Translations under genes and position numbers: made by a program
Origin: a virus
IMG/VR virus record: IMGVR_UViG_3300037156_000269
Location: 1 to 64,000 of that record
Length of the DNA: 64,000 bases
Direction: 5' to 3' (one strand)
Shown here: piece after piece, positions 1-64,000 of the stretch
Position numbering within the stretch: position 1 is the stretch's first letter
Layout: each line of letters begins with the position of its first letter
The notes under the pieces: generated by a model
Databases searched by the model: none
Told to the model about the DNA's origin: nothing
What the model saw: the letters and a program-made list of their open reading frames with translations, nothing else

Positions 1-2
1 TT

Positions 3-416
3 AAAACCTCCAGCAAATCTCTCGCCGGCACGACTGATGCGGCACTCAAGAGGTATAACCAATCCGTCATAGAAAAGATCATGCCGAATCGTGCCACTAA
101 ATTGATGGAAAGATTGCGTGATAAATACCCGCACGCCTTCGCTCGCGGGGTAATGAAGACGGCCGAGCCCAGCCTATCGATGGAAGCGAACAATCAATCG
201 GGCTGGAGTATTGGCGATGAGATGCCAGGAACACAGTTGCGCAACAACGCCGAAACTGGTCAGTTCAAAGGCAAGAACTACCGAACTGAAGGCGTTCAAA
301 ATGAAAACAGAGAAATGAAGTCTAGCTTGAAACAAAAAGCTCAGACTGCTCGTGGGGGAACTAATTATGGCGGCTTTCGTGACGGGTTTTCGGGAAAAAA
401 CAGCCCAAAAGAATAG
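3..416 (+). CDS. Partial hypothetical phage protein, C-terminal part
   Basis: The reading frame is open from the left edge, so the start lies outside the window; an internal ATG at 81 is unlikely to be the true start. The visible product is basic and hydrophilic, rich in Asn, Gln and Lys, with no membrane segment. It contains RGVMKTAEP, similar to the K-T-A element of the small tagged proteins further right, but here it is internal. The next gene begins before this one ends (overlap of about 50 bp), which suggests a coupled virion operon. I do not recognise the family. Confidence 0.6.
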   Translation, partial: KTSSKSLAGTTDAALKRYNQSVIEKIMPNRATKLMERLRDKYPHAFARGVMKTAEPSLSMEANNQSGWSIGDEMPGTQLRNNAETGQFKGKNYRTEGVQNENREMKSSLKQKAQTARGGTNYGGFRDGFSGKNSPKE

Positions 417-618
417 CGGTTTTACGGCAGGTGCTAAAAAAGTCTGGAACAGCGCTCCCCACCTTGATCAAGCTGGCTTAGGCGCGCTTGCGCTCGCTCC
501 GGCGTATCACGGATATAAAGCCGTGAAGAATAAAGACAAAGGCGAGGGTGCTCTTGCGGCGACTGAGCTCGGTGGTCTTGGGCTTCTTTCTCGCGCGGTG
601 AGCAAAGGGCATAAATAG
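367..618 (+). CDS. Small GFxKTA-tagged protein
   Basis: An 83-residue product starting at ATG 367, preceded by a purine-rich GGGGGA ribosome site; an upstream in-frame start at 352 is less well placed. The N-terminus MAAFVTGFREKTA matches the GFxKTA tag found in at least ten other small proteins of this window. The rest is Ala/Gly/Lys-rich with a mildly hydrophobic LGALALAP stretch and a basic C-terminus. Its TAG overlaps the GTG of the next gene by one base, so the two are translationally coupled. Function unknown; probably a virion-associated or DNA-associated small protein (inference). Confidence 0.6.
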   Translation: MAAFVTGFREKTAQKNSGFTAGAKKVWNSAPHLDQAGLGALALAPAYHGYKAVKNKDKGEGALAATELGGLGLLSRAVSKGHK

Positions 619-2270
619 TGGCAGCTGATTCGAAGTATATTTTTGATTATTTGAACGACGTCTGGGATCTCCTTCCAGATCAGGACCAGGACCGCTTCGG
701 CGCGTTGTGGAAAGCCTATGAGCAAACGTATGGCTCCGTTTGGATGCAGCAGTTCGACTCCGATCTTGGCAATACAATCCAAAATTTACCTCTGTACAAC
801 ATCCTCCGTTGGATCCAGCACCCGTTTGACTCAACAACGCAAGTCCTTCTGTCAGCTTCTTACACGAGCCCTATAGATTTTAGCGGCACGACGGATCTTG
901 CGGACCGTTACTTGATCAAACTATCGGTAGACGGCGGCACTCCTGTGGAGCTTGATCTTCGTGGGCTTACGCCAGGCGCCACAACTTTGGCCGAAGTCGT
1001 CGCACGCATAAACAGTCTTCTTGGACAGAAAATAGTTTCTCCGACCAACTCGAATCAGTTGTTGAAATTCACCAGCACAACGAGCGGGCCTGGCAGTTCT
1101 CTTACTTTCTACCCCACGTCCAACCCAGCTCGTGACGCGAGCGCCATTGTTCTTGGTCTGGACCCGGTAGCCAATCTTCCGGCCACCTATCCAAAGTTCC
1201 CGTATGCTTATCAGCTTGCGGACACTCGCGTGGTCGGCATCCCGGTTTTGCAGGACGCCATTCAAGACGCCCTGATTACGACTCTTATAGCCCAAAACAC
1301 GGACTACACTGTCCAGTTCGGCACGGGTATTATCTCGTTCGCTGTCCAGCCCCCGGCCGCTATGTGGGCCAAGGACACGCTCATCAACTACGAGACTCCA
1401 TACAATAACTTTGGTTATTTGATGGGGATTTACGATAGCAACACGCCTAATTATCTGAAGATCGTAAAAGGTCTTTGGTTTGCTTTCTGGAACGGACCGA
1501 GCCCGGAAAATATCAAGCGATCGCTCTACCTTCTTTTTGGGTTACCGACGGCGTCGCTACCCGGCACAGTCACTTCTGTTTCTCCGACCACTATTGTCCT
1601 GACCTATACCGACGCGTCGACAGAGACATTCTCAATTCCAGTAGGACTGACAGCCCTGGTGTCGCAGGGGCAGACACTGACTCAATTTCAGCCTTTGATT
1701 ACTGGGATCAACGTTTACGACAAAGTAAACTACCCTGGTTTTTTGCGAAAAGAGCTTGGCCGTCCAGCTGTTCAGCCATTCCTGACTCAATTTGCGACGA
1801 GGGGTTCTGGACCTGATACGGATGAGACAAAGGCCCTGACCATACTTGAGGAAAATACCTATCTTCCTCAGATAAATGTCTACGCGTTTATCTCACCCTC
1901 CATAAATCTCGCGAATGTTTTCACTTTTCTAAAAGAGATTCAGCCGAAGTCCAGGTCATTTCTGTACCAAATTTTGGTAGGGCTCTTTCAAGATCAGCTT
2001 CCTCTTTACGATGAGGGGCTGACGACCGTACCGACAGATCAGTATCCCAACGGCCTTCCGTCGCTCGGTCTCACCATCTCGTTTGACACAACGCCCAACG
2101 TGGATTGGAATGGCAACACGATGGGCGACCTAGACACTTGGACAGAGGCGGAGGATAATCCGTACACTGAACTGATTTTAGATGACGATGTTATTTTGTT
2201 CGGAGACTTTGGGACTGTGAATGTTTACCAAAGCGCGGTTTTGATCGACAGCTTCTCTATCGAAGGGTAA
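618..2270 (+). CDS. Putative tail/baseplate structural protein
   Basis: A 550-residue protein with a GTG start overlapping the stop of the previous gene. The N-terminal region is aromatic and acidic (YIFDYLNDVWDLL, FGALWKAYEQTYG); a beta-rich Thr/Ser middle follows; the C-terminus is acidic (ILDDDVILFGDFG). No catalytic motif, signal peptide or membrane segment is visible. Placement before two further structural genes and fibre genes suggests a tail or baseplate component. I do not recognise the exact family. Confidence 0.5.
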   Translation: MAADSKYIFDYLNDVWDLLPDQDQDRFGALWKAYEQTYGSVWMQQFDSDLGNTIQNLPLYNILRWIQHPFDSTTQVLLSASYTSPIDFSGTTDLADRYLIKLSVDGGTPVELDLRGLTPGATTLAEVVARINSLLGQKIVSPTNSNQLLKFTSTTSGPGSSLTFYPTSNPARDASAIVLGLDPVANLPATYPKFPYAYQLADTRVVGIPVLQDAIQDALITTLIAQNTDYTVQFGTGIISFAVQPPAAMWAKDTLINYETPYNNFGYLMGIYDSNTPNYLKIVKGLWFAFWNGPSPENIKRSLYLLFGLPTASLPGTVTSVSPTTIVLTYTDASTETFSIPVGLTALVSQGQTLTQFQPLITGINVYDKVNYPGFLRKELGRPAVQPFLTQFATRGSGPDTDETKALTILEENTYLPQINVYAFISPSINLANVFTFLKEIQPKSRSFLYQILVGLFQDQLPLYDEGLTTVPTDQYPNGLPSLGLTISFDTTPNVDWNGNTMGDLDTWTEAEDNPYTELILDDDVILFGDFGTVNVYQSAVLIDSFSIEG

Positions 2271-2278
2271 AATGCCGT

Positions 2279-3097
2279 ATGACGCAAAATGGACGAAAAG
2301 GCCTCAAGGAACGCAACAACTTCCTTGAAGGTAAAGTTGAAATCCTAGCCTACAAGAAGGGCATTCTTTTCTTCCATGATGTTCAGTGGAACCTTCTCTT
2401 ATCTCAAGGGTTGGCTGAGGTTATCAGAACTCTGGTTGTAAGCAGCCCCTCCACCAAACCGCGAATCATAACTCGAATGGCTGTCGGAGATCAGGGTACG
2501 ATTCCTTCTGACTCCACAGTGCCCAAAGTTCCGACTAAAGATCTGCCAGGTCTTTATCATGAGTTTTGCCGTCGAGATGTGGACTCCTCTACCCCAACAC
2601 TGTTCTCTCAGGTCGGCTTCTCTTACACCGGCAACACGATCATCAATACAAACACAATCACTGGACTTTCTTCTACCGTCGGGATCACCCAAGGTATGAT
2701 AGTCCAGGGCACTGGAATTCCTACTGGGACTGTGGTGTCAAATCCCACTCTTTCTCCGACGTCCATCCAGATGTCAAACAACGCAACTTCAAGTAACTCC
2801 TCTATTTCGATATCGTTTCTTGGCACAACAAATCAGTGCGAGTTTGTTGCCACATTCAACGCTGTCGACATTCCCCTGACATCCTTCTCGAACCCAAGCA
2901 GCCCGAGCCTGAACGAAGTGGGCCTTGTGATTATTGATCCCACGGCAAGCGCAGGACTTTCGCGCCCGCCCGTCTACGCTCCCGCGGCGCCACCATCAGA
3001 TGAAGTGGTGCTATCACTTAGAACGTTCCAAAGCGTGCCTTTTGAGGCAGCCAACGATATCTCGGTAACAGTTCGCTACACCATTTTCACGGAGTAA
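2279..3097 (+). CDS. Putative virion structural protein
   Basis: A 272-residue product starting eight bases after the previous stop; an AAGGG element lies somewhat far upstream. The N-terminus is charged and helical (KGLKERNNFLEGKVEILAYKKG). It is followed by beta-rich segments, including a Thr/Asn/Ser-rich insert (about residues 105-180) with GMIVQGTGIPTGTVV, a short sequence typical of phage fibre or Ig-like repeats. The C-terminal LSLRTFQSVPFEAAN segment recalls baseplate-proximal proteins that end in a beta strand. The assignment rests mainly on context among structural genes. Confidence 0.45.
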   Translation: MTQNGRKGLKERNNFLEGKVEILAYKKGILFFHDVQWNLLLSQGLAEVIRTLVVSSPSTKPRIITRMAVGDQGTIPSDSTVPKVPTKDLPGLYHEFCRRDVDSSTPTLFSQVGFSYTGNTIINTNTITGLSSTVGITQGMIVQGTGIPTGTVVSNPTLSPTSIQMSNNATSSNSSISISFLGTTNQCEFVATFNAVDIPLTSFSNPSSPSLNEVGLVIIDPTASAGLSRPPVYAPAAPPSDEVVLSLRTFQSVPFEAANDISVTVRYTIFTE

Positions 3098-3100
3098 CTC

Positions 3101-4384
3101 ATGGCAACTAAAACACCTAATTTAGGCATGGTTCTGCCGGCCAATAATGAGTACTTCAATATTTGGGATCAGCCCCTTAACGGCAACTTATTAATCCTCG
3201 ATACCACCGTAGGCTCATTACAAAATGAAGTTATAGCGGCTCGAGGAAGTGCTGTTGACTTAAATACTCGATTAAACGCCGGACTCAATATAGATGGAAC
3301 ACCGATCGCCCCGGCTGAGGTTGTGGCGGCGCGAAGCTCGACAGTTTACGGACTGCCGGGCCTACTCTCGGATCGTATCGAGGCCGGAGATATTGAAATT
3401 TTCGGAGCAAGACAATCTCTGTCTTCGCTCGAAGACGCCCTTGCCTGGGACGCGGATCAAAATAAAAATAACAGCGTACTATCAGCCGCTACCAACTGCC
3501 TGACCTACACGGGTGCTGTGGTATCGCTGAATGGAAGCGTCACGCCGCACATTGCGAACATCAACGGCTACAGACAGGCTACTCGCACAATCAAGACGAC
3601 CACTATTTCTGGAGCTGCGGGGACTTACTACCTAACTCTCACCAAAACCGGTGGTGGCGAGCAGGTCATAAACGCGGTCACAAGCACAGGAGTTCTTGGA
3701 ACTTATGCGGCGAACAGTCTGGTCGCGAAGCTGACGGACCCTTCACAAAATTTTGCAACCTCCGGAGCAAAGCCAGGAGACGTGCTTACGCTCACAGCGC
3801 CGCTTGGCAACCCCAACCTTGGCAGTTACATTGTTCTTGCGACGTACAATGAGGATCCCACAAACCTTACTGTAAATGATATCGCCATCATTGGACAATT
3901 TGTAAGCACCGGATCAGGATTTAACTACACAATCAACAACCCAGTATCTCCTCAGCTTGGATTTACCGGTACCGCTCACGCGAAATCTTTCGCTCGTGTA
4001 GCGAACACGATCTACATCGGCCGCTGCGTGTTTGATGGGACGAATGTCACAAGCCTGATTAGCTATGCAAATTTAGGCGTCTACAGTGGGTTCACCAGCA
4101 TCACGCTTTCGGGAGGTCTTTACAGCGTCGTCATCCCACACAACTTAGGATATTTTCCATCGAAAGTTCAAATTTTCGGTAGTCAGGCGAGTGACTTCTC
4201 CCAGCCGCTCGACCTGCTTTCCGTAGCGGACTTGTCGGGCGGAGGGTCTTTACAGAGATCGTGTATCGCTCAAATGAGCGATACTCAGCTTCTGGTAAAA
4301 AACCCAACGAGTGGTTTATTCTACAAAGATTTTGGCGGGACAGCGCAAACATCTGGCTTTCTTTACGTAGTAGCGGAGAGATAA
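3101..4384 (+). CDS. Putative tail fibre or baseplate-attached protein
   Basis: A 427-residue protein behind a GGAG ribosome site. Its first 35 residues (TPNLGMVLPANNEYF, IWDQPLNGN, LNGNLLILDTTVGSL) are of the kind seen at the attachment end of phage fibres. They are followed by heptad-like stretches and a Thr/Gly/Asn-rich beta region. The C-terminal domain (YSGFTSITLSGGLYSVVIPH) looks like a beta-sandwich tip. The stop is immediately followed by the GTG of the 1305-residue gene, consistent with coupled expression of a fibre complex. Exact fold unknown. Confidence 0.5.
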   Translation: MATKTPNLGMVLPANNEYFNIWDQPLNGNLLILDTTVGSLQNEVIAARGSAVDLNTRLNAGLNIDGTPIAPAEVVAARSSTVYGLPGLLSDRIEAGDIEIFGARQSLSSLEDALAWDADQNKNNSVLSAATNCLTYTGAVVSLNGSVTPHIANINGYRQATRTIKTTTISGAAGTYYLTLTKTGGGEQVINAVTSTGVLGTYAANSLVAKLTDPSQNFATSGAKPGDVLTLTAPLGNPNLGSYIVLATYNEDPTNLTVNDIAIIGQFVSTGSGFNYTINNPVSPQLGFTGTAHAKSFARVANTIYIGRCVFDGTNVTSLISYANLGVYSGFTSITLSGGLYSVVIPHNLGYFPSKVQIFGSQASDFSQPLDLLSVADLSGGGSLQRSCIAQMSDTQLLVKNPTSGLFYKDFGGTAQTSGFLYVVAER

Positions 4385-7300
4385 GTGTCAATTTACAAGT
4401 CAGTCCCGGCTAAAGCGCCTTATAACCACCAAACGTTTAACAACAACAACAATCTTTTAGTTGGTGGTAACGGCGTTCTTGCTGGCGGACTTGTTACGAC
4501 TTCCGGATCTGCTGTCACCATTCAGCCACTGAGCTGGATTCAGAATGGCCTGATCGTCACAAGCGATCAGCCCCTCACCGGCACTCTGCCGCCTTCTTTT
4601 TCGGGCACATATTTTATAGCGGTGACATCGTCGTCTGACTTACAGAACACAGCCGAAGTCATCACGCCAACATTTGTAAAACGACCAGAGGACGTGTCTG
4701 CTGGTACTGTGCTCGTTGCCGAATGGGACGGACAAGAGTGGCGCCAGCTTCCTCTCTTAAGCTCCGAGGGAATCGTTCAGGGCCTTAAGACCAAAACCAT
4801 CGTAGAGGGTTTGGTCGGGATCTCATCTGGGTTCGACATTACCCAGGATTCTTCTCATATTTACATAACACCTGGCGCCGCAAACGCCACTGACGGATCT
4901 CTCGTAGCCAAGCAAGTCGCAACCACTTTAACAAAAGTGGCTGTGGATGCTGACGGACTCGACCGTATTGATGAAGTTGTTTTGCGAAAGCCAGCAGACA
5001 GCCCGACTCGAATCGCAGCTCTTCAGTATCTCGTCGCTCCGACTTTTAACGCAGGCGGGACAGTACAGCTCTTCACTACTAAGTCAGCAAGTGCTGTAGC
5101 GACTCAAGCGGCCAGAATCTTAAATAGTCTTACATCAGATGCTCTGTACCTGTTTGTTGGCGAGGGGACTTCTCCTAGCGTCACGTTGAAATACTTGACC
5201 GCGCCCAACGCCACTACCACACCGACTGCAGTAGGTACCATAGCGACAGGCGTGGACACGTACGACGCTATTTTAAATCCCGATGGCTCCATTGACATTG
5301 TCTACGTCAAAGGCACGAATCTTTACTACCAGCGCATCAGCGTTTTGGGTGTTTCGATTTACGCCGAAGTGGCTGTTTACACGAACCTTAGCGCAATCAC
5401 AAACCCTAAGCTCGTCTCTGTATCTTCGGGAAGTGGCTATTTTCTGCACGTTGTTTTTGAGCGTGTGGTTAGCCTCTCGCAAAGACAGATCGGATATGTC
5501 CGACTGTCTTCCGCAAATACTGTTGAGACGACTTTCCAGGTCCTAGTTGACCTCAGCGCCACGTTAAAGAATCCGTCGCTCGCGAAAGATGACGACGACG
5601 CCGTGTTCTTTTTGGCTTTCGAAAATCAAGATACCGGCGCCGCTTTCCTCCGCACCTACGACACGTCAACGGTAACGGCAACATCCCCGCCACTTCAGGT
5701 GGGGCTCCCGATAACTCTCCAAGACAATACTTACGACTTAAGTACGTCGATGCTGTTGGCAACAACTGGAGCCACAAACCCGGTTGTCCGTCACACAGCA
5801 AATAAAGAAACTTACGTTTTCTGGAGACACAACAAAGGCTCTGGCGTTTATGGCATTGCCGTTTACAACGCGAATTATATCAACACATTTGGATACAAGG
5901 CGCTCGTAAAAGATCTTTATGCTCCGAGCGAAAATGTGGATCAGTTCTACGTGTCCACTGACGCTCTCGGCACCGCGCACTTTTTACTGCGCGAGGCAGG
6001 CGCAGCCGGTGCTGTGAATCTTCGATTGTCTGATTTCGTCGTGAGCGAAGTCCAGCTTGTTCTCGCAGCCGCATGTACAGACGTATCGACAAAATTCAAT
6101 TCCATGGGATCCCTTGTCCATTCTTATGGCACGTCGACTCCTGGAACCTCAATTCTCAAGTCAACCGCAGGCACGATCACGACAATGCGCGATCGGTATT
6201 TGCCGCCAACAGACGTGTACTTCGCGCACTATCGAAATAGCGACGGGGTCATCTCAGTTGCGGGCACGGCCCTGGAAGAAGATCCGTCAATTCGCAGACT
6301 CTACGAATACGGAAATTTATTTGCCGCGACCGGCTCGGTCACGTGGGGAGGCACAGCCACTCACTTACTCGTCATCAACGCCGCGCTCACAATCCACGGC
6401 TTTAACCGCCGCTCGACATACACGATCGCGGCTAACAGTCCCGGCGGAATTAATATTCCAGATGGCTCACTTTGTTATGTGAATCTCCCGGATGCGGATA
6501 ACGGCGCGACACTGACTCTTGAGGTCATTCCGTTTGGTAAGGGAATGCTGGACAGGTACGGCCGCACCGCAATCCCACTTTTCTGGTCTATTGCGGGTGT
6601 GCTCTACACGAAATTTGCCCCCTACCGCTTAGAGGCGGGCGGCGAAACAATTATCGTCGGACAGTCCCTAACCACTGCAGAACGCACATGGCTGGGTCTT
6701 CCGACAACACCAGATCCGACGAACCACGCCTACAGCTCCGATGTCTACGTCACGCAGAGCATGGACTACAACGAGGCCATCGGCGCTCTTGATGCAGCCG
6801 CCGCGGCGACAGCCACAGAGCTAAGTGATTTTTTCGGCCAACTTCTTCTGACTCCACATCCCTCGATCACTTCACGAGTCGTTGTAAGTGGTGCTGACAT
6901 CACGATGCCAGACGGGGTGGTGCGAAGCGAAATTGCCTCCAGCCTGATCATGAATTTTGCTGGGGTGCATTTAGAGTTCGCTGGTGTCGGTGCAGGGAAT
7001 ATCTACGCCAATGATGACACAACGGTTCTCGGTACGTTCATCATGCCGACAATCGCGACCGGTGAGTGGCGCTGGTTCTCAATCACGGCCGCTACCGGAG
7101 CAACTGGTGGTGACAACCGCGTCGCTGTAAATATCACAGTCACGGCAGCCGTGGCAGATGGCGCAAGCCAGTCAGCTGCTGTTAGACCTACATTCTTTAC
7201 TGGCACTCCTATCGGTGCTGTCGCGATTAACGCAACCGGCGTAAGCACCGTAGCTCCTATTGTTAATTCGGATATCGTCCAGATTGGCAGTGGGTCGGGT

Positions 7301-8302
7301 GGTGGCGGAGGCGGTGGAATTCCTAATATCGCCCAAGAGGTGCCGACTTATACAGGCACTCCTGGACAATACACGACTTCACAGGTTCCGTTAAACTCGC
7401 AAAGCACGTGGGTATCAGTAAGCGGTGGATTTTTGCCAGTTGGAACGGCCTGGTCGCTCACCGGCAGTACGATTACATTCAACGCCGGATACGTTCCAAA
7501 TCCAGCCACGCAAAAAGTCTATGTTATTTACGTAGTCACTGGGACTCTGTCGATCGCAGGAGCCCAAGAAACCCCATCCCCCGCTCCTGATGGAACGAAC
7601 CTGACGTTCAACCTCGCTGGGATGCCTTCAAACCTGGCTTCGACATGGGTCACGATCAGCGGCGAAATAATTTCCAACGATCAGTGGAGCCTGGTCCAGA
7701 GCGCCAGCTTAAGCCAGATTGTCTTTAATCCCGGTTCTCAGCCTGCTCTAGGCCAGGAACTCTATGTCCTCTACTTCACTCCGGCCGGAGCTTCTGGCGG
7801 TGGCGGCGGAGGTATTTCGGGTGCTGCTAACCTCGGCGCTAGCGGCGTCGGTGTTTACTACAACCAGGTCGGGAATGTTCTTAATTTCATCAAGATCATC
7901 GCCGGCACAAACCTGGCGTGGGTCAATAACGGGGACGGGTCCTACACCCTCAACGCATCGGGCGGAAGTGGTGGACGCGAAGTCCATGGATCATTTGCAG
8001 CTCCTATTACGATTGACCCCGTGGCTGGGATCACTCCGACGACAGCTCCGCTTCAAGTCTGGTGGGTTGTTCCTAATGCGTCCGGCATTTTCTCGACGTT
8101 CTTTAACGTCGACGGTATCCCTACCGGAACTCAGGTCGTCCTCAAGGGAGCAAGCTCGTCTAACTACTTAACAATTGCCGATATTCTCGTACAACCATCG
8201 TCGAATGCGTCGCAGAACGGACTCGTCAATCTGACCGATCAACAATCGATTACATACTCATTTGATGGTACAATCTGGAGCGAAGACGCAAGAAGACTTT
8301 AG
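4385..8302 (+). CDS. Very large fibre/adhesin-like virion protein
   Basis: A 1305-residue protein with a GTG start directly abutting the preceding TAA. It is beta-rich and Thr/Ser/Val/Ala-rich, with WD-like and bulb-type beta-repeat character in the middle (for example SGSGYFLHVVFERVV and THFL segments). There are two glycine hinges, GSGSGGGGGGGIPN near residue 978 and GASGGGGGGISGAAN near residue 1140. Between them are two related modules of about 90 residues containing STWVSVSGGFLPVG and STWVTISGEIISN, so a domain has been duplicated. No enzymatic motif is visible. Likely a long side fibre or baseplate fibre protein. Confidence 0.55.
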   Translation: MSIYKSVPAKAPYNHQTFNNNNNLLVGGNGVLAGGLVTTSGSAVTIQPLSWIQNGLIVTSDQPLTGTLPPSFSGTYFIAVTSSSDLQNTAEVITPTFVKRPEDVSAGTVLVAEWDGQEWRQLPLLSSEGIVQGLKTKTIVEGLVGISSGFDITQDSSHIYITPGAANATDGSLVAKQVATTLTKVAVDADGLDRIDEVVLRKPADSPTRIAALQYLVAPTFNAGGTVQLFTTKSASAVATQAARILNSLTSDALYLFVGEGTSPSVTLKYLTAPNATTTPTAVGTIATGVDTYDAILNPDGSIDIVYVKGTNLYYQRISVLGVSIYAEVAVYTNLSAITNPKLVSVSSGSGYFLHVVFERVVSLSQRQIGYVRLSSANTVETTFQVLVDLSATLKNPSLAKDDDDAVFFLAFENQDTGAAFLRTYDTSTVTATSPPLQVGLPITLQDNTYDLSTSMLLATTGATNPVVRHTANKETYVFWRHNKGSGVYGIAVYNANYINTFGYKALVKDLYAPSENVDQFYVSTDALGTAHFLLREAGAAGAVNLRLSDFVVSEVQLVLAAACTDVSTKFNSMGSLVHSYGTSTPGTSILKSTAGTITTMRDRYLPPTDVYFAHYRNSDGVISVAGTALEEDPSIRRLYEYGNLFAATGSVTWGGTATHLLVINAALTIHGFNRRSTYTIAANSPGGINIPDGSLCYVNLPDADNGATLTLEVIPFGKGMLDRYGRTAIPLFWSIAGVLYTKFAPYRLEAGGETIIVGQSLTTAERTWLGLPTTPDPTNHAYSSDVYVTQSMDYNEAIGALDAAAAATATELSDFFGQLLLTPHPSITSRVVVSGADITMPDGVVRSEIASSLIMNFAGVHLEFAGVGAGNIYANDDTTVLGTFIMPTIATGEWRWFSITAATGATGGDNRVAVNITVTAAVADGASQSAAVRPTFFTGTPIGAVAINATGVSTVAPIVNSDIVQIGSGSGGGGGGGIPNIAQEVPTYTGTPGQYTTSQVPLNSQSTWVSVSGGFLPVGTAWSLTGSTITFNAGYVPNPATQKVYVIYVVTGTLSIAGAQETPSPAPDGTNLTFNLAGMPSNLASTWVTISGEIISNDQWSLVQSASLSQIVFNPGSQPALGQELYVLYFTPAGASGGGGGGISGAANLGASGVGVYYNQVGNVLNFIKIIAGTNLAWVNNGDGSYTLNASGGSGGREVHGSFAAPITIDPVAGITPTTAPLQVWWVVPNASGIFSTFFNVDGIPTGTQVVLKGASSSNYLTIADILVQPSSNASQNGLVNLTDQQSITYSFDGTIWSEDARRL

Positions 8303-8332
8303 GAAATAAAAAGACCCAAGGAGGGTTTGTCT

Positions 8333-9874
8333 ATGAAGAGTTTAATGATTTTTGTTGCGGCGGCGTTGCTGTCCACGACGGCAATGGCAGCTGGTACGCG
8401 GACCCTAGACGGTCAGCAAATCACAAACGGGGCCGCGATCCTTACGTTACCAAGCGGAAGCTCAGATACGCTGGTCGGCCGTGCTACGACAGACACCCTG
8501 ACAAATAAAACTCTGACATCTCCGGCCATCACAACTCCGACAGGAATTGTGAAAGGTGACGTCGGTCTCGGAAACGTTGACAACACAAGTGACGTGAATA
8601 AACCAGTATCATCGGCGACAACGACAGCCCTCGGACTGAAAGTAAACACTTCAGCGGTTGGTGCCAGCTCAGGCGTCGCATCTCTGGATTCTGGCGGCAA
8701 GATTCCACTCGGTCAGTTGCCAGCTTCACTTATGGAATATCAGGGCACATATAATGCCTCAACAAACACTCCGACTCTCGTGGACGGAACTGGAACCTCT
8801 GGCTATTTCTACCGCGTCAACACCGCAGGCACGCAAAACTTTGGTTCGGGTTCACAGACATTCGTTGTCGGTGACTGGGTCATGTACAACGGAGCTATTT
8901 GGCAACTCGCGCACGCGGGTGCTGATGCAGTCGTGACAGTGAATGGTTCTGCAGGTGTGGTTACGGTCAACGCTATCAACCAGCTGACCGGTGACGTCAC
9001 TGCGGGTCCGGCTTCAGGATCGGCGAGTGCTGCGGGTACCGTTGTTAAAGTCAACGGTGGCTCCATCCCCGTGTCAAAAACCATCGTGGGAACAAACGGC
9101 AGCGGTCAAGTCATTGACGCTTCGTCTGCAACTCTCGCGAACAACACCACGGGAACTGCGGCCAACATTACAGGCACCTCTAACTCGACTATTACAACCT
9201 TAAGCTCGCTCTCCCTCCCGGGAGCTCAAGTAACAGGTAACATTTCAGGCAACGCCGCAAATATCTCGGCGACATCGAACAGCACTCTGACGACTTTGAG
9301 CTCGCTCTCTCTTCCTGGCACACAGGTCAGCGGTAACATCAGCGGTAATGCCGCGAACGTCACTGGAACTGTAGGTCCTGGTAACGGCGGACTCGGAGTC
9401 GCCAATCCCACGGCCAACGGCATCCTCGTGGGTCAAGGCTCAAGCAACGTGTCCTCGGTTACGTGTTCGAATTCCGGATACGTCCTGTCTTGGAGTGGAT
9501 CAGCTTGGGCGTGTATCGCACCTCCTTCTAGCTCTCCTAGTTTAAACGGTGGCTCAGGATCTCCCGAGTCTGTGACCGCAGGTGGTGGTATATCGCTGAG
9601 TGCTGTCGTTTCCTCTAACCTGGTCTGGGTTGCTGGTTCTGGTGGAGCGGTCATAGTAACTAAGACTCCCTCTGTTACAGCTGGAACTGCTGATGGACAA
9701 AAACTAAATATTGTAGGAACTTCTGCGACCAACACAGTGACCCTACAGGATCAAGCTAATCTGGCTTCCAGCGGTCTAAGTCTGAACGGTAACTGGGTGG
9801 GTGGAAAAGATAGCAACTTGAGTTTACATTGGGACGCAACTCAGTCTTTATGGGTTGAAGATTCTCGCCGATAA
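8333..9874 (+). CDS. Exported tail-fibre-like protein (signal peptide)
   Basis: A 513-residue product. I take ATG 8333, eight bases after a strong AAGGAGG; a TTG at 8327 sits too close to it. The N-terminus MKSLMIFVAAALLSTTAMAAG is a classical Sec signal peptide with an AMA cleavage site, odd for a tail fibre. The mature protein begins GTRTLDGQQITN and has the TDTLTNKTLTSPAIT strings and GNISGNAANI repeats typical of phage fibres and of predator fibre proteins. It ends in a small compact domain (NLSLHWDATQSLWVEDSRR). The gene has its own terminator at 9894-9920. It is one of four adjacent signal-peptide fibre genes. Confidence 0.6.
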   Translation: MKSLMIFVAAALLSTTAMAAGTRTLDGQQITNGAAILTLPSGSSDTLVGRATTDTLTNKTLTSPAITTPTGIVKGDVGLGNVDNTSDVNKPVSSATTTALGLKVNTSAVGASSGVASLDSGGKIPLGQLPASLMEYQGTYNASTNTPTLVDGTGTSGYFYRVNTAGTQNFGSGSQTFVVGDWVMYNGAIWQLAHAGADAVVTVNGSAGVVTVNAINQLTGDVTAGPASGSASAAGTVVKVNGGSIPVSKTIVGTNGSGQVIDASSATLANNTTGTAANITGTSNSTITTLSSLSLPGAQVTGNISGNAANISATSNSTLTTLSSLSLPGTQVSGNISGNAANVTGTVGPGNGGLGVANPTANGILVGQGSSNVSSVTCSNSGYVLSWSGSAWACIAPPSSSPSLNGGSGSPESVTAGGGISLSAVVSSNLVWVAGSGGAVIVTKTPSVTAGTADGQKLNIVGTSATNTVTLQDQANLASSGLSLNGNWVGGKDSNLSLHWDATQSLWVEDSRR

Positions 9875-9893
9875 TCTTTAAACAAACTACGAT

Positions 9894-9920
9894 GCCCTCT
9901 ATAACGAGGGCTTATTTTCT
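9894..9920 (+). terminator. Intrinsic terminator
   Basis: A GCCCTC/GAGGGC stem with a six-base loop, followed by TTATTTTCT, just after the stop of the exported fibre gene. It separates that gene from the next fibre gene. Confidence 0.7.
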
Positions 9921-9933
9921 ATCGGGAGACGAA

Positions 9934-12015
9934 ATGAAGATAACGCTACTCATTCCGCTATTGTTTTATTCTCTTATCGCCATGGGTTCCGGCTCCCGAA
10001 CCCTTGAAGGCGATTCTATTACATCCTCGAATCACGCGACCACTATCACTCTCCCGGCTGTCGGGGGTTCGGATACTGCAACTCTTAACGGGTTCTCTCA
10101 AACTCTAACAAACAAAACTCTGACGTCCCCGACAATAAACAGCGGCGCTCTCAGCGGAACATTTTCTGGCACGCCAACATTTTCCGGGTCCACAACCTTT
10201 AGTAGTTCTGTAAGCGCCAATTCTTTAACAACAACAAACCCTGTTGCGGCCTCATACGGCGGAACTGGCCAATCAAGTTATACAGTCGGTGACATTCCAT
10301 ACGCCTCGGCAACAAATGCATTATCTAAGCTTCCAATAGGAACAACTAATCAGGTTCTTTCGCCAGTGGCTGGCGTACCAGCTTGGGTTACTCCGGTAAA
10401 CGTTGGCGCGGTTATGACCGATTGGGTGAGCTATACCCCAACATTCGGTGCAGGTTGGGGTGCACCTACAAGTCAAAATATTAGATCTCGTCGTGTTGGG
10501 GCAAACCTTGAGGTTCAAGGTTACATGATAACAGGAACTACTACTGCCGCATCCTCTTCTATGACTCTAGGATATAATGGTACGAATGCAAACGTAACTA
10601 CCGATACTACTTTAGGAACCCAAGTAGTTGGTGATGGTACTTTGGGTACTAATGCAACAACTCTTTTCAGAGCCCATATATTTTCAACTACTGGAAATAC
10701 TGTTACCTGGTCAGCTCAATCTAGTAGTGCTACAGGGGTAAATAATAACCCTATAAACGTAAGTGCCATTTCCTCCAGTGGGACAGGGGTATCTTTTTAC
10801 TTCTCTGTTCCAATTTCTGGATGGACTGCAAATTCTTTGGTCAGTGTTGGTGGTGCTGTAAATTCTACAGTATCAAGAGCAACTGCCTCTGGAACAGCCT
10901 CTGGTACTGGTGGTTTCGTCTCTGGAACTTATACGACTCCTGCCAATGTTTGGCGTTTAAAAGTCAAAGGTATAGCCGGTGGTGGTGGTGGTGCTGGCGG
11001 CAGCGGAACTGGTGTAAGTGGTGGGGCTGGAGGAAATGGTGGTAACACCACTTTCGGTTCATCTTTACTTGTAGCCAACGGTGGATTAGGGGCTCCAGCC
11101 ACTTCGTCTGTTGGCAATGGTGGTGCTGGTGGCATTCCCTCAATAAGCTCACCTGCTGTTGTTATAAGCTCCTATCCAGGCGGCGGCGGTCAGGCTGGTT
11201 TGTCAGAGGTACTCAACACTGCAAATATTCCAGGAGGGATTGGTGGTTCATCTTGTGCAGGTGGAGCAGGAGTTTCTTTCACAGCAGCTGTAGGTGGTAC
11301 TGGTGGAACTAATACAGGTGGAGGAGGCTCAGGTGGAGCTAACATCACGGGTTCTGGACAAGATACCGCTGGTGGTGGTGGTGGGTCTGGTTCATGTCTT
11401 GAAGCTTATATCTATCCAACCGCTGGACAAACATTCTCTTATTCAGTAGGCACTGGAGGTACAGCTGGTACCGCTGGAACCTCTGGTCTTGCTGGCGGTG
11501 CTGGCGGATCAGGTGTAATTGAAGTTACAGAAGACTATTTCAACGGCCCTATTGGTTCAGCTACCAGTCTTACAACAAGTAAGATAACTGGAGTAACAGA
11601 TGGAAGTAACGCAGTTGCAGGCCAAATTGGAGAGTATGTTTCGGCGAATCCTGGAAGTCCGGTAACACCAGCAACTTCTAATACAAGTGCTCAACTCACT
11701 TCGATTTCTCTTACAGCTGGTGATTGGGATGTCTATGGGACTTGCTCGTATACCCCAGGAACAGGAACGGCGACATTAATGGCTTGCGGAATTTCTTTAA
11801 ATTCAACTAGTTTTGACTCTCTTGTACTCGGTGGTTATGTTCAAATAAACGCAAATCCTTTTTCAAATGCGTTTTATCTTCAAGCCATAGCTCCTCGTCG
11901 TATAAATATTACGACCACCACCACAATTTATTTGGTCGGGGAGGCAATTTATAGCTCTCTCGGTACGGCAAGCTGGTCTGTCAACAATATTATCCAAGCC
12001 CGTAGAATTCGTTAA
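9934..12015 (+). CDS. Exported fibre-like protein with glycine-rich domain
   Basis: A 693-residue product from ATG 9934 behind GGGAGA. MKITLLIPLLFYSLIAMGSG looks like a signal peptide. The mature start GSRTLEGDSITS parallels the previous gene, as does QTLTNKTLTSPTINSG. The middle contains a beta domain, then SGTYTTPANVWRLKVKG leading into a long Gly-rich region (about residues 345-540), as in glycine-rich receptor-binding fibre domains. After GVIEVTEDYFNGPIGSAT comes a C-terminal domain of about 130 residues that resembles a trimeric tip. From about 10500 the DNA is visibly more AT-rich than the neighbouring structural genes, suggesting recent acquisition of the distal part. Confidence 0.6.
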   Translation: MKITLLIPLLFYSLIAMGSGSRTLEGDSITSSNHATTITLPAVGGSDTATLNGFSQTLTNKTLTSPTINSGALSGTFSGTPTFSGSTTFSSSVSANSLTTTNPVAASYGGTGQSSYTVGDIPYASATNALSKLPIGTTNQVLSPVAGVPAWVTPVNVGAVMTDWVSYTPTFGAGWGAPTSQNIRSRRVGANLEVQGYMITGTTTAASSSMTLGYNGTNANVTTDTTLGTQVVGDGTLGTNATTLFRAHIFSTTGNTVTWSAQSSSATGVNNNPINVSAISSSGTGVSFYFSVPISGWTANSLVSVGGAVNSTVSRATASGTASGTGGFVSGTYTTPANVWRLKVKGIAGGGGGAGGSGTGVSGGAGGNGGNTTFGSSLLVANGGLGAPATSSVGNGGAGGIPSISSPAVVISSYPGGGGQAGLSEVLNTANIPGGIGGSSCAGGAGVSFTAAVGGTGGTNTGGGGSGGANITGSGQDTAGGGGGSGSCLEAYIYPTAGQTFSYSVGTGGTAGTAGTSGLAGGAGGSGVIEVTEDYFNGPIGSATSLTTSKITGVTDGSNAVAGQIGEYVSANPGSPVTPATSNTSAQLTSISLTAGDWDVYGTCSYTPGTGTATLMACGISLNSTSFDSLVLGGYVQINANPFSNAFYLQAIAPRRINITTTTTIYLVGEAIYSSLGTASWSVNNIIQARRIR

Positions 12016-12035
12016 ATTAAGACAGAGGAGTTACG

Positions 12036-13367
12036 ATGAAATTTTTGCTAGTTTTTTTAATCACCGTTATTTTATCTTCGGCATCAGCTAAAGGAAGACT
12101 ACAGAACGAGGATTTTAAATCATTATCTGATTTAACATCGGCTGTTTTAACAACAACAGGAAGTCTCACTAATTCAAACGCTTGCATCTCTTCGATTGGA
12201 TCAACAACTGGGCTAGCGGTTGGACACTTCATCTATGATTCAACAAACCCAACCTATATTCCTTCTGGAACAACAATCGCAGGTTTGCCTGGAATTTGCT
12301 CTGCTGGACAAGTACAGATGTCAGCAAGCGCTACGCATGCAGCAACTGGAGATATAGTTACCTTTGGTGGTCAAGCTTCTCAGCTTTTAAATTCAGCTAA
12401 AATTTATTTAGAGAATGCTGCAATTATGGAGCAGTTCTCGTCTGCAATTTCCGATGGTCTTTTGTTTAAGGCTGCTTCTATTCTTACAACCAAAGGCGAT
12501 CTCCTCGGTTTTGGAACTACGACATCACGAGTTCCAGTTGGAACAAATGGACAATATTTAACTGCAAACTCTAGTGCAGCTACAGGATGGGATTGGGAAA
12601 CTCCGGCAGCACTCACTGTTTCTCAATACCACACGCAGTCGTTCACAAGCTCTGGCACATTCACAACACCTGTTGGCTCGACGACATCAACTGTATACAA
12701 GGTTACAGTTTGTGGTGGTGGTCAGAGCGGTGGCGTTTATAACGGTGGAGCAGGCGGCGGCGGAGGCGGAGGCGGCGGTGGTGGATCATTAAATACTTCA
12801 TTAAATGATTCGGGAGGCGGCGGTGGCGGTGGCGGTTTTATAGAAGCTATTATTTTCCCTACATCTAGTCAAACATTTGCTTATTCAGTAGGAGCAGCAG
12901 GAACTTCAAGTGTTGGTTCTGGTGGTGGTGCAGGTGGCGGAGCTGGTGGCTTAGGTTATATAGAAGTAACAGAATACTATTTCAACGGGTCCATAGGTTC
13001 GGCGACAAATGTAACAGGTATTGTAGCTATTGCAAATGGTGGCACAGGTGTTAATAATGCAGAACCTAGCTACCGAGCAAGTGTTAATTCAACATGTTCA
13101 TCTTCCCCGTGTACTATAACGCAAGCTGGTACATGGTTAACAAATATTACTAGAACTAGTACTGGTATTTATGTCGCCAACTTTGCGGCTGGTACTTTTA
13201 CTGTTCAACCCACTTGTATCCTGAACGGGAGTGCCCAATCAAATAACCTTGTGTATTGTATTCTTGATGGGTCTAGTGGAACATCTAATGCAACTTTCTT
13301 TTGTGCTGCCGGTGGTAGTGCAACACCCACTGATACTGCTTTTGCTCTTCATTGTATTGGAAAATAA
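12036..13367 (+). CDS. Exported fibre-like protein with glycine-rich domain
   Basis: A 443-residue product from ATG 12036 behind GAGGAG. MKFLLVFLITVILSSASAKG is a signal peptide. The mature start GRLQNEDFKS is followed by a module (IYDSTNPTYIPSGTTI, ICSAGQVQMSASATHAATG) that is nearly repeated in the next gene. SGTFTTPVGSTTSTVYKVTV introduces a polyglycine region ending in IEVTEYYFNGSIGSAT, almost identical to the corresponding junction of the previous gene. The C-terminal tip of about 100 residues has paired cysteines. The mosaic of N-terminal module shared with one neighbour and glycine module shared with the other indicates domain swapping. Confidence 0.6.
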   Translation: MKFLLVFLITVILSSASAKGRLQNEDFKSLSDLTSAVLTTTGSLTNSNACISSIGSTTGLAVGHFIYDSTNPTYIPSGTTIAGLPGICSAGQVQMSASATHAATGDIVTFGGQASQLLNSAKIYLENAAIMEQFSSAISDGLLFKAASILTTKGDLLGFGTTTSRVPVGTNGQYLTANSSAATGWDWETPAALTVSQYHTQSFTSSGTFTTPVGSTTSTVYKVTVCGGGQSGGVYNGGAGGGGGGGGGGGSLNTSLNDSGGGGGGGGFIEAIIFPTSSQTFAYSVGAAGTSSVGSGGGAGGGAGGLGYIEVTEYYFNGSIGSATNVTGIVAIANGGTGVNNAEPSYRASVNSTCSSSPCTITQAGTWLTNITRTSTGIYVANFAAGTFTVQPTCILNGSAQSNNLVYCILDGSSGTSNATFFCAAGGSATPTDTAFALHCIGK

Positions 13368-13482
13368 GAAATTTATTTAAATTTAAAAAAATGACAGAAA
13401 GCGTAGGAGTCAGAACTGAAAATTCTTTGACTCCAAGTCTACAGATGAGAACATTGGATTTATCGGTAATTTCGGAGGTTTT

Positions 13483-16068
13483 ATGCAGCTCTACATTCGT
13501 CTAGTGTTTACCATTGCTCTTATATTTCAGGCGCCGATGGCGTTTGCCATAGGTAGAATCCAAGGGGCCGACGTTAAGAATCAGGCCGACATTCAGTCGA
13601 CAAACGGTACCGCGACTGGAAACCTGACCCTCTCAAGTGCCTGTGTGTCGTCACTCTCCTTCAGTGTCGGAACTTACGCGAAGCTTATCGTCGGAGCGTA
13701 TATTTACGACTCGACAAACCCAACCTACATCTCGTCAGGCACGACAATCTTAGGACTGCCGGGCTCCTGCTCTGCGGGCCAAGTGCAAATGAGCTCGAAC
13801 GCCACTCATGCGGCGACTGGCGATACGCTCACGTTCGGCGGATCGATCTCGCAATTCATTCATGACAACCAGCTCTATGTCGGCGCCAACGGCGTCAACG
13901 ATACTCTTTACAACGCGATCACCAACGGAAACATTGGCGGTTCGGGTGGGGGCGCAACAGGGATTGAGCTGCTACCAAATCCTGGTTTCGAATCTGGTGG
14001 TGCGACAACGAACTGGTCTTCGACTGGCGGAACTGTTGCTACGGTTTCGAGCGGAATTAACCTTCTATACGGTAAAAAATCGGCGTCATGGCAGGCCACG
14101 GCCAGTGGACAAATTTTCGAATCAGCTGTGCTTCCGATTCAGGGCTTGGTCGGCGGAAACTGTTCGGCGTCGATTTACTACACCTATGCTGGCTCGGCTG
14201 GTGACTATACGCTCTCAGTAACGGACGGCACCTCTACTTTAAGTTCGGTGGCGTTGCCGGTAAACTCAGTCGCATCGGTTCCACAAAGCATTTCGTTCCC
14301 TTGTGGTGCCAGCACATCTTCAACACTTCAATGGCAGCTCAAGTCAACGGTGGCATCGCCTTCGATTATTTATTTCGATAACGCACACCTCGGATCTCTC
14401 TCACTTCTCTATGTCAATCAACCGCTTCCTGTCGGCACAATTTTCCCTTTTGGTTCAACAACTTGTCCAACAGGTGCTTTAAGTGCTGACGGTTCCGCGA
14501 TTTCTCGCACGCAATACTCGACGCTCTTTGCTGTCATGGGCACGACCTATGGAGTCGGCGATGGGTCTACGACTTTCAATCTTCCCAACGGTAAGGGTGT
14601 TTTCCTCCGTGGTGACGGAACCCAAACTATTGGCGGCATAGCAACCCCAACTATTGTAGCTGGTACGACTCAAGGTGATCAGATGCAGGGTCACCATCAC
14701 GTTTTTCAGGGTGGAAACACTATCAACTCAGGCGGATCAATCCCGTACATATTTGCACCTTTTAGTAACACTTCTCCTGTCACGGATGCGGATGCTGGTT
14801 ATTCTAATTCTCTTAACAACGCTGTTGCTAATCCTGTCACTGACGGAACAAACGGAACTCCCAGAACCGGCACAGAGACTAGACCGGCAAACATCGGCGT
14901 CCACTACTGCGTACAAGATCAAATTCAGCAAATCGCATACAGCCCGGCCTCTGGTGGCTTATCCGCTGGAGATATTGTTGAGACTGGTGCGCAATCCTGC
15001 CCAGTTGGAACTCTTGTGATGGATGGCACGAGCTACCCCACGGCTACTTATCCTGACCTGTTCGCAGCCATCGGCTACACCTATGGAGGATCGGGCGCGA
15101 ACTTCAACGTGCCAAATGGTCAGGGTGTTTTTCTCCGTGGTGCAGGCTCGCAGATTATTTCTTCAATTAGCTATACGGGAACTCAGGGCACGACTCAGGG
15201 CGATCAGATGCAGGGCCACACACACGCTGAAAGCATGAACAATGGTGCAGGTGGTGCAGTCACATCCATTACACAGACAGGTAGTCTCGCTGGAGTGGCT
15301 ACTTACGCAAATATACCAACTGGAGTGCCCGTCACTGACGGAACAAACGGAACGCCTCGCACAGGGACAGAAACCCGTCCGGCTAACATCACGGTCAAGC
15401 GTTGTATTCGTACCGTGGCGGCATCAGCGGCACCTATTCTTGTCGGCGGCACCTATCAGATTCATCGCGTCCAACTTTCTAGCGGCGCGAGTTGGACGGT
15501 TCCTGCGGGGACCACATTGGCGACCGTTTATAAAGTTACTTGTGTTGGCGGTGGAGGTGGCGGTGGCGGTGGAGCCGATAGCGGTGCAGCCGGTGGTGGT
15601 GGCGGGGGCTGGGGAATAGCTTTAGTTTCTGGATTAGTTTCTGGTAACGCTGTCTCAACTTCGTTCGGATCTGGTGGCTCTGCTGTCGGCTTATCATCAA
15701 ACTCAAGTGGTGGCAGCGGCGGGTCTACTAGTTTTGGGTCGTACTGTACCGGTGCAGCCGGTGGCGGTGGAGCCGGTGGCTCAAGTAGCGCTACTCCAGG
15801 GGGAGCCGGTGGATGTTATAGCGTAGCCACTTCTGGCGGGTGCGGAAATGACGGAACAACGGGATCAAGTGTTGGCAGTTACGGCGGTGTCGGCGGTAAC
15901 GGCGGTGGAAGTTTATTCGGAGGCGGCGGCAGCGGCGGAAACGCTAACGTAAGCGCACCCTCGGCTGGCCGCGCTTGCGGCGCTGGCGGTGGCGGTAACG
16001 GTTATACCGCATCATCCGGGTCTGGCTTAGGCGCCGCGGGTTGTATAGTGATTGAATGGAATCAATAA
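13483..16068 (+). CDS. Exported fibre-like protein with two tail-collar domains and glycine-rich tip
   Basis: An 861-residue product from ATG 13483 behind GGAGG. MQLYIRLVFTIALIFQAPMAF is a signal peptide and the mature start is AIGRIQGADVKN. Next comes the IYDSTNPTYISSGTTI module shared with the upstream gene, then a carbohydrate-binding-like region (LLPNPGFESGGATTNW, residues about 165-300). Two phage tail-collar domains follow: GTIFPFGSTTCPTGAL with FLRGDGTQ, and GDIVETGAQSCPVGTL with FLRGAGSQ. Each ends in GTPRTGTETRPANI. The C-terminal 200 residues are a glycine-rich receptor-binding type domain with cysteines. Clear fibre architecture combined with an export signal is unusual for a phage. 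Confidence 0.7.
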   Translation: MQLYIRLVFTIALIFQAPMAFAIGRIQGADVKNQADIQSTNGTATGNLTLSSACVSSLSFSVGTYAKLIVGAYIYDSTNPTYISSGTTILGLPGSCSAGQVQMSSNATHAATGDTLTFGGSISQFIHDNQLYVGANGVNDTLYNAITNGNIGGSGGGATGIELLPNPGFESGGATTNWSSTGGTVATVSSGINLLYGKKSASWQATASGQIFESAVLPIQGLVGGNCSASIYYTYAGSAGDYTLSVTDGTSTLSSVALPVNSVASVPQSISFPCGASTSSTLQWQLKSTVASPSIIYFDNAHLGSLSLLYVNQPLPVGTIFPFGSTTCPTGALSADGSAISRTQYSTLFAVMGTTYGVGDGSTTFNLPNGKGVFLRGDGTQTIGGIATPTIVAGTTQGDQMQGHHHVFQGGNTINSGGSIPYIFAPFSNTSPVTDADAGYSNSLNNAVANPVTDGTNGTPRTGTETRPANIGVHYCVQDQIQQIAYSPASGGLSAGDIVETGAQSCPVGTLVMDGTSYPTATYPDLFAAIGYTYGGSGANFNVPNGQGVFLRGAGSQIISSISYTGTQGTTQGDQMQGHTHAESMNNGAGGAVTSITQTGSLAGVATYANIPTGVPVTDGTNGTPRTGTETRPANITVKRCIRTVAASAAPILVGGTYQIHRVQLSSGASWTVPAGTTLATVYKVTCVGGGGGGGGGADSGAAGGGGGGWGIALVSGLVSGNAVSTSFGSGGSAVGLSSNSSGGSGGSTSFGSYCTGAAGGGGAGGSSSATPGGAGGCYSVATSGGCGNDGTTGSSVGSYGGVGGNGGGSLFGGGGSGGNANVSAPSAGRACGAGGGGNGYTASSGSGLGAAGCIVIEWNQ

Positions 16069-16082
16069 TTTTAGGGAGATTT

Positions 16083-16997
16083 ATGGTGAAACACTTTTTA
16101 ATTATCCTTCTATTCCTAGCCGGATGCGTGAGCAAACCACCCGCACCGGTACCTGCTCCATCTCCTACGCCCGTAGCGACGCCAACTCCGGCACCAACGC
16201 CACAGGCTAGCCCTACTCCTGCACCAAGCCCAACACCAAGTGGTGATGTGGGCGCTGCGGTTACAAAAATCGAAGCCCTGGCGAGCGGATCGCAGTGTGC
16301 TGCGTATAGTTTCAAGAATCGCGGGCATGCGCCGAAAGGTTACATGAAAGGCATTGCTCTCGTTTTTGCGAGAGCGGTCTGTCAACAATCGTCATCGATG
16401 AATGCCCTGCTTGAGGCGCCAAAGACTAACGACGATCTCCATGATGCGCTCTCTTGGTATAACTCGATTTACTCAAGTCTTGGAATGAGTAACGTCGGCG
16501 GCCTCGACACTCTTCGCCACGTCTACAATCTCAACATCGGTTCTGGAATGATGGAATCGAGCGGCAAGTATTGCTGCGGGCGCGATATGAGCTCGGACTT
16601 CTCTTCGGCGTCGTCCGCGGAGGCCGGTCCCATGCAAACTTCATACGGTGCAATCGTCGCTAGCCCGACTGAGCTTGGTAAGCTGTATGCTGCTTACCAG
16701 TCATCAACGGCTCCTAAGTGCTACCTGGACGTTTTTCAAGAAGGAGCTTCATGTGGCTCTGGAGACGCAACAAACTGGGGAAGTGGAGTTGGTTATAACT
16801 GGCAAGTTTTGACAAAAAAGTGTCCAGCTTTCGCGGTTGAGTGGGCGGCGGTTCTGCTTAGAAAGACGGGCGGATCGAAGGGTGAATTTGGACCGGTTCG
16901 CAAGCATCTGGCCGAAGTCGTTCCAGCGTGTGATGACATGCTGCTGAATGTGCAGAATTATGTGCTAGCCAACCCGTTTGTCTGCGGGGGACTTTAA
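16083..16997 (+). CDS. Lipoprotein with lysozyme-like catalytic domain (putative endolysin)
   Basis: A 304-residue product from ATG 16083 behind AGGGAGA; upstream in-frame ATGs would bury the signal. MVKHFLIILLFLAGC is a lipoprotein signal with lipobox LAGC. A Pro/Thr-rich linker (PTPVATPTPAPTPQ) follows to about residue 55. The globular part contains IGSGMMESSGKYCCG, like the catalytic Glu context of transglycosylase/lysozyme folds, and then AEAGPMQTSYGA, resembling the GLMQ motif, so I infer peptidoglycan cleavage. Many cysteines suggest periplasmic disulphides. I recall similar soluble domains in Bdellovibrio proteins (unverified). The next gene starts at the base after its stop. Tethering to the outer membrane would be unusual for an endolysin. 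Confidence 0.55.
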   Translation: MVKHFLIILLFLAGCVSKPPAPVPAPSPTPVATPTPAPTPQASPTPAPSPTPSGDVGAAVTKIEALASGSQCAAYSFKNRGHAPKGYMKGIALVFARAVCQQSSSMNALLEAPKTNDDLHDALSWYNSIYSSLGMSNVGGLDTLRHVYNLNIGSGMMESSGKYCCGRDMSSDFSSASSAEAGPMQTSYGAIVASPTELGKLYAAYQSSTAPKCYLDVFQEGASCGSGDATNWGSGVGYNWQVLTKKCPAFAVEWAAVLLRKTGGSKGEFGPVRKHLAEVVPACDDMLLNVQNYVLANPFVCGGL

Positions 16998-17843
16998 ATG
17001 AGGAAATTTTGGCTGGTCGGTCTGGTCACGCTGATTCCTATTTTTGTGTTGGCTCAGGTGGCGGCACCGACATCAGTCAGTCTTGCCGACTGGGTGGGGC
17101 TGCTGATCACTACTCTAAAAGATTTCATTATGAGTGGGGTCACGTGGCAGGTGAAGGTTGCGGCTGTCATAGCACTTCTTATCTCGTCGATGAAGGTGAG
17201 CTTTCTACAAGGGCTTTGGGCGAAGCTTGGTGATTTTCAAATCTGGCTTGCACCTATTCTTGGGCTCGTGGCCGGTATCATTAGCGTTCTATCGGGCGGT
17301 ACCTGGACGGATGTTCTTGGGTACGTCGCGGCCGGTGGTGGTGCTGTATTCATTCACGAGCTCCTGGATATTGTTAAAATTATTCCGGGCCTTGGCCCTA
17401 TGTGGACGGGTCTCATTGACATCATTGAAAAGATACCGGTTGTCGGTGCTAACGGCACTGCCATAGATCCCTCAAATTTGCTATCGATCTCGGACGGAAT
17501 TCTCAATGGAGTCACGGCTGTTGCGGCACAGGCCATCTGGGCAGAAGTCCTGGTCGCAGTGCCATGGCTTACTTTGCCTATCATCGGACCTATCGTTTCA
17601 TGGATTTATTTTAAGTTGGTATCATTCCTGAACGTCAATTCAATAAAATTCGCGAACTGGTTTATTTTAGGCTATCAGGTCGCCGCCCAGAAACAGGTCT
17701 ATGACACGGCAGTATCAAAACTTCAAGCTGCGCTCGCAAATGCGCAAGGAGATCCGAGTGGCTTACAGCAAGCGAGTTCCGATTTTGACAACGCTCTGGC
17801 TGGGCTCGTGCATTCTGATTTGCCTGGTGGCCCTGCTCAATAG
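16998..17843 (+). CDS. Multi-span membrane protein, holin candidate
   Basis: A 281-residue product whose ATG abuts the previous TAA. It begins MRKFWLVGLVTLIPIFVLAQ, a signal peptide or first membrane span. Hydrophobic segments follow around residues 50-65 (VAAVIALLISSM), 80-105 (LAPILGLVAGIISVLSGG), 108-120 and 190-210 (WLTLPIIGPIVSWIYFKLV). A helical soluble tail rich in Ala/Gln ends the protein. The position after a lysozyme-like gene and overlap with a lipoprotein gene fit a lysis cassette, so holin is the best guess, but it is longer than most holins. It could instead be an injected or exclusion membrane protein. Confidence 0.45.
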   Translation: MRKFWLVGLVTLIPIFVLAQVAAPTSVSLADWVGLLITTLKDFIMSGVTWQVKVAAVIALLISSMKVSFLQGLWAKLGDFQIWLAPILGLVAGIISVLSGGTWTDVLGYVAAGGGAVFIHELLDIVKIIPGLGPMWTGLIDIIEKIPVVGANGTAIDPSNLLSISDGILNGVTAVAAQAIWAEVLVAVPWLTLPIIGPIVSWIYFKLVSFLNVNSIKFANWFILGYQVAAQKQVYDTAVSKLQAALANAQGDPSGLQQASSDFDNALAGLVHSDLPGGPAQ

Positions 17844-18198
17844 CGGCTGCACAAGCGTTACCGTGCATGACGAGCAATTCTGGGGCATCAAGGGAGCTCT
17901 CGGTGCTACGGGTGTCCACACACAGACTTCACAAGTCACTCACGTCGACAAACCGACTTGGGACGCGATGAGTGTCGGAATGATTGCAGAGAGCGCTGGA
18001 ACTTTTGGAGATGTGAAGCTGGCTTTTGAGCAGCTCTGTGAGATGGTCGGTCCTTCATGCACCGTAGACGTTCAGCAGCAGGCCGCGAAGATGTTCAGCA
18101 ATATCGCGGTAGCGAACGGCGGGCCTCTAAGACCAAACATGACCTTGCCGCTCCTGAAGGCTGTACAGCGCGCGAAAAAAGCAGTTCGTCCTAAATAA
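17701..18198 (+). CDS. Lipoprotein overlapping the holin candidate (spanin-like arrangement)
   Basis: The frame is open from ATG 17701; the more natural start may be the ATG at 17740, which gives a basic N-region, a hydrophobic segment and lipobox LNSGC. Neither has a strong ribosome site. The first part overlaps the previous gene in another frame by up to 143 bp, like Rz/Rz1 pairs. The mature domain of about 120 residues is unrelated to short Pro-rich Rz1 proteins and contains paired Cys (QLCEMVGPSC), so outer-membrane spanin is only a guess. It ends exactly against the stop of a convergent minus-strand gene. Confidence 0.5.
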   Translation: MTRQYQNFKLRSQMRKEIRVAYSKRVPILTTLWLGSCILICLVALLNSGCTSVTVHDEQFWGIKGALGATGVHTQTSQVTHVDKPTWDAMSVGMIAESAGTFGDVKLAFEQLCEMVGPSCTVDVQQQAAKMFSNIAVANGGPLRPNMTLPLLKAVQRAKKAVRPK

Positions 18199-18804
18199 TC
18201 AGTGGCTCGAGAGAAACTCACCGACCATCCTGGAGTAACTTAAGATAGCCTCGCTATCTATTTGACCAGGGTCAGCCATCCAGCTCACGCACAAAATACC
18301 AACGATGTTTTTTCTAACATCGTGGACGGCTGTAACCAGCACCTTGTTGTTGCCTGTTTCTGTAAATAATCTCTCTAGGAAGTTGTCGTCATTGAAGGTG
18401 TCGACTTGGAATATACTGGAGGGGCTGTCGTGAATCGCCTTGAGACTCATGACCATCTGGGTGGTCGGGATTATCGGCAGGACTAGAGGGTTAGCAACCC
18501 CCACCTTTGTGACGAAATGCGTAAGAGAGGTTTTCATTACGCTGCCACCGGATAGATAGAATTCACCGTTGAAAAATTGGTACAGGTAAACTCGGTCAGC
18601 GTTATAAGGCACACGCAGCTCAGACAGGATCTCGCGAAGGCGCACGTTCTTGTTGATCCCGCGCTCGAAGCGTTTAAATGCGCGGTCTTTCCACCAGGTC
18701 TTAAACTTAGCTCCGCCTAGAGCCAGGATGGCGAGCAGTATGACGGCGGCACTCTCCCCAAGGTTGTCGATTAAAGCCTGCAGGAGGGGACTGATATGCT
18801 CCAT
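18199..18804 (-). CDS. Membrane-anchored protein with a GAF-like cytoplasmic domain
   Basis: A 201-residue product starting at ATG 18804 behind AAAGGA. One N-terminal membrane segment (ESAAVILLAILALGG) is followed by a basic region (KFKTWWKDRAFKRFERG). The C-terminal domain of about 140 residues alternates strands and helices: VYLYQFFNGEFYLSG, then a central loop, then NNKVLVTAVHDVRKNIVGIL, which recalls GAF or related sensor domains. It is a minus-strand gene placed between plus-strand virion genes, like other accessory cassettes here. No clear copy of the shared minus-strand promoter precedes it. Function unknown; a host signalling or exclusion role is possible. Confidence 0.5.
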   Translation of the reverse strand: MEHISPLLQALIDNLGESAAVILLAILALGGAKFKTWWKDRAFKRFERGINKNVRLREILSELRVPYNADRVYLYQFFNGEFYLSGGSVMKTSLTHFVTKVGVANPLVLPIIPTTQMVMSLKAIHDSPSSIFQVDTFNDDNFLERLFTETGNNKVLVTAVHDVRKNIVGILCVSWMADPGQIDSEAILSYSRMVGEFLSSH

Positions 18805-18869
18805 CTGATTCCTTTGCCATAACGCGGGGGGTTTGTGGTATATTACCATTGAAAATAGGAGCTTCAAAC

Positions 18870-19295
18870 ATGGCAATATCCCCGACAGTGAAATATTTCG
18901 GTCGCTTTCCCACAGTCATTGTGATGCAGTCGTCCAGCCAGTTCGACGGCTCAAGCCCTCAAGGAAGCCCTGCGGTTATCTCTCCCGGTGTTTACACGTT
19001 CCCAGCCCAGGCTGGTGGTGGGGTCTACGCCTTTCACGAAACTCCGGTGGAAGTAAAACAAATAGCGTTTGCTGGTGGCGGTACTCTGACCGTGACCAAG
19101 GTCATAGGAGTGTTTGGAGGAGCTACCGTAGCGTCTTCCGTCATTGCAGTGATCACGGGAGCAACTCCGGTTGATTTGACTCAATTTTTCTTATCGCCAG
19201 GTGAGTATCTGACAATGGTCTCGAGCGGCGGCTCAAATCCTGTTGTTTCCATCACAGCTCACGAAGCTGCTTACAGCTCTGACGGAGCTTGCTAA
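18870..19295 (+). CDS. Hypothetical structural protein
   Basis: A 141-residue product from ATG 18870 with AGGAG eight bases upstream; a -10-like GTGGTATATT lies at about 18835. The protein is beta-rich and Gly/Val/Ser-rich (FPAQAGGGVYAF, VIAVITGATPVDL) without charged catalytic residues. Such small beta proteins often decorate heads or tails. It is followed one base later by the ATG of the next gene, suggesting a two-gene unit. No family recognised. Confidence 0.5.
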   Translation: MAISPTVKYFGRFPTVIVMQSSSQFDGSSPQGSPAVISPGVYTFPAQAGGGVYAFHETPVEVKQIAFAGGGTLTVTKVIGVFGGATVASSVIAVITGATPVDLTQFFLSPGEYLTMVSSGGSNPVVSITAHEAAYSSDGAC

Positions 19296-19296
19296 C

Positions 19297-19923
19297 ATGG
19301 GTTATATTCAGGCATCAATTGTCGATCGAACGGTTTACTTAAGTCTTGTGAACGTCCCGGCAACTGGTGTTCCGTACACGGCCATTACGGTTGCGATAAA
19401 AAAGCAGGGCCAGAGCTCTTTTACAACGAAGACTTTGGTATCTGCGGATTGGGTGGAGCTCGGCAACGGGCTTTACAGCATTGTTTTTTCGGCTATCGAT
19501 ACGGATACCGTTGGTGATTTTACTTTCACTATAGCGGGCGCTGCCTTCGACAATCAGGTTTTTAATGAGTTTACGATCGAGCCAGCACCGGCGCCCGGCT
19601 CACCTGTTCCGCTTCCTCAACAGTGTATTGTGAGCGGGAACGTCGCGAACATCAGCGCACTTCCGCCGTCGCGCGAGCCTCTGAAGATCGTGGCTTATTT
19701 ACCGTCGTTTCCGGCTAAATATAACGGCACGATTTTGATCGGGGATTCCCCCTATACTTTCGCCGACGCCTACGGAAACTTCTCGCTCGCTCTTGTACGA
19801 AATTCCACTGTGATTATTGAAATCAAACGCGCCGGCATCAGAGCACAGATCACCATTCCAGATGCGCCTACGGCCAACATCACGGACCTGCTCCCACCTT
19901 TTGCGACAGACTACAGTTTATAG
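19297..19923 (+). CDS. Beta-sandwich virion protein
   Basis: A 208-residue product from ATG 19297 with CGGAGC upstream. The N-terminal half resembles an Ig-like or baseplate beta domain (VNVPATGVPYTAITVAIKKQ, WVELGNGLYSIVFSAID, FDNQVFNEFTIEPAP). A Pro-rich hinge (PAPAPGSPVPLPQQ) leads to a C-terminal domain built like carboxypeptidase-regulatory-type beta folds (CIVSGNVANIS, YGNFSLALVRNSTVIIEI). The C-terminal domain has the same layout as the end of the gene at 29254-30084 (CAIEGRVCDSQ, FGRFSLYLPRNETYLLQI), so the two are probably related. Confidence 0.5.
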   Translation: MGYIQASIVDRTVYLSLVNVPATGVPYTAITVAIKKQGQSSFTTKTLVSADWVELGNGLYSIVFSAIDTDTVGDFTFTIAGAAFDNQVFNEFTIEPAPAPGSPVPLPQQCIVSGNVANISALPPSREPLKIVAYLPSFPAKYNGTILIGDSPYTFADAYGNFSLALVRNSTVIIEIKRAGIRAQITIPDAPTANITDLLPPFATDYSL

Positions 19924-19964
19924 CTAAAAAACCGCGCGACCGGGGTTACCCCCAGAAGACGCGG
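19921..19964 (-). terminator. Minus-strand intrinsic terminator with TTTTTTAGCTA tail
   Basis: Read on the minus strand, a CCGCG/CGCGG stem with an inner GGGG/CCCC stem is followed by TTTTTTAGCTA. It closes the minus-strand gene at 19994-20479 and also abuts the stop of the plus-strand gene ending at 19923. Confidence 0.65.
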
Positions 19965-19993
19965 CAGCCACTTACGAGTGATCGGTGGTGGCT

Positions 19994-20479
19994 TTAGACA
20001 GCAGTTTCAAGTGCGCGCGGTCCCTTTTTAGTGGGCCGCTGAGTCGCTTCCCAGGGACTATTGCCTGTAGTATCGGTAGTCTCTGTGCGCACGATATCAG
20101 AATCCTTTTTCCCAGAAATTACGCTGAGGAGGAGGAATCCGCCAGTGAGCGCCATAGCAGTAGCCGTAGCCTGAATTCCCACATTAGCTGCATAACGCCA
20201 GCTCAAGATGCGGGGTTGAGTCAGGTCTACAGCATAAGCCCGGAGTTGTTCCCAGCCTGCTTTTTGTAAGCAAAGGTGCCGGAAATCTTCAAGCTCTGCT
20301 ACGCTCATATCTTTTGTCTTTTTGCTTTTCGCAACGACTGCATCAGCCTTCTCTTGTGCCTTGTTGAAAAAACCCTCAATGGACTTTTCTCCCAAAAGTG
20401 CACCAACTGCTGCGTGAAGCTCATTCCCAGAATTCATAGTTCTCGTTCCCCTTTTATGTCTTTTTGTTTTTGCATTCAT
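19994..20479 (-). CDS. Small membrane protein, accessory cassette
   Basis: The frame is open further upstream, but the promoter at 20522-20550 lies inside that extension. I therefore start at ATG 20479, where GAAGGGA precedes it, giving 161 residues. The N-terminus is strongly basic (MNAKTKRHKRGTR). The middle is helical and charged (SIEGFFNKAQEKADAVVAK), and one membrane segment lies near residue 110 (TATAMALTGGFLLLSVISG). The tail is Thr/Pro/Arg-rich. The gene forms a self-contained minus-strand cassette with promoter and terminator, inserted among plus-strand virion genes. Function unknown. Confidence 0.55.
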   Translation of the reverse strand: MNAKTKRHKRGTRTMNSGNELHAAVGALLGEKSIEGFFNKAQEKADAVVAKSKKTKDMSVAELEDFRHLCLQKAGWEQLRAYAVDLTQPRILSWRYAANVGIQATATAMALTGGFLLLSVISGKKDSDIVRTETTDTTGNSPWEATQRPTKKGPRALETAV

Positions 20480-20521
20480 TTTAGTTCCCTTCACTGATAT
20501 TGCGTACCGATCACTACTTAA

Positions 20522-20550
20522 CTTATAACAGGAAATAGGCAGATTTTGCC
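20522..20550 (-). promoter_or_regulatory. Minus-strand bipartite promoter
   Basis: Minus strand: GGCAAA, 17 bp, TATAAG, with TTTCCTGT just before the -10. Drives the membrane-protein gene at 19994-20479. Confidence 0.75.
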
Positions 20551-20615
20551 GCATTGGGTTATGACTGCAAGATGTCTGTTTGCTTGGTAGAAAACGATTC
20601 GCGCGCCGCTGCAGA

Positions 20616-20626
20616 GATGCTATAAT
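20616..20626 (+). promoter_or_regulatory. Extended -10 promoter
   Basis: ATGCTATAAT is a near-perfect extended -10 (TGnTATAAT) about 42 bp upstream of the ATG at 20668, with no good -35. It would suit a sigma70-type host holoenzyme. Confidence 0.55.
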
Positions 20627-20667
20627 CGTCTCGTGGTAGGTAACTTAAAAGCCTCTATGGAGTTCAA

Positions 20668-21771
20668 ATGTCGCTCTGCAACCAAGTCCTAGACCTCTCC
20701 GATGACACCAACAAGGATCTGTTAAAAGAGATTCTTAAAGAAAACACGCCTCCTGAGATGGTGAAAAAGGCTCAGCTTGCTACGCGAGAAACTCATGAGA
20801 GTCGTGGACGGAGCGATTTCGCTTTGGTTATGCTGACTAAAGAGGGCAATGAGCTTCGAAAGTTTCCACTCTTCGATGCGGCGAACACCTGGATGTCTTG
20901 TCAGTATTTCGAGAAGACAGCACACAAGCTCCCAGCTCGTGCAAAGGGCATGGCAGGGCTTATGCTTAAAAGAGCCTGTGCGATGTTTGACGTGGCCGAA
21001 ACTCCCCTGCTCAAAGAAGTGGCGAACACTCTTCTCCTTAACGGACACGTCTATCACGAAGCCTACGACATCACTAAGACGGCCCAGCCCATCTCGGTAG
21101 AGACTGTAACTCCGGATGAGTCTAAGCACTTCTACGCGTGCAACGGCCGCTATCCGATGCCGTCACCTGAGTTCGTTAAAAAAGCGAGTCAGTATTTTAC
21201 AGATCATGAGAGGGAGTTTTCTGATCCGGCTCACCGTCATGAGTTTGCGCACAACGTGCTCGAGCGCGCAAAAGAGCTTAAAGTTGAGATTGATCAAAAG
21301 GCCACTCTCGATAAATACGCCGGCGAAGGTTACGGGGACATTCTTGAAACTCAGATCCGTATTCGCCACGACCTTCTTCAGGCAAAGCCCAACATGGACG
21401 CAGCTTTGACCAAGGTGGCTTCTTTTAAAAAAGAGCTGACACCAGTCGACTTTGCAAAGCTTCTTCACACGTTCGACAAGAAAGCTTCACTCGACAAATA
21501 CTACGACGGTTATTTAGCCGATGCGTACAAATCGACCTTTGAAGTAAGATTCACCAAAACGGCTTCTGGATATAGCTGGGAGTCATCTGACGGCGTGAAT
21601 GTGTCTGAAAAAGAGCTGACAAAAGCCTTCGAAGACAGCTATGACAAGGTAAAGGGATACTTTGGGCCAACGGTTGCCGATTCTCTTAAAAAGCATGGTT
21701 GCTCTATTTTCGCTTCTCTCCCGAAGGACGCGAAGGAAGTAATTACGAAAATAGCTAAAGGAGACATTTGA
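20668..21771 (+). CDS. Hypothetical virion-associated protein
   Basis: A 367-residue soluble, helix-rich, Lys/Asp/Glu-rich protein. Short K-[TK]-A elements recur along it (FEKTAHKL, ITKTAQP, VKKASQY, DKKASLDKY, FTKTASGY). Two DKA/DKKA...LDKY copies (QKATLDKYAGEGYGD, DKKASLDKYYDGYLAD) suggest an internal duplication of about 55 residues. Its stop overlaps the TTG start of the next gene. No catalytic motif is visible; an internal virion or scaffold-like protein is possible. Expression may start from the extended -10 just upstream. Confidence 0.5.
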   Translation: MSLCNQVLDLSDDTNKDLLKEILKENTPPEMVKKAQLATRETHESRGRSDFALVMLTKEGNELRKFPLFDAANTWMSCQYFEKTAHKLPARAKGMAGLMLKRACAMFDVAETPLLKEVANTLLLNGHVYHEAYDITKTAQPISVETVTPDESKHFYACNGRYPMPSPEFVKKASQYFTDHEREFSDPAHRHEFAHNVLERAKELKVEIDQKATLDKYAGEGYGDILETQIRIRHDLLQAKPNMDAALTKVASFKKELTPVDFAKLLHTFDKKASLDKYYDGYLADAYKSTFEVRFTKTASGYSWESSDGVNVSEKELTKAFEDSYDKVKGYFGPTVADSLKKHGCSIFASLPKDAKEVITKIAKGDI

Positions 21772-22613
21772 AGTTAAACCCGCCAACGCCCAACCTACAG
21801 CCACAGGTCGATGACGACGTACGAAAAAAGCTGAAGTTGGTTCGGGCAGGGCAGAGTATTGCCTCAAGCCTAGGGCAGGGTAATCTCGAAAAAGCTTTCG
21901 CTAAAACCATGCTCTCCGGTATCAAGCTTGCCGGATATAACCCCTTTGCAGACATCAACGCAGCTCCGCTAAGGCTCGCACAAGAGCTTAAGGTTATGGG
22001 TATTGCAGTGCTCGGCTGGACCCCCGAGACTCTCTTCTCGACTATCGATCGTATGTACTTTTCTCGCACAGAGGAACAGGTAGCCGCGGCGCTTGATAAA
22101 TTTCAGGCCACCGGCGTCATCCAGACCGAAGTCCCGATGCTGGTGCGGCAAAAGATCTACGCCATCCGGATCGTCGCCTCTTCTGATACTGCGCACAATG
22201 AATGGCATATTTTTGAAAAGGTTGGCGCGGCCTTTAATGACCGTATCGCTAAGTTCGGTGTGGTCGAGAAGCTGACTCCGGGTGAGTGTGCGCGCACAAT
22301 CGGCGTTATCGAGAACATCCGCCCAGACACATACTCCGACGAAGTAAAGGCCTATATCGCGGCATCGGCCCACGAAGACGGGCTTCTCACCCTGCGCCCC
22401 TCGAAGTACTTGAAGATGGCGTCTGGCCACCTCCGTCAAATGAACAAGGACTCCATGGGGGCCTCGCTGGACCCAGAGATCGAAGATAAGATCAGCAAAA
22501 AATTAGAGCTTCTTCGCGCTAATGGCGGTAAAATCGGTGACGAGGATATTATCACAATCCAAGCACTCAAACTACTGTCGATCGATCAGATGGGCGACGA
22601 AGGGGCGACATGA
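21768..22613 (+). CDS. Hypothetical protein, helical
   Basis: A 281-residue product initiating at TTG 21768, which overlaps the preceding TGA and has AAAGGAGA at the right distance. Rich in helices, with regions such as VRAGQSIASSLGQGNLEKAF and a conserved-looking core (TPGECARTIGVIENIRPDTY). No membrane segment or metal motif. It is coupled at its end (ATGA overlap) to the NlpC/P60-like gene, so the genes from 20668 to 23559 probably work in one morphogenetic process. Family not recognised. Confidence 0.5.
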   Translation: MKLNPPTPNLQPQVDDDVRKKLKLVRAGQSIASSLGQGNLEKAFAKTMLSGIKLAGYNPFADINAAPLRLAQELKVMGIAVLGWTPETLFSTIDRMYFSRTEEQVAAALDKFQATGVIQTEVPMLVRQKIYAIRIVASSDTAHNEWHIFEKVGAAFNDRIAKFGVVEKLTPGECARTIGVIENIRPDTYSDEVKAYIAASAHEDGLLTLRPSKYLKMASGHLRQMNKDSMGASLDPEIEDKISKKLELLRANGGKIGDEDIITIQALKLLSIDQMGDEGAT

Positions 22614-23104
22614 CGCTTTTATGGGCAAGGTCCAGTAATATCGTAGACTGGTTGATCGCCCTTTTCACAGGCCAGGACTGCGCTCATTTCGCGTTCAGTT
22701 TTACGGTCAACGGCCAGCAACTTGTTTTTGAGAGCTACCTCCTCGGCACACGCACAGTTTTTTACAATACCTGGATGAAGGCAAAGGGGCGCACCGTCGT
22801 TCATCAGATCGAGGTTCCTCTTAGCGACGATGAAATCGCGGATATCTGGTCCCTGTGGGTTCAAAACTATGACGGCGAAATGTACGACTTTACTGGCGCA
22901 ATCTATACAGGGCTCATGGAGTTGCGTCAGAGAATCTTCAAAATACCTAAACCAAGACGTAATCCCTGGAGTATGAAAAATTCTTACTACTGCGATGAAG
23001 TTTACCAATTGGTGAGCGGCAAGCCAGGTTTCCCGGTTATCACACGCAGATCAAATGGGATGGACAGCCCTCACGACCTTTACACGACAGTGAGCTCGAC
23101 ATGA
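22610..23104 (+). CDS. Permuted NlpC/P60-like (YiiX-type) peptidase or amidase
   Basis: A 164-residue product overlapping its neighbours at both ends (ATGA). The His and Cys order is permuted compared with classical NlpC/P60: a His in GQDCAHFAFSF near residue 25 comes first, followed by a Glu-bearing strand (LVFESYLLG), and the likely nucleophile Cys is in NSYYCDEVYQL near residue 128. This matches circularly permuted papain-fold enzymes that hydrolyse peptides or amide/ester bonds, including in peptidoglycan or lipids. In a tail-gene context it could open the cell wall during entry. The motifs are seen; the substrate is inferred. Confidence 0.6.
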   Translation: MTLLWARSSNIVDWLIALFTGQDCAHFAFSFTVNGQQLVFESYLLGTRTVFYNTWMKAKGRTVVHQIEVPLSDDEIADIWSLWVQNYDGEMYDFTGAIYTGLMELRQRIFKIPKPRRNPWSMKNSYYCDEVYQLVSGKPGFPVITRRSNGMDSPHDLYTTVSST

Positions 23105-23559
23105 TTGTGGCCTGTGTGGATGCCAATATCGTAACGTCCATAGTGACCATCGTCGACCCCAGTGTTGACGGTGGTGCGGCATACCAGGCTCTCGCGACTC
23201 AGCATCAAGTAGCGGCTGACGTGACATCTGCCTTTCCGGCTGTCCAAGTGGGGTGGCTTTTTACAGGGTCCACTCTCACCCCACCACCAAATTATGTGCC
23301 CTTAATGCGAATCACAAAACTTGCTCTGCGCCAGAGGCTAACCATTACTGAGCTCACAAATCTTCAGACAGCTTCGCTGACCAACGTTTTACTGCAAGTT
23401 CTCAAAGATAACTTAGCCGTAGCCACTTATATTGATTTGTCTTTGCCGTCGACTATCCAAGCTGTCGAAGTTCTTGTAGCTTATGGGCTCTTGACTTCAG
23501 ACAGAGCGAATACGATTTTAACTACGCCGCCTGCTGCGGGTGAAATTTATCAGGGGTAA
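23101..23559 (+). CDS. Hypothetical tail-associated protein
   Basis: A 152-residue product coupled by ATGA to the previous gene. A short N-terminal strand (MIVACVDANIVTSIVTIVDP) is followed by VQVGWLFTGSTLTPPPNYVP, a phrase of the type seen in small phage tail-fibre accessory proteins whose N-terminal part ends in 'VGW'. Helical repeats then run to the end (LTITELTNLQTASLTNVLLQ). May assist the long virion protein encoded next. Exact family uncertain. Confidence 0.45.
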   Translation: MIVACVDANIVTSIVTIVDPSVDGGAAYQALATQHQVAADVTSAFPAVQVGWLFTGSTLTPPPNYVPLMRITKLALRQRLTITELTNLQTASLTNVLLQVLKDNLAVATYIDLSLPSTIQAVEVLVAYGLLTSDRANTILTTPPAAGEIYQG

Positions 23560-25815
23560 ATGATGAAAACATATGTCGCTGGATTACAGACTTCTACCCA
23601 AACTTCTTACGCAAACAATGGCAAGACAACGATGCTTGGTCGGGCATTTCAGAAATCGATCAACTCTCAGAGCGTAATCGGACCTGCACTTACGCAATTT
23701 ATCGACGTACAGACTCTTGCTGGGTTCATTCCGTCACAGAGCTTTTTCAACCCGTCGACTGGGCACCTGTTCCTCCTTGGCCCCACATCACCAACTCCTA
23801 TCGTGGCTTTATTCAACTTCAATAATGCAACAGGTGCCTACTCTTACGTAGGTAAGGTGACCTTAGCTCTGGGCAACGTAGCTGCCACAACGTATGTTTT
23901 ACGCGGATTTAAAGTCTATGAAAATGCTGGAGTTATAAATGTTTTGGTTTCTGTTACAGGTTCAATAGCTATCAACGGCGGGACTTATGTTGGTTGGGGA
24001 TTGGCTGCATCTGATTTTACAATTGGCGGCACCAGCATTTTCTCTGCATCTGGGTCTAACCAAAAAGCTGTATACTTCCTTCAAGATCCAGCAGCAGTTG
24101 GCTCCGCTCATGTTGCTACGACTTCATGGGGTATAGCCCTACCGTACACGTCATCAAATGGTGCGGTGAATACTAAACTCTGGCAGTTTAACGGCACTCT
24201 CGCGCTCCCTCAGCTCTACTCGTGGGATCTCTCCCTCACTCCGACAGTAGCTGGAATTATTACGAACGGTATTTCGGCTCAGACAACGCTCTATGCAGGA
24301 ACTTCGCCGTCTGCCTTCTTTACAATGGGCGCATCATCGAACGGGTACGCGAACGGAGACCCTATAGTTCTTATGGCCGGCACTGGCGCGGTCCCCACTG
24401 CGTTCAGCGCATGGGCCTCGGGTACAGCACAGACTGCAGCAGTTAACGTATATTTCATTCGTGACCTTCAGCTTGTATCGGGTAATTACTACTTCAACTT
24501 AACTGCCACGACAGGCGGTGTGGCGATTACTCCAACCAGCTCGACGGCAAGCTTTTCAATGCTCCGCGCCTTCGGTACGAATACGTCGCTATTTTCACTA
24601 AAGACAGGCGTTCTCTCACCGGCATTCACCTTGGGCACGATCCTTCAGAACAACTCGTGCGGGTATGCGAACCCCATCTCGGCTCCTGCAAATACGGCCC
24701 TTAACGGTCAAGACTGTTTATACTTTATGACAACTCTTGGCCTGTATCTGGGGAAAATATCAGATCTAACATCTCTAAGCACCTCCTGGGCGTCTATGAC
24801 CTTTACAGGCATCAACATCTCCGGCACTGGCATAGATATTACGGTACCGTCAGCTGCTAACGGCACATACTCTGGACAAGGTAACGCTGCCGATATCGAT
24901 AGATTTATTTACGCAACAAACGTGTCCACTTTTGTCATAAAACCGTATCAGGCATCCAATATCACCGATGTCTTTGGTGGAGTGACAAACACTTACTATG
25001 AAACTCTAAATCCTGTGACAGTACAGGCAGGTGTCGCAGCTATCACCGACACCAGTTGCTATGGCGGCTGGTTGTTTATTTGTTCTTCCACTATTGGGCA
25101 GCGCGGTGTGGTCTTCGTGGATATGTACTCGGACGCCAACTTCGGCAACTCCGGAGTAATTTCTCCGGTTTTAAATATTCCGGCTGGATCGACCTTTAAA
25201 GAAATAAATACCATCGAACAGCTCTTTAATTACACAGACTCAATGAACTTCTGGGTTAGGAACGGTGCCACCTCCACAGATGCAGTCTTTGCTTCAGGAA
25301 CTTTACCTCTGGGCTCCCCGTCTGTGTCAGGGGCCACTTCGAATGGCTGGACTAATATCCAAACGTCTTCAGACCTTTCCGCTATAACTATCGGGCCGTT
25401 CTTTCAGTTATGCGTAACATTCCAAATCGCGACCTTACTGGCTAACACTCCTGCGCAACTAAGCGATCTTCTTTACACGGTAATTCGTACGAATGAGATT
25501 TCCGATAACTGGGAGGGCTCGGTTGACAATACCACTCAGAATGGAGCGTCACCTGCGTATACTGCGTTTAGGCTTCAGGTAGCCTACGCAACAGCCGTCC
25601 CTACGATGTATTTCCGTGCATACGATGACAACGGAAACTTAGTCGCTTCGGCAAACACGTCAGCCAATCCGACATTGTTCCAATACACAACAAATAACGG
25701 GACTAGTTGGAGTGCTCTAGGAACAGTGCCAAATACGGCACTTACTACAGAACTTCGTTACCTGTGGCCAACCCCTCCTGGTGTCCGCGTCACCAGCAGT
25801 ATCAGGGAGTCATAA
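23560..25815 (+). CDS. Large beta-rich virion protein
   Basis: A 751-residue protein, starting at ATG 23560 or 23563 directly after the previous stop. It is rich in Thr, Ser, Gly, Ala and aromatic residues, with repeated short strands and no charged active site (LGPTSPTPIVALFNFNNATG, YGGWLFICSSTIGQRGVVFV). A beta-propeller-like middle and a C-terminal lectin-like region are plausible. It sits between tail accessory genes and the 1021-residue repeat fibre, so a tail or fibre role is likely. No recognised family. Confidence 0.5.
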   Translation: MMKTYVAGLQTSTQTSYANNGKTTMLGRAFQKSINSQSVIGPALTQFIDVQTLAGFIPSQSFFNPSTGHLFLLGPTSPTPIVALFNFNNATGAYSYVGKVTLALGNVAATTYVLRGFKVYENAGVINVLVSVTGSIAINGGTYVGWGLAASDFTIGGTSIFSASGSNQKAVYFLQDPAAVGSAHVATTSWGIALPYTSSNGAVNTKLWQFNGTLALPQLYSWDLSLTPTVAGIITNGISAQTTLYAGTSPSAFFTMGASSNGYANGDPIVLMAGTGAVPTAFSAWASGTAQTAAVNVYFIRDLQLVSGNYYFNLTATTGGVAITPTSSTASFSMLRAFGTNTSLFSLKTGVLSPAFTLGTILQNNSCGYANPISAPANTALNGQDCLYFMTTLGLYLGKISDLTSLSTSWASMTFTGINISGTGIDITVPSAANGTYSGQGNAADIDRFIYATNVSTFVIKPYQASNITDVFGGVTNTYYETLNPVTVQAGVAAITDTSCYGGWLFICSSTIGQRGVVFVDMYSDANFGNSGVISPVLNIPAGSTFKEINTIEQLFNYTDSMNFWVRNGATSTDAVFASGTLPLGSPSVSGATSNGWTNIQTSSDLSAITIGPFFQLCVTFQIATLLANTPAQLSDLLYTVIRTNEISDNWEGSVDNTTQNGASPAYTAFRLQVAYATAVPTMYFRAYDDNGNLVASANTSANPTLFQYTTNNGTSWSALGTVPNTALTTELRYLWPTPPGVRVTSSIRES

Positions 25816-25819
25816 CTAA

Positions 25820-28800
25820 ATGGCATATTCGCAATATTTCCAAAAAGCTTCTCAGTTGATGGCAGCTGCGTCTGTAACGGACACGTCGCTGCCAACTTTT
25901 GGTGGTATCACAGGCCTTGTTGCGAATGCGAACGGATCTCTCACAGCCACTTGGGCCCCGGCCACCGGTACGAAACCGAACTTTAGATATCGCGTCTACA
26001 TCAGCACATCAAACGCGCCTGCGACTTTGTTTGCTCTTACCAGTGTGCCGTACGTAAGCAGGAGCTCAAGCTCGCCGACAAGTATAGATATTTGGGAAGA
26101 TGGTACTGGTGCTGTCCTTCAAAATGGTGTCACGTATTATGTCGGCATTCGCGCGATTGATGCGCAGTCTTTTTTCGATACGAATACAGCCTCTCTATCG
26201 GCCGTAAGTCTTGGGGTTCCGGCGACAAGCACCAACAACTTGCTCAATCAACTCATTGCCACTGTGGGTACTCCTGCAGGCGCCTCAGTATCGGCAGACA
26301 TCGCGCAGGTTGAAGCCAATGCAGTGAGTCTCGTCAATGGCCTTGATATTCTTTTCGAAGTTCCAGACTTCGAAATTCCGGTTACTGGAACTAAAGACAT
26401 TCCTATTTTAATCCGCTTCGCAAAAAAGGGCGGCTCCGCAGCCGTTGATATGGACAGCAGCACTGTCAATATCAACATTGTGAATGCAGCTGCCGGGAGC
26501 GTCGTTGCCTCAACCCCAATGACCAGACTCAACACTGGCGTCTATCGCTATGATTTGAATATCTCATCTTCGTTCACGCCCCAGATGTTAATCGTGGCCT
26601 TTACATTCAATTATCTGACCGTGTCGTTCACTCGCAGTCAGGTTGTCGAGGCGCTCTCGATATATCAAGGAATCGCAACTATCGAAGCTACTCTCGGCAC
26701 ACCGGCAGGCCCGTCGATGTCTGCGGACATTGCATCTGTAAAATCTGACACAAGCGGACTTCGTACTGATTACACGACCATCCGAGCCGGTAAGCTCGAC
26801 AATTTAGATGCGACCGTCTCTTCTCGTGCGACTCAGACATCCGTCAACACTGTACAGTCTTCTGTAAACGCAATCCCAACAACACCGCAGCTAGCATCTG
26901 TTGCTTTAACTCAATACAACACTCTAACATCTGCGATAAGCTCGGTGCAGAACAACACCAATTTTTCAGGTGTCATTCCGCAGATTATGGATCAGCAGAC
27001 TGGTGCTGGGACTAAGACCTACACTTTCTATGCGAATGTCTTTAACACCTCCGGAGCTCCAGCAAACCCAGATTCGACCATACTAAACTACACAGTGAAG
27101 GATAGCTCTGGAACAACACTGAAGGCTCAAGCAGCCATGACAAATACTGGAGTCGGGGCTTTCACCGGAACCTTCACCGTCACTTCAGCGATGGCCGAAA
27201 CCGATGTTGTTGTGTTCTTTAACTACTCTGTCTCAGCGGTTGCGTTCCAACAGGTAAGAACTTCTAAGATCGAGTCGATCGCCACAGACAGCGCGAACAT
27301 CGCAGCTATCTTGTCCTTCACTCAAAATCTTCCGGCGGATCCTGCATCAAATACGGTGGTTAACACGCGAGCTTCGCAGACTTCCCTCAACACCCTTGAA
27401 GCTACGGTCGGAACTCCAGCTGGAGCAAGCGTCTCTGCGGATATCGCCGCAGTTAAGTCAGACACTGGCGGTTTACGCACAGACTACACGACTGCGCGTG
27501 CAAGCAAACTTGATAACCTAGACGCGGCGATGTCTTCTCGATCGAGCCAGACTTCGCTCAACTCTCTACAAGCTTCTGTCAACGCAGTGCAGAGTGGCGT
27601 CAACATCACAATCAGCCAAACATCCGACAGCGCTATAGCAGATGCTGTTTGGGACGAGCCGCTCTCACCGCACAACACAGCAGGAAGCGCCGGTGCCACC
27701 CTTAGTGGTGTCTCGGCCCAGTCTTCGCCCACAGCTATTGCTGCGGCTGTTTGGAGCGCGACTCTCGCAAGCTTCTTATCTGTCGGAACTACGGGCAGAG
27801 CGCTGAATGATGCGGCCTACTCCGGAACGGGGCTCACTCCGATCGACTATCAAAATATTGCGGACTACATTTGGGATGAATCAATATCTGGCCACACAAA
27901 TCCGAATACTTTCGGTGAGCGAAACAACACGCTGATCACTCAAGGCAATGCTAATAACTTGGCAAATCTCGATGTTGCCGTTAGCACGCGGGCGCCGTCA
28001 GCAACAGCGGTCTCAAGCAACGATCTTACAGTTCCGCGCATCGCTAAATTGGACTACCTTGACGTAGCGGTCTCCTCGCGTGCTGGCGTGTCGGACCTGG
28101 CTCCGATCATTGCCCAAACGAACCTTATCCCTGCGTTCCCGGCCACCCAGGCCGCTGTACTTAATATCCCGACAAATCCGCTTCTAGTGACCGACGGCCG
28201 ATTGACGGCCCTCGATGCTACGATTTCAAGTCGTGCAACTCCGGCCAACCTCACGCCGCTCGCGACAACCGCAGATCTTGCTGGATTTGAGGCGGAGGTC
28301 GCGATTGCGATCTACAACGTACAGGTTTCCGCAGACGAAGCTGCGCGACCTTCGGACATCACTTCAGCTGTTGCGCCTCTTGCAACAGGTGCAGAAGTCG
28401 CCGCAGTTCAGGACACGCTCAATACTCTCGCAGGAGAAGTTGTGACCCCTGCCGATGTGTGGTCATTCGGAACTCGAGGCTTAACAGAGCCTGTTGACAC
28501 AACAGACGATCTTACGCCGCTTGCAAAAACCACAGACGTTACGGCCGCACGTGACGCGGTCATCGCGAACCTCACTCAATGGACTCCGAAGTTGGTTGTC
28601 GCAATTAATCCATCAACTGATGAGATGACCCTTCTCTCGTGGCTCGAGCTCAATGGGCAAGTGTCCATGCTGGCTAGCTCCTCGTCAGTGAACGTTTACG
28701 ACAACACCGGTACGCTTGTGATGGCCGTCGGTCCTGATGACATGGCGTTCGCAAACGGTATCTTCAGCTTCGCTCGCGCCAATGCAAGCACTGTACTTCA

Positions 28801-28885
28801 CGCAAATAACGCCTATACTTGCACAGTTGATATTACGATCGGTGTAACCACATACGCGGGCGTTGTGCCCATTACGGTGTTCTGA
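25820..28885 (+). CDS. Long repeat-containing tail fibre protein
   Basis: A 1021-residue protein. It begins MAYSQYFQKASQLM, reminiscent of the aromatic-K-A tag of small proteins here. A fibronectin-III-like domain (about 20-130) is followed by long repeats. The unit GTPAGxSxSADIA, then KLDNLDAxxSSR, then QTSxN occurs around 26687-26872 and 27401-27586, with a partial copy near 26260. Related LDxxVSTRA or LDVAVSSRA phrases recur toward the C-terminus. Each unit alternates beta modules (PVTGTKDIPILIRFAKKG; GAGTKTYTFYANVFNTSG) with coiled-coil-like stretches. This is the architecture of large-phage side-fibre proteins. Confidence 0.6.
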   Translation: MAYSQYFQKASQLMAAASVTDTSLPTFGGITGLVANANGSLTATWAPATGTKPNFRYRVYISTSNAPATLFALTSVPYVSRSSSSPTSIDIWEDGTGAVLQNGVTYYVGIRAIDAQSFFDTNTASLSAVSLGVPATSTNNLLNQLIATVGTPAGASVSADIAQVEANAVSLVNGLDILFEVPDFEIPVTGTKDIPILIRFAKKGGSAAVDMDSSTVNINIVNAAAGSVVASTPMTRLNTGVYRYDLNISSSFTPQMLIVAFTFNYLTVSFTRSQVVEALSIYQGIATIEATLGTPAGPSMSADIASVKSDTSGLRTDYTTIRAGKLDNLDATVSSRATQTSVNTVQSSVNAIPTTPQLASVALTQYNTLTSAISSVQNNTNFSGVIPQIMDQQTGAGTKTYTFYANVFNTSGAPANPDSTILNYTVKDSSGTTLKAQAAMTNTGVGAFTGTFTVTSAMAETDVVVFFNYSVSAVAFQQVRTSKIESIATDSANIAAILSFTQNLPADPASNTVVNTRASQTSLNTLEATVGTPAGASVSADIAAVKSDTGGLRTDYTTARASKLDNLDAAMSSRSSQTSLNSLQASVNAVQSGVNITISQTSDSAIADAVWDEPLSPHNTAGSAGATLSGVSAQSSPTAIAAAVWSATLASFLSVGTTGRALNDAAYSGTGLTPIDYQNIADYIWDESISGHTNPNTFGERNNTLITQGNANNLANLDVAVSTRAPSATAVSSNDLTVPRIAKLDYLDVAVSSRAGVSDLAPIIAQTNLIPAFPATQAAVLNIPTNPLLVTDGRLTALDATISSRATPANLTPLATTADLAGFEAEVAIAIYNVQVSADEAARPSDITSAVAPLATGAEVAAVQDTLNTLAGEVVTPADVWSFGTRGLTEPVDTTDDLTPLAKTTDVTAARDAVIANLTQWTPKLVVAINPSTDEMTLLSWLELNGQVSMLASSSSVNVYDNTGTLVMAVGPDDMAFANGIFSFARANASTVLHANNAYTCTVDITIGVTTYAGVVPITVF

Positions 28886-29115
28886 TGGCAGGCTTAAGAG
28901 TTTTCTCAGGCGGGGCGTGTATCGTTCTTGGTGGAGGCGGGTCTCCGGGCCCGATTTTCCCACCCGTACCGAATCCCGTAACAACGGACCAAAGTGCCAC
29001 GGAGCGCGCTCTCGGGCTTCCGCAGATCTTTCACATGACCGTCGCGTACCAGGGAATTTTGAAGTTAACAATGGGAGTCCCAGCAAATGAACTCGACCAA
29101 GAGCCCCTTCCTTAA
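28885..29115 (+). CDS. Small hypothetical protein
   Basis: A 76-residue product whose ATG overlaps the TGA of the fibre gene. Gly/Pro-rich N-terminus (GGACIVLGGGGSPGPIFPP) and a short C-terminal amphipathic part. No identifiable domain. Its end overlaps the start of the next small gene by 29 bp. Probably part of the virion operon. Confidence 0.45.
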   Translation: MAGLRVFSGGACIVLGGGGSPGPIFPPVPNPVTTDQSATERALGLPQIFHMTVAYQGILKLTMGVPANELDQEPLP

Positions 29116-29257
29116 AGGCTTTGAGAAAACTGCCGGCCTTCCGAAGTGGCTTCACGAGATCGGCGAGTCCAAAGCTAAAATCAAAGGCCATAGCAAAAAA
29201 GGCCTCAAGGCTATGATGAGCCGTCGCGGCGTTATTGCCGGAGGGCTTTGCGGATGA
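29087..29257 (+). CDS. 56-residue GFxKTA-tagged protein
   Basis: A short gene starting at ATG 29087. The N-terminus contains FLKGFEKTAG, a clean copy of the tag. The remaining 40 residues are strongly basic (GESKAKIKGHSKKGLKAMM), end in a small Gly-rich hydrophobic stretch, and include Cys near the C-terminus. The TGA overlaps the ATG of the next gene. Its basic charge suggests nucleic acid or membrane contact; function unknown. Confidence 0.55.
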   Translation: MNSTKSPFLKGFEKTAGLPKWLHEIGESKAKIKGHSKKGLKAMMSRRGVIAGGLCG

Positions 29258-30084
29258 TCACGATAGGTTGGGATGCGTTTACAGACGCCACAGCAACATC
29301 GTTTAACGTGTACCGGTCCCTACCGGGCATTACGATTGCGTTCCCCAATACGCTCACTATCGGAGATGTTTTTACCTTTTCGGCCACATCCGTCGATATT
29401 CAGAACATCACATTCACCGCGGTCGACATCGACAGCGTCGTCTCTCAGTTTAACGCGAACGCTCTCGGGGCTTATGCGGTTAAAGACGCCGGCGGCACAA
29501 ACATTCTCATCCGCACAACAGCTACCACAAAAGCCAAGCTCAAGCTTTATGCGTGCACTTTTCTGACCCATATCGGACAAGCCCCACGAACCGTCGTACC
29601 GGCGCTCGAGTGGGCCCTTATCGGCAGTGTTGCTTTTCTTACAAATACTTACAGCTACACTTTCACCGATAGCGACGGCATTGAGCTGGACTCCTACAAA
29701 ATCACTTCTGTCGTGTCCTCGATCGAGTCTCTGCCGTCTCTTATCCAGCGCCCTCAGGTAGGTGCCGGCCTCCTTTGCGCAATCGAGGGAAGGGTCTGTG
29801 ACAGCCAGAATAGGGCAGTCGTAGGACTTGTCATCCGAGCCGAGCCCCGGATCCCAGAAACCTCATCAGACGGACACGGTATCGACTACCACAGAAGCCA
29901 GGTCTGCACTGACGGCTTTGGGCGCTTTTCACTCTATTTGCCAAGGAACGAGACCTATCTTCTCCAAATACCAGATATCGGGTACAATGAGACGATCTGT
30001 GTCCCTGACCTGCCATCGGCCGGGTTCCTAGATGTGATACCGACTTTAGCAGGTAGATTCTCGCCATTTGGAGATCCGCAATGA
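29254..30084 (+). CDS. Beta-domain virion protein upstream of portal
   Basis: A 276-residue product. I choose ATG 29254 (ATGA overlap, GGAGGG upstream) over an in-frame TTG at 29248. The N-terminal fibronectin-like segment (WDAFTDATATSFNVYRSLPG) is followed by a beta domain and a C-terminal carboxypeptidase-regulatory-like domain (CAIEGRVCDSQNRAVVGLVI, FGRFSLYLPRNETYLLQI). That last domain resembles the end of the protein at 19297-19923. It overlaps the portal gene by four bases. Probably a virion decoration or connector-associated protein. Confidence 0.5.
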   Translation: MITIGWDAFTDATATSFNVYRSLPGITIAFPNTLTIGDVFTFSATSVDIQNITFTAVDIDSVVSQFNANALGAYAVKDAGGTNILIRTTATTKAKLKLYACTFLTHIGQAPRTVVPALEWALIGSVAFLTNTYSYTFTDSDGIELDSYKITSVVSSIESLPSLIQRPQVGAGLLCAIEGRVCDSQNRAVVGLVIRAEPRIPETSSDGHGIDYHRSQVCTDGFGRFSLYLPRNETYLLQIPDIGYNETICVPDLPSAGFLDVIPTLAGRFSPFGDPQ

Positions 30085-31964
30085 GTGGTCAGGATACACA
30101 AGTCGATCCAAGTCAGCGAATGGGCGATCCGCGAGCAAAGTCGCGGTATCCGTCGCCGTTCTTTGATATATCGCAGCAGTATATCCCGCCCACGATCAAA
30201 GAACTCTTCAAGTGGGTTTACTTCTACGCAACTAACAACTCATTTCTAGGCCCAGCTCTAGGGAAGATTGCACGCTATCCGATCACGGATTTAATTCTCG
30301 AAGATGTGAACGAAAAGCTGGTCGAGTATTGGAAAGTTCTCCTCAACAACACCATGCAGATCAAAGCCTTCAACATGGAGTCCAACCTTGATTTGGTCAC
30401 CTACGGGAACTGTTTCGTTACAATCAGCTACCCGTTCTCACGCTTCCTCGAGTGTGCTGCCTGTAAAACGCGCACCCCATGGAAGGCGGCTAAGAAGAAA
30501 ATTGATAACTTAACTTTTAAGTTATCTTGCCCGAAATGTGGTGCGAACGAAAAAGCGAAAATCATCGATGTTCCGTTTAAGTCGGTCGAGAACCTTCGCC
30601 TCATTCGCATTAATCCAGAGTACATCGACATCAAGTACAACGAGGCCTCGGGCAAACACACCTACCTCTACGCGATCCCAGATAAACTGCGTCGCATGAT
30701 CATGGCCGGCGACCCGGATATCCTCGAAGATACCCCAATGATTTACATCGACGCCATCAAACAGCGTCGTAAAATCAGACTGTCTCCGCAGAACTTGTTT
30801 CATTTGAAAACTCCAACCCTCGCCGGAAAAGACATGGGCTGGGGGATGCCGCGCATTGCCGTGGCTCTCAAAGATCTTTACTACTTCTACACTCTCCGTC
30901 GCGGGCAAGAAGCCATTATCAACGAGCACATTGTGCCCTTTGACGTTATCTTCCCCCAAGCCAACGGAAAGATGGACCCCTACGTCCACACCGATCTCAC
31001 AAGCTGGCGCGAAGAGATCAACAAGCAACTGGCCTCACGGCGCAGAGACCCGAACTACAAAGCCGTCCTCCCATTCCCGATCGGACATGAGCGTATTGGC
31101 GGTGATGGCAAGTCAATGATGCTCACCCCTGAGCTTGATTTCCTCTCAAAAACCATCGTAGGCGCCTGCGGGATACCGCAGGAGTTCATCTACGGCGGCA
31201 CCATGAACTGGACTGCGTCGAGCGTGTCGCTCCGCACTTTAGAGAACGATTTCCTTCACCACCGCACGCAACTCTTGCAGATGAATATCTGGCTCGTTGA
31301 ACGCTTGCGTTTGTACCTAGGAATGCCGGCACCAAAGACCATTCGCTTTAGCGACTTCAAGATGGCCGACGACATTCAGAAACTCCAGGTCATGGTCGGT
31401 ATGGCTGCGGAAAAGAAAATGCCATATGACGAGATCTATCTTGAAATGGGTCGCGACCCGAAAGTCATCCAGCGTAAACTTGAAGACGAAGCGAATCTCG
31501 ACGCCAAAATCATGGAGATCACAGTTCTTCGTCAGGCCGAGGCACAGGCAAAAGCTCAAGCACTCACTCAGCGCTTTGCCGCAAGTGCCGCAGCCGATGC
31601 TGCGAATCCAATTGGTCTCGGAGACGACGTTACCGAAACAGGACCGGGAGCCACACCAGAACAGCAAAAAACCATTGCCGTCTGGGCGCGGAAACTCATG
31701 GGGCAGCCGCCAGAACAAGTCGCCGCAGCACTCGATCGCCTCGAGCAACAAGATCCAGACTTCGCGCACGCACTCAAAGACGCAATTCTCACTCTACAAC
31801 AAGGTAACGGCCAGGTGCCGGATCCAGTAGCACCCGAAGCTCCGGAGAAGAAAAAACCAGCAGCTAAAAAGGCCGCTACCGGTAAAGCGCCTAATGTAAA
31901 CGTGAACGTCAACATGAAACCTCTACCAGAGCAGCGCGCGCCTCGCCGTAAAGGAGCTGTGTAA
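30081..31964 (+). CDS. Portal protein with embedded zinc ribbon
   Basis: A 627-residue protein. The core has portal features: an aromatic N-terminus, a central DMGWGMPRIAVALKDLYYFY segment, GHERIGGDGKSMMLTPE, then VGACGIPQEFIYGGTMNWT and a long helix (RTQLLQMNIWLVERLRLYLG), as in portal stems. It would form the dodecameric ring through which DNA enters and leaves the head. Unusually, a four-Cys ribbon (CAACKTRTPW and LSCPKCGANEK) is inserted near residues 127-155. The C-terminus is Ala/Gln/Lys-rich and disordered, with VNVNVNMKP. Overlaps upstream and downstream genes by four and one bases. The terminase gene is 22 kb away, an atypical spacing. Confidence 0.7.
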   Translation: MSGQDTQVDPSQRMGDPRAKSRYPSPFFDISQQYIPPTIKELFKWVYFYATNNSFLGPALGKIARYPITDLILEDVNEKLVEYWKVLLNNTMQIKAFNMESNLDLVTYGNCFVTISYPFSRFLECAACKTRTPWKAAKKKIDNLTFKLSCPKCGANEKAKIIDVPFKSVENLRLIRINPEYIDIKYNEASGKHTYLYAIPDKLRRMIMAGDPDILEDTPMIYIDAIKQRRKIRLSPQNLFHLKTPTLAGKDMGWGMPRIAVALKDLYYFYTLRRGQEAIINEHIVPFDVIFPQANGKMDPYVHTDLTSWREEINKQLASRRRDPNYKAVLPFPIGHERIGGDGKSMMLTPELDFLSKTIVGACGIPQEFIYGGTMNWTASSVSLRTLENDFLHHRTQLLQMNIWLVERLRLYLGMPAPKTIRFSDFKMADDIQKLQVMVGMAAEKKMPYDEIYLEMGRDPKVIQRKLEDEANLDAKIMEITVLRQAEAQAKAQALTQRFAASAAADAANPIGLGDDVTETGPGATPEQQKTIAVWARKLMGQPPEQVAAALDRLEQQDPDFAHALKDAILTLQQGNGQVPDPVAPEAPEKKKPAAKKAATGKAPNVNVNVNMKPLPEQRAPRRKGAV

Positions 31965-32317
31965 TGTCACGTAGCTTTCTGAGCACCGGAATGGATGAGG
32001 CCGCTCACTTTGAAAAGAGCCCCGTAGCTGAGGGATTTGTTGCCGGCCTTAAAGCAGCGCTCCTCGGAGCGCCCGTTGGCGCAGCCGTTCAAGCTCTTCG
32101 CGGTAAAGACGCGCTCACCGGCGCTCTACTTGGAGCTGTAATTCCAGGACTTCTCGCCGGACTTGCCAAAGGCGGCACGCGAAAACTTGAGAACTTAAGC
32201 ACCGAAGCAGACCTCCGCTACCACGCGCAAAATATCAAAGATCGTGAACCCATGTTCTTCATGCCTCCACGCCAACAGCTCGGCCGATATTTCAGCCGGC
32301 GTTATGACGGGAGCTGA
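31964..32317 (+). CDS. Small Gly/Ala-rich membrane-active protein
   Basis: A 117-residue product overlapping the portal stop (TAATG). The N-terminal FLSTGMDEAAHFEKSPVAEG may be a divergent tag. The central region is hydrophobic and glycine-rich (LKAALLGAPVGAAVQAL, LTGALLGAVIPGLLAGLAKG), like glycine-zipper segments that insert into membranes. A basic tail follows (PRQQLGRYFSRRYDG). Could be an ejection protein or membrane pore component acting at infection; inferred from composition only. Confidence 0.5.
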   Translation: MSRSFLSTGMDEAAHFEKSPVAEGFVAGLKAALLGAPVGAAVQALRGKDALTGALLGAVIPGLLAGLAKGGTRKLENLSTEADLRYHAQNIKDREPMFFMPPRQQLGRYFSRRYDGS

Positions 32318-32320
32318 GTC

Positions 32321-32533
32321 ATGTTGATTCAAAAAGCTAAAGTCGAAAGCCGAGTTTTTAACTTAGATGATGTGGGCGACAACAACGCTTACAACGACGT
32401 TCTCGATAACCCGGCTGTGCGCGTCCTCGAGAAGAAATGGATCAAGCACACGGAAGTCGAGCAGTCCGGAAAAGACCGGACTGAGGTCACCGAGAACCAT
32501 ATTTATTTGGAGTGGGAAACATGTTCACTTTAG
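32321..32533 (+). CDS. Small hypothetical acidic protein
   Basis: A 70-residue product starting three bases after the previous stop. Strongly charged (VFNLDDVGDNNAYNDVLDNP, KHTEVEQSGKDRTEVTENH) and ending in a short beta strand. It overlaps the start of the next tagged gene by 13 bp. No motif recognised. Confidence 0.45.
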   Translation: MLIQKAKVESRVFNLDDVGDNNAYNDVLDNPAVRVLEKKWIKHTEVEQSGKDRTEVTENHIYLEWETCSL

Positions 32534-32772
32534 GGTTTGAAAAGATTGCTATACGCAGAAGCACAGCCCAAAGGGCTTGGAAAAAAGCTGGTAAATTAGG
32601 TGGCAAGCTTTACGCAAAGGCTAAAAGAAGCACCTCTCTCCCGAAGGCTGATGCCCTCCATCAAGAAGCTTTGCGATTGAATCAAAGGATGATGACTATT
32701 TCTTTAAGGCAGTTGGCCCGAGACCTCCACCCATCAAAACCCGCGTGGTCTAAAGAACTGAAGAGGAAGTAA
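32521..32772 (+). CDS. GFxKTA-tagged basic protein
   Basis: An 83-residue product from ATG 32521. The N-terminus MFTLGFEKIAIRRS carries the tag with Ile in place of Thr. The body is very basic and helical (RAWKKAGKLGGKLYAKAKRS), ending in DLHPSKPAWSKELKRK. The stop TAA overlaps the next ATG (TAATG). It is the first of four coupled tagged genes to 33899. Charge suggests nucleic-acid contact; role unknown. Confidence 0.55.
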   Translation: MFTLGFEKIAIRRSTAQRAWKKAGKLGGKLYAKAKRSTSLPKADALHQEALRLNQRMMTISLRQLARDLHPSKPAWSKELKRK

Positions 32773-33173
32773 TGTTCACTTTGGGTTTCTCAAAAACCGC
32801 AGCCTTCGACCACAATAACCAGGGTCTGGAATTTAAAATGTCCGACATGGGTAGTGGTAACGTCGGAGCAGGCGGCATGGCCCCCAGTGGTATTCCCTCC
32901 TACCAGCCTTTTGACAATAACAAAGAGGGTGGAGGCCAGAAGCTGAGTCGCAAGGCCCGTGCCCGCATGGCCATCAATGCCATGTACAAGTTCAGCTCCG
33001 GGATGTCGGACGCAGGACTTTCAGATAGTGGCGGATCTGATATTGCGTCAGGTACCGTTGATCAGTTAAAATGGACTTCTCAGAACGGGCCCACTCTCGA
33101 GCAAGAAGCCGATGACCGTAAAGAACAAAAAAACCGCCGCAAGGCCTACCTTAAATCGAGGATACGCGAATGA
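32772..33173 (+). CDS. GFxKTA-tagged protein
   Basis: A 133-residue product starting MFTLGFSKTAAFDH. After the tag comes a Gly/Met/Asn-rich region (KMSDMGSGNVGAGGMAPSG), then a basic helix (KLSRKARARMAINAMYKFSS), an acidic Gly/Ser loop and a basic C-terminus (DRKEQKNRRKAYLKSR). No transmembrane segment, unlike some other family members. Coupled to neighbours by TAATG and ATGA overlaps, so made together with them. Confidence 0.55.
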   Translation: MFTLGFSKTAAFDHNNQGLEFKMSDMGSGNVGAGGMAPSGIPSYQPFDNNKEGGGQKLSRKARARMAINAMYKFSSGMSDAGLSDSGGSDIASGTVDQLKWTSQNGPTLEQEADDRKEQKNRRKAYLKSRIRE

Positions 33174-33502
33174 GCTTTACAGATGGATTTTTTAAACTTG
33201 CGGCCGAACCGGTTGTCTTCAGTGCTCTCGCCAATGCCGCGAAAAAAGGACTCTCCCACGCAGGCGGATCCACAATCAAGGATGCCCTGAAACTTAAAGG
33301 CCTCAGCCACATCGGCGAAGCCGTTAAGAAAAGCGGTGGTCTTGGAAAAAGCTTCACCACTCAGGCCGGCCGCGAAGCCTTAGCTGAGGGCGTCGGTAAA
33401 GCAGCTCCATCTCTTGGCGCGGCGGCAGCCTATGGTGTAGGTGCTAAAAAAGTTTACAATAAAGTCTCTGAGAACGATAACCGCGGACAGGGTGGGTACT
33501 GA
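33170..33502 (+). CDS. GFxKTA-tagged Gly/Ala-rich protein
   Basis: A 110-residue product starting MSFTDGFFKLAAEP, a variant of the tag with Leu for Thr. The body contains Lys/Gly-rich helices (NAAKKGLSHAGGSTIKDALK) and near the C-terminus a hydrophobic Gly/Ala stretch (APSLGAAAAYGVGAKK), followed by a polar tail ending GQGGY. This layout of tag, basic middle, hydrophobic segment and polar tail is shared with the products at 33502, 42823 and 43336. Confidence 0.55.
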   Translation: MSFTDGFFKLAAEPVVFSALANAAKKGLSHAGGSTIKDALKLKGLSHIGEAVKKSGGLGKSFTTQAGREALAEGVGKAAPSLGAAAAYGVGAKKVYNKVSENDNRGQGGY

Positions 33503-33714
33503 TGTTCACTTTAGGGTTTGAGAAAACAGCTGGCCCCGCTATTGCTGAAAACTTGTTCAACGACCGCCTAAAGCGTGTAGGACACAGCATCGCTCGTAAA
33601 ACCAAAGATGTTGCCAAGCACGTCGTCAAAAACCGCAGAGATTATCTGTTTGGCGGCGGGGCTGCCGGCACGATCGGCACAGCCATCGGTGTAAACCGAA
33701 AAAAGGATAAATAA
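33502..33714 (+). CDS. GFxKTA-tagged small membrane-type protein
   Basis: A 70-residue product starting MFTLGFEKTAGPAI, the consensus tag. The middle is basic (NDRLKRVGHSIARKTKD), and the C-terminal YLFGGGAAGTIGTAIGVN is a short glycine-zipper-like membrane segment capped by NRKKDK. The ATG overlaps the previous TGA and the stop overlaps the next ATG. Role unknown. Confidence 0.55.
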   Translation: MFTLGFEKTAGPAIAENLFNDRLKRVGHSIARKTKDVAKHVVKNRRDYLFGGGAAGTIGTAIGVNRKKDK

Positions 33715-33899
33715 TGTTCACCAAAGGCTTCAAAAAACAAGCAGACGCCCCACCGATCATGCCCACCGCGGCTCAAGGTAAAGCTTTCCGCAAAGGCATG
33801 AATCAAGACGTCTCCGTCTCCCAAGGCTGGCAGAACATCAAGAATGAAGTCGGCAGTCTCTTTGGAGGCGCCCCTAACGTCGGAAAAATGGGCGGCTGA
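33714..33899 (+). CDS. GFxKTA-tagged small protein
   Basis: A 61-residue product starting MFTKGFKKQADAPP, with Gln in place of Thr. The rest is soluble and mixed charge (AAQGKAFRKGMNQDVSVSQG), ending GGAPNVGKMGG. It is the last gene of the tagged run; a minus-strand terminator begins right at its stop. Confidence 0.5.
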   Translation: MFTKGFKKQADAPPIMPTAAQGKAFRKGMNQDVSVSQGWQNIKNEVGSLFGGAPNVGKMGG

Positions 33900-33930
33900 T
33901 AGCTAAAAACGAGGGCACACCGCCCCCGCT
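33900..33930 (-). terminator. Minus-strand terminator with TTTTTAGCTA tail
   Basis: On the minus strand a GC-rich GGGC/GCCC hairpin is followed by GTTTTTAGCTA. It closes the minus-strand gene at 33936-34403. Confidence 0.55.
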
Positions 33931-33935
33931 GCAAA

Positions 33936-34403
33936 TCACCACGCCGAAGCGCTACTACGGTTCCAGCCGCTATCAAACGGACTGTTGTTGCTGCTACTTC
34001 CTTGATTCCACAGAGGCTGCTGAGGGCTAGATGCTGCCGGTGATGCCGCAGGTCCAACTCCACTCTTGTTGTAGAATACTCCTGGAGTTGAAATGTCCAC
34101 TCCTCGTCCATGCTTGTTCATTAGCGCTGCGCTGATGCCAGCAATAATCATCGCGCACAGCTCCACCAAAAACTTAGATATCGCGATCTCAATCGCCTGC
34201 TTGGAAAACTCCATAAACTTCCCAAGAACCCCTGCCATGAGCTCTACGAACTTGTCGGCTATCTTGCTCCCCGCCGATGCCGCTCTGCTCGCCTGCGTCC
34301 GATAATTCTTCACAAACTCACTCGGAACAAACTTCTCTGTTTCAGACTCCTTCACTGTCGCCCCACCCCATTGAAACTCCTCCTTGCCAACTGTAATCTC
34401 CAT
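33936..34403 (-). CDS. Accessory cassette protein with hydrophobic helix
   Basis: A 155-residue product from ATG 34403 behind GAGGAGAAC. Charged N-terminus (MEITVGKEEFQWGG), then helical segments with a hydrophobic stretch near residues 75-92 (ISKFLVELCAMIIAGISAAL). The C-terminus is disordered and Ser/Pro/Asn-rich (PAASPAASSPQQPLWNQGS). It has its own promoter (34452-34480) and terminator, between plus-strand virion genes. Could be a membrane-associated host-interaction protein; no family recognised. Confidence 0.5.
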   Translation of the reverse strand: MEITVGKEEFQWGGATVKESETEKFVPSEFVKNYRTQASRAASAGSKIADKFVELMAGVLGKFMEFSKQAIEIAISKFLVELCAMIIAGISAALMNKHGRGVDISTPGVFYNKSGVGPAASPAASSPQQPLWNQGSSSNNSPFDSGWNRSSASAW

Positions 34404-34451
34404 CCAGTTCTCCTCGTGCTGAAATACGATACAATCATCTGTACCGGTAAA

Positions 34452-34480
34452 CTTATGCCAGAAATTGTTTTGTTTTTGCC
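34452..34480 (-). promoter_or_regulatory. Minus-strand bipartite promoter
   Basis: Minus strand: GGCAAA, 17 bp, CATAAG, with TTTCTGG before the -10. The -35 lies within AGGCAAAAACAAAA, repeated upstream of the next minus-strand gene. Confidence 0.75.
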
Positions 34481-34486
34481 TGGGCG

Positions 34487-34572
34487 AGTTAGAGTCGTTT
34501 TTGACTCTAACTGAATTAGTGGCAGATCTGTCGCTAATTCAGTTCCTTAGATATATGATTCATGTATCTAAG
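34487..34572. repeat. Three consecutive inverted repeats
   Basis: Perfect 10-bp stem at 34487-34512, a 9-bp stem at 34511-34542 sharing two bases with it, and a 27-nt palindrome at 34546-34572. They fill the gap between the end of one minus-strand gene and the promoter of the next. They lack a U tract on the minus strand, so they may be operators or RNA-stability elements rather than simple terminators. The last one has a covarying relative at 34895-34921. Confidence 0.6.
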
Positions 34573-35086
34573 CCAAACGTAGGTGCCGAATACCCTTCTG
34601 AGCCGCGAGTGCCGCGCCAGCAAGACTGGCTGTTTTGTTGATGGATGGGATAGCCTCCAAAACCAGGCTCTTAAACTCATGAAATTCAGACCTCAAAGCA
34701 TCGTGGTCTGCTCTAGGGACAGTATTGACACTCCTGTTTTCTTTTACAAATCTGCGCAGCTCTGTGCGGAAAGCTACTGCCTGAGGGCTCCTAATATAAA
34801 ACGCAAAATTTATCATTGCATCCTCCGTCCACAAAGTGAGGTCCTCTCTCAGTCTGTCTATGCCAAGCTCAGCCTTATGGGCTGTCAGGAATTCCTTAGG
34901 TACACGATTCGTGTACCTAAGCTCGTCCATTTCCTCGCGGTGCTGATTATAGGCATTCCACAGAGAATTCTGCCCGCACCCCAAACCGATTCCTATCTGC
35001 TTGTTCGTGCACACCAGAACAGAGCCTACGGCAATCATCGGCACACTTAGCCCTCTAAACCCCCAACGAACCAGTTCTACGTTCAT
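34568..35086 (-). CDS. Membrane-anchored accessory protein
   Basis: A 172-residue product from ATG 35086 (AGGAGATTT upstream). N-terminal hydrophobic segment (LSVPMIAVGSVLVCTNKQIG), then a helical charged domain (LREDLTLWTEDAMINFAFYI, AVAFRTELRRFVKENRSV). The RSPQAVAFRTELRRFV part faintly recalls Bro/Rha-type phage regulators, but I cannot support that assignment. The C-terminus has NKTASLAGAALAAQKG. The stop overlaps a palindrome, and a second version of that palindrome lies inside the gene. Divergently transcribed from the RNA polymerase gene. Confidence 0.5.
   Translation of the reverse strand: MNVELVRWGFRGLSVPMIAVGSVLVCTNKQIGIGLGCGQNSLWNAYNQHREEMDELRYTNRVPKEFLTAHKAELGIDRLREDLTLWTEDAMINFAFYIRSPQAVAFRTELRRFVKENRSVNTVPRADHDALRSEFHEFKSLVLEAIPSINKTASLAGAALAAQKGIRHLRLA
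34895..34921. repeat. 27-nt palindrome, covarying copy
   Basis: CTTAGGTACACG and CGTGTACCTAAG flank ATT. Compared with 34546-34572, several bases differ but almost all changes are compensated on the other arm, so the palindrome rather than the sequence is conserved. Confidence 0.6.
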
Positions 35087-35143
35087 AAATCTCCTCTTGT
35101 CTTACCTAGACTTTTAGAAGCACCTAATCGTGCTACCAATCTT

Positions 35144-35172
35144 CTTATGCCCGAAATGCTTTTGTTTTTGCC
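35144..35172 (-). promoter_or_regulatory. Minus-strand bipartite promoter, divergent from RNA polymerase
   Basis: Minus strand: GGCAAA, 17 bp, CATAAG, with TTTCGGG before the -10. Its -35 overlaps the -35-like TTGCCT of the divergent plus-strand promoter of the RNA polymerase gene, so the two may compete. Confidence 0.7.
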
Positions 35173-35195
35173 TAACGCGTCACGGCTGCTATAGA
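35168..35195 (+). promoter_or_regulatory. Plus-strand promoter of the RNA polymerase gene
   Basis: TTGCCT, 16 bp, then TATAGA preceded by TGC (extended -10). The expected start point is within a few bases of ATG 35205, so the mRNA may be leaderless. Confidence 0.5.
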
Positions 35196-35204
35196 ATGGG
35201 GTCT

Positions 35205-38200
35205 ATGCGTACATTTTCCGGTTCCGACCAGTTCCAAGAATTGCAAAAAGTCGTCCTTGATTCCTACTCCAAGCTTTTCCCTGTGGAGAAAAACGGCTTT
35301 CGTTTAGAGCTCGGTAAGATGTGGCTGGACGACGAGGCTGTCGAGCCTGGAGACTTCACGACGCAGAAAAAGGTGAAGCTTGCCGGCAACACGTGGGGCG
35401 CGCCGCTTTACGCATCTCTTGTCCTCAAAGATGCTGACGGAAAAATCGTCGATCACTTAGAGAAAACTAGACTTGCTACCATCCCCAGACTTACCCCCCG
35501 CGGCTCCTACATCGTAAAGGGCAACGAGTATCAGGTTGCAAACCAAATGATCCGTAAGCCAGGTGCCTACGTGGTGAAGTCGCAAAAGGGCGACCAGTTT
35601 AAAGGCATGCTCGCCCTCACCGGCGATCGTCAGCAAAACTTCGAAGTTCACTTTGATACGACGACCAACAAGTACAAAGCAAAGCTCGGACAGTCCTTTA
35701 TCCCCCTATACCCACTCCTGAAATCCTTGGGCGCGAGTGACAAGGAAATGGTTTCTGCGTGGGGAGAGAAGATCTTCACAGCGAATAAATCCGAGCGACC
35801 GACCGATTATTTTAAGCTCTCCGAGAAACTTGCCAGGGCACCGCGTACCGACAACCAACAGACAGCTATTGAAGCCATCCAGGCTTACGCAAAAACGGCC
35901 AAGGTTGATCCTAATATCACCAAGCTCACAATGGGTCATGCTTACGAGAACCTAAGCCACGGCCTCTTGCTGGACACCTCAAAGAAAATTCTTAGCAGCT
36001 ATCAGGGCAAAACAGAACCGGACGATCTCGAGAACCTTTTGTTCAAAGAGATCCGCTCTGTTGAGGATATGCTTCAAGATAGATTAGGAAGCAAAAAAGA
36101 ACAAGATGGTCTAAAGCGAATGCTCACACGCCACCTTGGGCGCAAGACATCCATCAGATCTCTCATTGATTTTAAGAAGCTCACAAGTCCTGTGGAGTCA
36201 TTCTTTACGTCTGACAACAGAACAGCTACCAGTGAACAGTACAACCCCATTCACATGATCGCGGAGCAAAATAAGCTTACCATACACGGCACAGGCGGTA
36301 TCACGAGTTCGCACGCTGTAAGCCAATCTCTTCGCGAGGTGCATCCATCGCACATCGGATTTATCGATCCTGTGCATACACCGGAATGCTATGACGGCAT
36401 GACTGAAGTTTTTACCAAGTCTGGGTGGAAAAAGTGGACTGATGTGACGGTCTCTGACAAGTTTGCTTGCCGCATCGAAAACACTTTGGAATTTCACGAA
36501 GCCAGTGCTTTCCACAAAAGCCATTACAAAGGACTGATGTACGGGTTCAAAAATAACAAAGTAGATTATTTAGTAACACCCAATCACAGAATGTTTGTAC
36601 AGGCAAATGATCCGAGCTCAGAGTGGAGAATCGAGACTGCCGAAAAGACGCACCTAAAAAATAGAAGACTTACCTCAGCGCATTTTCCGTTTTCTGGTGA
36701 CACTTCAGCTACTCACTTCACACTTGAAAGAGTTGGCGGCTCTTCGTCGACTGTAAATTTCGACCGAATAAATATAGAGGACTGGTGTGAACTGGTTGGA
36801 TGGGTTTTGTCAGAAGGTTGTGTTGTAAATAAGAAATACGGATCAAAGTATTCTTATGCGCTTAAAATCGCACAAAATGAAAAAGCCAATCCAGAGAAGT
36901 GCGCCAGAATAAAAGCACTGCTATCTAGACTGCCCTGGAGATGGTGTCAAAATACTGCAAAAACTGACTTCATAATTGGAGTTAAGCAACTTGCCATGCA
37001 ATTCAAGGAACAAGGTTATTGCTACGAAAAGTTCATTCCAGAATATCTCTTCGAGGCTCCTGTGCAGGCGCGAGAGCGCATGCTGGAAGCTCTTTTGTTA
37101 GGGGATGGGCGCACATTTAGTCACAGAGTTACTGGAGTTTCTTACGAGCAAAAAGTCTACACTACCACAAGCAAGGAGTTGGCCATAGGCGTAGAAAGAC
37201 TTGCCATAGGTCTAGGATATGGGGTCAAGACAGCCGTCTATCAAGATAACCGTCAAGAGCACTATAGGGACATGTTTGAAATCCGTCTTTTGAGTCACGG
37301 TGATAGAACACTTCGTGCAAATTATTACTACACTACAGATTTCAATGACACAGTTTATTGTGCTACAGTGCCTGGCAGCCTCCTTCTTGTTAGACGAAAC
37401 GGCAGCGTTCCGATCTGGCTCGGCAATAGTGATAAAACGGGCACGACACTGCATTTAGCGAGCGCTGTTGTAAAAGATGGGCGCAACATTCGCACGTTTG
37501 TTCGCAACGTAAAAACAGACAAGATGGAGCTTCTAACTCCACAGGAAATCTACTTTAAGAACGTGGCGTTTCCAGATGAGTATGTTGGTGGCAAGTTCAA
37601 GAACGCATCTGGCGTTCGTATCCAAGCGCAGGGTAAAGTGGACATGGTTCCATCCCACAAGGTGGACTACGCCCTTCCGCACCCGACAGCTCTTTTTAGC
37701 CACTCAACAAACCTTGTTCCATACCTGAAAAACGACCAAGGTAATCGCGCCATGATGGCAGCAAAAATGATAGGACAAGCCATTCCGCTTGTCGACCGCG
37801 AAGCGCCGCTTGTTCAAACTGCTATGCCAGACGGCAAATCATTTCATGAAGAGATTGGCAGACAGTTTTCGATCCAGTCACCCCATGCTGGTAAAATCAC
37901 AGCCGTGCACTCGGACTACATCATGGTCGATAAGACCAAGATTCCTGTTTATAATAACTTCCCCCTTAATCAAAAAACTCAAATGCATCACACAGCTCTC
38001 GTGAATGTGGGCGACGAAGTTAAAAAAGGTCAGCTCTTAGCTGATTCGAACTACACGAAAAACGGCACTCTCGCTATTGGCAAGAACCTCACCGTGGCCT
38101 ACCTGCCGTACCCTGGCTACACCTTTGAAGACGGTATCGTCATTACTGAGAGCGCCGCTAAGAAACTCTCGGCCGAGCAAAACTATCGTCATACTTTTAA

Positions 38201-41200
38201 GCTTGAGCCGAAAAGAAAAGAGACGGGCCTTCGCCGTTTCTTGAGTTATTACCCAAACACCATGACAAAAGATCAAGCATCGCACTACGAGTTGGATGGT
38301 GTGATCAAAAAAGGCACTCGAGTCAAATCAGGACAGATTCTCATCACAGGCATGAACTACGCCGCACACTCACCAGAGAACATGACACTCAACCGCCTCA
38401 ACAAGGCTCTTGCTCTCCCGTGGTCCGACGCCTCTGTGAAGTACACAGGCGAATTCGAAGGTACTGTCACAGACGTAGTGAAGCGTGGAGACCAGATTGA
38501 CGTGTTCGTGAAGTCTATTGAGCCTGCGCGCGAAAGTGACAAGCTCTCCGGCGTTCACGGTAACAAGGGAGTCATTACAAAAATCATCCCCGACAGCGAT
38601 GCTCCGCGAACAAAAGACGGCAAAATCCCCGATGTTTTCTTAAACCCGCACGGCATCATTGGGCGTATCAACGTAGGCCAGATCTATGAGTCGGCCGCAG
38701 GAAAGATTGCCCAAAAGACTGGGAAGCCGCGCATTGTTCATAACTTTGATTCTCATGACACTAATAAACAAATCACCGCCGACCTCAAAGCTCATGGAAT
38801 TTCGGATGTTGAAGAGATGGTCACCCCTGACGGCAAGTCCTTGGGTAAAGTCCACGTCGGTGTCCCGTACATTCTGCGCCTCGCTAAGACTGGTAAAACA
38901 GGCTTCAGCGCGCGCATGCCGGGCCAAGGCTACGACGTAAACCTTCAGCCTGTAAAGGGCGGTGAAGAGGGAGCAAAGGCGCTCGATCAGTTGACCTTCT
39001 TCTCAATGCTCTCGCACGGGGCAAAGAAAAATCTTCTTGACGCTCACGTGAAGTCTGAAAATAATGACGAGTTCTGGCACGCAATCGAGATGGGTAAGAT
39101 CCCGCCAACACCACAGCCGAGCTTCGCCTTTAACAAATTCATCGCTTTACTTAAAGGTGCTGGCATTAACGTCGACAAACAGGGCAGCGAATTCCACCTG
39201 GCCCCCATGATGGACAAGGACACACTCAAAGTTAGTAAAGGAAAAATCTCTGATGCTAGGTTCCTCTACGGCAAGAACAACGCCGAGATCAAAGGCGGAT
39301 TCTTTGATACGTCCATCACTGGTGGGTTGGCGGGAAAGAACTATGGCCATCTGGAGCTTGCCGAGCGCATGGCGAATCCGGTATTTGAGAATGCAATCAA
39401 AGCGCTCACAGAAATCAAGGGACCGCAGTACGAGCATCTCGTCGCCGGAAGACTTCACGTAACCCCAGACGGGAAGCTTACACCAACATCCGATGCGAAA
39501 ACTAAAACAGGCGGCGAAGGCGTTGCGGCCCTACTCCGGCACATCGATGTCGACAAGAGCCTCTCGACCTATAAAGCCCAGATCCGGAAAGTTAAAACCG
39601 GCGCCGATACTGACAAGCTAAACCGAAAGATTCGCTACCTCACAGCTCTCAAAGAACTGAATCTCTCACCCGAGGAAGCCTATACGCGTAAGCTTGTTCC
39701 CGTTGTACCGCCAATCTACCGACCCATTCAGGAGATCCCTGGACGTGGCCGTGTCGTAGCACCACCGAACTTTCTTTACCAGAACCTAGGAATTCTTACA
39801 GAAGCTCACCATCACCCCGTCATGAAATTCTTAGGCGATGAGGAGAAAGCGCAGCTTCGCGAAGAAACTTACAAAGCCACCCGCGCCGTGGCCGGTCTTG
39901 AGCCCGTTCTCACTCGCGGAAAAGACCAGCCTATCGAGGGGTTCCTGTCGCAGATCACAGGATCTGCCCCTAAACAGGGGTTTTTCCTAAATAAACTCAT
40001 CACCAAAAAACAAGATCTCGTTGGCCGCGGTGTCATCACAAACGGCCCCGATCTGCATATGGATGAAATCGGGATTCCAGAGAAAATGGCTAAATCCATC
40101 TTCCGCCCATTCACCGTGAGAGAGTTTACACAGTCTGGGTATAAGCCAGATGTTGCTCGCCGAGAGATCGATGAGAACACACCTCTCGCACGAAAGATGC
40201 TTGAGAGTGCTATGAAGAAACGCACGGTCCTCATGAATCGCGCGCCCTCGCTTCACAAGTTCTCAATCATGGCATTTAAACCGAAGCTCTCGAGCGGTCT
40301 CGCGGTTAAAGTTCCGCCCCTTGTTTTCAAAGGGTTCAACGCCGACATTGACGGAGATGCCGTCTCTCTCCACGTTCCTGTCTCAGAAGAAGCTCTACGT
40401 GAATCCACCAAGATGTTCCCATCGAACAATTTGTGGAAGCCTGGAACCGGCGAACTCATGACAGTCCCGACCCAAGAAGCTGCGATCGGTCTTTATTTTC
40501 TGTCTAAAACAGACAAAGGTCGTGCGGAGATTAACAATCTAATCCCCGCAAAATATCATGTGAATACGCAGCTCACATCCAAAGGAGCCGCTGAACTTTA
40601 TGACCGCATAGCCAAGGATCTTCCTCATCAGTTCCCAAACATCGTTCACGCCATGAAGCAGCTCGGTGACAAGCATGCCTATGAAGTGGGCTTCACCGCA
40701 AGTGTCGCTGACCTAGCTGTGGACACCAAAGCGCGCGACGCGATCTTTAAACACGGAGATCAGGATGCAGCAAAGCTTCGCCTAGCCCACAAACCAGGGC
40801 TCGAGCGCGATAACAAAATCGCCGCCATTTATGAAAAAGCCGCTCAGGATTCCTACAAAGGCATCAAGGAGCAGATGAAAAATAGCGGATCAAGCTTCTA
40901 TCACATGATCGCTTCAGGAGCCCGAGGCAAAGACAACCAGCTCATGCAGATGGTCTCGGCCCCAGGTATCGTCATGGACGCGAAAGACCGAAAGGTCCCA
41001 GTTCCATTAAACAAATCTTATGCTGAAGGTATCACCACATCCGATTACTTCATGGCCTCCTACGGAGTTCGTAAAGGCATGATGGACAGATCCCTTCAAA
41101 CTGAGAAGCCAGGCGCCGCCAACAAAGACATCATGGCCGTTGCCGGCGATCACGTGGTTTCAGAAAATGATTGTGGAACAAAACGCGGAGTCGAGCTTCC

Positions 41201-42335
41201 AATTACTAGCCCGGATGTTTACGACCGATTTCTCTCACACGACCAGCACGGCCACAAACGCAACGAACCGGTCACTCCTCAGCTCATCTCCGAGCTCGGG
41301 AAAAAACACGTGAAAACCATCAACGTGCGCACACCTCTTCGGTGCCTAGCGCCCAAAGGGCTTTGCTCACACTGCTTTGGGATAGATGAGCACGGTCACC
41401 TGCCTCAAATCGGTGATAACATAGGAGCCAAAGCAGGACAGACGATGACCGAGCCAATGACGCAGTTCGTCATGAAGACATTTCACACTGGCGGCGTCTC
41501 CTCGGGAGCACCGACTTCGAAAGGATTTGAGCGTGTCTCTCAGCTCCTTAATATGCCAAAGTACGTCTCTGGCCAGGCTGCACTTTCTGAGGTTTCTGGA
41601 AAGGTATCGAAGATATCAAAGACACCTGCAGGTGGCTTCGACATTCACGTTGGAGACCAGATCCACACCGCTCGCCCAGGCGTCACACCAAGCGTGTCCG
41701 TTGGTGACAGCGTCCACAAAGGCGACAAGCTCACCGACGGCGTAATCAAGCCACAGGAGCTTTTACGCCACAAAGGAATGTTGGCCGCGCAGAACTACAT
41801 CGTGGATGAGCTCAAGGACACCTACAGCCAGCAGGGGGTTCCGATGCAACGCAAGATCTTCGAGACCGTTATCCGTGCCGCGACGAACAATACCCGTGTC
41901 GTTGAGGCACCAAAACACTCCAACTTTATAGTCGGCGACGTGATCCCATACACCTCGGCTGTTCACTATAACGAGACCAGAAAAGTCTCCGTACCTGTGA
42001 GTCATTCGTCTGGCTACTTCCTGAAAGAGAATGTCGGCAAACTTCCGCAGTTCCACGAGGTAACAGACAAAGATCACTCTTATCTCCGCGAGATGGGTCA
42101 CACGCACGATATTGAGGTCCTCAAAGATCCGCTCATTCACGCACCTATGATAAAGGGCATTACTCATGTTCCAGCTCTCCGCAAAGACTGGATGGCTCAG
42201 CTCGGTTACCGCTATATCAAAGAAGCCCTCACAGAAGGTGCGGCGCAATCTTGGAAATCAAATGTCGAAGGAACACACCCAGTGCCGGCGTTCGCGTTCG
42301 GCGCGTCGATGGGGAAAAAAAAGGAGCATTACTGA
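35205..42335 (+). CDS. Single-chain beta-beta' DNA-directed RNA polymerase, intein-containing
   Basis: A 2376-residue product from ATG 35205 (an in-frame ATG lies at 35196). The first half is beta-like: GFIDPVHTPE, GYTFEDGIVITES near 970 and SGVHGNKGVITK near 1116, matching conserved beta blocks. The second half is beta'-like: DLVGRGVITNGPDLHM, NRAPSLHKFSIMAFKP near 1678, and catalytic NADIDGD at 1712-1718 with all three Mg-binding Asp. The bridge-helix region is SYGVRKGMMDRSLQT, a Cys cluster CLAPKGLCSHC lies near 2047, and the trigger-loop-like TQFVMKTFHTGG near 2088. Beta and beta' are fused as in a few bacteria; large-phage versions are usually split. No alpha, omega or sigma is visible in the window. 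An intein of 347 residues interrupts the ETPE block. It probably transcribes phage genes. Confidence 0.9.
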   Translation: MRTFSGSDQFQELQKVVLDSYSKLFPVEKNGFRLELGKMWLDDEAVEPGDFTTQKKVKLAGNTWGAPLYASLVLKDADGKIVDHLEKTRLATIPRLTPRGSYIVKGNEYQVANQMIRKPGAYVVKSQKGDQFKGMLALTGDRQQNFEVHFDTTTNKYKAKLGQSFIPLYPLLKSLGASDKEMVSAWGEKIFTANKSERPTDYFKLSEKLARAPRTDNQQTAIEAIQAYAKTAKVDPNITKLTMGHAYENLSHGLLLDTSKKILSSYQGKTEPDDLENLLFKEIRSVEDMLQDRLGSKKEQDGLKRMLTRHLGRKTSIRSLIDFKKLTSPVESFFTSDNRTATSEQYNPIHMIAEQNKLTIHGTGGITSSHAVSQSLREVHPSHIGFIDPVHTPECYDGMTEVFTKSGWKKWTDVTVSDKFACRIENTLEFHEASAFHKSHYKGLMYGFKNNKVDYLVTPNHRMFVQANDPSSEWRIETAEKTHLKNRRLTSAHFPFSGDTSATHFTLERVGGSSSTVNFDRINIEDWCELVGWVLSEGCVVNKKYGSKYSYALKIAQNEKANPEKCARIKALLSRLPWRWCQNTAKTDFIIGVKQLAMQFKEQGYCYEKFIPEYLFEAPVQARERMLEALLLGDGRTFSHRVTGVSYEQKVYTTTSKELAIGVERLAIGLGYGVKTAVYQDNRQEHYRDMFEIRLLSHGDRTLRANYYYTTDFNDTVYCATVPGSLLLVRRNGSVPIWLGNSDKTGTTLHLASAVVKDGRNIRTFVRNVKTDKMELLTPQEIYFKNVAFPDEYVGGKFKNASGVRIQAQGKVDMVPSHKVDYALPHPTALFSHSTNLVPYLKNDQGNRAMMAAKMIGQAIPLVDREAPLVQTAMPDGKSFHEEIGRQFSIQSPHAGKITAVHSDYIMVDKTKIPVYNNFPLNQKTQMHHTALVNVGDEVKKGQLLADSNYTKNGTLAIGKNLTVAYLPYPGYTFEDGIVITESAAKKLSAEQNYRHTFKLEPKRKETGLRRFLSYYPNTMTKDQASHYELDGVIKKGTRVKSGQILITGMNYAAHSPENMTLNRLNKALALPWSDASVKYTGEFEGTVTDVVKRGDQIDVFVKSIEPARESDKLSGVHGNKGVITKIIPDSDAPRTKDGKIPDVFLNPHGIIGRINVGQIYESAAGKIAQKTGKPRIVHNFDSHDTNKQITADLKAHGISDVEEMVTPDGKSLGKVHVGVPYILRLAKTGKTGFSARMPGQGYDVNLQPVKGGEEGAKALDQLTFFSMLSHGAKKNLLDAHVKSENNDEFWHAIEMGKIPPTPQPSFAFNKFIALLKGAGINVDKQGSEFHLAPMMDKDTLKVSKGKISDARFLYGKNNAEIKGGFFDTSITGGLAGKNYGHLELAERMANPVFENAIKALTEIKGPQYEHLVAGRLHVTPDGKLTPTSDAKTKTGGEGVAALLRHIDVDKSLSTYKAQIRKVKTGADTDKLNRKIRYLTALKELNLSPEEAYTRKLVPVVPPIYRPIQEIPGRGRVVAPPNFLYQNLGILTEAHHHPVMKFLGDEEKAQLREETYKATRAVAGLEPVLTRGKDQPIEGFLSQITGSAPKQGFFLNKLITKKQDLVGRGVITNGPDLHMDEIGIPEKMAKSIFRPFTVREFTQSGYKPDVARREIDENTPLARKMLESAMKKRTVLMNRAPSLHKFSIMAFKPKLSSGLAVKVPPLVFKGFNADIDGDAVSLHVPVSEEALRESTKMFPSNNLWKPGTGELMTVPTQEAAIGLYFLSKTDKGRAEINNLIPAKYHVNTQLTSKGAAELYDRIAKDLPHQFPNIVHAMKQLGDKHAYEVGFTASVADLAVDTKARDAIFKHGDQDAAKLRLAHKPGLERDNKIAAIYEKAAQDSYKGIKEQMKNSGSSFYHMIASGARGKDNQLMQMVSAPGIVMDAKDRKVPVPLNKSYAEGITTSDYFMASYGVRKGMMDRSLQTEKPGAANKDIMAVAGDHVVSENDCGTKRGVELPITSPDVYDRFLSHDQHGHKRNEPVTPQLISELGKKHVKTINVRTPLRCLAPKGLCSHCFGIDEHGHLPQIGDNIGAKAGQTMTEPMTQFVMKTFHTGGVSSGAPTSKGFERVSQLLNMPKYVSGQAALSEVSGKVSKISKTPAGGFDIHVGDQIHTARPGVTPSVSVGDSVHKGDKLTDGVIKPQELLRHKGMLAAQNYIVDELKDTYSQQGVPMQRKIFETVIRAATNNTRVVEAPKHSNFIVGDVIPYTSAVHYNETRKVSVPVSHSSGYFLKENVGKLPQFHEVTDKDHSYLREMGHTHDIEVLKDPLIHAPMIKGITHVPALRKDWMAQLGYRYIKEALTEGAAQSWKSNVEGTHPVPAFAFGASMGKKKEHY
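36387..37427 (+). mobile_element. Intein with LAGLIDADG endonuclease domain in the RNA polymerase
   Basis: A 347-residue in-frame insertion from Cys395 (after HTPE) to Asn741, followed by Ser as the +1 residue. Splicing blocks: CYDGMTEVFTKSGWK at the N-terminus, TPNHRMFV (TxxH, block B), and VPIWLGN at the end. The penultimate residue is Gly rather than His, a known but less common variant. Two LAGLIDADG-like helices are visible: ELVGWVLSEGCV and MLEALLLGDGRT. The DNA is more AT-rich than flanking polymerase sequence, consistent with recent transfer. Removal would rejoin PE and SDKTG, rebuilding the conserved beta motif, so splicing is needed for activity. Confidence 0.88.
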
Positions 42336-42556
42336 TGAAGCTCAGCGAAGTTTTTGAAAAGTATCCAAAGGGCACCGAGGTCAAGCGAGTCTTGAACTAC
42401 ACAGAACCTGAGAGGTCTTTCACAGTGTTTCGTGGCAAGGTAGACGAGAAGAAGGATGGTTTATTCTGGCTGATCGACTACGCAGAACCTCCTGTCCCGG
42501 GTCTTCTTGGTCTTACTGGCAGACCGCAAGACTCTGATGGATGGGAGCTACTCTGA
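42335..42556 (+). CDS. Small hypothetical protein downstream of RNA polymerase
   Basis: A 73-residue product; the ATG overlaps the TGA of the RNA polymerase (TGATG). The fold looks like a small beta protein (EVKRVLNYTEPERSFTVFRG, DGLFWLIDYAEPPVPG). Its TGA overlaps the ATG of the next tagged gene. It might modulate or accompany the polymerase, but only position supports that. Confidence 0.45.
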   Translation: MKLSEVFEKYPKGTEVKRVLNYTEPERSFTVFRGKVDEKKDGLFWLIDYAEPPVPGLLGLTGRPQDSDGWELL

Positions 42557-42804
42557 TGTTTACAAAAGGTTTCACAAAATCAGCAGAAGTCCTCGACACC
42601 GCAGAACGCAAAGAACTTCCTTCGAAAGATTTCGCACTCAAAGGCGCTAAAAAAGGCAAAGCCAACGAAGGTAAGTACCCGATTCCAGACGAAAGTCACG
42701 CGAGAAATGCACTTTCTCGCGTGAGTCAATTTGGGTCTCCTGCAGAAAAAGCAGCTGTCCGCGCCAAGGTCCATGCTAAATACCCGAACATCGGTAAAAA
42801 ATAA
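42556..42804 (+). CDS. GFxKTA-tagged protein with YPIPDESHARNAL domain
   Basis: An 82-residue product starting MFTKGFTKSAEVLD. The C-terminal 40 residues (YPIPDESHARNALSRVSQFG and AAVRAKVHAKYP) match a small domain that I know from many phage and prophage proteins, where it occurs at the ends of head or protease-related proteins. Here it is attached to the tag. This is the only family member in the window with a recognisable partner domain, supporting a virion role. Confidence 0.6.
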   Translation: MFTKGFTKSAEVLDTAERKELPSKDFALKGAKKGKANEGKYPIPDESHARNALSRVSQFGSPAEKAAVRAKVHAKYPNIGKK

Positions 42805-42822
42805 CTGATAAAATGAGGCACT

Positions 42823-43329
42823 ATGTTTACACACGGTTTTAAAAAAACAGCCGCAGCTCCCGGAGTCGCGTCCATGGCCAGCAAGGCCAAGGGCCTCCTT
42901 CCAAACTTCATGAAGGCAAAAGCCCCCGTTGCCGCCGTCGCCAGTAAAGTAAAGGGCAACGTGGCCGCCTCTGCAGCCGCACGCGGCGCCTCCAAGATCG
43001 GAGACAAAGGGTTCACCTCCGGGTTTAGCGGTTCAGCCAATATGCACGACAAAATCAAAACCATGCCCAACGCTCAACAAGGCCGCATAGAAAAAAGCTA
43101 CGCTAAATCCAAAGGCGTCAAAGTCGAGGATCGCGGTAGCCAGTTTGAAAAAGCACAACGTAAAGCAAAAGCACCTGCTTCAGCACCATCTGCTCCTGCA
43201 GCGAAGCCCGCGGACGGTGGAAGTTTCATGTCGAAGATTAAGCCAGCACATGCAGCTATTGGGGCCGGTGGCGCAGCGGCAGGGTACTTGGCGGCCAGTT
43301 CCGGTAACAACAACCAACAGCAAAGGTAA
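42823..43329 (+). CDS. GFxKTA-tagged basic Ala-rich protein
   Basis: A 168-residue product starting MFTHGFKKTAAAPG. It is extremely Ala/Lys/Gly-rich (AKAPVAAVASKVKGNVAASA) with a long basic region and a Pro/Ala linker (KAPASAPSAPAAKPADGG). The C-terminal hydrophobic segment (AAIGAGGAAAGYLAASSG) ends NNNQQQR. Composition is histone-H1-like plus a membrane-type tail. Likely DNA-binding or packaged; inference only. Confidence 0.55.
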   Translation: MFTHGFKKTAAAPGVASMASKAKGLLPNFMKAKAPVAAVASKVKGNVAASAAARGASKIGDKGFTSGFSGSANMHDKIKTMPNAQQGRIEKSYAKSKGVKVEDRGSQFEKAQRKAKAPASAPSAPAAKPADGGSFMSKIKPAHAAIGAGGAAAGYLAASSGNNNQQQR

Positions 43330-43335
43330 GTGAAA

Positions 43336-43803
43336 ATGAGCTTCTGCTGTGGGTTTGAAAAAACATCAGCTTCCATCCCAGGCGCGATTGGCGCAGTTCG
43401 TGGTACAGCCGCGAAAGTAACTAAAGGCATCTCAGCCGGTATCAAAAAGTTCGTCGGTGGGCAGAAGGCCAAGGGCATCTCCAGCTACCGATCAGCCTCT
43501 GGTGTTGGCAGCAAGATGGCTCCCGGCGAAGGATTAGCCGCAGGCCGAGCTCGTCGCGCACAAGCCTCTGGCAAAGGTAGCTTCACGCCGAAGGCCAACG
43601 ATGCTCGCGAAACAAAAGCTCGCTCAGACGTGTATGCGCGCAAAACGAAAGTAGAAGATGCCAAGTCTGGCAACAAACCGTCATTCGCTCGCAAGCATCC
43701 GTTTATAACGGCCGGCGCTCTGTATCTTGGAACCAAGTCCGCTCTCAGCGGTGGTGACAAAGAACAGTCCCAGCAACCGCAGTACATCGGCCCTCAGCAA
43801 TAG
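43336..43803 (+). CDS. GFxKTA-tagged basic protein
   Basis: A 155-residue product from ATG 43336 (a GTG at 43330 is an alternative). The N-terminus MSFCCGFEKTSASIPG has the tag with two Cys before it. Basic Gly/Ala/Lys body (ISAGIKKFVGGQKAKGISSY), then HPFITAGALYLGTKSALSGG as a hydrophobic segment and a Gln-rich tail (QSQQPQYIGPQQ). Same architecture as the previous gene, so the two are likely paralogues. Confidence 0.55.
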   Translation: MSFCCGFEKTSASIPGAIGAVRGTAAKVTKGISAGIKKFVGGQKAKGISSYRSASGVGSKMAPGEGLAAGRARRAQASGKGSFTPKANDARETKARSDVYARKTKVEDAKSGNKPSFARKHPFITAGALYLGTKSALSGGDKEQSQQPQYIGPQQ

Positions 43804-43837
43804 CTAAAAAAGACTGAGCACGCGCTCAGTCTTTAAA
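43801..43837. terminator. Bidirectional terminator with TAGCTA
   Basis: A perfect 11-bp stem (AAAGACTGAGC with GCTCAGTCTTT) and ACGC loop between convergent genes. On the minus strand it is followed by TTTTTTAGCTA; on the plus strand by CTTTAAAG. Confidence 0.75.
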
Positions 43838-43838
43838 G

Positions 43839-44183
43839 TTATCGCGTGAGCGATGTCTTCTTGAGATTGCTTTTATTCTTTGAAATAAAACCGTACATTG
43901 AACTCACCGGGCAGTCCAATTCTTTAGACAAAGTCACAACAGACTTGCCCTCTTTATTCCCGCGCACAATTGCGTTCAGGCGATTGTCTTTGGACATGTT
44001 AGCCCACTTTGTCGCGCGCTGAGTCCGGACTGTCGTAGCCACAGCCGATGCATTGCCGTGCTCGGCTGCCGCCTTCACAGTCATTTCCAGCGTAACGGTT
44101 TTCTCAAGTACTCTTACGATCGCTTCAATAACTAGCTCACGCCCGAAGACTTCTTCGAGTTGTTTGATCACTCTTTGGCTCAT
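43839..44183 (-). CDS. HTH DNA-binding protein
   Basis: A 114-residue product; I choose ATG 44183 (GAGAGG upstream) over the longer frame. The N-terminal helical part (RVIKQLEEVFGRELVIEAIV) is followed by a basic region. The C-terminal KSVVTLSKELDCPVSSMYGF is a helix-turn-helix of the resolvase or small-regulator type, and the ending NKSNLKKTSLTR is basic. A minus-strand cassette with promoter at 44222-44250 and terminator at 43801. Likely a transcriptional regulator of the phage; targets unknown. Confidence 0.6.
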   Translation of the reverse strand: MSQRVIKQLEEVFGRELVIEAIVRVLEKTVTLEMTVKAAAEHGNASAVATTVRTQRATKWANMSKDNRLNAIVRGNKEGKSVVTLSKELDCPVSSMYGFISKNKSNLKKTSLTR

Positions 44184-44221
44184 AAAAACCTCTCTGGAGT
44201 AGCGGAATGCCACTTCATATT

Positions 44222-44250
44222 ACTTATACCCGAATTGAGGCTCTATTTAC
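44222..44250 (-). promoter_or_regulatory. Minus-strand bipartite promoter
   Basis: Minus strand: GGTAAA, 17 bp, TATAAG, with ATTCGGG before the -10. Drives the HTH gene at 43839-44183. Confidence 0.7.
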
Positions 44251-44269
44251 CTGATTCTAATAGCTAATT

Positions 44270-44703
44270 TAAAGTCCCTTGCGGGGCTACGCAGGACACC
44301 CCCGCAGAGCCTGTTACCAAAAGATGCTCATCTTTTGGTATCAAGCCCGAGCAGGGCTGAGTGGAAATGAAGCGAAAATCCTTCATACATGCATACTTCA
44401 AAGGCTGCTACGGAGCATTCAACCGTGGGTCTTCGGTGACCTGGTACGCGCATTCTACGCGAGTAAATTTTCAATGGCACTTTGAAGGACACAAACAGTC
44501 GTGCTTCTCGCCTCATTCCCCTCAACCCTAAGGTCCCTCGGAATTCAGCTTAAACAATCTTAACGTTATCCCTAACGTAGGGGGCTACGGTTGAAGAGTA
44601 GTATACGTTCTTCCAACTGAGCCACACCATTCTCCTTACTAGAGTACCTGTTTGTTTTCGGCGATCATGTCTACAGGACTTATCTTACTGATAAATCCTT
44701 ACC
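44270..44703 (-). ncRNA. Candidate structured non-coding RNA
   Basis: A gap of 540 bp without a convincing long gene, with its own promoter (44710-44738). It holds many hairpins: a perfect 12-bp stem at 44315-44340, GCGGGG/CCCCGC at 44281-44305, AGCCC/GGGCT at 44344-44358, GGTC/GACC at 44428-44441, CGTTA/TAACG at 44564-44577 and CGTAG/CTACG at 44576-44589. Read on the minus strand, the CGTTA hairpin has a GGGA (GNRA) loop, favouring that strand. A tRNA-D-arm-like GGCTCAGTTGGAAGAAC occurs at about 44609-44625, but I cannot fold a complete tRNA. Confidence 0.45.
44550..44630 (-). CDS. Possible 26-residue leader peptide
   Basis: A very short frame starting at ATG 44630 behind AAGGAG (which is unusually close, so the GTG at 44627 may serve instead). 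The peptide begins MVWLSWKNVYYSS. It lies at the 5' part of the candidate structured RNA and would be an alternative explanation for that part. No homology can be claimed. Confidence 0.2.
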   Translation of the reverse strand: MVWLSWKNVYYSSTVAPYVRDNVKIV

Positions 44704-44709
44704 ATGTAT

Positions 44710-44738
44710 CTTATACCAGGAAAATGCCTATTTTAGCG
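44710..44738 (-). promoter_or_regulatory. Minus-strand bipartite promoter of the candidate RNA
   Basis: Minus strand: CGCTAA, 17 bp, TATAAG, with TTTTCCTGG before the -10. The only transcript it can start in the next 400 bp is the structured region. It overlaps the end of the gene at 44728-45129. Confidence 0.65.
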
Positions 44739-45129
44739 GCACAAAAGCGTTGCACGCGAGGTCGGCGGGAGTTGCTCCCATCTGCATGCAGGGAGGTTCT
44801 TTCTTGTGAGGGCTCGTGCGAAAGTGCTGACAGTTGTTGCAGAGCGGGACATCCTCCAACGGAAGCAAAGCCTTCCCGTCTTTCTCCCAGAACTGCTGGA
44901 AGCGCATGACGTTTCTGGCCTCCTGCCACTGAGGTCCTAAATACATAAGCTGACTTTTCATGTTGTACATGAGATCAGATAACACCTTCTCCGTCTCACC
45001 CACGAAGGGGATAAGCGTCGGGAATGATTCTGCACGGTCCTTGATAAACTCCCGAAATCCTGGGACATCGTGCTCCAGATAAATCTTATGGAGCCGTCTG
45101 CGCTCGGCTTTCTTTTCTTCTCTGTTCAC
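44728..45129 (-). CDS. Cys-rich hypothetical protein
   Basis: A 133-residue product with GTG start at 45129 (AAGGAG upstream). N-terminus is charged and helical (MNREEKKAERRRLHKIYLEH). The C-terminal 35 residues hold four Cys and one His (PLCNNCQHFRTSPHKKEP, PPCMQMG, LACNAFVPLK), a likely zinc site. It follows the SSB gene and a terminator closely, so expression may depend on read-through. I know similar short C-terminal CxxC-x-C-x-C modules in phage proteins, but not their function. Confidence 0.5.
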   Translation of the reverse strand: MNREEKKAERRRLHKIYLEHDVPGFREFIKDRAESFPTLIPFVGETEKVLSDLMYNMKSQLMYLGPQWQEARNVMRFQQFWEKDGKALLPLEDVPLCNNCQHFRTSPHKKEPPCMQMGATPADLACNAFVPLK

Positions 45130-45140
45130 TCAAATCTCCT

Positions 45141-45168
45141 TAGCTAAAAAAGAGCCCCGAAGGGCTCT
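45141..45168 (-). terminator. Minus-strand terminator with TTTTTTAGCTA
   Basis: AGAGCCC, CGAA (TTCG on the minus strand), GGGCTCT, then TTTTTTAGCTA on the minus strand. Ends the SSB transcript. Confidence 0.75.
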
Positions 45169-45181
45169 AAACAAATACTAT

Positions 45182-45586
45182 TTAGAACGGAATTTCTTCG
45201 CTCGTGTCAAAGCTCGGCTCTGGGCCAAATCCAGGAGCCTGATCTTGCTGCCCACCGCCGGCGCCGCCAGCAGGTGACAAGAACTGAACGTTGCTAGCGA
45301 CGATGTCTGTGGCATAATGCTTCTGCCCATCTTTGTCATACGAGCGCGTTTGAAGCTTTCCTTCAACGTAAACCTTCTTGCCTTTCGAGAGGAACTTGCC
45401 ACAGTTCTCCGCTTGTTTCCCCCAAACAGTTACGCGCGACCACTCGGTGCGTTCCTGCTTAGTCCCGTCTTTCCCTAACCACTTCTCTGTGGTCGCTACC
45501 GACAGATTGCAGACGGCGTTTCCGTTGATATTCTTAACATCTGGGTCTGCTCCAAGATTTCCGATAAGCATTACTTTATTTAACAC
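45182..45586 (-). CDS. ssb: Single-stranded DNA-binding protein
   Basis: A 134-residue OB-fold SSB from GTG 45586 with AAGGAG at seven bases. Characteristic blocks: NKVMLIGNLGADPDVK, FLSKGKKVYVEGKLQTRSY and YATDIVASNVQFL. A Gly/Gln-rich linker leads to the acidic tail TSEEIPF, close to the DDIPF tip that recruits replication partners. It protects ssDNA during phage replication. It is transcribed from its own minus-strand promoter (45656-45684), which overlaps the end of the upstream phosphatase gene. Confidence 0.93.
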   Translation of the reverse strand: MLNKVMLIGNLGADPDVKNINGNAVCNLSVATTEKWLGKDGTKQERTEWSRVTVWGKQAENCGKFLSKGKKVYVEGKLQTRSYDKDGQKHYATDIVASNVQFLSPAGGAGGGQQDQAPGFGPEPSFDTSEEIPF

Positions 45587-45655
45587 TTTCCTTCTCCTTC
45601 CTCACCACCCGGCGAGGCATTAGTTGTGAGGACATAATCGCCCTTCACTCAATTT

Positions 45656-45684
45656 CTTATTCCATAAACTGTCTTGTTTGTGCC
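45656..45684 (-). promoter_or_regulatory. Minus-strand bipartite promoter of ssb
   Basis: Minus strand: GGCACA, 17 bp, AATAAG, with TTTATGG before the -10. It overlaps the last codons of the phosphatase gene. Confidence 0.65.
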
Positions 45685-46169
45685 CAGAAGTAACTGTCCA
45701 TCAAAAACAAAAGCTTTGAGTGGCCATACCGCATCCACTCATCATGCGCCACTTGCGGAATCCAGTTATCGTGCTTAACCCTGAAAAGAGCTATAGCAAG
45801 CCCTGTGCGATCCGCACCGTGCTCACAATGTACGAAGATAGGACGCAGCGAAGGATCTCTTAATGCCGCCTGCACTTTGTCCTCATCAGCAGGCACCGGG
45901 CCGACGAATCCTGAGAGAGGAATTGAGATAACTCGGATCCCATTATCCATTGCATCCTGCATCTCTTGCGCAAGCTCGCCTGGCGCATTGTTGAGATCAA
46001 GGATCGTCCTCACCCCGAGCTGCCTCAGGAACTGCACTCCCTTTGTATTCGGCTGAGCCCCACGGTAAATGCCATCCTGAACCTTGGCTAGGTTTAGAAT
46101 GGGAATGGTGCTGGTCGGCGCAGACGCGCATGCGGATAAAAACAGTAAAAGGAATATGGCTTTAATCAT
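45657..46169 (-). CDS. Lipoprotein dual-specificity/tyrosine phosphatase
   Basis: A 170-residue product from ATG 46169 (overlapping the previous TAA). MIKAIFLLLFLSAC is a lipoprotein signal (lipobox LSAC), so it should act in the periplasm. The mature domain is a DSP-type phosphatase: IYRGAQP, LGVRTILDLNN, and the P-loop HCEHGADRTG (HCxxGxxRTG) with nucleophilic Cys and phosphate-binding Arg. It may dephosphorylate phosphotyrosine, phospholipid or sugar-phosphate groups in the envelope. A secreted phosphatase in a phage is unusual and could alter host surface or block superinfection (inference). Confidence 0.8.
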   Translation of the reverse strand: MIKAIFLLLFLSACASAPTSTIPILNLAKVQDGIYRGAQPNTKGVQFLRQLGVRTILDLNNAPGELAQEMQDAMDNGIRVISIPLSGFVGPVPADEDKVQAALRDPSLRPIFVHCEHGADRTGLAIALFRVKHDNWIPQVAHDEWMRYGHSKLLFLMDSYFWAQTRQFME

Positions 46170-46444
46170 TAGTTGTCCTCTCCACTCACGTCTTTAACCC
46201 AATCCTCGAGCTGATCTGCCCGCGGTGGTGTCCAGTTTTTAATGAGGCCGGTTTTCAACTCAATGTCGAGCACCAGGTAATCGCCACCACCGTAGGGAAA
46301 GAAACCAGGAACGTAGCCGTCATCCATCGCTATCTCGTTCCCATTCTCATCCTGCAAGGTGTAAGCTCCACGGTCAGAAACCTTCGCATGAACTTGAATA
46401 ACACTAGCCTCTACTTCTTTTTCAATCTTGATTTTAAATTTCAT
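46169..46444 (-). CDS. Small hypothetical protein
   Basis: A 91-residue product. I choose ATG 46444, whose ATGA overlaps the previous stop, rather than the ATG four codons upstream. Beta-rich, acidic (IKIEKEVEASVIQVHAKVSD, YGGGDYLVLDIELKTG), ending DWVKDVSGEDN. Coupled to the phosphatase by TAATG. No motif. Confidence 0.5.
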   Translation of the reverse strand: MKFKIKIEKEVEASVIQVHAKVSDRGAYTLQDENGNEIAMDDGYVPGFFPYGGGDYLVLDIELKTGLIKNWTPPRADQLEDWVKDVSGEDN

Positions 46445-46776
46445 AATCTCATCCAATTCTTTTCAATAACTTTAGCGATTTCCTCAAAGGGCATGCCCTC
46501 ATCGTTGAGATCGGCTAGCGCCTTTTCTCCCATGAGAGTCCCGTCCGAGCTATTCATACCGGCCCATTCCTGCACCTCACTGGGTAGATAGTTATCTCTC
46601 CACACGAGTCCTTTACCATACTGGGTCATCCCATGTTTTTTAGTGACCCCATGCTTAATAGCAAGCTCGCACAATACGCCTAGACAGCAGTAGAGCTCGC
46701 CAGTACAAAGTTGTTTTTTCCCCTGTTGATAATGCGGTAATGCAGCCACCCACTCATCCGCGATTTCTTTTCTCAT
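46441..46776 (-). CDS. Conserved phage protein, tandem paralogue 2
   Basis: A 111-residue product from ATG 46776 (ATGA overlap with the upstream gene). It shares with its neighbour the pattern WVxxLP..Q....L, CCLGVLCELA, LPSEVQEWAGM, LADLNDEGMPFEEIA. I recognise this as a widespread uncharacterised phage/plasmid family (W...L, CCLGVLC, LNDxGxxFxxIA). The CCLGVLC element suggests metal or disulphide chemistry but this is unproven. Duplication in tandem with divergence suggests selection for two specificities. Confidence 0.6.
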   Translation of the reverse strand: MRKEIADEWVAALPHYQQGKKQLCTGELYCCLGVLCELAIKHGVTKKHGMTQYGKGLVWRDNYLPSEVQEWAGMNSSDGTLMGEKALADLNDEGMPFEEIAKVIEKNWMRL

Positions 46777-47144
46777 AACTCCTCCCAACGGTCTTTGATG
46801 ATGCAAGCTAGCTCAGCAAAATCTCTGCCTTCATCGTTCAGGGCCGCTAAGGAAAAGGTGTGCCCGGTGCTTTGATTACAAAAACCGCCGCCTGCACTCT
46901 GCATCCCGGCCCATGCGCGAACTTCGATTGGCAATATCGCTATCTCTTTTGCACCCCCGTACGCAAACTCACCTTCCCAATCCGGATCGTCTTTCACAGG
47001 CGGGGGAATAACTCCAGCCTTGACCGCCATCTCGCACAATACGCCCAGACAACAAAAACCTTCTTTGAATCCCTTAAGTCGCCCGCGAGCCTGAACGTAC
47101 TTCGGGAGCTCATCCACCCACTGCATTGCAATTTCTTTTTTCAT
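46773..47144 (-). CDS. Conserved phage protein, tandem paralogue 1
   Basis: A 123-residue product, first gene of the unit driven by the promoter at 47163-47191. Same family as its neighbour: WVDELPKYVQARGRLKG, FCCLGVLCEMAVKAG, LPIEVRAWAGM, LAALNDEGRDFAELA. It carries a longer variable middle (PPPVKDDPDWEGEFAYGG). Function unknown; paralogous pair retained together. Confidence 0.6.
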   Translation of the reverse strand: MKKEIAMQWVDELPKYVQARGRLKGFKEGFCCLGVLCEMAVKAGVIPPPVKDDPDWEGEFAYGGAKEIAILPIEVRAWAGMQSAGGGFCNQSTGHTFSLAALNDEGRDFAELACIIKDRWEEL

Positions 47145-47162
47145 AAATCTCCTCCTGTGTTA

Positions 47163-47191
47163 CTCATACCAGGAATTAGGAAATTGTTGCC
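47163..47191 (-). promoter_or_regulatory. Minus-strand bipartite promoter
   Basis: Minus strand: GGCAAC, 17 bp, TATGAG, with ATTCCTGG before the -10. Drives the four-gene unit down to the phosphatase. Confidence 0.7.
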
Positions 47192-47197
47192 CATCAG

Positions 47198-47227
47198 GTG
47201 ACTTTAGGTCAACCGCTGTGATAGACT
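47198..47227 (+). promoter_or_regulatory. Plus-strand promoter close to the spike gene ATG
   Basis: GTGACT, 18 bp, then TGATAGACT. The predicted start point is at or just before ATG 47235, so the transcript may be leaderless. Confidence 0.4.
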
Positions 47228-47234
47228 TCTGGAC

Positions 47235-48257
47235 ATGGCAAAAGAACAAAGCCCCTATGAAGGACTACTCGATAACCTCGGCGGTAAAGTAAGCCTAGGC
47301 CAAGTCATTAGCGTCGACGCAGTCAACCGCACCGTGCGCGTCAAAACGCTCGGCAATGCTGAGCACGGGACTGACGATCAGGATCTTCCGAACGTAAAAA
47401 TTCTCCATATGCAGTGGTCTCCAGATGGCACCTACGCTGTCGCGATGCCACAAATCGGCACCTACTACATCGTTGGTTATCTCAACTCCGAACCCGTCCT
47501 ACTCGGCGCGTACCCACTCAGCAACACCTTCGGCGGCGGAGCCCAAGCGAACCAAACCGACGACCTTGCGCCAGGGGATTATGCTTTTGTCACAGCCGCA
47601 GGCTCACGCCTTATCATACGCTCCGGCGGAACTGTCGAGATTGAGTCCACAAAAAACTGCCGCACCTACTGGCTCCCAATCCAAGACACCATCACGACTG
47701 TCTGCCAAAATAAAGAGATGTCTGCCGGACCCGGATACGAGAACTGGACTGTTGACCCCAACACCGACGCCACCACTGTCACTCAAAAGGTATTCGACAA
47801 CTTAAGCGTCAGCACCGCTGTTCAAACTCAAATCGGTACAACTGTCGCAGGGCCCGTCTTCGATTTTCAAGTAGGTCCCGTCGACGACTCCCTCAACATC
47901 GTGGCGCCCACCATGCAAATGCAAGTGGCGGCCGACGGCACAACAACCGTGAATGTTGCCCAAGGCAAAGTCACCGTCACGATCGCGCCGGACGGGACAC
48001 TCAAAATAGCTACCGCTTCCGATGCCACATTTAACGTAGGCGGTAAAGCCACCGTGAATGCCACAGGAGATGTTGACGTAACCGCCGGCGGGGATTGTAA
48101 TGTGACTGCAAGTGGCAAGATTACAGAGACCGCACCATTGATTATTTTAAATAAACAGGGATCTGGAGTTACTACGTTTAACTCGCATCTCGGTGTGATC
48201 GACGAAATAGTCGGAACGCCGTGTCAACCAAGCACAACGGTATTCGCCGACATATAA
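47235..48257 (+). CDS. Baseplate spike (gp5/gpV-like) protein
   Basis: A 340-residue protein. The N-terminal domain has OB-fold spike features: LGQVISVDAVNRTVRVKTLG, VAMPQIGTYYIVGYLNSEPV and LAPGDYAFVTAAGSRLIIRS. The C-terminal half is a regular beta-repeat (GTTTVNVAQGKVTVTIAP, ATFNVGGKATVNATGDVDVT, GGDCNVTASGKITETAP), as in triangular beta-helix puncturing spikes. It would tip the tail and pierce the host outer membrane. The repeat ends in a short apex domain (FNSHLGVIDEIVGTP). A spike of this type favours a tail with a baseplate, probably a contractile one. Confidence 0.7.
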   Translation: MAKEQSPYEGLLDNLGGKVSLGQVISVDAVNRTVRVKTLGNAEHGTDDQDLPNVKILHMQWSPDGTYAVAMPQIGTYYIVGYLNSEPVLLGAYPLSNTFGGGAQANQTDDLAPGDYAFVTAAGSRLIIRSGGTVEIESTKNCRTYWLPIQDTITTVCQNKEMSAGPGYENWTVDPNTDATTVTQKVFDNLSVSTAVQTQIGTTVAGPVFDFQVGPVDDSLNIVAPTMQMQVAADGTTTVNVAQGKVTVTIAPDGTLKIATASDATFNVGGKATVNATGDVDVTAGGDCNVTASGKITETAPLIILNKQGSGVTTFNSHLGVIDEIVGTPCQPSTTVFADI

Positions 48258-48270
48258 AGGAGATTTAGTT

Positions 48271-48570
48271 ATGGCACTAAAATGGTTTTGTGATCAGAGC
48301 GGAATAGAAGTTTTCATGGCTCCCCCTTACGTGATTAAAACCGACAAGGACGGCAAGCCTGTTACCAAAAAAATCAAAACCATGAATGCCGAGGGTGAGC
48401 TTGTCGTGAGCGAAGTGGCGCACGTTATTTACTCCAAACCAAAAGCCTACATCATCCGCCTATCGGTCGGGGATGAGGTCATCCAGCGTGTGCTATGCGA
48501 AGATGAGCTGAACAAAGTAAAAGCGAAACTCAAAGATGCCTGGAATGTGCTCGAAGGACTGAAGCCGTGA
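48271..48570 (+). CDS. Hypothetical protein after spike
   Basis: A 99-residue product from ATG 48271 behind AAAGGAGA. Beta-rich N-terminus (WFCDQSGIEVFMAPPYVI), charged middle (KPVTKKIKTMNAEGELV), and a C-terminal helix (ELNKVKAKLKDAWNVLEG). Adjacent to the spike gene and coupled to the next gene (GTGA overlap), so perhaps a spike accessory. No family recognised. Confidence 0.5.
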   Translation: MALKWFCDQSGIEVFMAPPYVIKTDKDGKPVTKKIKTMNAEGELVVSEVAHVIYSKPKAYIIRLSVGDEVIQRVLCEDELNKVKAKLKDAWNVLEGLKP

Positions 48571-49163
48571 TTTCTGGGCCAGGATGGTCAACCGATCTTT
48601 ACGGCCTGCTCACCGGGATAGGCCTACTGGGTTCAAAACTCCATGAATTTACTGATGCAGTGGGGCTTGGCTCAGCAAGTCACGTCGTTGGCAAAACTTT
48701 CGTCACCGTCGACGTAGGCACAGTTCCTGGTGCAGGTGTTGGAACTGGGACTGGAATTACAGGCCTTTCTGCGTCCACCATTTCCAGCACCATCTACTCA
48801 ATGGCCGTCTTGTCCTTTGGCCAGGCAGGGTCCAGGCTAAAAGACACCTGCGACCAAATCGCCGCAGCGTGCGTGGCTCAAATGGCTCTCGCGACTTTGG
48901 CAACTGTCGATAGCCCGGTCTACCTTGGCGGCGGTACGATCACTCCAGGTACAATCGCGGTAATTCCGGCTGTCTGGGGAGCGACAATACAGTCGCAAGC
49001 CCCGAACTTCCTCGGAAGCCAGTGGCCAAATTTTGCTGCCGCGATCGGCACTGGCATGGGTGAAAACGTACAAAGCTCTGGCACAGGGTCCCTTGTCATC
49101 GTCGGTAGCCCATCGGGAGCACCGGTACCAGGCGGGGGCGCCGGCGGCGGTACAATATCATGA
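48567..49163 (+). CDS. Hypothetical virion protein
   Basis: A 198-residue product with GTG start overlapping the previous stop. Hydrophobic, Gly/Ala/Thr-rich (YGLLTGIGLLGSKLHEF, VVGKTFVTVDVGTVPGAG, CVAQMALATLATVDSPV), ending in a Gly/Pro tail (GAPVPGGGAGGGTIS). No signal peptide. Likely a baseplate or tail component by position. The frameshifted HNH gene starts four bases before its end. Confidence 0.45.
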   Translation: MISGPGWSTDLYGLLTGIGLLGSKLHEFTDAVGLGSASHVVGKTFVTVDVGTVPGAGVGTGTGITGLSASTISSTIYSMAVLSFGQAGSRLKDTCDQIAAACVAQMALATLATVDSPVYLGGGTITPGTIAVIPAVWGATIQSQAPNFLGSQWPNFAAAIGTGMGENVQSSGTGSLVIVGSPSGAPVPGGGAGGGTIS

Positions 49164-49764
49164 CAGAGAAAATTTGTGCTGCGTGCAAAGAACCTAAGTC
49201 TTTAGAAGAAGATTTTAGCCCGCGAAAAAACAGAAAAACTCACCCGTACGCCTCTTGGTGCAGAGCCTGCATGAGACTTTATAGTAAAGAACATTACCAA
49301 AGAAACGATAGGGCAAAATACAAAGAAACAAAAGAAAAGCATATAGCTAGAGCGCTCTCTTGGAAAAAGAGTAATTCTGAAAAGTATAGGGACATAACCA
49401 AAAATGGCGGAATAAAAACATAGAAAGGTTATCCACTTATTTAGCCGAGTGGAGGAAAAGAAATCCAGATTATCGGGCGATTAAGTACGCAGAAAATCCA
49501 GGCAAATTTTTAGCCGTGAGTGCAAAGAGGCGCTGCGCTATCCTAAAAAGAACTCCTTCGTGGGCTGACCTTAGCGAAATAAGAGCTTTCTATGTAGCGT
49601 GCCCCAAGGGAATGGTTGTGGATCATATAGTACCTCTATGTGGACGAGAAGTTTCAGGACTGCATATACGATCCAACCTCCAATATCTGACGGTCAGTGA
49701 AAACTGCCGTAAAAGCAATAAGCTGATCCTGGACTATTTGGTTGCCAACTCCATGCAGGACTAG
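49160..49764 (+). pseudogene. HNH homing endonuclease, frameshifted
   Basis: Two frames make one HNH protein. The first (49160-49423) has a zinc-type N-terminus (KICAACKEPKSLEEDF, WCRACMRLYSKEHY). The second holds the nuclease core VVDHIVPLCG, then SGLHIRSNLQYL and ENCRKSNK. Reading through, ITKN would continue into WRNKNIERLSTYLAEW if one base were lost or gained at the A-run near 49400-49405. This is a frameshift in a homopolymer, either real inactivation, a sequencing error or programmed slippage. As an intergenic selfish element between structural genes it parallels the intein in the RNA polymerase. Confidence 0.75.
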
Positions 49765-49860
49765 TTTAAACTACTGCATTGTCAGCCTATTTCCTGTAAA
49801 ATATGCATGTGTCTTGTTTTTCCTTACCAAGACACGTAGTCTTAACGCTAGGAGCTACTG

Positions 49861-52029
49861 ATGTCGGGACTTCAGAATTTATTTTCAATAGAACCAACTC
49901 TCCCCAACGTCCAATCGCATAAGATGCCGGACAATCCGGAGAAGTGGTCCGAAGTGCTCACGACTTACCTTCGTGAACAGTTCCCCGACGCAGCCAAGCT
50001 CCCCGTCGTTGTTGAGTATCGTAAGCGCGATGACCAATCAGGTACGGCTCTTGGAGCTTTGCAAATCAGCTCCGAAGAAGCTTCGAAAACTCTCTTCATC
50101 CCATTCATCATTCGTAAGTTTGAACTCTCTCCCCTTGATGTGTGGATGGAGCCAAAAACTCAGATCGTTCACCCCCTCACAAAAGACACGTTCAAAGAAG
50201 TGTTCTTTGTTCAGGGCCCTGCCGACGGTCTCGATGCGCGCCCAACAGATTCCACAGGTAGTTACTTCAATGATCCTAGTCTTTGGACAACAAACTACCC
50301 TCCTCTCCAAGGCCGCTACTCTTACGCTTCTGCTGGCTTTCCACTTCTCGACGTGACGTCAGATTCCTACACAAAAGAAGATGGTGAGAGTTTCAAACAA
50401 TACCTTCGCGACAACCCGTCTCTTGTGGCCAAGTTCCAAAAACACGGCTATGCAGAAGTCCTTGAAAAACTCGCTAAGAAATCCTACGTCAACAGTGGCG
50501 ATTACGTAGCAAGCGCTATGAATTTAATTCCAACAAGTGCCGTGCAGTTAAAAAGAAACGCAACTGCCAACGACTACTCAGTTCTAACCAGTGTCGAGGG
50601 TATCTTCGACACTGGTGAAGTGGTTCGCATGAACACTGATGACTGTCGTAAGTTCCTCTCTAAAATCACAGGCTCCACTGAAGATGTGTTGAGTGAGCTT
50701 GACCAAGAAGGTGAGAAGCTCCTCATCGTGCGCAAGCCTGCTGACGGTGTTTTCCTCTATGACTCCTCTGAGCCAGGCCCCGAAGAAGCAAAAGAATTCG
50801 CCATGTACCGGGTTAAGACTCAAACCGGTCTTCAGCTCGACGGTATCGTTGTCCCCAATGTCGTGGACTTTGCCGGCAGAAAAAAGGGCTACAAGCTCTT
50901 CCTGTCCAAGTCCGCATCCAGTTTCCAGAAGTCCATTGCAGGCATCAAGATGGTTGGCGTTGATTCGAAAGCCCCCATCAAGCACTGTCTCGAGCCTCGC
51001 GATATCCGTGTCGGCCAAACAGGCACCTTCATGTACATTGATGATGGCAAAGCGATCGCGACAGAACCCGTTACCATTAAGGCTATCGAGAATCACGACT
51101 GCCTTCACGTTGTTGATGTAAATGGTAAGCGCTTTAACGTTCGCCGCGGCTACGGTGACTACTTCACCAAAGAAGAAAAAGAAGCTCATAAACCAATAGA
51201 CGCGAAGTCCTCAGTCCCAGGTCTCGTAAAAGAACCCAAGCGCGTTTACTTAGATGCTCATGGCATGATCGAAGTTCGTAAAGACATCTTTATCATCCCA
51301 TCAAAAATGATGTGGATTCCGATGGAAGATCTTCGCGACGTAAGCGCCACTCCTGCCGAGTGGATCATGAAAGAAGCCGCCAGCAAAATGGAACTGGACC
51401 CCATGACAGTTCGCTGGACAGGTATCGACTTCGATATCACAGGTGCTGGCTTACCTAAGCTATCGCTCGACAAAGCGCGCACAGAATTGCTCCTCGCGAA
51501 CTCTGGCGTGAGCATGAATAAGATTGCCGCTGCTATGAAAAAAGCAAAAGCCACAGGCCGTGTGAAAATCCACGGTGTTGACCGCCTGCGCTCGCGCGCA
51601 GAGAAAGTCTCCGAAACCGGCAAACTTATCGCCAAGATCTCCTCTGTTGTCGCTTCGCTGAAAACGAACATGCTTAAAGAAGCCGCCGAGATCGATGACA
51701 ACGCAACTGTCGACGTTCTCTTAGGACTGAACTTCCTTAACCCAGACAACCTTGCCAAATTCGTGGCCTACAAACCCGTATTCGACAAGGTCCTCGACTA
51801 CTTAGCCGAGCTCACCTTGGCCTCGCGCCTTGGTCTCAAAGACATCCCCGAAGCAGCGGCCGTTTCTGGCATGCATAAACTCATGGAGATCGTTGATGGT
51901 CTCGGTAAAATGCAAGCCTCTATGAAACGTCCTGCAACAAAGACCGCAGCAGCTCAGAAGCCTCTCAGTAAAGGGAAGAAATACCTCCCAGCTAAAGGCG
52001 CTAAACTGATCGCTATGGTCGGCGGCTGA
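49861..52029 (+). CDS. Large virion-associated protein
   Basis: A 722-residue soluble protein from ATG 49861 behind AGGAGC. Regions: a beta-rich N-terminal half (VVVEYRKRDDQSGTALGALQ, IPFIIRKFELSPLDVWMEPK), a middle with VGQTGTFMYIDDGKAIATEP, and a helical Lys/Ala-rich C-terminal third (NKIAAAMKKAKATGRVKIHG, KRPATKTAAAQKP). Short K-[ST]-A elements (LSKSASSF, TKTAAA) recur. No enzymatic motif is recognisable. It is followed by a helical gene and lies in a structural region, so an internal head or tail protein is likely. Confidence 0.5.
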   Translation: MSGLQNLFSIEPTLPNVQSHKMPDNPEKWSEVLTTYLREQFPDAAKLPVVVEYRKRDDQSGTALGALQISSEEASKTLFIPFIIRKFELSPLDVWMEPKTQIVHPLTKDTFKEVFFVQGPADGLDARPTDSTGSYFNDPSLWTTNYPPLQGRYSYASAGFPLLDVTSDSYTKEDGESFKQYLRDNPSLVAKFQKHGYAEVLEKLAKKSYVNSGDYVASAMNLIPTSAVQLKRNATANDYSVLTSVEGIFDTGEVVRMNTDDCRKFLSKITGSTEDVLSELDQEGEKLLIVRKPADGVFLYDSSEPGPEEAKEFAMYRVKTQTGLQLDGIVVPNVVDFAGRKKGYKLFLSKSASSFQKSIAGIKMVGVDSKAPIKHCLEPRDIRVGQTGTFMYIDDGKAIATEPVTIKAIENHDCLHVVDVNGKRFNVRRGYGDYFTKEEKEAHKPIDAKSSVPGLVKEPKRVYLDAHGMIEVRKDIFIIPSKMMWIPMEDLRDVSATPAEWIMKEAASKMELDPMTVRWTGIDFDITGAGLPKLSLDKARTELLLANSGVSMNKIAAAMKKAKATGRVKIHGVDRLRSRAEKVSETGKLIAKISSVVASLKTNMLKEAAEIDDNATVDVLLGLNFLNPDNLAKFVAYKPVFDKVLDYLAELTLASRLGLKDIPEAAAVSGMHKLMEIVDGLGKMQASMKRPATKTAAAQKPLSKGKKYLPAKGAKLIAMVGG

Positions 52030-52054
52030 TATGCGGGGGGCGGGCAAGGAGTGA

Positions 52055-52984
52055 ATGCTGGCATACCGTCTCCCGTTTCATAGACATCTCAAATGGCTTT
52101 GTATCGAAGGACTGTCTGTCAAAGACATACAGTCGTATTACGACAACATACAGATGGCCAAACCCACCGAGACGCAGATCGAAGCTGCCACAGAAGACGT
52201 GCGCAAAATGTTCATGTCCCCAGCTACACGCCGGCGTCTCGCGAAGAAGATTTTTAGCACAGATGACCAGCTTTTATGGCAAAAATACGGGCTTGAGGAG
52301 ATCTACCTCCATCAGGTAGGCCAAACCCCCTGGGCCGAAATTCCGCAAGTGCTTAACCACCCCGTCATGCGCGTAGCTTTCGAATGCTGCCTCATTGCGG
52401 GTCTGGAGCACGAGGAGATATCGCAGCTATTGCCGTCGGTTTACGCGCTCCCTTTGAGCGCTAAGAACATCGAGACATACGCCAAGTATTTCTTCGATCA
52501 CAAGGCCATGAAGAAAAGCGATTGGCAGGGGTACCTGAATCAGATCGCGGACGATCGCTACACGCACACCCGCATCTTCGCGGCACTCACCAGGCCACAA
52601 GAAGAAGTCTTACACGCCGTGGGCCTGCCGAGCAGACTTCAGTACGGGACCATGCTCAAGAACGTCATGAACACAGCCAACTACCGCTTCGAGTACTACT
52701 CGCGCCAGCAGAGTCCTGAAGCTCAGGCCGAGGCGCGCAGTTGGGCTAAAGTCATGATGGATGCCGGCGTACGGCACGAGAAATTCGGATCCACGGACGC
52801 CACGGATTTTTCCAAAGTCCTGCAGACAGAGTTTGCCTACGCAGACGAGACCATAGAAAGCATCACCCCAGAAATGTTGTCGGATGTTAAACCAGCCGTT
52901 GATATGGTCGACAAAAGTCTATCGCCAGCGGTTCCACCACCGCCCGATGCTGTGAATCAATCACCGGATCGCAACGATCTCTAG
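52055..52984 (+). CDS. Hypothetical helical protein
   Basis: A 309-residue product from ATG 52055 behind AAGGAG. Almost entirely helical (HLKWLCIEGLSVKDIQSYYD, TRRRLAKKIFSTDDQLLW), with HTH-like pieces (GLSVKDIQSYY; GLEHEEISQLLPSVY). The C-terminus is Pro-rich and acidic. HTH-like elements plus location upstream of the terminase gene make a terminase-small-subunit-like or DNA-binding role possible, but this is speculative. Confidence 0.45.
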   Translation: MLAYRLPFHRHLKWLCIEGLSVKDIQSYYDNIQMAKPTETQIEAATEDVRKMFMSPATRRRLAKKIFSTDDQLLWQKYGLEEIYLHQVGQTPWAEIPQVLNHPVMRVAFECCLIAGLEHEEISQLLPSVYALPLSAKNIETYAKYFFDHKAMKKSDWQGYLNQIADDRYTHTRIFAALTRPQEEVLHAVGLPSRLQYGTMLKNVMNTANYRFEYYSRQQSPEAQAEARSWAKVMMDAGVRHEKFGSTDATDFSKVLQTEFAYADETIESITPEMLSDVKPAVDMVDKSLSPAVPPPPDAVNQSPDRNDL

Positions 52985-53640
52985 TACCTTTAAAATCACT
53001 ATGGCGATCATCTGACGCAGCGGATAAAGAGGCTGTTTTGGACCGTAACCGGCGTTTTGAGAAGAGTAAAAAATCCTGGTTACAAATCACGATTTTCACC
53101 CGACTAGAGCAAAGGCTCTGTACTGTAATGATACAATATACGGCGCGTCACACCTATAGTGGTAGTTTATCTACTAGTCTAGGTACCAAAATGATACGTT
53201 TTTACACTTTGCGTCTACCCGGGTACAAAAAGAAATAGGAAAAGTGGGTACAAATGACTCGCGGCGCATTCCTTAATTCTTCAATGAAATCAACGGCAAC
53301 AAAAATGTAACCGTGTCACCACCGACATGTTTAATAAGCTCCTAATAAAAGTTTTTGTGACTACATACCATTTCCTCTCAATTTATTTTATTAGAGCCCC
53401 CCTCTTGCGGGGAGGGTGCGACGGTGGTGACATTTGCTATTTTCTACACAATATTTGTTTTGTTTTTTCTGTACACAGACCCCGTTTAGCTATTATGCAT
53501 GGCGGCAATACCGGTGATCAGTGATAATTTTGTGCGCAGCAATAGGCGTCTAGGCTTTTTAAAACTGGCTTGCCTAATAACCCTCCCAGGGATAATTATG
53601 TGAACTGTTTGCAAACAAAACCCCTTTTAGGAGGAGATCT
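52985..53640. other. AT-rich intergenic region with hairpins
   Basis: About 650 bp without a convincing gene; the short frames (for example 53038-53238) lack ribosome sites and typical composition. It holds repeated GGGTACAAA/TACCAAAATGATAC strings around 53180-53260. An 11-bp inverted repeat pairs TGTCACCACCG (53314-53324) with CGGTGGTGACA (53422-53432), 97 nt apart. Inside it is a CCCCTC/GGGGAG-type hairpin near 53396-53417. Possibly a structured leader or regulatory region for the lipoprotein gene that follows. Confidence 0.4.
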
Positions 53641-54120
53641 ATGTCTATCCGTTTCAGTGCAGTTCTTGCACTCATCGCTCTTTCAACAGTCGTGGCGTGT
53701 ACGCCGGCCGCGGTAACACCGCCTGTGCCTGGCGCCAGCCCGACAGCAACCCCTGCCGCAGCCCCAAGCATTGGCTGTGTCATTGAGCAGTCTGTAGGCG
53801 GCGTTGTAGCCCTTGCGATCGCATCTGAGCTTCAGTGCTCGAATCAGTTGGCAATTCAGGCCACTGTGTCGGCAGCGGCTGTAAAAGTCGGTATTTGCAC
53901 AGCTCCAGCAGCTCTTGCGATTGGTCAGCCCAAAGCGAAGGTGTCGGGTAAGCCAGCACTTAAGTCTGTAGGCGGCGATATCTGTACATCGGTCGCGAGC
54001 AGTGTGCTCTCAGGACTAGCAAATAGTGCGATCCCAGCGGCATGGGGCTGTTCGGCCGCAAGCGCTCAAGTCTCTCTTCAGAGCTTGATCGCCGGCGCTT
54101 GTGCAAAAGCATTCCCCTAG
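53641..54120 (+). CDS. Cys-rich lipoprotein
   Basis: A 159-residue product from ATG 53641 behind a strong AGGAGGAG. MSIRFSAVLALIALSTVVAC is a lipoprotein signal. A Pro/Thr/Ala linker (TPPVPGASPTATPAAAP) follows. The mature domain is small-residue-rich and has six or more Cys (SIGCVIEQ, LQCSNQ, GICTAP, GDICTS, WGCSA, GACAKAF), so it is probably a disulphide-stabilised periplasmic domain. It has its own terminator and lies just upstream of the terminase gene. Possibly a superinfection-exclusion or lysogenic-conversion-type product. Confidence 0.65.
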   Translation: MSIRFSAVLALIALSTVVACTPAAVTPPVPGASPTATPAAAPSIGCVIEQSVGGVVALAIASELQCSNQLAIQATVSAAAVKVGICTAPAALAIGQPKAKVSGKPALKSVGGDICTSVASSVLSGLANSAIPAAWGCSAASAQVSLQSLIAGACAKAFP

Positions 54121-54145
54121 TACTTAAATAAAAGTTAGAAGACGA

Positions 54146-54177
54146 GAGCCGCGCTGTCATGGTGCGGCTTTTTTTAT
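54146..54177 (+). terminator. Intrinsic terminator
   Basis: AGCCGC/GCGGCT stem followed by TTTTTTATT, ending the lipoprotein transcript before the terminase promoter. Confidence 0.75.
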
Positions 54178-54200
54178 TCCAAATATGGGCAAAGTTTACC

Positions 54201-54206
54201 TATACT
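54201..54206 (+). promoter_or_regulatory. -10 element directly before the terminase gene
   Basis: TATACT ends seven bases before ATG 54213 and there is no ribosome site, so initiation would fall on or next to the start codon. Confidence 0.4.
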
Positions 54207-54212
54207 GGGTGA

Positions 54213-55919
54213 ATGAGTAATTCAGAACAAGAAGAGATGTTGGATGAGCTAGGGTCGGCGAATCCATATGAAGCCAATGCTGCGGCTCAAAAAAGAGCCG
54301 TCTACGATCAGAAGGCTGCCCGCGGTTTATCAGAGGCCACGAAAACTTTGATAAAAGCTTTGAAGACAAAGTGGGTTAGCACTCTAATTTATCTTGATGG
54401 AAAGCAGTTTAGTTTCGCCGGGCGGAATTATTTGTATCCAATTTACAACGGGTTCTACCCACGCAAGATTTTAAAGTTCGCGCGTCAGTCAGAGAAGTCT
54501 ACTTTTCTCGCGAACGACATGATCGTGAACTGTGCAGTGACCCCTTATACGAAGTCCATCTACATCGCGCCATCGCACTCGCAAGTAAGACAGTACTCAA
54601 ACGGCAAGTTGAAACCCTGGACCACAGACTCTCCCATCTTAAAAAAGTTCTTCCTCTCCACCAGTGTCAGTGATCAGGTTTTTGAAAAAGGTTTCACCAA
54701 CGGCTCGATGATGTTTTTGAGGTCGGCTTTTTTGAATGCCGATCGTGTGCGGGGGCTAAGCGGGACTGAACTCTATCTGGATGAGCTACAGAATATTTTA
54801 TCCTCTAATATCCCTGTTATTTTAGAAGTCTTGTCCCATGCCGAGAGTCCGCAGGTGACCTACTCTGGTACGCCTCTCACAAATGACAATCCTATTGAGT
54901 CGATGTGGGCTAAATCATCGCAGTGTGAATGGCTGGTCCCGTGTACACGGCACTCACCAACTCACTGGAATTATTTAGACACGCGCAATATCGGTAAGAC
55001 GGGTCCTATCTGTAACAAATGCGGCAAGGGAATTAATCCTGCTTTCGGAAAGTGGTTTAAGCTTTCGGCCCAAGACGATATCATGGGGTTCCACATATCT
55101 CAGCTCATGGTTCCGTGGATGCAGTCCCCTACAAAGTGGAAAGAACTTCTGTTTAAGTATGAGACTTACTCCACAGGTCAGTTTGCAAATGAGGTTTTGG
55201 GGGTCAGTTATGACTCAGCCTCTAAGCCGGTCACGCGCACCGATCTTATCGCCTGCTGCTCATCGAAACATCCATTCAGAAAATCACCAGACAACTACAC
55301 AAATTCACTTACTTTGTTTGCAGGGGTTGATTGGGGGGAGGGTGTGGATGGCTCTGAAATAGGAGTTAAGGGCAGACTAAAAAATGCCAGTTACACAGTT
55401 CTTACCATCGGTGCTTACATCACTCCAAAAATCTTCCATGTGTTCTACATGAAACGCTACACCGGTGAAGAAGCTATGCCTGGTAATTGTGTTCGTGACA
55501 TCATCCAGATCTGTAAACAAATGGGTGTTGCCTGCATGGGCGTAGATTGGGGCCATGGCTGGGGTGTGAACGAGCAGCTCGAGCTTGCTTTTGATAAGCC
55601 AGGCCACAAACGAGTGGTTAAGTTTCAGTATGTTGGGATGCAGAAGGAACGTAAAAAGTATGATGGCATAGGTGTAAAGTACCAGCTCAATCGTACAGAA
55701 GTCATGACAGATTTCTTTGAGGATTTAAAGCGACAGCGGTATCTCTTTCCGGACTGGGAAACCATGAAATCATTTCTTATGGACATCGAGCACATTCATG
55801 CGGAATACGCGACAAGCGGCACGCTCAAGTACGATCACAGAACGTCGGAACCTGACGATGCGGCTCACTCAATTATTTTGTGTCGCGAGGCTGCGGATAA
55901 CTATTACGGGAAGCAGTAG
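54213..55919 (+). CDS. terL: Terminase large subunit
   Basis: A 568-residue protein. ATPase domain: Walker-A-like FARQSEKSTFLAND near residue 90 and Walker B LYLDELQN near 187, with SGTP as the coupling motif. Nuclease domain: AGVDWGEG, ACMGVDWGHGWG and the C-terminal EPDDAAHS provide the acidic metal ligands. Between the domains a zinc ribbon is visible (PCTRHSPTHW and GPICNKCGKGI). It cuts and pumps DNA through the portal into the head. Start ATG 54213 has no ribosome site; the mRNA may be leaderless. The portal lies 22 kb upstream. Confidence 0.93.
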   Translation: MSNSEQEEMLDELGSANPYEANAAAQKRAVYDQKAARGLSEATKTLIKALKTKWVSTLIYLDGKQFSFAGRNYLYPIYNGFYPRKILKFARQSEKSTFLANDMIVNCAVTPYTKSIYIAPSHSQVRQYSNGKLKPWTTDSPILKKFFLSTSVSDQVFEKGFTNGSMMFLRSAFLNADRVRGLSGTELYLDELQNILSSNIPVILEVLSHAESPQVTYSGTPLTNDNPIESMWAKSSQCEWLVPCTRHSPTHWNYLDTRNIGKTGPICNKCGKGINPAFGKWFKLSAQDDIMGFHISQLMVPWMQSPTKWKELLFKYETYSTGQFANEVLGVSYDSASKPVTRTDLIACCSSKHPFRKSPDNYTNSLTLFAGVDWGEGVDGSEIGVKGRLKNASYTVLTIGAYITPKIFHVFYMKRYTGEEAMPGNCVRDIIQICKQMGVACMGVDWGHGWGVNEQLELAFDKPGHKRVVKFQYVGMQKERKKYDGIGVKYQLNRTEVMTDFFEDLKRQRYLFPDWETMKSFLMDIEHIHAEYATSGTLKYDHRTSEPDDAAHSIILCREAADNYYGKQ

Positions 55920-55920
55920 G

Positions 55921-55955
55921 TAAAAAAAACCCACCCCTTTTTACGGGGGTGGGTT
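55921..55955 (-). terminator. Terminator closing the periodic-array transcript
   Basis: A 10-bp stem (AACCCACCCC with GGGGTGGGTT). Read on the minus strand it is followed by TTTTTTTTA; on the plus strand no U-tract follows. It therefore ends minus-strand transcription coming from the array and the gene at 56892-57767. It may also block read-through from terL. Confidence 0.75.
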
Positions 55956-56886
55956 GCCGCAGAACGTCACTGCGCAACACTATGCCCATGCTTTACAGCA
56001 CGTCACCCTGCTCTGCAAAAGCCCAACAATGCGACACTGCACCGTGACGAAGCTTCACGATAATTCACACTGCCATGCCGCTGCAGAACCATACTTGACC
56101 CCACCTCATCATGCCAATGCTTCACTCGGATTCAACAAAACTGCGCCTCATTTTACCGTGACGAGGCTTCACTAAGCCGCAGCTCACCTTGCCAACACTT
56201 CACGTTGCTGTGCTACACCTTGACATCACTTCACCGTAGCTCACCTTGCCAAAACAAAACAGGACCCAACGGCGCCTTACCAACGCGAACCTAGACCAAG
56301 CTTTACGATACCGCCGCACAACACTACTCCACTTTACTGCTGCTATTCTAGACCGTACATTGCCAACGCTAAACCGCACGCCACCTCATCATGCCCATGC
56401 CATGCTAGACGCTGCTTCACCTTACCCATGCACTACCTGACCTAACTAAACTATGCTGGTACGAGGCCATACTCCACCTCACTCCACAACAACAGCACAA
56501 TACTCGGCCGTACTAAAACAATGCTGAACTGAACCTTACCACTGCTTTACAGCACCTATGCATTACCTAACGTCACCTCACCCTACCAATACCGATCTGG
56601 ACTATGCAGAACTCTGCTATGCCGATGCCTTGCGAAACCATGCCACACCTCGCTATTGCATGAGACCGCCACACAGAACCACTGCTCAGCATCACCTCGC
56701 CTCACCATACCAACGCGTTACCGGGCTTAACCACGCAGACACTTTGCAGAGCCTTACAACACCGATGCCTGACTTTACATCACCAATGTGATACTCTAGA
56801 CTACTTTACCATTACAGACCTGTACGACACTCCGCCTCGCCTCGCCACGACCGTACATTGCTTCACATCACCATTACTTTACAAGT
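55956..56886 (-). repeat. 930-nt quasi-periodic G-Y array (5-6 nt period)
   Basis: Non-coding. On the minus strand a G followed by a pyrimidine recurs every 5 or occasionally 6 nt over the whole stretch. Hand parsing of 56701-56760 gives GTGTT GTAAG GCTCT, then GCAAA GTGTCT GCGTG, GTTAA GCCCG GTAAC and GCGTTG GTATG GTGAG. Where a unit lacks the GY start, the spacing to the next is about 10-11, so the phase is kept. On the plus strand the region is G-poor and C-rich. It starts right after the stop of the RAMP-like gene and ends at a terminator. Frames inside it are short and low-complexity and are not convincing genes. Confidence 0.75.
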
Positions 56887-56891
56887 TTGGT

Positions 56892-57767
56892 TTATTGGAC
56901 GGTCGGTTGCTGTTCGGCAGTTGCTGTCTTTTTACGGAGTGGAATATCGACTTCAGCGTTGATGCACTTAATCTCGCTGGAAAACATACCTCTACCACTA
57001 TTGCGCCATTGTCCTAACCCATTGAAATATTGGCCATATTCGAAAATATCGAGAAGGAAATCCTCTGTCAGTTTCGAGTTCTTTAAGACACGCAAATCAA
57101 ACTCAAACTCTGTTCCGGGTTCAATGACTTCAGACTTGGCCAGCGTCACGCGGGGGCCTTGAGCTGTGATCACGCGGAGTGAGCGCTCAAGGAAATAAGG
57201 CGTTCCGTCGGCGTTGCGCTTTAGATCCTTGTTGGCCACGATGAACGGGTTTACACATCGCACTTGAGTGTTGATGATCTCATGAGTGTAGGTAGCCGAT
57301 TGGAGGATTGTGCCATTCTTCTTTTCTCGGACTTGGCACAATGTCTTCGCTGCGGCCTTCATGTATCCGTAGATCATGTGATCTCCGATGCACGGACGGT
57401 TTGTTTCTTTATCCCAGAAGAAGATTGTCGCACCTTTTAGATCTAGACTCTGGAAGGTTTCTTTCAGCGCTTCGAGTTTACCGGTCAAAGCCATATCGCG
57501 CTGCTCAGGAGTGAATGTGTAGCCAACGACGGTCTCTAGGCTGTCCACGAGGCGAGACAATTCCTCATCGCCCTTTTCAGCAGAGATTTTCATCTGTCCG
57601 AGGTATTTATTGACCGCTGTGTTCACGTCACTCTTGTCGAGAATGAGCTCGCGCTGCTTCGAGAGGATGTGAGTGTTGTGGATGTGCGGATCGGACGGGT
57701 TGGTTGCAAGCATCTCTCTTAGAAGAGTGAGCTTGATGTGATACAGATCAAAAATAGTTGCACGCAT
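56892..57767 (-). CDS. RAMP-like (Cas5/6/7-type fold) conserved phage protein
   Basis: A 291-residue product. The N-terminus forms a likely beta strand (YHIKLTLLREMLATNP). A central TIFFWDKETNRPCIGDHMIY and the block LRVITAQGPRVTLAKSE, then GTEFEFDLRVL, are signatures I know from an uncharacterised phage family (RxxTAQGPRVxLAxSE, GTxFEF). Near residues 250-260, GLGQWRNSGRG fits the GhGxxxxxGxG glycine-rich loop of RAMP RNA-binding proteins, followed by a beta strand. It has its own promoter (57824-57852). The transcript runs into the 930-nt periodic array, hinting that the protein binds that RNA. Fold and binding are inferred. Confidence 0.6.
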   Translation of the reverse strand: MRATIFDLYHIKLTLLREMLATNPSDPHIHNTHILSKQRELILDKSDVNTAVNKYLGQMKISAEKGDEELSRLVDSLETVVGYTFTPEQRDMALTGKLEALKETFQSLDLKGATIFFWDKETNRPCIGDHMIYGYMKAAAKTLCQVREKKNGTILQSATYTHEIINTQVRCVNPFIVANKDLKRNADGTPYFLERSLRVITAQGPRVTLAKSEVIEPGTEFEFDLRVLKNSKLTEDFLLDIFEYGQYFNGLGQWRNSGRGMFSSEIKCINAEVDIPLRKKTATAEQQPTVQ

Positions 57768-57823
57768 GGAAGACTCCTAGCCTTAAAGGCTGTTAAAAGT
57801 TGTAACACGATCGTTACAAAACA

Positions 57824-57852
57824 CTTATAACGGGAATTGTTTATTTTGTGAC
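57824..57852 (-). promoter_or_regulatory. Minus-strand bipartite promoter
   Basis: Minus strand: GTCACA, 17 bp, TATAAG, with ATTCCCGT before the -10. It directly adjoins the terminator of the upstream unit and drives the RAMP-like gene and the array. Confidence 0.75.
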
Positions 57853-57880
57853 AGCTAAAAAGAAGCCCCGAAGGGCTCCT
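57852..57880 (-). terminator. Minus-strand terminator with TTTTTAGCT tail
   Basis: AGCCC/GGGCT stem with a TTCG loop on the minus strand, followed by TTCTTTTTAGCTG. Ends the unit containing the genes at 57886-58540. Confidence 0.7.
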
Positions 57881-57885
57881 AAAAA

Positions 57886-58125
57886 TCACAGAACATTTTT
57901 TGTTTCTAGTGCCAACTCTATCTGTTCGCTTAAGCTCTTTAGACACGCTTCCCTATCTATCTTCACATGTGCTCCCATGCCTTCTGCCTCCATAAATTCG
58001 ATGAGCTCATCGAGCGCCTTCTTTGCCTGCTCGTAGTTCTTATCTTTGTAGTCTGGGTTGAGCACTGTCTGTGTCGCAAAGTTGTTGACGAAGGACATGA
58101 AAAAATCTGTCTGGTGAAGTTGCAT
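57886..58125 (-). CDS. Small hypothetical protein
   Basis: A 79-residue product; start chosen at ATG 58125 with TAGGAG upstream. Begins MQLHQTDFFMSFVNNFATQT. The rest is an acidic/basic helical hairpin (EQAKKALDELIEFMEAEGMG, CLKSLSEQIELALETKNVL). No motif. Typical of small phage accessory proteins. Confidence 0.5.
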   Translation of the reverse strand: MQLHQTDFFMSFVNNFATQTVLNPDYKDKNYEQAKKALDELIEFMEAEGMGAHVKIDREACLKSLSEQIELALETKNVL

Positions 58126-58132
58126 AAATCTC

Positions 58133-58417
58133 CTATGGTTTGTGTGGAATCTTCTCAAAACAAAGATCAGCCTCATCAAGTAGAACATTCAGTATCTTGA
58201 AAAGCTCCGGCGTCAGTTCCTCTATACTGAACGCACAGACAACGCTTGTGATCTTGTTTAGAAGCTCGGCGCTTTCGTTAATCATTATAATCTCGCTGTG
58301 ACTCAGACTGAGTTTGCCTCCGTGTGCTTGCGCACGAAGACTATCTCTTAAGAAGTGCATTTTCTGTGTGAAGTGGTCTACCCTCTCCAGTAACTCGGCT
58401 AGATCTTCATTTGGCAT
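58133..58417 (-). CDS. Small helical protein
   Basis: A 94-residue product from ATG 58417 behind AAAGGAG. Predicted coiled coil (LAELLERVDHFTQKMHFLRD, ESAELLNKITSVVCAFSIEE, ELFKILNVLLDEADLCF). No known domain. Lies in a string of small minus-strand genes. Confidence 0.5.
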   Translation of the reverse strand: MPNEDLAELLERVDHFTQKMHFLRDSLRAQAHGGKLSLSHSEIIMINESAELLNKITSVVCAFSIEELTPELFKILNVLLDEADLCFEKIPHKP

Positions 58418-58429
58418 AATAGCTCCTTT

Positions 58430-58540
58430 CTAGTTGTGTAAAAGCATCCAAGCAACAGCTCCAATAAGCACGGTCAGCCATGCGAGCGTCCTGGCAAGAA
58501 AAACGTTTCTGGCGGCTTGTTTGTTTTTAGCGAATTCCAT
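58430..58540 (-). CDS. 36-residue single-span membrane protein
   Basis: ATG 58540 behind AAAGGAG. Basic N-terminus MEFAKNKQAARN, then one hydrophobic segment (LAWLTVLIGAVAWMLL) and a short polar end. The good ribosome site and clean membrane topology support a real gene. It may act on host membrane or lysis timing; unproven. Confidence 0.5.
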   Translation of the reverse strand: MEFAKNKQAARNVFLARTLAWLTVLIGAVAWMLLHN

Positions 58541-58566
58541 TAAATCTCCTTTAGTTTAATTAGAAA

Positions 58567-58592
58567 AGAGGACCTCTTGCGAGAGGTCCTCT
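58567..58592 (-). terminator. Intrinsic terminator
   Basis: Perfect 11-bp stem with a four-base loop, followed on the minus strand by TTTTCT. Ends the collagen-like gene transcript. Confidence 0.75.
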
Positions 58593-58604
58593 GGCCTGAA
58601 CTGA

Positions 58605-59471
58605 TTATAACGTCGATACACGGATCGGGCCTGAGACAGTGGTGACATCGGATCCAGAAAGGCTGGCGTTACTGAACAGCATCATACCTGTCGCCGAGGC
58701 GCCGCTGGCGTGGCAGCTTGAATCGAAGTACGAGAGGTAGTTTGTACCACCTGCCACATAAGCGTGGGCCTGGAGATAGCCTCCGTTGTAGACCACAATC
58801 TCACCCTCCATATAGGACGTGGAGCCTGCTCCGGCTGGGGCCATGACGTTACCCGTGCAACCTGCGCCGTCGTAGTACATTGTTCCGACGACTCTGATAC
58901 CGCCAGCAGCCGTGTTGCTATAACTGATGAGGTGGCCAGATACGGTGTTCAGGAACAAGTTATAGTACTGGGTACCCATGATGAACTGGAGGTTGGGCTG
59001 AGCGCTTCCAGTGGAGTCGTGGACGACGAGAGCGCTTCCAGCGGCACCGGCTGCTCCAGTCGCTCCTGTTGCGCCGGCGGGGCCTGTTGCTCCTGTGACT
59101 CCGGTCGCACCCGTAGCACCGGCTGCTCCAGTAGGACCAGCGGCGCCGGCTGCTCCGGCCGGGCCGGTAGCGCCTGCGGCACCAGCGGCGCCTGTGGCTC
59201 CGGTCGCACCTGTGCTACCGGTTGCTCCAGCTGCGCCAGCGGGACCTACGAGGCTCATGACGGTAGCGGTTGTTCCATTGCAGGTCATGTCGACGTTGTT
59301 GCCGTTTTGAGCGAGGGTACAGCCAGCATCAGCGAGAACCTGTTGCAGTTTAGAAGGGGCAGTAAGCGCTGGAGTCGCGGCAGTTGAGGAACCACCAGCT
59401 CCGCCTCCGGGACAAGCAGTGAGAGTAAGAGTCGATGAAAGAGCAAGTACAACTGTGTATAATGTTTTCAT
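58605..59471 (-). CDS. Lipoprotein with collagen-like Gly-X-Y repeat
   Basis: A 288-residue product; start chosen at ATG 59471 (AAGGAG upstream). Signal and lipobox LTLTAC followed by PGGGAGG. A short N-terminal domain with a Cys pair ([17 protein letters not shown]) precedes about 24 uninterrupted G-X-Y triplets (GAA, GAT, GPA type). A C-terminal domain of about 110 residues with Cys residues follows ([29 protein letters not shown]). Probably a trimeric surface-exposed stalk with a globular head, anchored to the host outer membrane. Such a product suggests the phage remodels the host surface; function unproven. Confidence 0.75.
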
Positions 59472-59481
59472 ATAAATCTCC

Positions 59482-59685
59482 TTAGTTTGTTTTATTACAA
59501 AGATCGTGGAACGCGTAAAACCCGTTGACCGGGAGTCCGAGAATTGCGACGAGAGTGTTTTCAATACACACTCTTGCCACGTCTGTTTTTTCTATGTAGC
59601 TCTGCTCGAATGTCTTATCAGTGGTTGTGCCGAGGGTGGCACATCCAGAGAGAAAGACGAACGAGCATAAAATAACTTTATTCAT
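59482..59685 (-). CDS. Small lipoprotein
   Basis: A 67-residue product from ATG 59685 behind [25 protein letters not shown] is a lipoprotein signal. The mature part of about 52 residues has two Cys ([16 protein letters not shown]). The start overlaps the end of the upstream gene. Likely a periplasmic or outer-membrane accessory protein. Confidence 0.6.
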
Positions 59686-60076
59686 TTTCTTCCTCTCCTT
59701 CTGTTTCTGCGGGTTCACTTGCCGCTGGGTTAGGGATGAACAATCTTGAGTAGGCCTCTGCATTCTTCTCTATAACGTTCTCGAGCATTTTCTGTATGAG
59801 CAGATCGTGTATCTCTGTGGCTTTCTTGCCCCAGACTTTTTCTTGTTCTTCTGCGATTTCTTCGAGTTCTCCCCAGACGATGAGGAAGTCATCTATGTGT
59901 CCTTTAAGACCTTCTGTGATGAGATACTTTGGTGCAGGGACGTCGTCTACGTCTTTACCTTTTTTTGCGTACTCGATAACTCTTGCGTGATATTTCTTAT
60001 ATTCGGCGTGTAATTGTTTGATCATTTGAGCGACGGCTTGTTCAGAAAAAACTGATTTCATTTTGCTAGATTTCAT
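59678..60076 (-). CDS. Hypothetical acidic helical protein
   Basis: A 132-residue product from ATG 60076 behind GGAGGATTT. Highly charged helices (MIKQLHAEYKKYHARVIEYA, VWGELEEIAEEQEKVWGKKA), with an acidic end ETEGEEENE. Coupled with its upstream gene (ATGA overlap). No motif. Confidence 0.5.
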   Translation of the reverse strand: MKSSKMKSVFSEQAVAQMIKQLHAEYKKYHARVIEYAKKGKDVDDVPAPKYLITEGLKGHIDDFLIVWGELEEIAEEQEKVWGKKATEIHDLLIQKMLENVIEKNAEAYSRLFIPNPAASEPAETEGEEENE

Positions 60077-60450
60077 AAATCCTCCACAATTTGTTTAAAT
60101 TCTTTAATAGCTTGCCAGTGATTCCACATAACGAGTTTAGCGATCTTCACCAAGAGCCAGTGTGTTCTTTGACAGTACCTGTTGTGTTCGTGCTCGATGT
60201 GTTTTAGTTGATAGCGTAGTTCTGCGATTGCGATTTCTTTTGCTGCCTCTGTGATGTCTTCGTCTGGGTCACTAATACGCTGCCCTGCCTTTAGGATGTC
60301 TTCTGCGGCAAGCTTCCCTATTTGGTAGGCAAGCGAGGTCGATCTCCTGCTGGCATGTCTGGACCTGAATATCATAACGACTTGGAATTGGACTAGAGTA
60401 GCTCCAAGCTCCACATCGTGTTTTCCTGGTAAAAACGTTTGTTGGTTCAT
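60073..60450 (-). CDS. Hypothetical protein
   Basis: A 125-residue product from ATG 60450 behind AAAGGAG, first gene of the unit from promoter 60568-60596. Regions: a beta strand-like N-terminus (VELGATLVQFQVVMIFRSRH), then helices (TEAAKEIAIAELRYQLKHIE, LLVKIAKLVMWNHWQAIKEF). No known domain. Confidence 0.5.
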   Translation of the reverse strand: MNQQTFLPGKHDVELGATLVQFQVVMIFRSRHASRRSTSLAYQIGKLAAEDILKAGQRISDPDEDITEAAKEIAIAELRYQLKHIEHEHNRYCQRTHWLLVKIAKLVMWNHWQAIKEFKQIVEDL

Positions 60451-60494
60451 AAAGCTCCTTTAATAATTAAGTTTTGTTTCGTTGTTTAAACAGA

Positions 60495-60540
60495 AAAGCC
60501 CCAATCTATGGACACAAGACGTGTTCATAGCTTGGGGCTA
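60495..60540 (-). terminator. Minus-strand terminator
   Basis: A long imperfect stem with an AGCCCCAA/TTGGGGCT base, followed by TTTTCTG on the minus strand. Ends the 60596-61579 transcript. Confidence 0.7.
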
Positions 60541-60567
60541 AATAGATACTATTTTATCTACACTATA

Positions 60568-60596
60568 CTTATACCCGAAAAAGGTCGTTTTGTGCC
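60568..60596 (-). promoter_or_regulatory. Minus-strand bipartite promoter
   Basis: Minus strand: GGCACA, 17 bp, TATAAG, with TTTCGGG before the -10. Drives the gene at 60073-60450 and the following unit. Confidence 0.8.
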
Positions 60597-61579
60597 TATG
60601 GTTTGGGCGCCTTATTTGCTACGTATTTGTAATGCCTTTCATGCTCTTCAATGATGATGAGCTTCGTCTGACTTAGACCAGGCCCGCACGGTTGCCATCT
60701 CAAATGTGTGCTCACGGTTGTGGAGTCTACCGAGTACTGCCTGTCTTTGCCGAAGCTCCAGTTGAGGAGAGACACGGTATAAACAGAACTTCTTAACCCA
60801 ACGTTTGTTTTGTTAGCCTCTTTCTTCTCTCTGCTACTCAGCTCCCTTATGGGCTTGAGATCAGATACGTCTGGATTCAACGAGTGAACGTACATGGATA
60901 GGTTTAGAAAAGTTCTGAAAATATTGTCTTGCACATCTGATCTCGGATTGCCTAAGTGAGCGTTCTCATTTCCATGCAGGTTGTCTAAAGAAGTTTCGAA
61001 CTTATCCCCCGCCTTGACTTCCAGACACACCCAGCCAGCGTTCCCGAACGTTCCTGAGATCGGACCGGTCGTATCTGATTTTGTGGTGTAGCCTACCTTG
61101 AGAAGCAGCCTATCTTCCGCCCACGGGCTCTTTATGAACGACACGTAAGCCCCGACAAGATTGTCGCCGTCGTGGTCATACATAACTCCAGGCTCGAAGG
61201 AGAAATAGGCCATGAAGCCGGGTTTTGGCAAAAGCTCTTCGCGAAGCTCTACGTCCATCCTTTGCATGGCTTTAAGAAAATCTGGATTCACTTTATAGAT
61301 TTTAGAGTTCTCAGCTTGCCGGAAGGACTCAAACATACCGCAGAGGGCAACATCAAATTCAACTGAGACTATTGCTGTTACAACTTTTGCGTGCTGGGCG
61401 CCGGCCTTCTTAACCTCTTCCCAGTTTATGTCCCTCTCGGCACTGAAGTCTTTTCCCTTGATATAACTTAAAGAAGTGGCTTTACCAACAGTGCGCAGAG
61501 CTTTGAATGAGAACTTGTCCAGGTCGGTCCCCAGGTTCCCGGCGTAGAAGTAATAATCTGGATGCATCAATGACTTCAT
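60596..61579 (-). CDS. Conserved phage/plasmid protein, possibly AcrVA2-like
   Basis: A 327-residue product from ATG 61579 behind AGGAGG. The C-terminal end THLRWQPCGPGLSQTKLIII followed by EEHERHY is a signature I associate with a protein family on phages and plasmids that includes proteins related to AcrVA2, an inhibitor of Cas12a expression. That link is from memory and needs a search. The protein is soluble with mixed alpha/beta regions (FMAYFSFEPGVMYDHDGD). It has its own promoter and terminator, as expected for an accessory defence-related cassette. Confidence 0.5.
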   Translation of the reverse strand: MKSLMHPDYYFYAGNLGTDLDKFSFKALRTVGKATSLSYIKGKDFSAERDINWEEVKKAGAQHAKVVTAIVSVEFDVALCGMFESFRQAENSKIYKVNPDFLKAMQRMDVELREELLPKPGFMAYFSFEPGVMYDHDGDNLVGAYVSFIKSPWAEDRLLLKVGYTTKSDTTGPISGTFGNAGWVCLEVKAGDKFETSLDNLHGNENAHLGNPRSDVQDNIFRTFLNLSMYVHSLNPDVSDLKPIRELSSREKKEANKTNVGLRSSVYTVSLLNWSFGKDRQYSVDSTTVSTHLRWQPCGPGLSQTKLIIIEEHERHYKYVANKAPKP

Positions 61580-61623
61580 GAATCCTCCTTATAAATAAGT
61601 TTTGTTTTAAGTAGAAAATAAGA

Positions 61624-61662
61624 AACCCCGAACGCATAGCCGATTGGCTAAAGCTCAGGGCT
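61624..61662 (-). terminator. Probable minus-strand terminator
   Basis: TAGCC/GGCTA inner stem plus a partly paired outer stem, followed on the minus strand by GGGGTTTCTTATTTTC. Lies upstream of the 61579 start. Confidence 0.45.
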
Positions 61663-61693
61663 TTTAAAAAGATACTATTTTATCTTCACTAAA

Positions 61694-61722
61694 CTTATAC
61701 CAGAAAAAGGGCACTTTTTGCC
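61694..61722 (-). promoter_or_regulatory. Minus-strand bipartite promoter
   Basis: Minus strand: GGCAAA, 17 bp, TATAAG, with TTTCTGG before the -10. Drives the gene at 60596-61579. Confidence 0.8.
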
Positions 61723-61738
61723 CTTCTGTAAACAGGCC

Positions 61739-61915
61739 TTATTTTGCTGATTTTGGCAGGAAGCCAGAAGAGTTGAAGGCTTTGTTTGGGTTACCGATGT
61801 CGATGTACTTAGCACCGGCATTAAGTGCTGCGCGATCGGCCAGGCGTTGGGATGCCTGGCGGGCGGCTGAGGATGCTCCGGGAGCTACTTTGCGGAAACC
61901 TTTTAAGAAGTTCAT
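61739..61915 (-). CDS. 58-residue GFxKTA-tagged protein on the minus strand
   Basis: ATG 61915; the ribosome site is weak (GAGAT). The N-terminus MNFLKGFRKVAPGAS carries the tag with Val for Thr. Ala/Arg-rich helix (SAARQASQRLADRAALNAG), and the end is SSGFLPKSAK. This is the only family member outside the portal/RNA polymerase neighbourhood and on the other strand, showing that the tag is not just a local tandem duplication. Confidence 0.5.
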   Translation of the reverse strand: MNFLKGFRKVAPGASSAARQASQRLADRAALNAGAKYIDIGNPNKAFNSSGFLPKSAK

Positions 61916-61954
61916 GGGGGTGATTATCTCAAAGATTTCCGCAGAAGAAAAGCC

Positions 61955-62191
61955 CTAAGCGTTTCCGATGGCTGGTGCTTTGCTTCCGACGATCGGGGCC
62001 TGGGGCTGGAACTTGGTATTGTCTGGGACATAGCGTAATTTGACCATGCTGTGGATGTCCAGAGAGATCTCTTGTCCTGGAAGGGTTGTCGACTTTTTTA
62101 GCTGCAACAGATTTTGCCAGGCCGACAGCATTTCTGGCGTCACGTCCAGAACATAGTGACTGTTGATCCTCGGTTCTTTATCTAGTTCCAA
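61955..62191 (-). CDS. Small hypothetical protein
   Basis: A 78-residue product from ATG 62191. Soluble, mixed charge (YVLDVTPEMLSAWQNLLQLK, SLDIHSMVKLRYVPDN), ending KAPAIGNA. Overlaps the end of the upstream gene by 14 bp. No known family. Confidence 0.5.
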   Translation of the reverse strand: MELDKEPRINSHYVLDVTPEMLSAWQNLLQLKKSTTLPGQEISLDIHSMVKLRYVPDNTKFQPQAPIVGSKAPAIGNA

Positions 62192-62561
62192 CGGGGGCTC
62201 CTTTGTAAATTTGTTCTTTGGTGGCTTTCGTCATTTTGTATCTTCTTGGGCGAATTCTGGCGAGCTCGCTTAAGGCTGCGAAATAGGAGAGGCCGAAGGG
62301 GCACCCTCCGGAATGGATCGCAACGTCTCCGCTTACAACGATCTCATCTGGCACGCCGCGCTCTGGCACTACGACCTGCTGATCTACGTCCTCCACTGAC
62401 CACTTGTCCGTAAGCTCTATCGGGAAGGCCAGACGCACACACGCCAGGTCAAGTCCGATCGGGTCGTCGAGGATCCCGACCAGGATGGTTTTATCTAACT
62501 CCACCACCCCAAGAAAGAAATCTGAGGGTGGCTTATTCATTGTTTCTTGAAGTGATATCAT
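62178..62561 (-). CDS. Hypothetical protein
   Basis: A 127-residue product from ATG 62561 (AAAGG upstream; a second ATG seven codons in is possible). Beta-rich (FFLGVVELDKTILVGILDDP, QQVVVPERGVPDEIVVSGDV), with a basic C-terminus (RIRPRRYKMTKATKEQIYKG). No motif recognised. Confidence 0.5.
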   Translation of the reverse strand: MISLQETMNKPPSDFFLGVVELDKTILVGILDDPIGLDLACVRLAFPIELTDKWSVEDVDQQVVVPERGVPDEIVVSGDVAIHSGGCPFGLSYFAALSELARIRPRRYKMTKATKEQIYKGAPVGTR

Positions 62562-62579
62562 TGGGATTACCTTTTTTGT

Positions 62580-62990
62580 TTAGTTCTGGGATCCATCGCA
62601 TTTTTCGCAGATGTGGCCATCTACGTCGGGGCATTTGTCCGGTCTACAGTCTGGGCAGTTTCCGACAGTATCGCAGGTTGGGCAGGGCTCGACACCTTTT
62701 ACAATATCTTCGAGCTCTGCAATCTCACGTTGTCGTATCTTCCATACACCGACCACATCCGTATAAGGATCACCGCCGCGAGTGTAGACTTCAGACCAGC
62801 GGACGGTCTGCATAAACGAGAGCCTCGGCATTGTCACTAGTTTGTCAAAGGACGCGCGATCAACAAAACAGTCGTATTGATGCGCGTACTTACCAGGGTG
62901 AGTGCTCATTACGACTGCTGGCAGGTGAGCTTCTTCGTAAATCCACTTTACTTTAGGCTTAAGCTCCGCGATTAGTTCTTCTATTGTCAT
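62580..62990 (-). CDS. Zinc-finger-ended hypothetical protein
   Basis: A 136-residue product; start chosen at ATG 62990 (ATGA overlap with the small upstream gene). The N-terminal domain of about 95 residues is alpha/beta. The last 35 residues contain seven Cys in CPTCD, NCPDCRPDKCPD and ICEKC spacing, a zinc-ribbon or rubredoxin-like knuckle. Could bind nucleic acid or a protein partner; function unknown. Confidence 0.55.
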   Translation of the reverse strand: MTIEELIAELKPKVKWIYEEAHLPAVVMSTHPGKYAHQYDCFVDRASFDKLVTMPRLSFMQTVRWSEVYTRGGDPYTDVVGVWKIRQREIAELEDIVKGVEPCPTCDTVGNCPDCRPDKCPDVDGHICEKCDGSQN

Positions 62991-63103
62991 TCGCAATCCC
63001 CCTCAGCCCAGGCCGCAACGTTAGCCCAGATATAAAAACCTATCGTCGCAACGATTACCGCCGCGACAATGCCTGACAAAAATACTTGTGCTAGGATCGT
63101 CAT
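62987..63103 (-). CDS. 38-residue single-span membrane protein
   Basis: ATG 63103 behind AAAGGACG. MTILAQVFLSGIVAAVIVAT and the following GFYIWANVA form one hydrophobic helix, and the end is acidic (WAEGDCE). Stop overlaps the next ATG (ATGA), so the two are coupled. First gene after the promoter at 63139. Confidence 0.5.
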   Translation of the reverse strand: MTILAQVFLSGIVAAVIVATIGFYIWANVAAWAEGDCE

Positions 63104-63138
63104 TTATCGTCCTTTCTTTTATAAAACGCTTCACAACA

Positions 63139-63167
63139 CTTATACCATAAATAGCTATTATTTAGTC
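63139..63167 (-). promoter_or_regulatory. Minus-strand bipartite promoter, weaker copy
   Basis: Minus strand: GACTAA, 17 bp, TATAAG, with TTTATGG before the -10. It overlaps the stop of the DNA polymerase gene. Confidence 0.6.
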
Positions 63168-64000
63168 CATACGGGCAGCAAATTTCCTTCGACTTTCATA
63201 GTGACTTTTTTGAGCATCTTGTTGGCCTCTTCGATCATGATCTTCTTTTGAAGTTCGTGACCTTCCTGGGCACAGGATTTATGAAAATCGACCACGGTTT
63301 CATCGTAAACAGAGTTGTAGAAACGGGCATCGTAGCCGAGGCGTTTAAATTCCTTTCTCATTACCGCCATAGCATTTTTGGTCATGTCCGCGTTCACTGT
63401 CTGGATTTGACAGTTGGCGCCTTCTCGTTGGATGGCTGCTAGATGACCCTTGTGCTTCTGCTTGATCATCTCAGGCAGATCGCGGCAGCGCATGTCATCT
63501 GTCAGTGCAATCTTGCCGTTTCTGGTTAGCTCTTTTATCGCTTCAGCTTCGATCTTCTTGATGTTCGGCTTGAACCAATGTCGAGTCCGGCCGTTGACGT
63601 TATGCATGATGAACTGCGAAGACGCCAAGCGTTGCTGAGATTTAAGCCAGCCTATTGCCTGGTGGAATGTGTTGTTGTATTTTTTAAATAGCTGCTCGCA
63701 CTCTTCCAGAGTAATCTTGTGACCTATCTCATAAACAAGCTTTTCGTATAAACTAAATGGGCTCATTCCGTATGCTATACCGAAGGATAAAGTTTTTGCA
63801 GGCGTGCGGTAATGGGCGTTCTCGTTGGTCTTTGTAACCTCAACGCCCAATAGCATCGACGCCACGTAACAGTGGAAATCCACGCCCGAGTTAAAGCCTT
63901 CAATCATCAGCTCATCACCACTCAGCTCGGCTAGAATTACTAGCTCTGCTCCGCTATAATCCACAGTTGAAATAAGCCGATCGTCATCTGTACAAAAAGC
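63158..64000 (-). CDS. polA-like: DNA polymerase family A, C-terminal part (truncated by the window)
   Basis: The frame is open to the right edge. Visible polymerase blocks: motif A VDYSGAELVILAELSGD, motif B RTPAKTLSFGIAYGM and motif C NSVYDETVVDF. In motif A the usual Gln after DYS is Gly, and in motif C the usual His before Asp-Glu is Tyr; both catalytic Asp remain. The C-terminus PVWTK is the natural end. It replicates the phage genome. The 3'-5' exonuclease and further N-terminal parts lie outside the window. Confidence 0.9.
   Translation of the reverse strand, partial: AFCTDDDRLISTVDYSGAELVILAELSGDELMIEGFNSGVDFHCYVASMLLGVEVTKTNENAHYRTPAKTLSFGIAYGMSPFSLYEKLVYEIGHKITLEECEQLFKKYNNTFHQAIGWLKSQQRLASSQFIMHNVNGRTRHWFKPNIKKIEAEAIKELTRNGKIALTDDMRCRDLPEMIKQKHKGHLAAIQREGANCQIQTVNADMTKNAMAVMRKEFKRLGYDARFYNSVYDETVVDFHKSCAQEGHELQKKIMIEEANKMLKKVTMKVEGNLLPVWTK

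Follow-up and report, generated by a model that had tools for sequence, protein, structure and literature searches.

An N-terminal tag on unrelated phage proteins: a predicted capsid-targeting propeptide ending in a K-x-A motif of the head module

Introduction

The internal proteins of T-even bacteriophages are a diverse anti-restriction set, in which a capsid targeting sequence is described, in the part of the source used here, as the sole common part (PMC3012670). In T4, the first ten residues are reported to be enough, residues 4 and 7 serving targeting and residues 8 and 10 governing cutting (PMC9026906, in the sections cited). Other phages also send proteins into the head by their N-termini. 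According to the accessible sections of the respective papers, an N-terminal stretch of the phage P1 protein DarB, of which 30 residues are enough, directs a reporter into the capsid (PMC9024508), and in the giant phages phiKZ, 201phi2-1 and SPN3US the prohead protease strips N-terminal propeptides, mostly of >100 residues, off many head and ejection proteins, cutting after E (S/A/G-x-E or A-x-E); gp53 and gp54 there have 15 N-terminal residues in common (PMC5694885, PMC10052503).

Here we analyse a stretch of 64,000 bases from a large uncultivated phage (the window; bases 1–64000 of a 175,117-base IMG/VR virus record, G000), in which small proteins encoded around an RNA polymerase gene start with the same short peptide.

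Results

Genes of the whole record were called with a simple codon-usage script, which gave 164 calls, including two duplicates from the edges of stretches. A sequence-only reading of the window had claimed a GFxKTA tag at the N-termini of ten or more proteins, with further copies at 367–618 and, on the minus strand, at 61739–61915. Indeed, the N-termini that it quoted are present, with plausible start contexts; nine tagged proteins are encoded within 29087–43803, and the two further copies bring the window to eleven (Table 1). The search over the rest of the genome that it had proposed gave three more tags, at 67061, 68223 and 82420, making at least fourteen in the record. In 12 of the 164 called proteins, the pattern GF.K.[AS] begins at residue 16 or earlier, as compared with a mean of 0.08 and a maximum of 2 in 200 within-protein shuffles. 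The remaining two of the fourteen are 32521, an open reading frame (ORF) missed by the gene caller, and 367, where the tag (GFREKTA) is one residue longer. In-frame GF.K.A strings at 53553 and 56128 were dropped, as they are not N-terminal.

Table 1. Tagged proteins, a protein rich in K-x-A sites and two untagged neighbours encoded in the window.
Feature	Position	Strand	Tag or other detail
Tagged protein, 83 aa	367..618	+	MAAFVTGFREKTA, one extra residue in tag
Predicted prohead core protein or protease substrate, 367 aa	20668..21771	+	11 [FLIVM]-x-K-x-A sites (1.0 expected); homologues in 6/11 records
Tagged protein, 56 aa	29087..29257	+	MNSTKSPFLKGFEKTAG; relative L010:9000 bears same tag
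Portal-like protein, untagged neighbour	30081..31964	+	Label from the sequence-only reading; no PHROG match
Tagged protein, 83 aa	32521..32772	+	MFTLGFEKIA
Tagged protein, 133 aa	32772..33173	+	MFTLGFSKTAA
Tagged protein, 110 aa	33170..33502	+	MSFTDGFFKLAA; body common to four tagged relatives
Tagged protein, 70 aa	33502..33714	+	MFTLGFEKTAG
Tagged protein, 61 aa	33714..33899	+	MFTKGFKKQA
Fused beta-beta' RNA polymerase, 2376 aa, untagged neighbour	35205..42335	+	Pfam RNA_pol_Rpb2_6 1.5e-49, Rpb1_2 1.8e-26
Tagged protein, 82 aa	42556..42804	+	MFTKGFTKSA; DUF6582-like body (below Pfam cut-off), phrog_16160
Tagged protein, 168 aa	42823..43329	+	MFTHGFKKTAA
Tagged protein, 155 aa	43336..43803	+	MSFCCGFEKTSA; body common to three tagged relatives
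Tagged protein, 58 aa	61739..61915	-	MNFLKGFRKVA

The tag could be refined to M-x(0-6)-F-x-x-G-F-x-K-[T/V/I mostly]-A, with a usual length of ten residues. The refinement used 58 tags from ORFs of the phage and its relatives (40 residues or more, with a ribosome-binding-like sequence at the start), found with a pattern that fixed G, F, K and A/S and left the residue three before GF free. This position, although outside the search pattern, is F in 57 of the 58. In the one member with M for F, L060:517, the match may be due to chance. The codons of the fixed residues vary: all four Gly codons, both Phe and both Lys codons are used, and the Ala codons are also free. The tag is, therefore, conserved at the level of the peptide, and an RNA or DNA element was rejected.

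Searched for at the DNA level, GGNTTYNNNAARNNNGC gave 15 copies in the record (4 for the reversed control), 127 in 11 clade records (10 for the control) and 4 in two distant relatives (2 for the control). The records G009 and G010 are apparently one phage. Across 2.9 million viral contigs, a strict DNA form of the tag matched 33 stretches, 15 of them in six contigs of the phage's own clade and 18 in 18 other contigs, where 4 open an ORF of at least 40 residues. The short tag is not a general phage motif; equal frequency in unrelated phage proteins, which the sequence-only reading had named as an outcome that would refute it, was not what we found.

The same reading held that the tag precedes unrelated bodies, and this proved correct. 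With the tag removed, none of 55 pairs of bodies (11 of the 14 tagged proteins) were related at E 0.01, as against 10 of 55 with the tag included. Other phages bear the same tag on unrelated bodies: the 58 tagged proteins make 39 body clusters, some of them probably split by divergence. Several tagged genes of the phage are tandem and overlapping, as might be expected if the similar starts came from a recent paralogous family, or from a translation or RNA element. We regard this origin as hardly credible, however, given the unrelated pairs, on which paralogy of the bodies was rejected, the diversity of bodies in other phages and the variable codons.

The tagged bodies of the phage are basic, their median net charge being +9.1 per 100 residues versus -0.9 for untagged proteins (p 1e-7; 14 tagged proteins, with 161300 among them probably a false tag and 32521 left out, versus 108 untagged proteins of 50–300 residues). 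Most tagged bodies matched nothing in Pfam, NCBIfam or PHROGs. A kinase-like look of L026:14909, noted by eye, was without support and was set aside. Among relatives (groups A–G, see below) some cargo is recognizable. SNF2-type helicase homologues (pairwise E 1e-40 or better) bear three versions of the tag, each that of its own clade: MFTSGLNKLA in A (L072), MDSFWSGFEKAA in B (L077) and MRYFEKNA in D1 (L118). The homologue in Salmonella phage Arash, Gp217, is untagged; the available part of the Arash study lists it in particles with 1148 spectra, among 116 proteins detected there (PMC10585845). Three B phages have tagged NUDIX hydrolases, and a DNA ligase-like protein (phrog_114, 2e-11) and SWIM-domain proteins are tagged in A, the L024 member of the latter having the variant HSFTKTA.

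Relatives were found with the portal-like protein as a query and by a capsid-alignment search, from which the best 80 of 249 viral relatives and 3 relatives in genome contigs were used. The capsid protein of the phage, encoded at 74459 in the head module (67.4–75.4 kb), matches phrog_2522 (2e-12) and finds gp27 of Bacillus phage G at 2e-8; the capsid profile matches 6wkk, the structure of gp27, at 1.8e-98, with gp27 itself among the 11 profile rows. By these matches, the major capsid protein (HK97 fold) is related to a solved capsid protein. When aligned with its relatives, it reads QVKTA|QAG, where A is residue 27. K at P3 and A at P1 are present in 57 of 58 distinct N-terminal segments (from 86 loci, 83 of which cover the place), L131 being the sole exception, whereas the neighbours P2, P4 and P5 are 34–40% conserved. 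The capsid protein of Bacillus phage G, which is outside this set, has lost the K. Two fixed residues amid free neighbours look like protease subsites. An alanine at P1 may recall the sites of herpesvirus assemblin.

The head module also encodes a protease-like protein (69674–71527), with matches to phrog_18299 (head maturation protease, 5.8e-7) and phrog_2774 (unknown function, 2.3e-15), and with no protease family in Pfam or NCBIfam at E 0.1. From the PHROG matches we call it a candidate prohead (head maturation) protease. It aligns with T4 gp21 very weakly (hhalign probability 1%), and in that alignment a His and a Ser fall collinear with gp21 H85 and S140, which we take to be the catalytic residues. 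H101 and S152 are invariant in eight sequences. Structure models were unusable, with a mean pLDDT of 31 for the capsid protein and 42 for the protease domain.

The same motif recurs throughout the head module. In nine untagged head-module proteins [FLIVM]-x-K-x-A occurs 32 times versus 7.1 expected (0/500 shuffles), while there is no excess in 50 other plus-strand proteins (23 versus 22.5), in 88 minus-strand proteins (24 versus 26.3) or in the bodies of the tagged proteins (4 versus 5.0). When all 20 residues were tried at each place, K alone stood out at P3 and A at P1, where L showed a weaker excess (12 versus 5.7). The head modules of six relatives have 25–35 K-x-A sites versus 5.2–7.3 expected, those of Vibrio phage D69 and Arash 34 each (versus 4.4 and 4.3, respectively), and that of Bacillus phage G shows a weaker excess (10 versus 2.9). 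The relatives' other genes, including those of D69 and Arash, have no K-x-A excess, and neither do control motifs with E for K or G for A in head modules. Conservation among orthologues, calculated for 31 sites with the capsid protein excluded, was 0.78 at the sites versus 0.40 at other residues for K, and 0.76 versus 0.44 for A. Counting against a cut site, there is a slight excess of the reversed motif in L024, L025 and Arash, and some sites are poorly kept (71537 at 0.17; 68424 at 0.44–0.56). The site-rich protein encoded at 20668 is a predicted prohead core protein or protease substrate.

As a positive control, we applied the test to T4. The cut motif [LI]-x-E occurs 46 times in head genes 67, 68, 21, 22, 23 and 24 versus 22.2 expected (0/300 shuffles), and K-x-A shows no excess there (5 versus 3.6). 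The contrast is softer in T4, as [LI]-x-E in twelve other genes (34 versus 26.7; 18/300 shuffles) and the reversed motif (38 versus 26.8) also run high.

Alternatively, the motif may be a docking peptide that is left uncut, its x-K-x-A helices attaching scaffold, capsid protein and tagged cargo to one shared partner in the prohead. Motif repeats in scaffold-like proteins could serve such binding, and mature Arash particles contain homologues of the site-rich proteins, Gp220–Gp225.1, according to the part of the study available (PMC10585845). The latter also speaks against full breakdown of the scaffold, since a scaffold in pieces should mostly leave. However, fixed P3 and P1 with free P2, P4 and P5 are the pattern of protease subsites, the candidate protease carries sites in its own C-terminal half, a separate F-x-x-G-F part has no need under docking, and the proven cut site of T4 gives a similar outcome in the same test. 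Docking without cutting is thus unlikely. As to the Arash data themselves, some coverage figures in the accessible part of the study look strange, two peptides giving 100%, and the K of the K-x-A motif is itself a trypsin site, so that a standard search may overlook a cut there.

Tagged genes lie on both sides of the RNA polymerase gene, which would fit a tag that directs proteins to the polymerase or to a phage compartment. The polymerase itself, however, has no tag at its N-terminus, either in this phage or in five relatives, the tag motif is common to the head genes and not the polymerase gene, and tagged genes are also found inside the head module and elsewhere (67061, 68223, 82420, 367, 61739). 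We therefore rejected polymerase or compartment targeting as extremely improbable.

The relatives were divided into groups A–G by capsid N-terminus and identity. A quick capsid tree recovers A, C, E and F each as a single clade, that of A lying inside B, but not D or G. Proteins with a hydrophobic-x-K-x-[A/S] motif in the first 18 residues, head-module proteins included, are in excess in A (55/200 versus 12.7 expected), B (70/335 versus 22.2), D (44/165 versus 10.6), E (14/53 versus 2.5) and F (21/106 versus 4.5); the excess is not clear in C (13/130 versus 6.4, with shuffles up to 14) or G (7/54 versus 3.5). What precedes the motif differs between groups. In A, 33 of 207 proteins have F-x-x-G-[FLM]; in B the figure is 29 of 367, including 24 with F-W-x-G-F; L-I-E-K types are found in 15 of 134 in D2 and Y-F-E-K in 6 of 40 in D1, the split of D into D1 and D2 having been made after the address patterns were seen. 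These versions are exclusive to their groups, save for an A–B overlap, FWxGF being a form of FxxGF, and none of the A, B, D1 and D2 patterns are found in C, E or F. The leading peptides of the related clades (FWxGFEK, LIEK, YFEK) all precede the same K-x-A.

The tag probably has two parts. At 222 internal head-module sites of seven clade-A phages, F and G stand at the tag-equivalent places only once, and F-x-x-G-F therefore belongs to the tags and not to the cut motif. This bears on the possibility that the tag is a cut site alone, and that a basic body, by binding DNA or scaffold, brings the cargo into the prohead. The tagged bodies are basic, and clades E and F often show just M-x-K-x-[A/S] at the N-terminus, both of which would suit such a mechanism. 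Nevertheless, we find it distinctly improbable: F-x-x-G-F is kept in nearly all tags and nearly absent at internal sites, the distinct address counterparts of other clades are hard to explain if the cut alone mattered, and helicase, NUDIX and ligase cargo have no need to bind scaffold.

Discussion

We consider it probable that K-x-A| is the cut site of a prohead protease and that the tag is a capsid-targeting propeptide. This interpretation draws on features read directly from the sequences, namely the tag and its separate address part, the motif found likewise in head-module and capsid proteins, the clade versions, the homologous cargo and the basic bodies. Because the end of the tag matches the likely head-protease site, the tag probably directs proteins into the growing head and is removed afterwards. 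The idea of a sorting signal on diverse cargo, put forward in the sequence-only reading, fits these results; of the destinies it offered, packaging into the capsid and removal by a protease are favoured, since the motif at the end of the tag recurs in the head module and in the major capsid protein, and a phage compartment found no support.

In the proposed mechanism, the front of the tag (F-x-x-G-F) would serve as an address by which the protein docks to the prohead core, and its end (F-x-K-x-A|) would be cut by the prohead protease that the phage itself encodes. As the head assembles, the tagged proteins, most of which are small and basic, would be collected into the prohead, where the protease would remove about ten residues from each. 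The same protease would take the first 27 residues off the major capsid protein and break up scaffold proteins at K-x-A. The freed bodies would remain with the packaged DNA and probably be injected along with it. We infer from the sequence patterns that tag cleavage and cargo packaging take place, and likewise that the cut falls after A, that the tag suffices to bring a protein into the head and that the cargo is injected.

The chances seem evenly balanced that this holds for a lineage of mostly uncultivated large phages, which would have one cut code (K-x-A) and an address proper to each clade (F-x-x-G-F, F-W-x-G-F-E, x-L-I-E or Y-F-E), and in which any protein bearing the local address (SNF2 helicases, NUDIX hydrolases, a DNA ligase-like enzyme and many small basic proteins among them) would be loaded into the head, relieved of its label and injected. 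In that case, the takeover and counter-defence proteins that a phage injects could be read off from their tags.

If true, phages would possess an address system besides that of the T-even phages, seemingly unrelated to it, in which a genome has about 14 or more tagged genes and related clades have sister versions. Injected proteins could be listed straight from metagenomic sequence, a candidate protease would gain a predicted specificity, and new short packaging tags would be on offer. The K-x-A rule for the capsid protein and head module can be checked in Arash, a cultivated relative. No description of the tag, the K-x-A code or the clade versions was found in the literature searched, which included papers on capsid targeting sequences and was covered partly by title.

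The system resembles the giant phages in that a prohead protease would strip N-terminal propeptides from many proteins. It differs in the residue after which the cut would fall and in the length of the propeptide, and the sections of those papers cited above describe no short tag that many unrelated small proteins have in common. DarB of P1 is similar in being sent to the capsid by an N-terminal stretch, but it is one very large cargo, and no short motif common to many proteins is described in the part of that paper available. Arash and D69 have the same head module, with K-x-A in the capsid protein and head proteins; they differ in lacking the F-x-x-G-F address, in an RNA polymerase that starts M-P-K-x-A-S and, in Arash, in the untagged helicase. 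Arash, a distant relative, packages its RNA polymerase in the virion, as stated in the part of the study available (PMC10585845).

The closest likeness is to the capsid targeting sequence of T4 (IPI, IPII, IPIII, Alt; gp21). In both cases about ten N-terminal residues are carried by diverse small basic proteins, as a short peptide common to otherwise unrelated bodies (here F-x-x-G-F-x-K-x-[A/S] in 57/58 tags), and two aromatic residues come first, followed by a cut site in which P3 and P1 matter. In both, the same motif is found in scaffold and capsid protein, its role as a protease motif being deduced here from statistics and conservation. By analogy, F2 and F6 would correspond to T4 Y4 and F7, and K8 and A10 would take the places of I8 and E10. 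Unlike T4, the cut motif would be K-x-A instead of L/I-x-E, the address is another, the cargo genes are many more and the system is one predicted from sequence; there is no sequence homology to MKTYQEFIAE, with which T4 ipII and ipIII start. The sequences thus point to a capsid-targeting propeptide system that is T4-like in its working and outside the T4 family by sequence.

Predicted protease substrates

Two further proteins encoded in the window hold multiple copies of the motif [FLIVM]-x-K-x-A, the proposed cut site of the prohead protease (K-x-A site). The 367-residue protein is likely a prohead core protein; it is encoded far from the head module, and homologues were found in 6 of 11 records, with none found in named phages. 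The 722-residue protein, of no recognised family, has LSKSAS and MNKIAA among its sites, and is perhaps another substrate of the protease. The RNA polymerase subunits of Vibrio phage D69 and Salmonella phage Arash both begin with MPK[KS]AS, which could possibly serve as a minimal cut site. According to PMC10585845, the Arash subunit ranks first among virion proteins by spectra.

In one relative (L026), a tagged protein carries a second tag-like stretch, GFQKAA, followed by a DUF6582-like body, as if two tagged genes had been fused.

By eye, the N-termini of a series of large proteins adjoining the tail genes resemble Sec-type signal peptides, which are uncommon in tail and head proteins.

Locations of the features (window positions unless a locus of a relative is named)
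Feature	Location	K-x-A sites
Large proteins	8333-17843	
367-aa protein	20668-21771	11
Fused RNA polymerase	35205-42335	
722-aa protein	49861-52029	6
D69 polymerase N-terminus	L021:19968	
Arash polymerase N-terminus	L022:19932	
Tagged protein with a second tag-like stretch	L026:18653-18997	
Protease-like protein	L015:5674-7524	

RNA polymerase and protease-like protein

The fused RNA polymerase seems, on inspection by eye, to contain an intein-like insert of ~390 residues, bounded by ...VHTPE and SDKTG...; a Pfam search of the protein matched no intein model. Among relatives, the shortest polymerase has 1719 residues, though this one is perhaps incomplete, and the longest has 2425.

In the protease-like protein of another relative (L015), a conserved, zinc-knuckle-like C-x-x-C...C stretch directly follows the presumed active-site serine, and this stretch is also present in D69, Arash and Bacillus phage G.

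What the first reader, a model, noticed from the sequence alone, without database searches (positions are those of the whole stretch)
55956..56886. 930-nt non-coding array with a G-pyrimidine step every 5 to 6 nt
Read on the minus strand, almost the whole stretch parses as units GYNNN or GYNNNN. In 56821-56880 they run GTAATG GTGAT GTGAA, then GCAAT GTACG GTCGTG, GCGAG GCGAG GCGGA and GTGTC GTACA. In 56401-56460 nearly every unit also fits. Gaps in the pattern are about 10-11 nt, so phase is kept. I know of no standard feature like this. Two readings: (a) RNA bound by a protein with a 5-6 nt footprint, comparable in period to TRAP-type or Cas7-type RNA binding; (b) DNA phased at half a helical turn (5.25 bp) for bending or protein loading. 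It is not a simple tandem repeat, because the variable positions differ from unit to unit.
Basis: seen in the sequence. Interest (0 to 1): 0.92.

Follow-up and report, generated by a model that had tools for sequence, protein, structure and literature searches.

The report
Phage guide-RNA array beside Vipr gene
A virus of bacteria carries a 930-letter string of about 180 small RNA units beside a gene for a CRISPR-like RNA-binding protein; it is very probably a guide RNA of the recently reported VIPR kind, which phages use to silence rival phages, here in an unusually long form with a regular extra beat.

Summary
On the minus strand, GY steps sit on a lattice of 5.181 nt over 930 nt. 169 of 180 lattice points are filled. 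Fourier power is 94, against at most 12 in 2,000 dinucleotide shuffles. The non-integer period is not helical phasing: one unit in every 5-6 is 6 nt instead of 5, giving super-units of mostly 26, 31 or 36 nt, far more regular than chance (0 of 2,000). The adjacent gene (56892-57767, minus) encodes a RAMP/Cas7-like protein: Foldseek gives 89 PDB hits with E<=0.001, best being type VII Cas7 and Csm-complex subunits, and it aligns with the Vipr protein of phage SUSP1 (E about 2e-5). Of 127 homologous loci with enough flanking DNA, 120 have such an array within 1.5 kb, all on the gene's strand. This matches VIPR (preprint PMC13142463, 2026), in which Vipr binds RNAs of GGY/NN repeats that read DNA with gaps and repress rival phages. 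What differs here: relaxed GYNNN units, a 5.5-unit super-period, ~180 contiguous units, no separate guides or tails seen. No target was found in 2.2 Mb of related phage DNA, so the code is untested. Verdict: a variant of a known system.

The parts
55956..56886 (-). Guide-type array: about 178 contiguous GYNNN / GYNNNN units (146 of 5 nt, 32 of 6 nt), mean period 5.181 nt, no separate tails
   Evidence: Lattice fit and DP parse; Fourier power 94 against <=12 in shuffles
56892..57767 (-). vipr-like gene, 291 aa RAMP/Cas7-like protein, immediately upstream of the array on the same strand
   Evidence: Profile hits Cas7 and Csm4 in PDB; AlphaFold2 model pLDDT 77.7; Foldseek best hits type VII Cas7 and Csm complexes; hhalign to SUSP1 Vipr E=2.1e-5
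56982..57020 (-). Glycine-rich loop of the RAMP protein, residues 250-262 GLGQWRNSGRGMF, matching GVGDWRPRFGRF of SUSP1 Vipr
   Evidence: G250, Q253, W254, N256, G260 invariant in 81 homologues; aligned with SUSP1
55928..55955 (-). Intrinsic terminator directly after the array (10-pair stem, T run); by sequence it also reads as a terminator for the converging terminase gene on the plus strand
   Evidence: plus-strand reading from the sequence

Best explanation
The array is the guide-RNA part of a VIPR-like system. The minus strand is transcribed from vipr through the array to the terminator. Vipr (56892-57767) assembles along the RNA, one subunit per 5-nt unit, holding the conserved G-Y and presenting the variable bases. 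These pair with DNA of a competing element in a gapped manner, as in SUSP1 VIPR (two bases read, one target base skipped), and bound complexes block transcription. The regular 6-nt units (mostly every 5-7 units) most likely set the register or borders of overlapping guides of about two super-units (about 11 units, 57 nt). Shown here: the lattice, the super-period, the predicted RAMP fold, the gene-array linkage and strand, and block turnover of arrays. Taken from the preprint for relatives: RNA-protein complex, gapped code, repression. Inferred only: transcription of this array, the role of the 6-nt units, the guide length and the targets of this phage.
For: Lattice and super-period. RAMP protein by profile, by model and fold search and by alignment with SUSP1 Vipr. 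120 of 127 homologous loci have an array within 1.5 kb, 120 of 120 on the same strand, 108 downstream and 12 upstream. SUSP1, Mycobacterium phage LittleE and Gordonia phages show GGYNN arrays beside their Vipr homologues, as the preprint reports for SUSP1. Positions 3-5 of the unit are near-random in 11,275 units while G is 92%. Arrays turn over by blocks while vipr stays 85-98% identical, and internal duplications are mostly whole super-units, 57 nt (11 units) being the commonest. The array RNA has no folding signal, z = -0.17, as expected for an extended guide.
Against: No target was found: gapped matching with several registers and skips against 2.2 Mb of related phage DNA gave nothing above shuffled arrays. 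The GGY consensus is not kept (first G only 34% in the window). No 3' tail was seen. Transcription and binding are untested. hhalign probability to SUSP1 Vipr is moderate (73-77%).
Confidence: 0.85

Rival explanations
1. The array is a decoy or scaffold RNA: Vipr coats a long RNA for another purpose (regulating its own level, packaging, or sequestering something), and the variable bases carry no target information.
For: No targets found. Continuous arrays of up to about 912 units (L117) are far longer than any single guide and lack obvious borders.
Against: Hypervariable bases and block turnover fit guides better than a scaffold, which need not vary; related systems are shown in the preprint to target DNA.
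Confidence: 0.08
2. DNA element phased at half a helical turn for bending or loading of a DNA-binding protein.
For: 5.18 x 2 = 10.36, close to the DNA helical repeat; phase is kept over 930 bp.
Against: The fraction comes from discrete 6-nt units; relatives range about 5.1-5.2 and SUSP1 has 5.0; all 120 nearby arrays lie on the vipr strand, which a DNA element would not need.
Confidence: 0.02
3. Decayed or low-complexity sequence produced by slippage, without function.
For: Array sequences can duplicate in multiples of units.
Against: Tandem Repeats Finder reports no repeat there; units are mutually dissimilar yet the lattice holds; G changes at 4% against 10-13% for other positions; linkage to vipr in 120 of 127 loci.
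Confidence: 0.02

Closest known systems
VIPR systems, type II (Escherichia phage SUSP1 and Pseudomonas fulva prophage), PMC13142463
   Same: Phage-borne single RAMP protein with glycine loop; same-strand noncoding arrays of about 5-nt units with G-pyrimidine constant and variable bases between; array upstream or downstream of the gene.
   Different: SUSP1 vrRNAs are separate ~100-nt RNAs of 9-16 strict 5-nt YNNGG units with 3' tails; here about 178 contiguous units, only GY conserved, a 6-nt unit every 5-6 units, no tails seen; Vipr is 291 aa with an extra, mostly helical segment.
VIPR types with staggered arrays and overlapping vrRNAs (named in the preprint, fig. S18, not readable here)
   Same: A continuous array with overlapping guides would fit what is seen.
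   Different: Could not be compared; this clade may be one of those types.
Class 1 CRISPR effectors (type VII Cas7, Csm3)
   Same: Best structural matches of the protein; these proteins oligomerise on guide RNA with a contact repeated about every 6 nt (from general knowledge).
   Different: No CRISPR repeats and no spacers at this locus; the conserved bases recur every 5 nt within the array itself.
TIGR-Tas
   Same: Guide-RNA arrays in phages and bacteria that target DNA (PMC12045711 abstract).
   Different: The neighbouring protein here is a RAMP; no repeated array element was found by Tandem Repeats Finder.

Membership tests
VIPR | RAMP-fold Vipr protein with glycine-rich loop | tested here: met
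   Foldseek best hits Cas7/Csm subunits at E about 1e-6; PDB profile hits Cas7 E=1.6e-4 and Csm4; hhalign to SUSP1 Vipr E=2.1e-5 and to a five-member Vipr profile E=3.2e-5, glycine loop aligned
VIPR | Noncoding tandem array next to vipr | tested here: met
   Within 1.5 kb, same strand, in 120 of 127 homologous loci; in the window directly downstream
VIPR | YNNGG (GGY/NN) unit, strict 5 nt, 9-16 units per RNA | tested here: not met
   Unit is GYNNN with the first G of GGY only 34%, 18% of units are 6 nt, about 178 units run on. The preprint allows 'a related consensus' for other types.
VIPR | Conserved 3' tail of the vrRNA | tested here: inconclusive
   The window array runs to a terminator within a few nt; nothing tail-like interrupts it; no Rfam family, including hammerhead, in 54-60 kb apart from one chance-level hit inside vipr
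VIPR | 1-nt-skip recognition of DNA targets | tested here: inconclusive
   No excess of gapped matches over shuffles in 2.2 Mb of related phage DNA; the database is small
VIPR | vipr accessory (vap) gene | tested here: inconclusive
   The two small genes upstream (57886-58188, 58133-58417) have no Pfam match and no significant PHROG match; vap models were not available
VIPR | RNA is transcribed and copurifies with Vipr | not testable with these tools
   Needs small RNA sequencing and pull-down
Class 1 CRISPR-Cas | Array of identical direct repeats with spacers | tested here: not met
   Tandem Repeats Finder reports nothing in 55956-56886
TIGR-Tas | Tas protein beside the array | tested here: not met
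   The adjacent protein is a RAMP by fold and profile; other neighbours were examined only

The most novel reading that the evidence does not exclude
A VIPR variant with a two-level code: 5-nt units read the target, and a 6-nt unit every 5-7 units (clade core G-C/T-A-A-N-G-G) marks the start of overlapping guides, so that one unbroken RNA of hundreds of units is a dense bank of staggered guides without tails or spacers, with its own unit consensus (GY-purine-NN).
Probability: 0.35. Interest if true: 0.75.

Novelty: new variant of a known kind. Interest (0 to 1): 0.62.

Why it matters
VIPR is proposed as an ancestor-like relative of CRISPR. Here is a large clade (251 homologues found in one scan of a viral collection) whose arrays are continuous and carry a super-period not described in the preprint's main text. 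If the 6-nt units delimit guides, the arrays become readable, and many guide-to-target predictions among uncultured phages could be made and tested.

Tried and rejected
Helical phasing: rejected because the fraction of 5.18 is due to discrete 6-nt units. Coding sequence: no long ORF and a period not a multiple of 3. CRISPR or tandem repeats: TRF negative. Rfam: nothing except a weak chance-level hit inside vipr. RNA structure: z = -0.17. Array terminators as a general feature: only 7% of arrays against 6% of random stretches, so the window terminator is local. Target search: positions (2,3), (3,4), (1,2), (2,4), triplets, several skips, and several ways of crossing 6-nt units; no signal, including a weak z = 2.4 for (3,4) with 1-nt skip that did not hold up against further shuffles. 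Rest of the window's phage record (64-175 kb): no second array and no second vipr. DNA similarity of a related phage (L158) to named phages and plasmids, to learn its host: no match.

Full report
Observation. On the minus strand of 55956-56886 the dinucleotide GY recurs with a period of 5.18 nt. The excess at 5 nt is z = 13.9 over dinucleotide shuffles. Fourier power is 94, against a maximum of 12 in 2,000 shuffles, and no other part of the window has a comparable signal. A lattice of 5.181 nt is filled at 169 of 180 points with a residual of 0.37 nt.

What makes the period non-integer. Parsing gives 146 five-nt and 32 six-nt units. Six-nt units follow one another after 3 to 7 units (mean 5.5, variance 1.0; random placement would give 24.9), and no random order of the same spacings is as coherent (0 of 2,000). 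Super-units are therefore mostly 26, 31 or 36 nt. In 120 arrays of the set the same regularity holds (median variance ratio 0.16). In the clade the six-nt unit has the core G-C/T-A-A-N-G followed by G. This removes the need for a helical explanation.

The neighbour. The gene 56892-57767 has no significant Pfam or PHROG match and no NCBIfam match. A profile of 81 homologues matches Cas7 (E = 1.6e-4) and Csm4 in the PDB. The AlphaFold2 model (pLDDT 77.7, pTM 0.73) has 89 PDB matches at E <= 0.001, the top ones being Cas7 of type VII and Csm-complex subunits. It aligns over its length with the protein I take to be Vipr of Escherichia phage SUSP1 (hhalign E = 2.1e-5; with four SUSP1 homologues added, E = 3.2e-5), with the glycine-rich loop in register. 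The identification of ALH47069 as SUSP1 Vipr is mine: it is the 195-aa gene flanked by one upstream and several downstream YNNGG blocks, as the preprint describes.

Relatives. Scans of viral and genomic contigs gave many homologues (251 confirmed in one scan). Of 127 distinct loci with room on both sides, 120 have an array within 1.5 kb, every one on the strand of the gene, 108 downstream and 12 upstream; the median array has 119 units. The four closest relatives of the window gene (L111-L114, 50-53% identity; L113 and L114 have the same array) have arrays too. The largest array has about 912 units (L117). Hydrogenobaculum phage 1 has a distant homologue with a weaker G-H array of period 5.22.

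Known system. The preprint PMC13142463 describes VIPR: a phage RAMP, Vipr, with vrRNAs of alternating GGY/NN units that bind double-stranded DNA by a gapped code with one skipped base and repress competing mobile elements. It names seven types, a 'related consensus' in some, and staggered arrays with overlapping vrRNAs in some; its supplement could not be read here. SUSP1, LittleE and Gordonia arrays in my hands show the 5-nt GGYNN form.

How it probably works. By analogy, Vipr coats the transcript one unit at a time and the variable bases read DNA. Support from this clade: in 11,275 five-nt units the G is 92% conserved and the last three positions are near-random. Among related arrays the G changes at 4%, the other four positions at 10-13%; the third position changes mostly between purines or between pyrimidines, the fourth freely, which together with its purine bias hints at GY-purine-NN. 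These pairs are not independent, so this is a hint only. Arrays of closely related phages share blocks that are inserted, lost and duplicated while vipr stays 85-98% identical. Internal duplications are mostly whole super-units, 57 nt (11 units) most often (4 of 26). Eleven units lie within the 9-16 units of a SUSP1-type vrRNA. My inference, untested, is that guides span about two super-units and overlap.

What was not found. Gapped matching of all arrays against 2.2 Mb of related phage DNA (both strands) gave no excess over shuffled arrays for any rule tried. The database is a tiny part of the possible targets, so this neither supports nor refutes the code. No tail, hammerhead or structure was seen.

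Verdict. The finding is a real, functional-looking guide array beside its RAMP protein: a variant of VIPR. The general phenomenon is already described, and this clade may be among the preprint's types. The super-period and the continuous length are what a specialist would still want explained.

Noticed in passing
L117 10541-15230 (same contig as L060): An array of about 912 units (4.7 kb) beside a vipr homologue in a 243-kb phage contig, the longest seen.
   Followed up: partly
L110 2758-4260 (Hydrogenobaculum phage 1, KP282676): A named phage with a recorded host genus carries a distant Vipr homologue (ALG96927) followed by a G-H array of period 5.22.
   Followed up: partly
L013 571-1000; L016 5130-5529; L019 2861-3990: GC-rich periodic stretches of about 4.9-5.0 nt near vipr of this clade, at least one (L013) nearly lacking six-nt units; possibly another array form.
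   Followed up: no
L113 12339-15281: The terminase of this relative is 980 aa and appears to carry an intein-like insertion that the window terminase (568 aa) lacks.
   Followed up: no
window 57430-57650: Residues about 41-110 of the window Vipr form a mostly helical insertion absent from most of the clade (about 197 aa) and also present in the ~264-aa proteins of L111 and L113.
   Followed up: partly
window 58605-59564; L113 8376-9191: Collagen-like lipoprotein-type genes with Gly-X-Y repeats near vipr in both phages.
   Followed up: no
L113 6141-6674 and 10829-11110: Two separate arrays about 4 kb apart in one phage, only one next to vipr.
   Followed up: no
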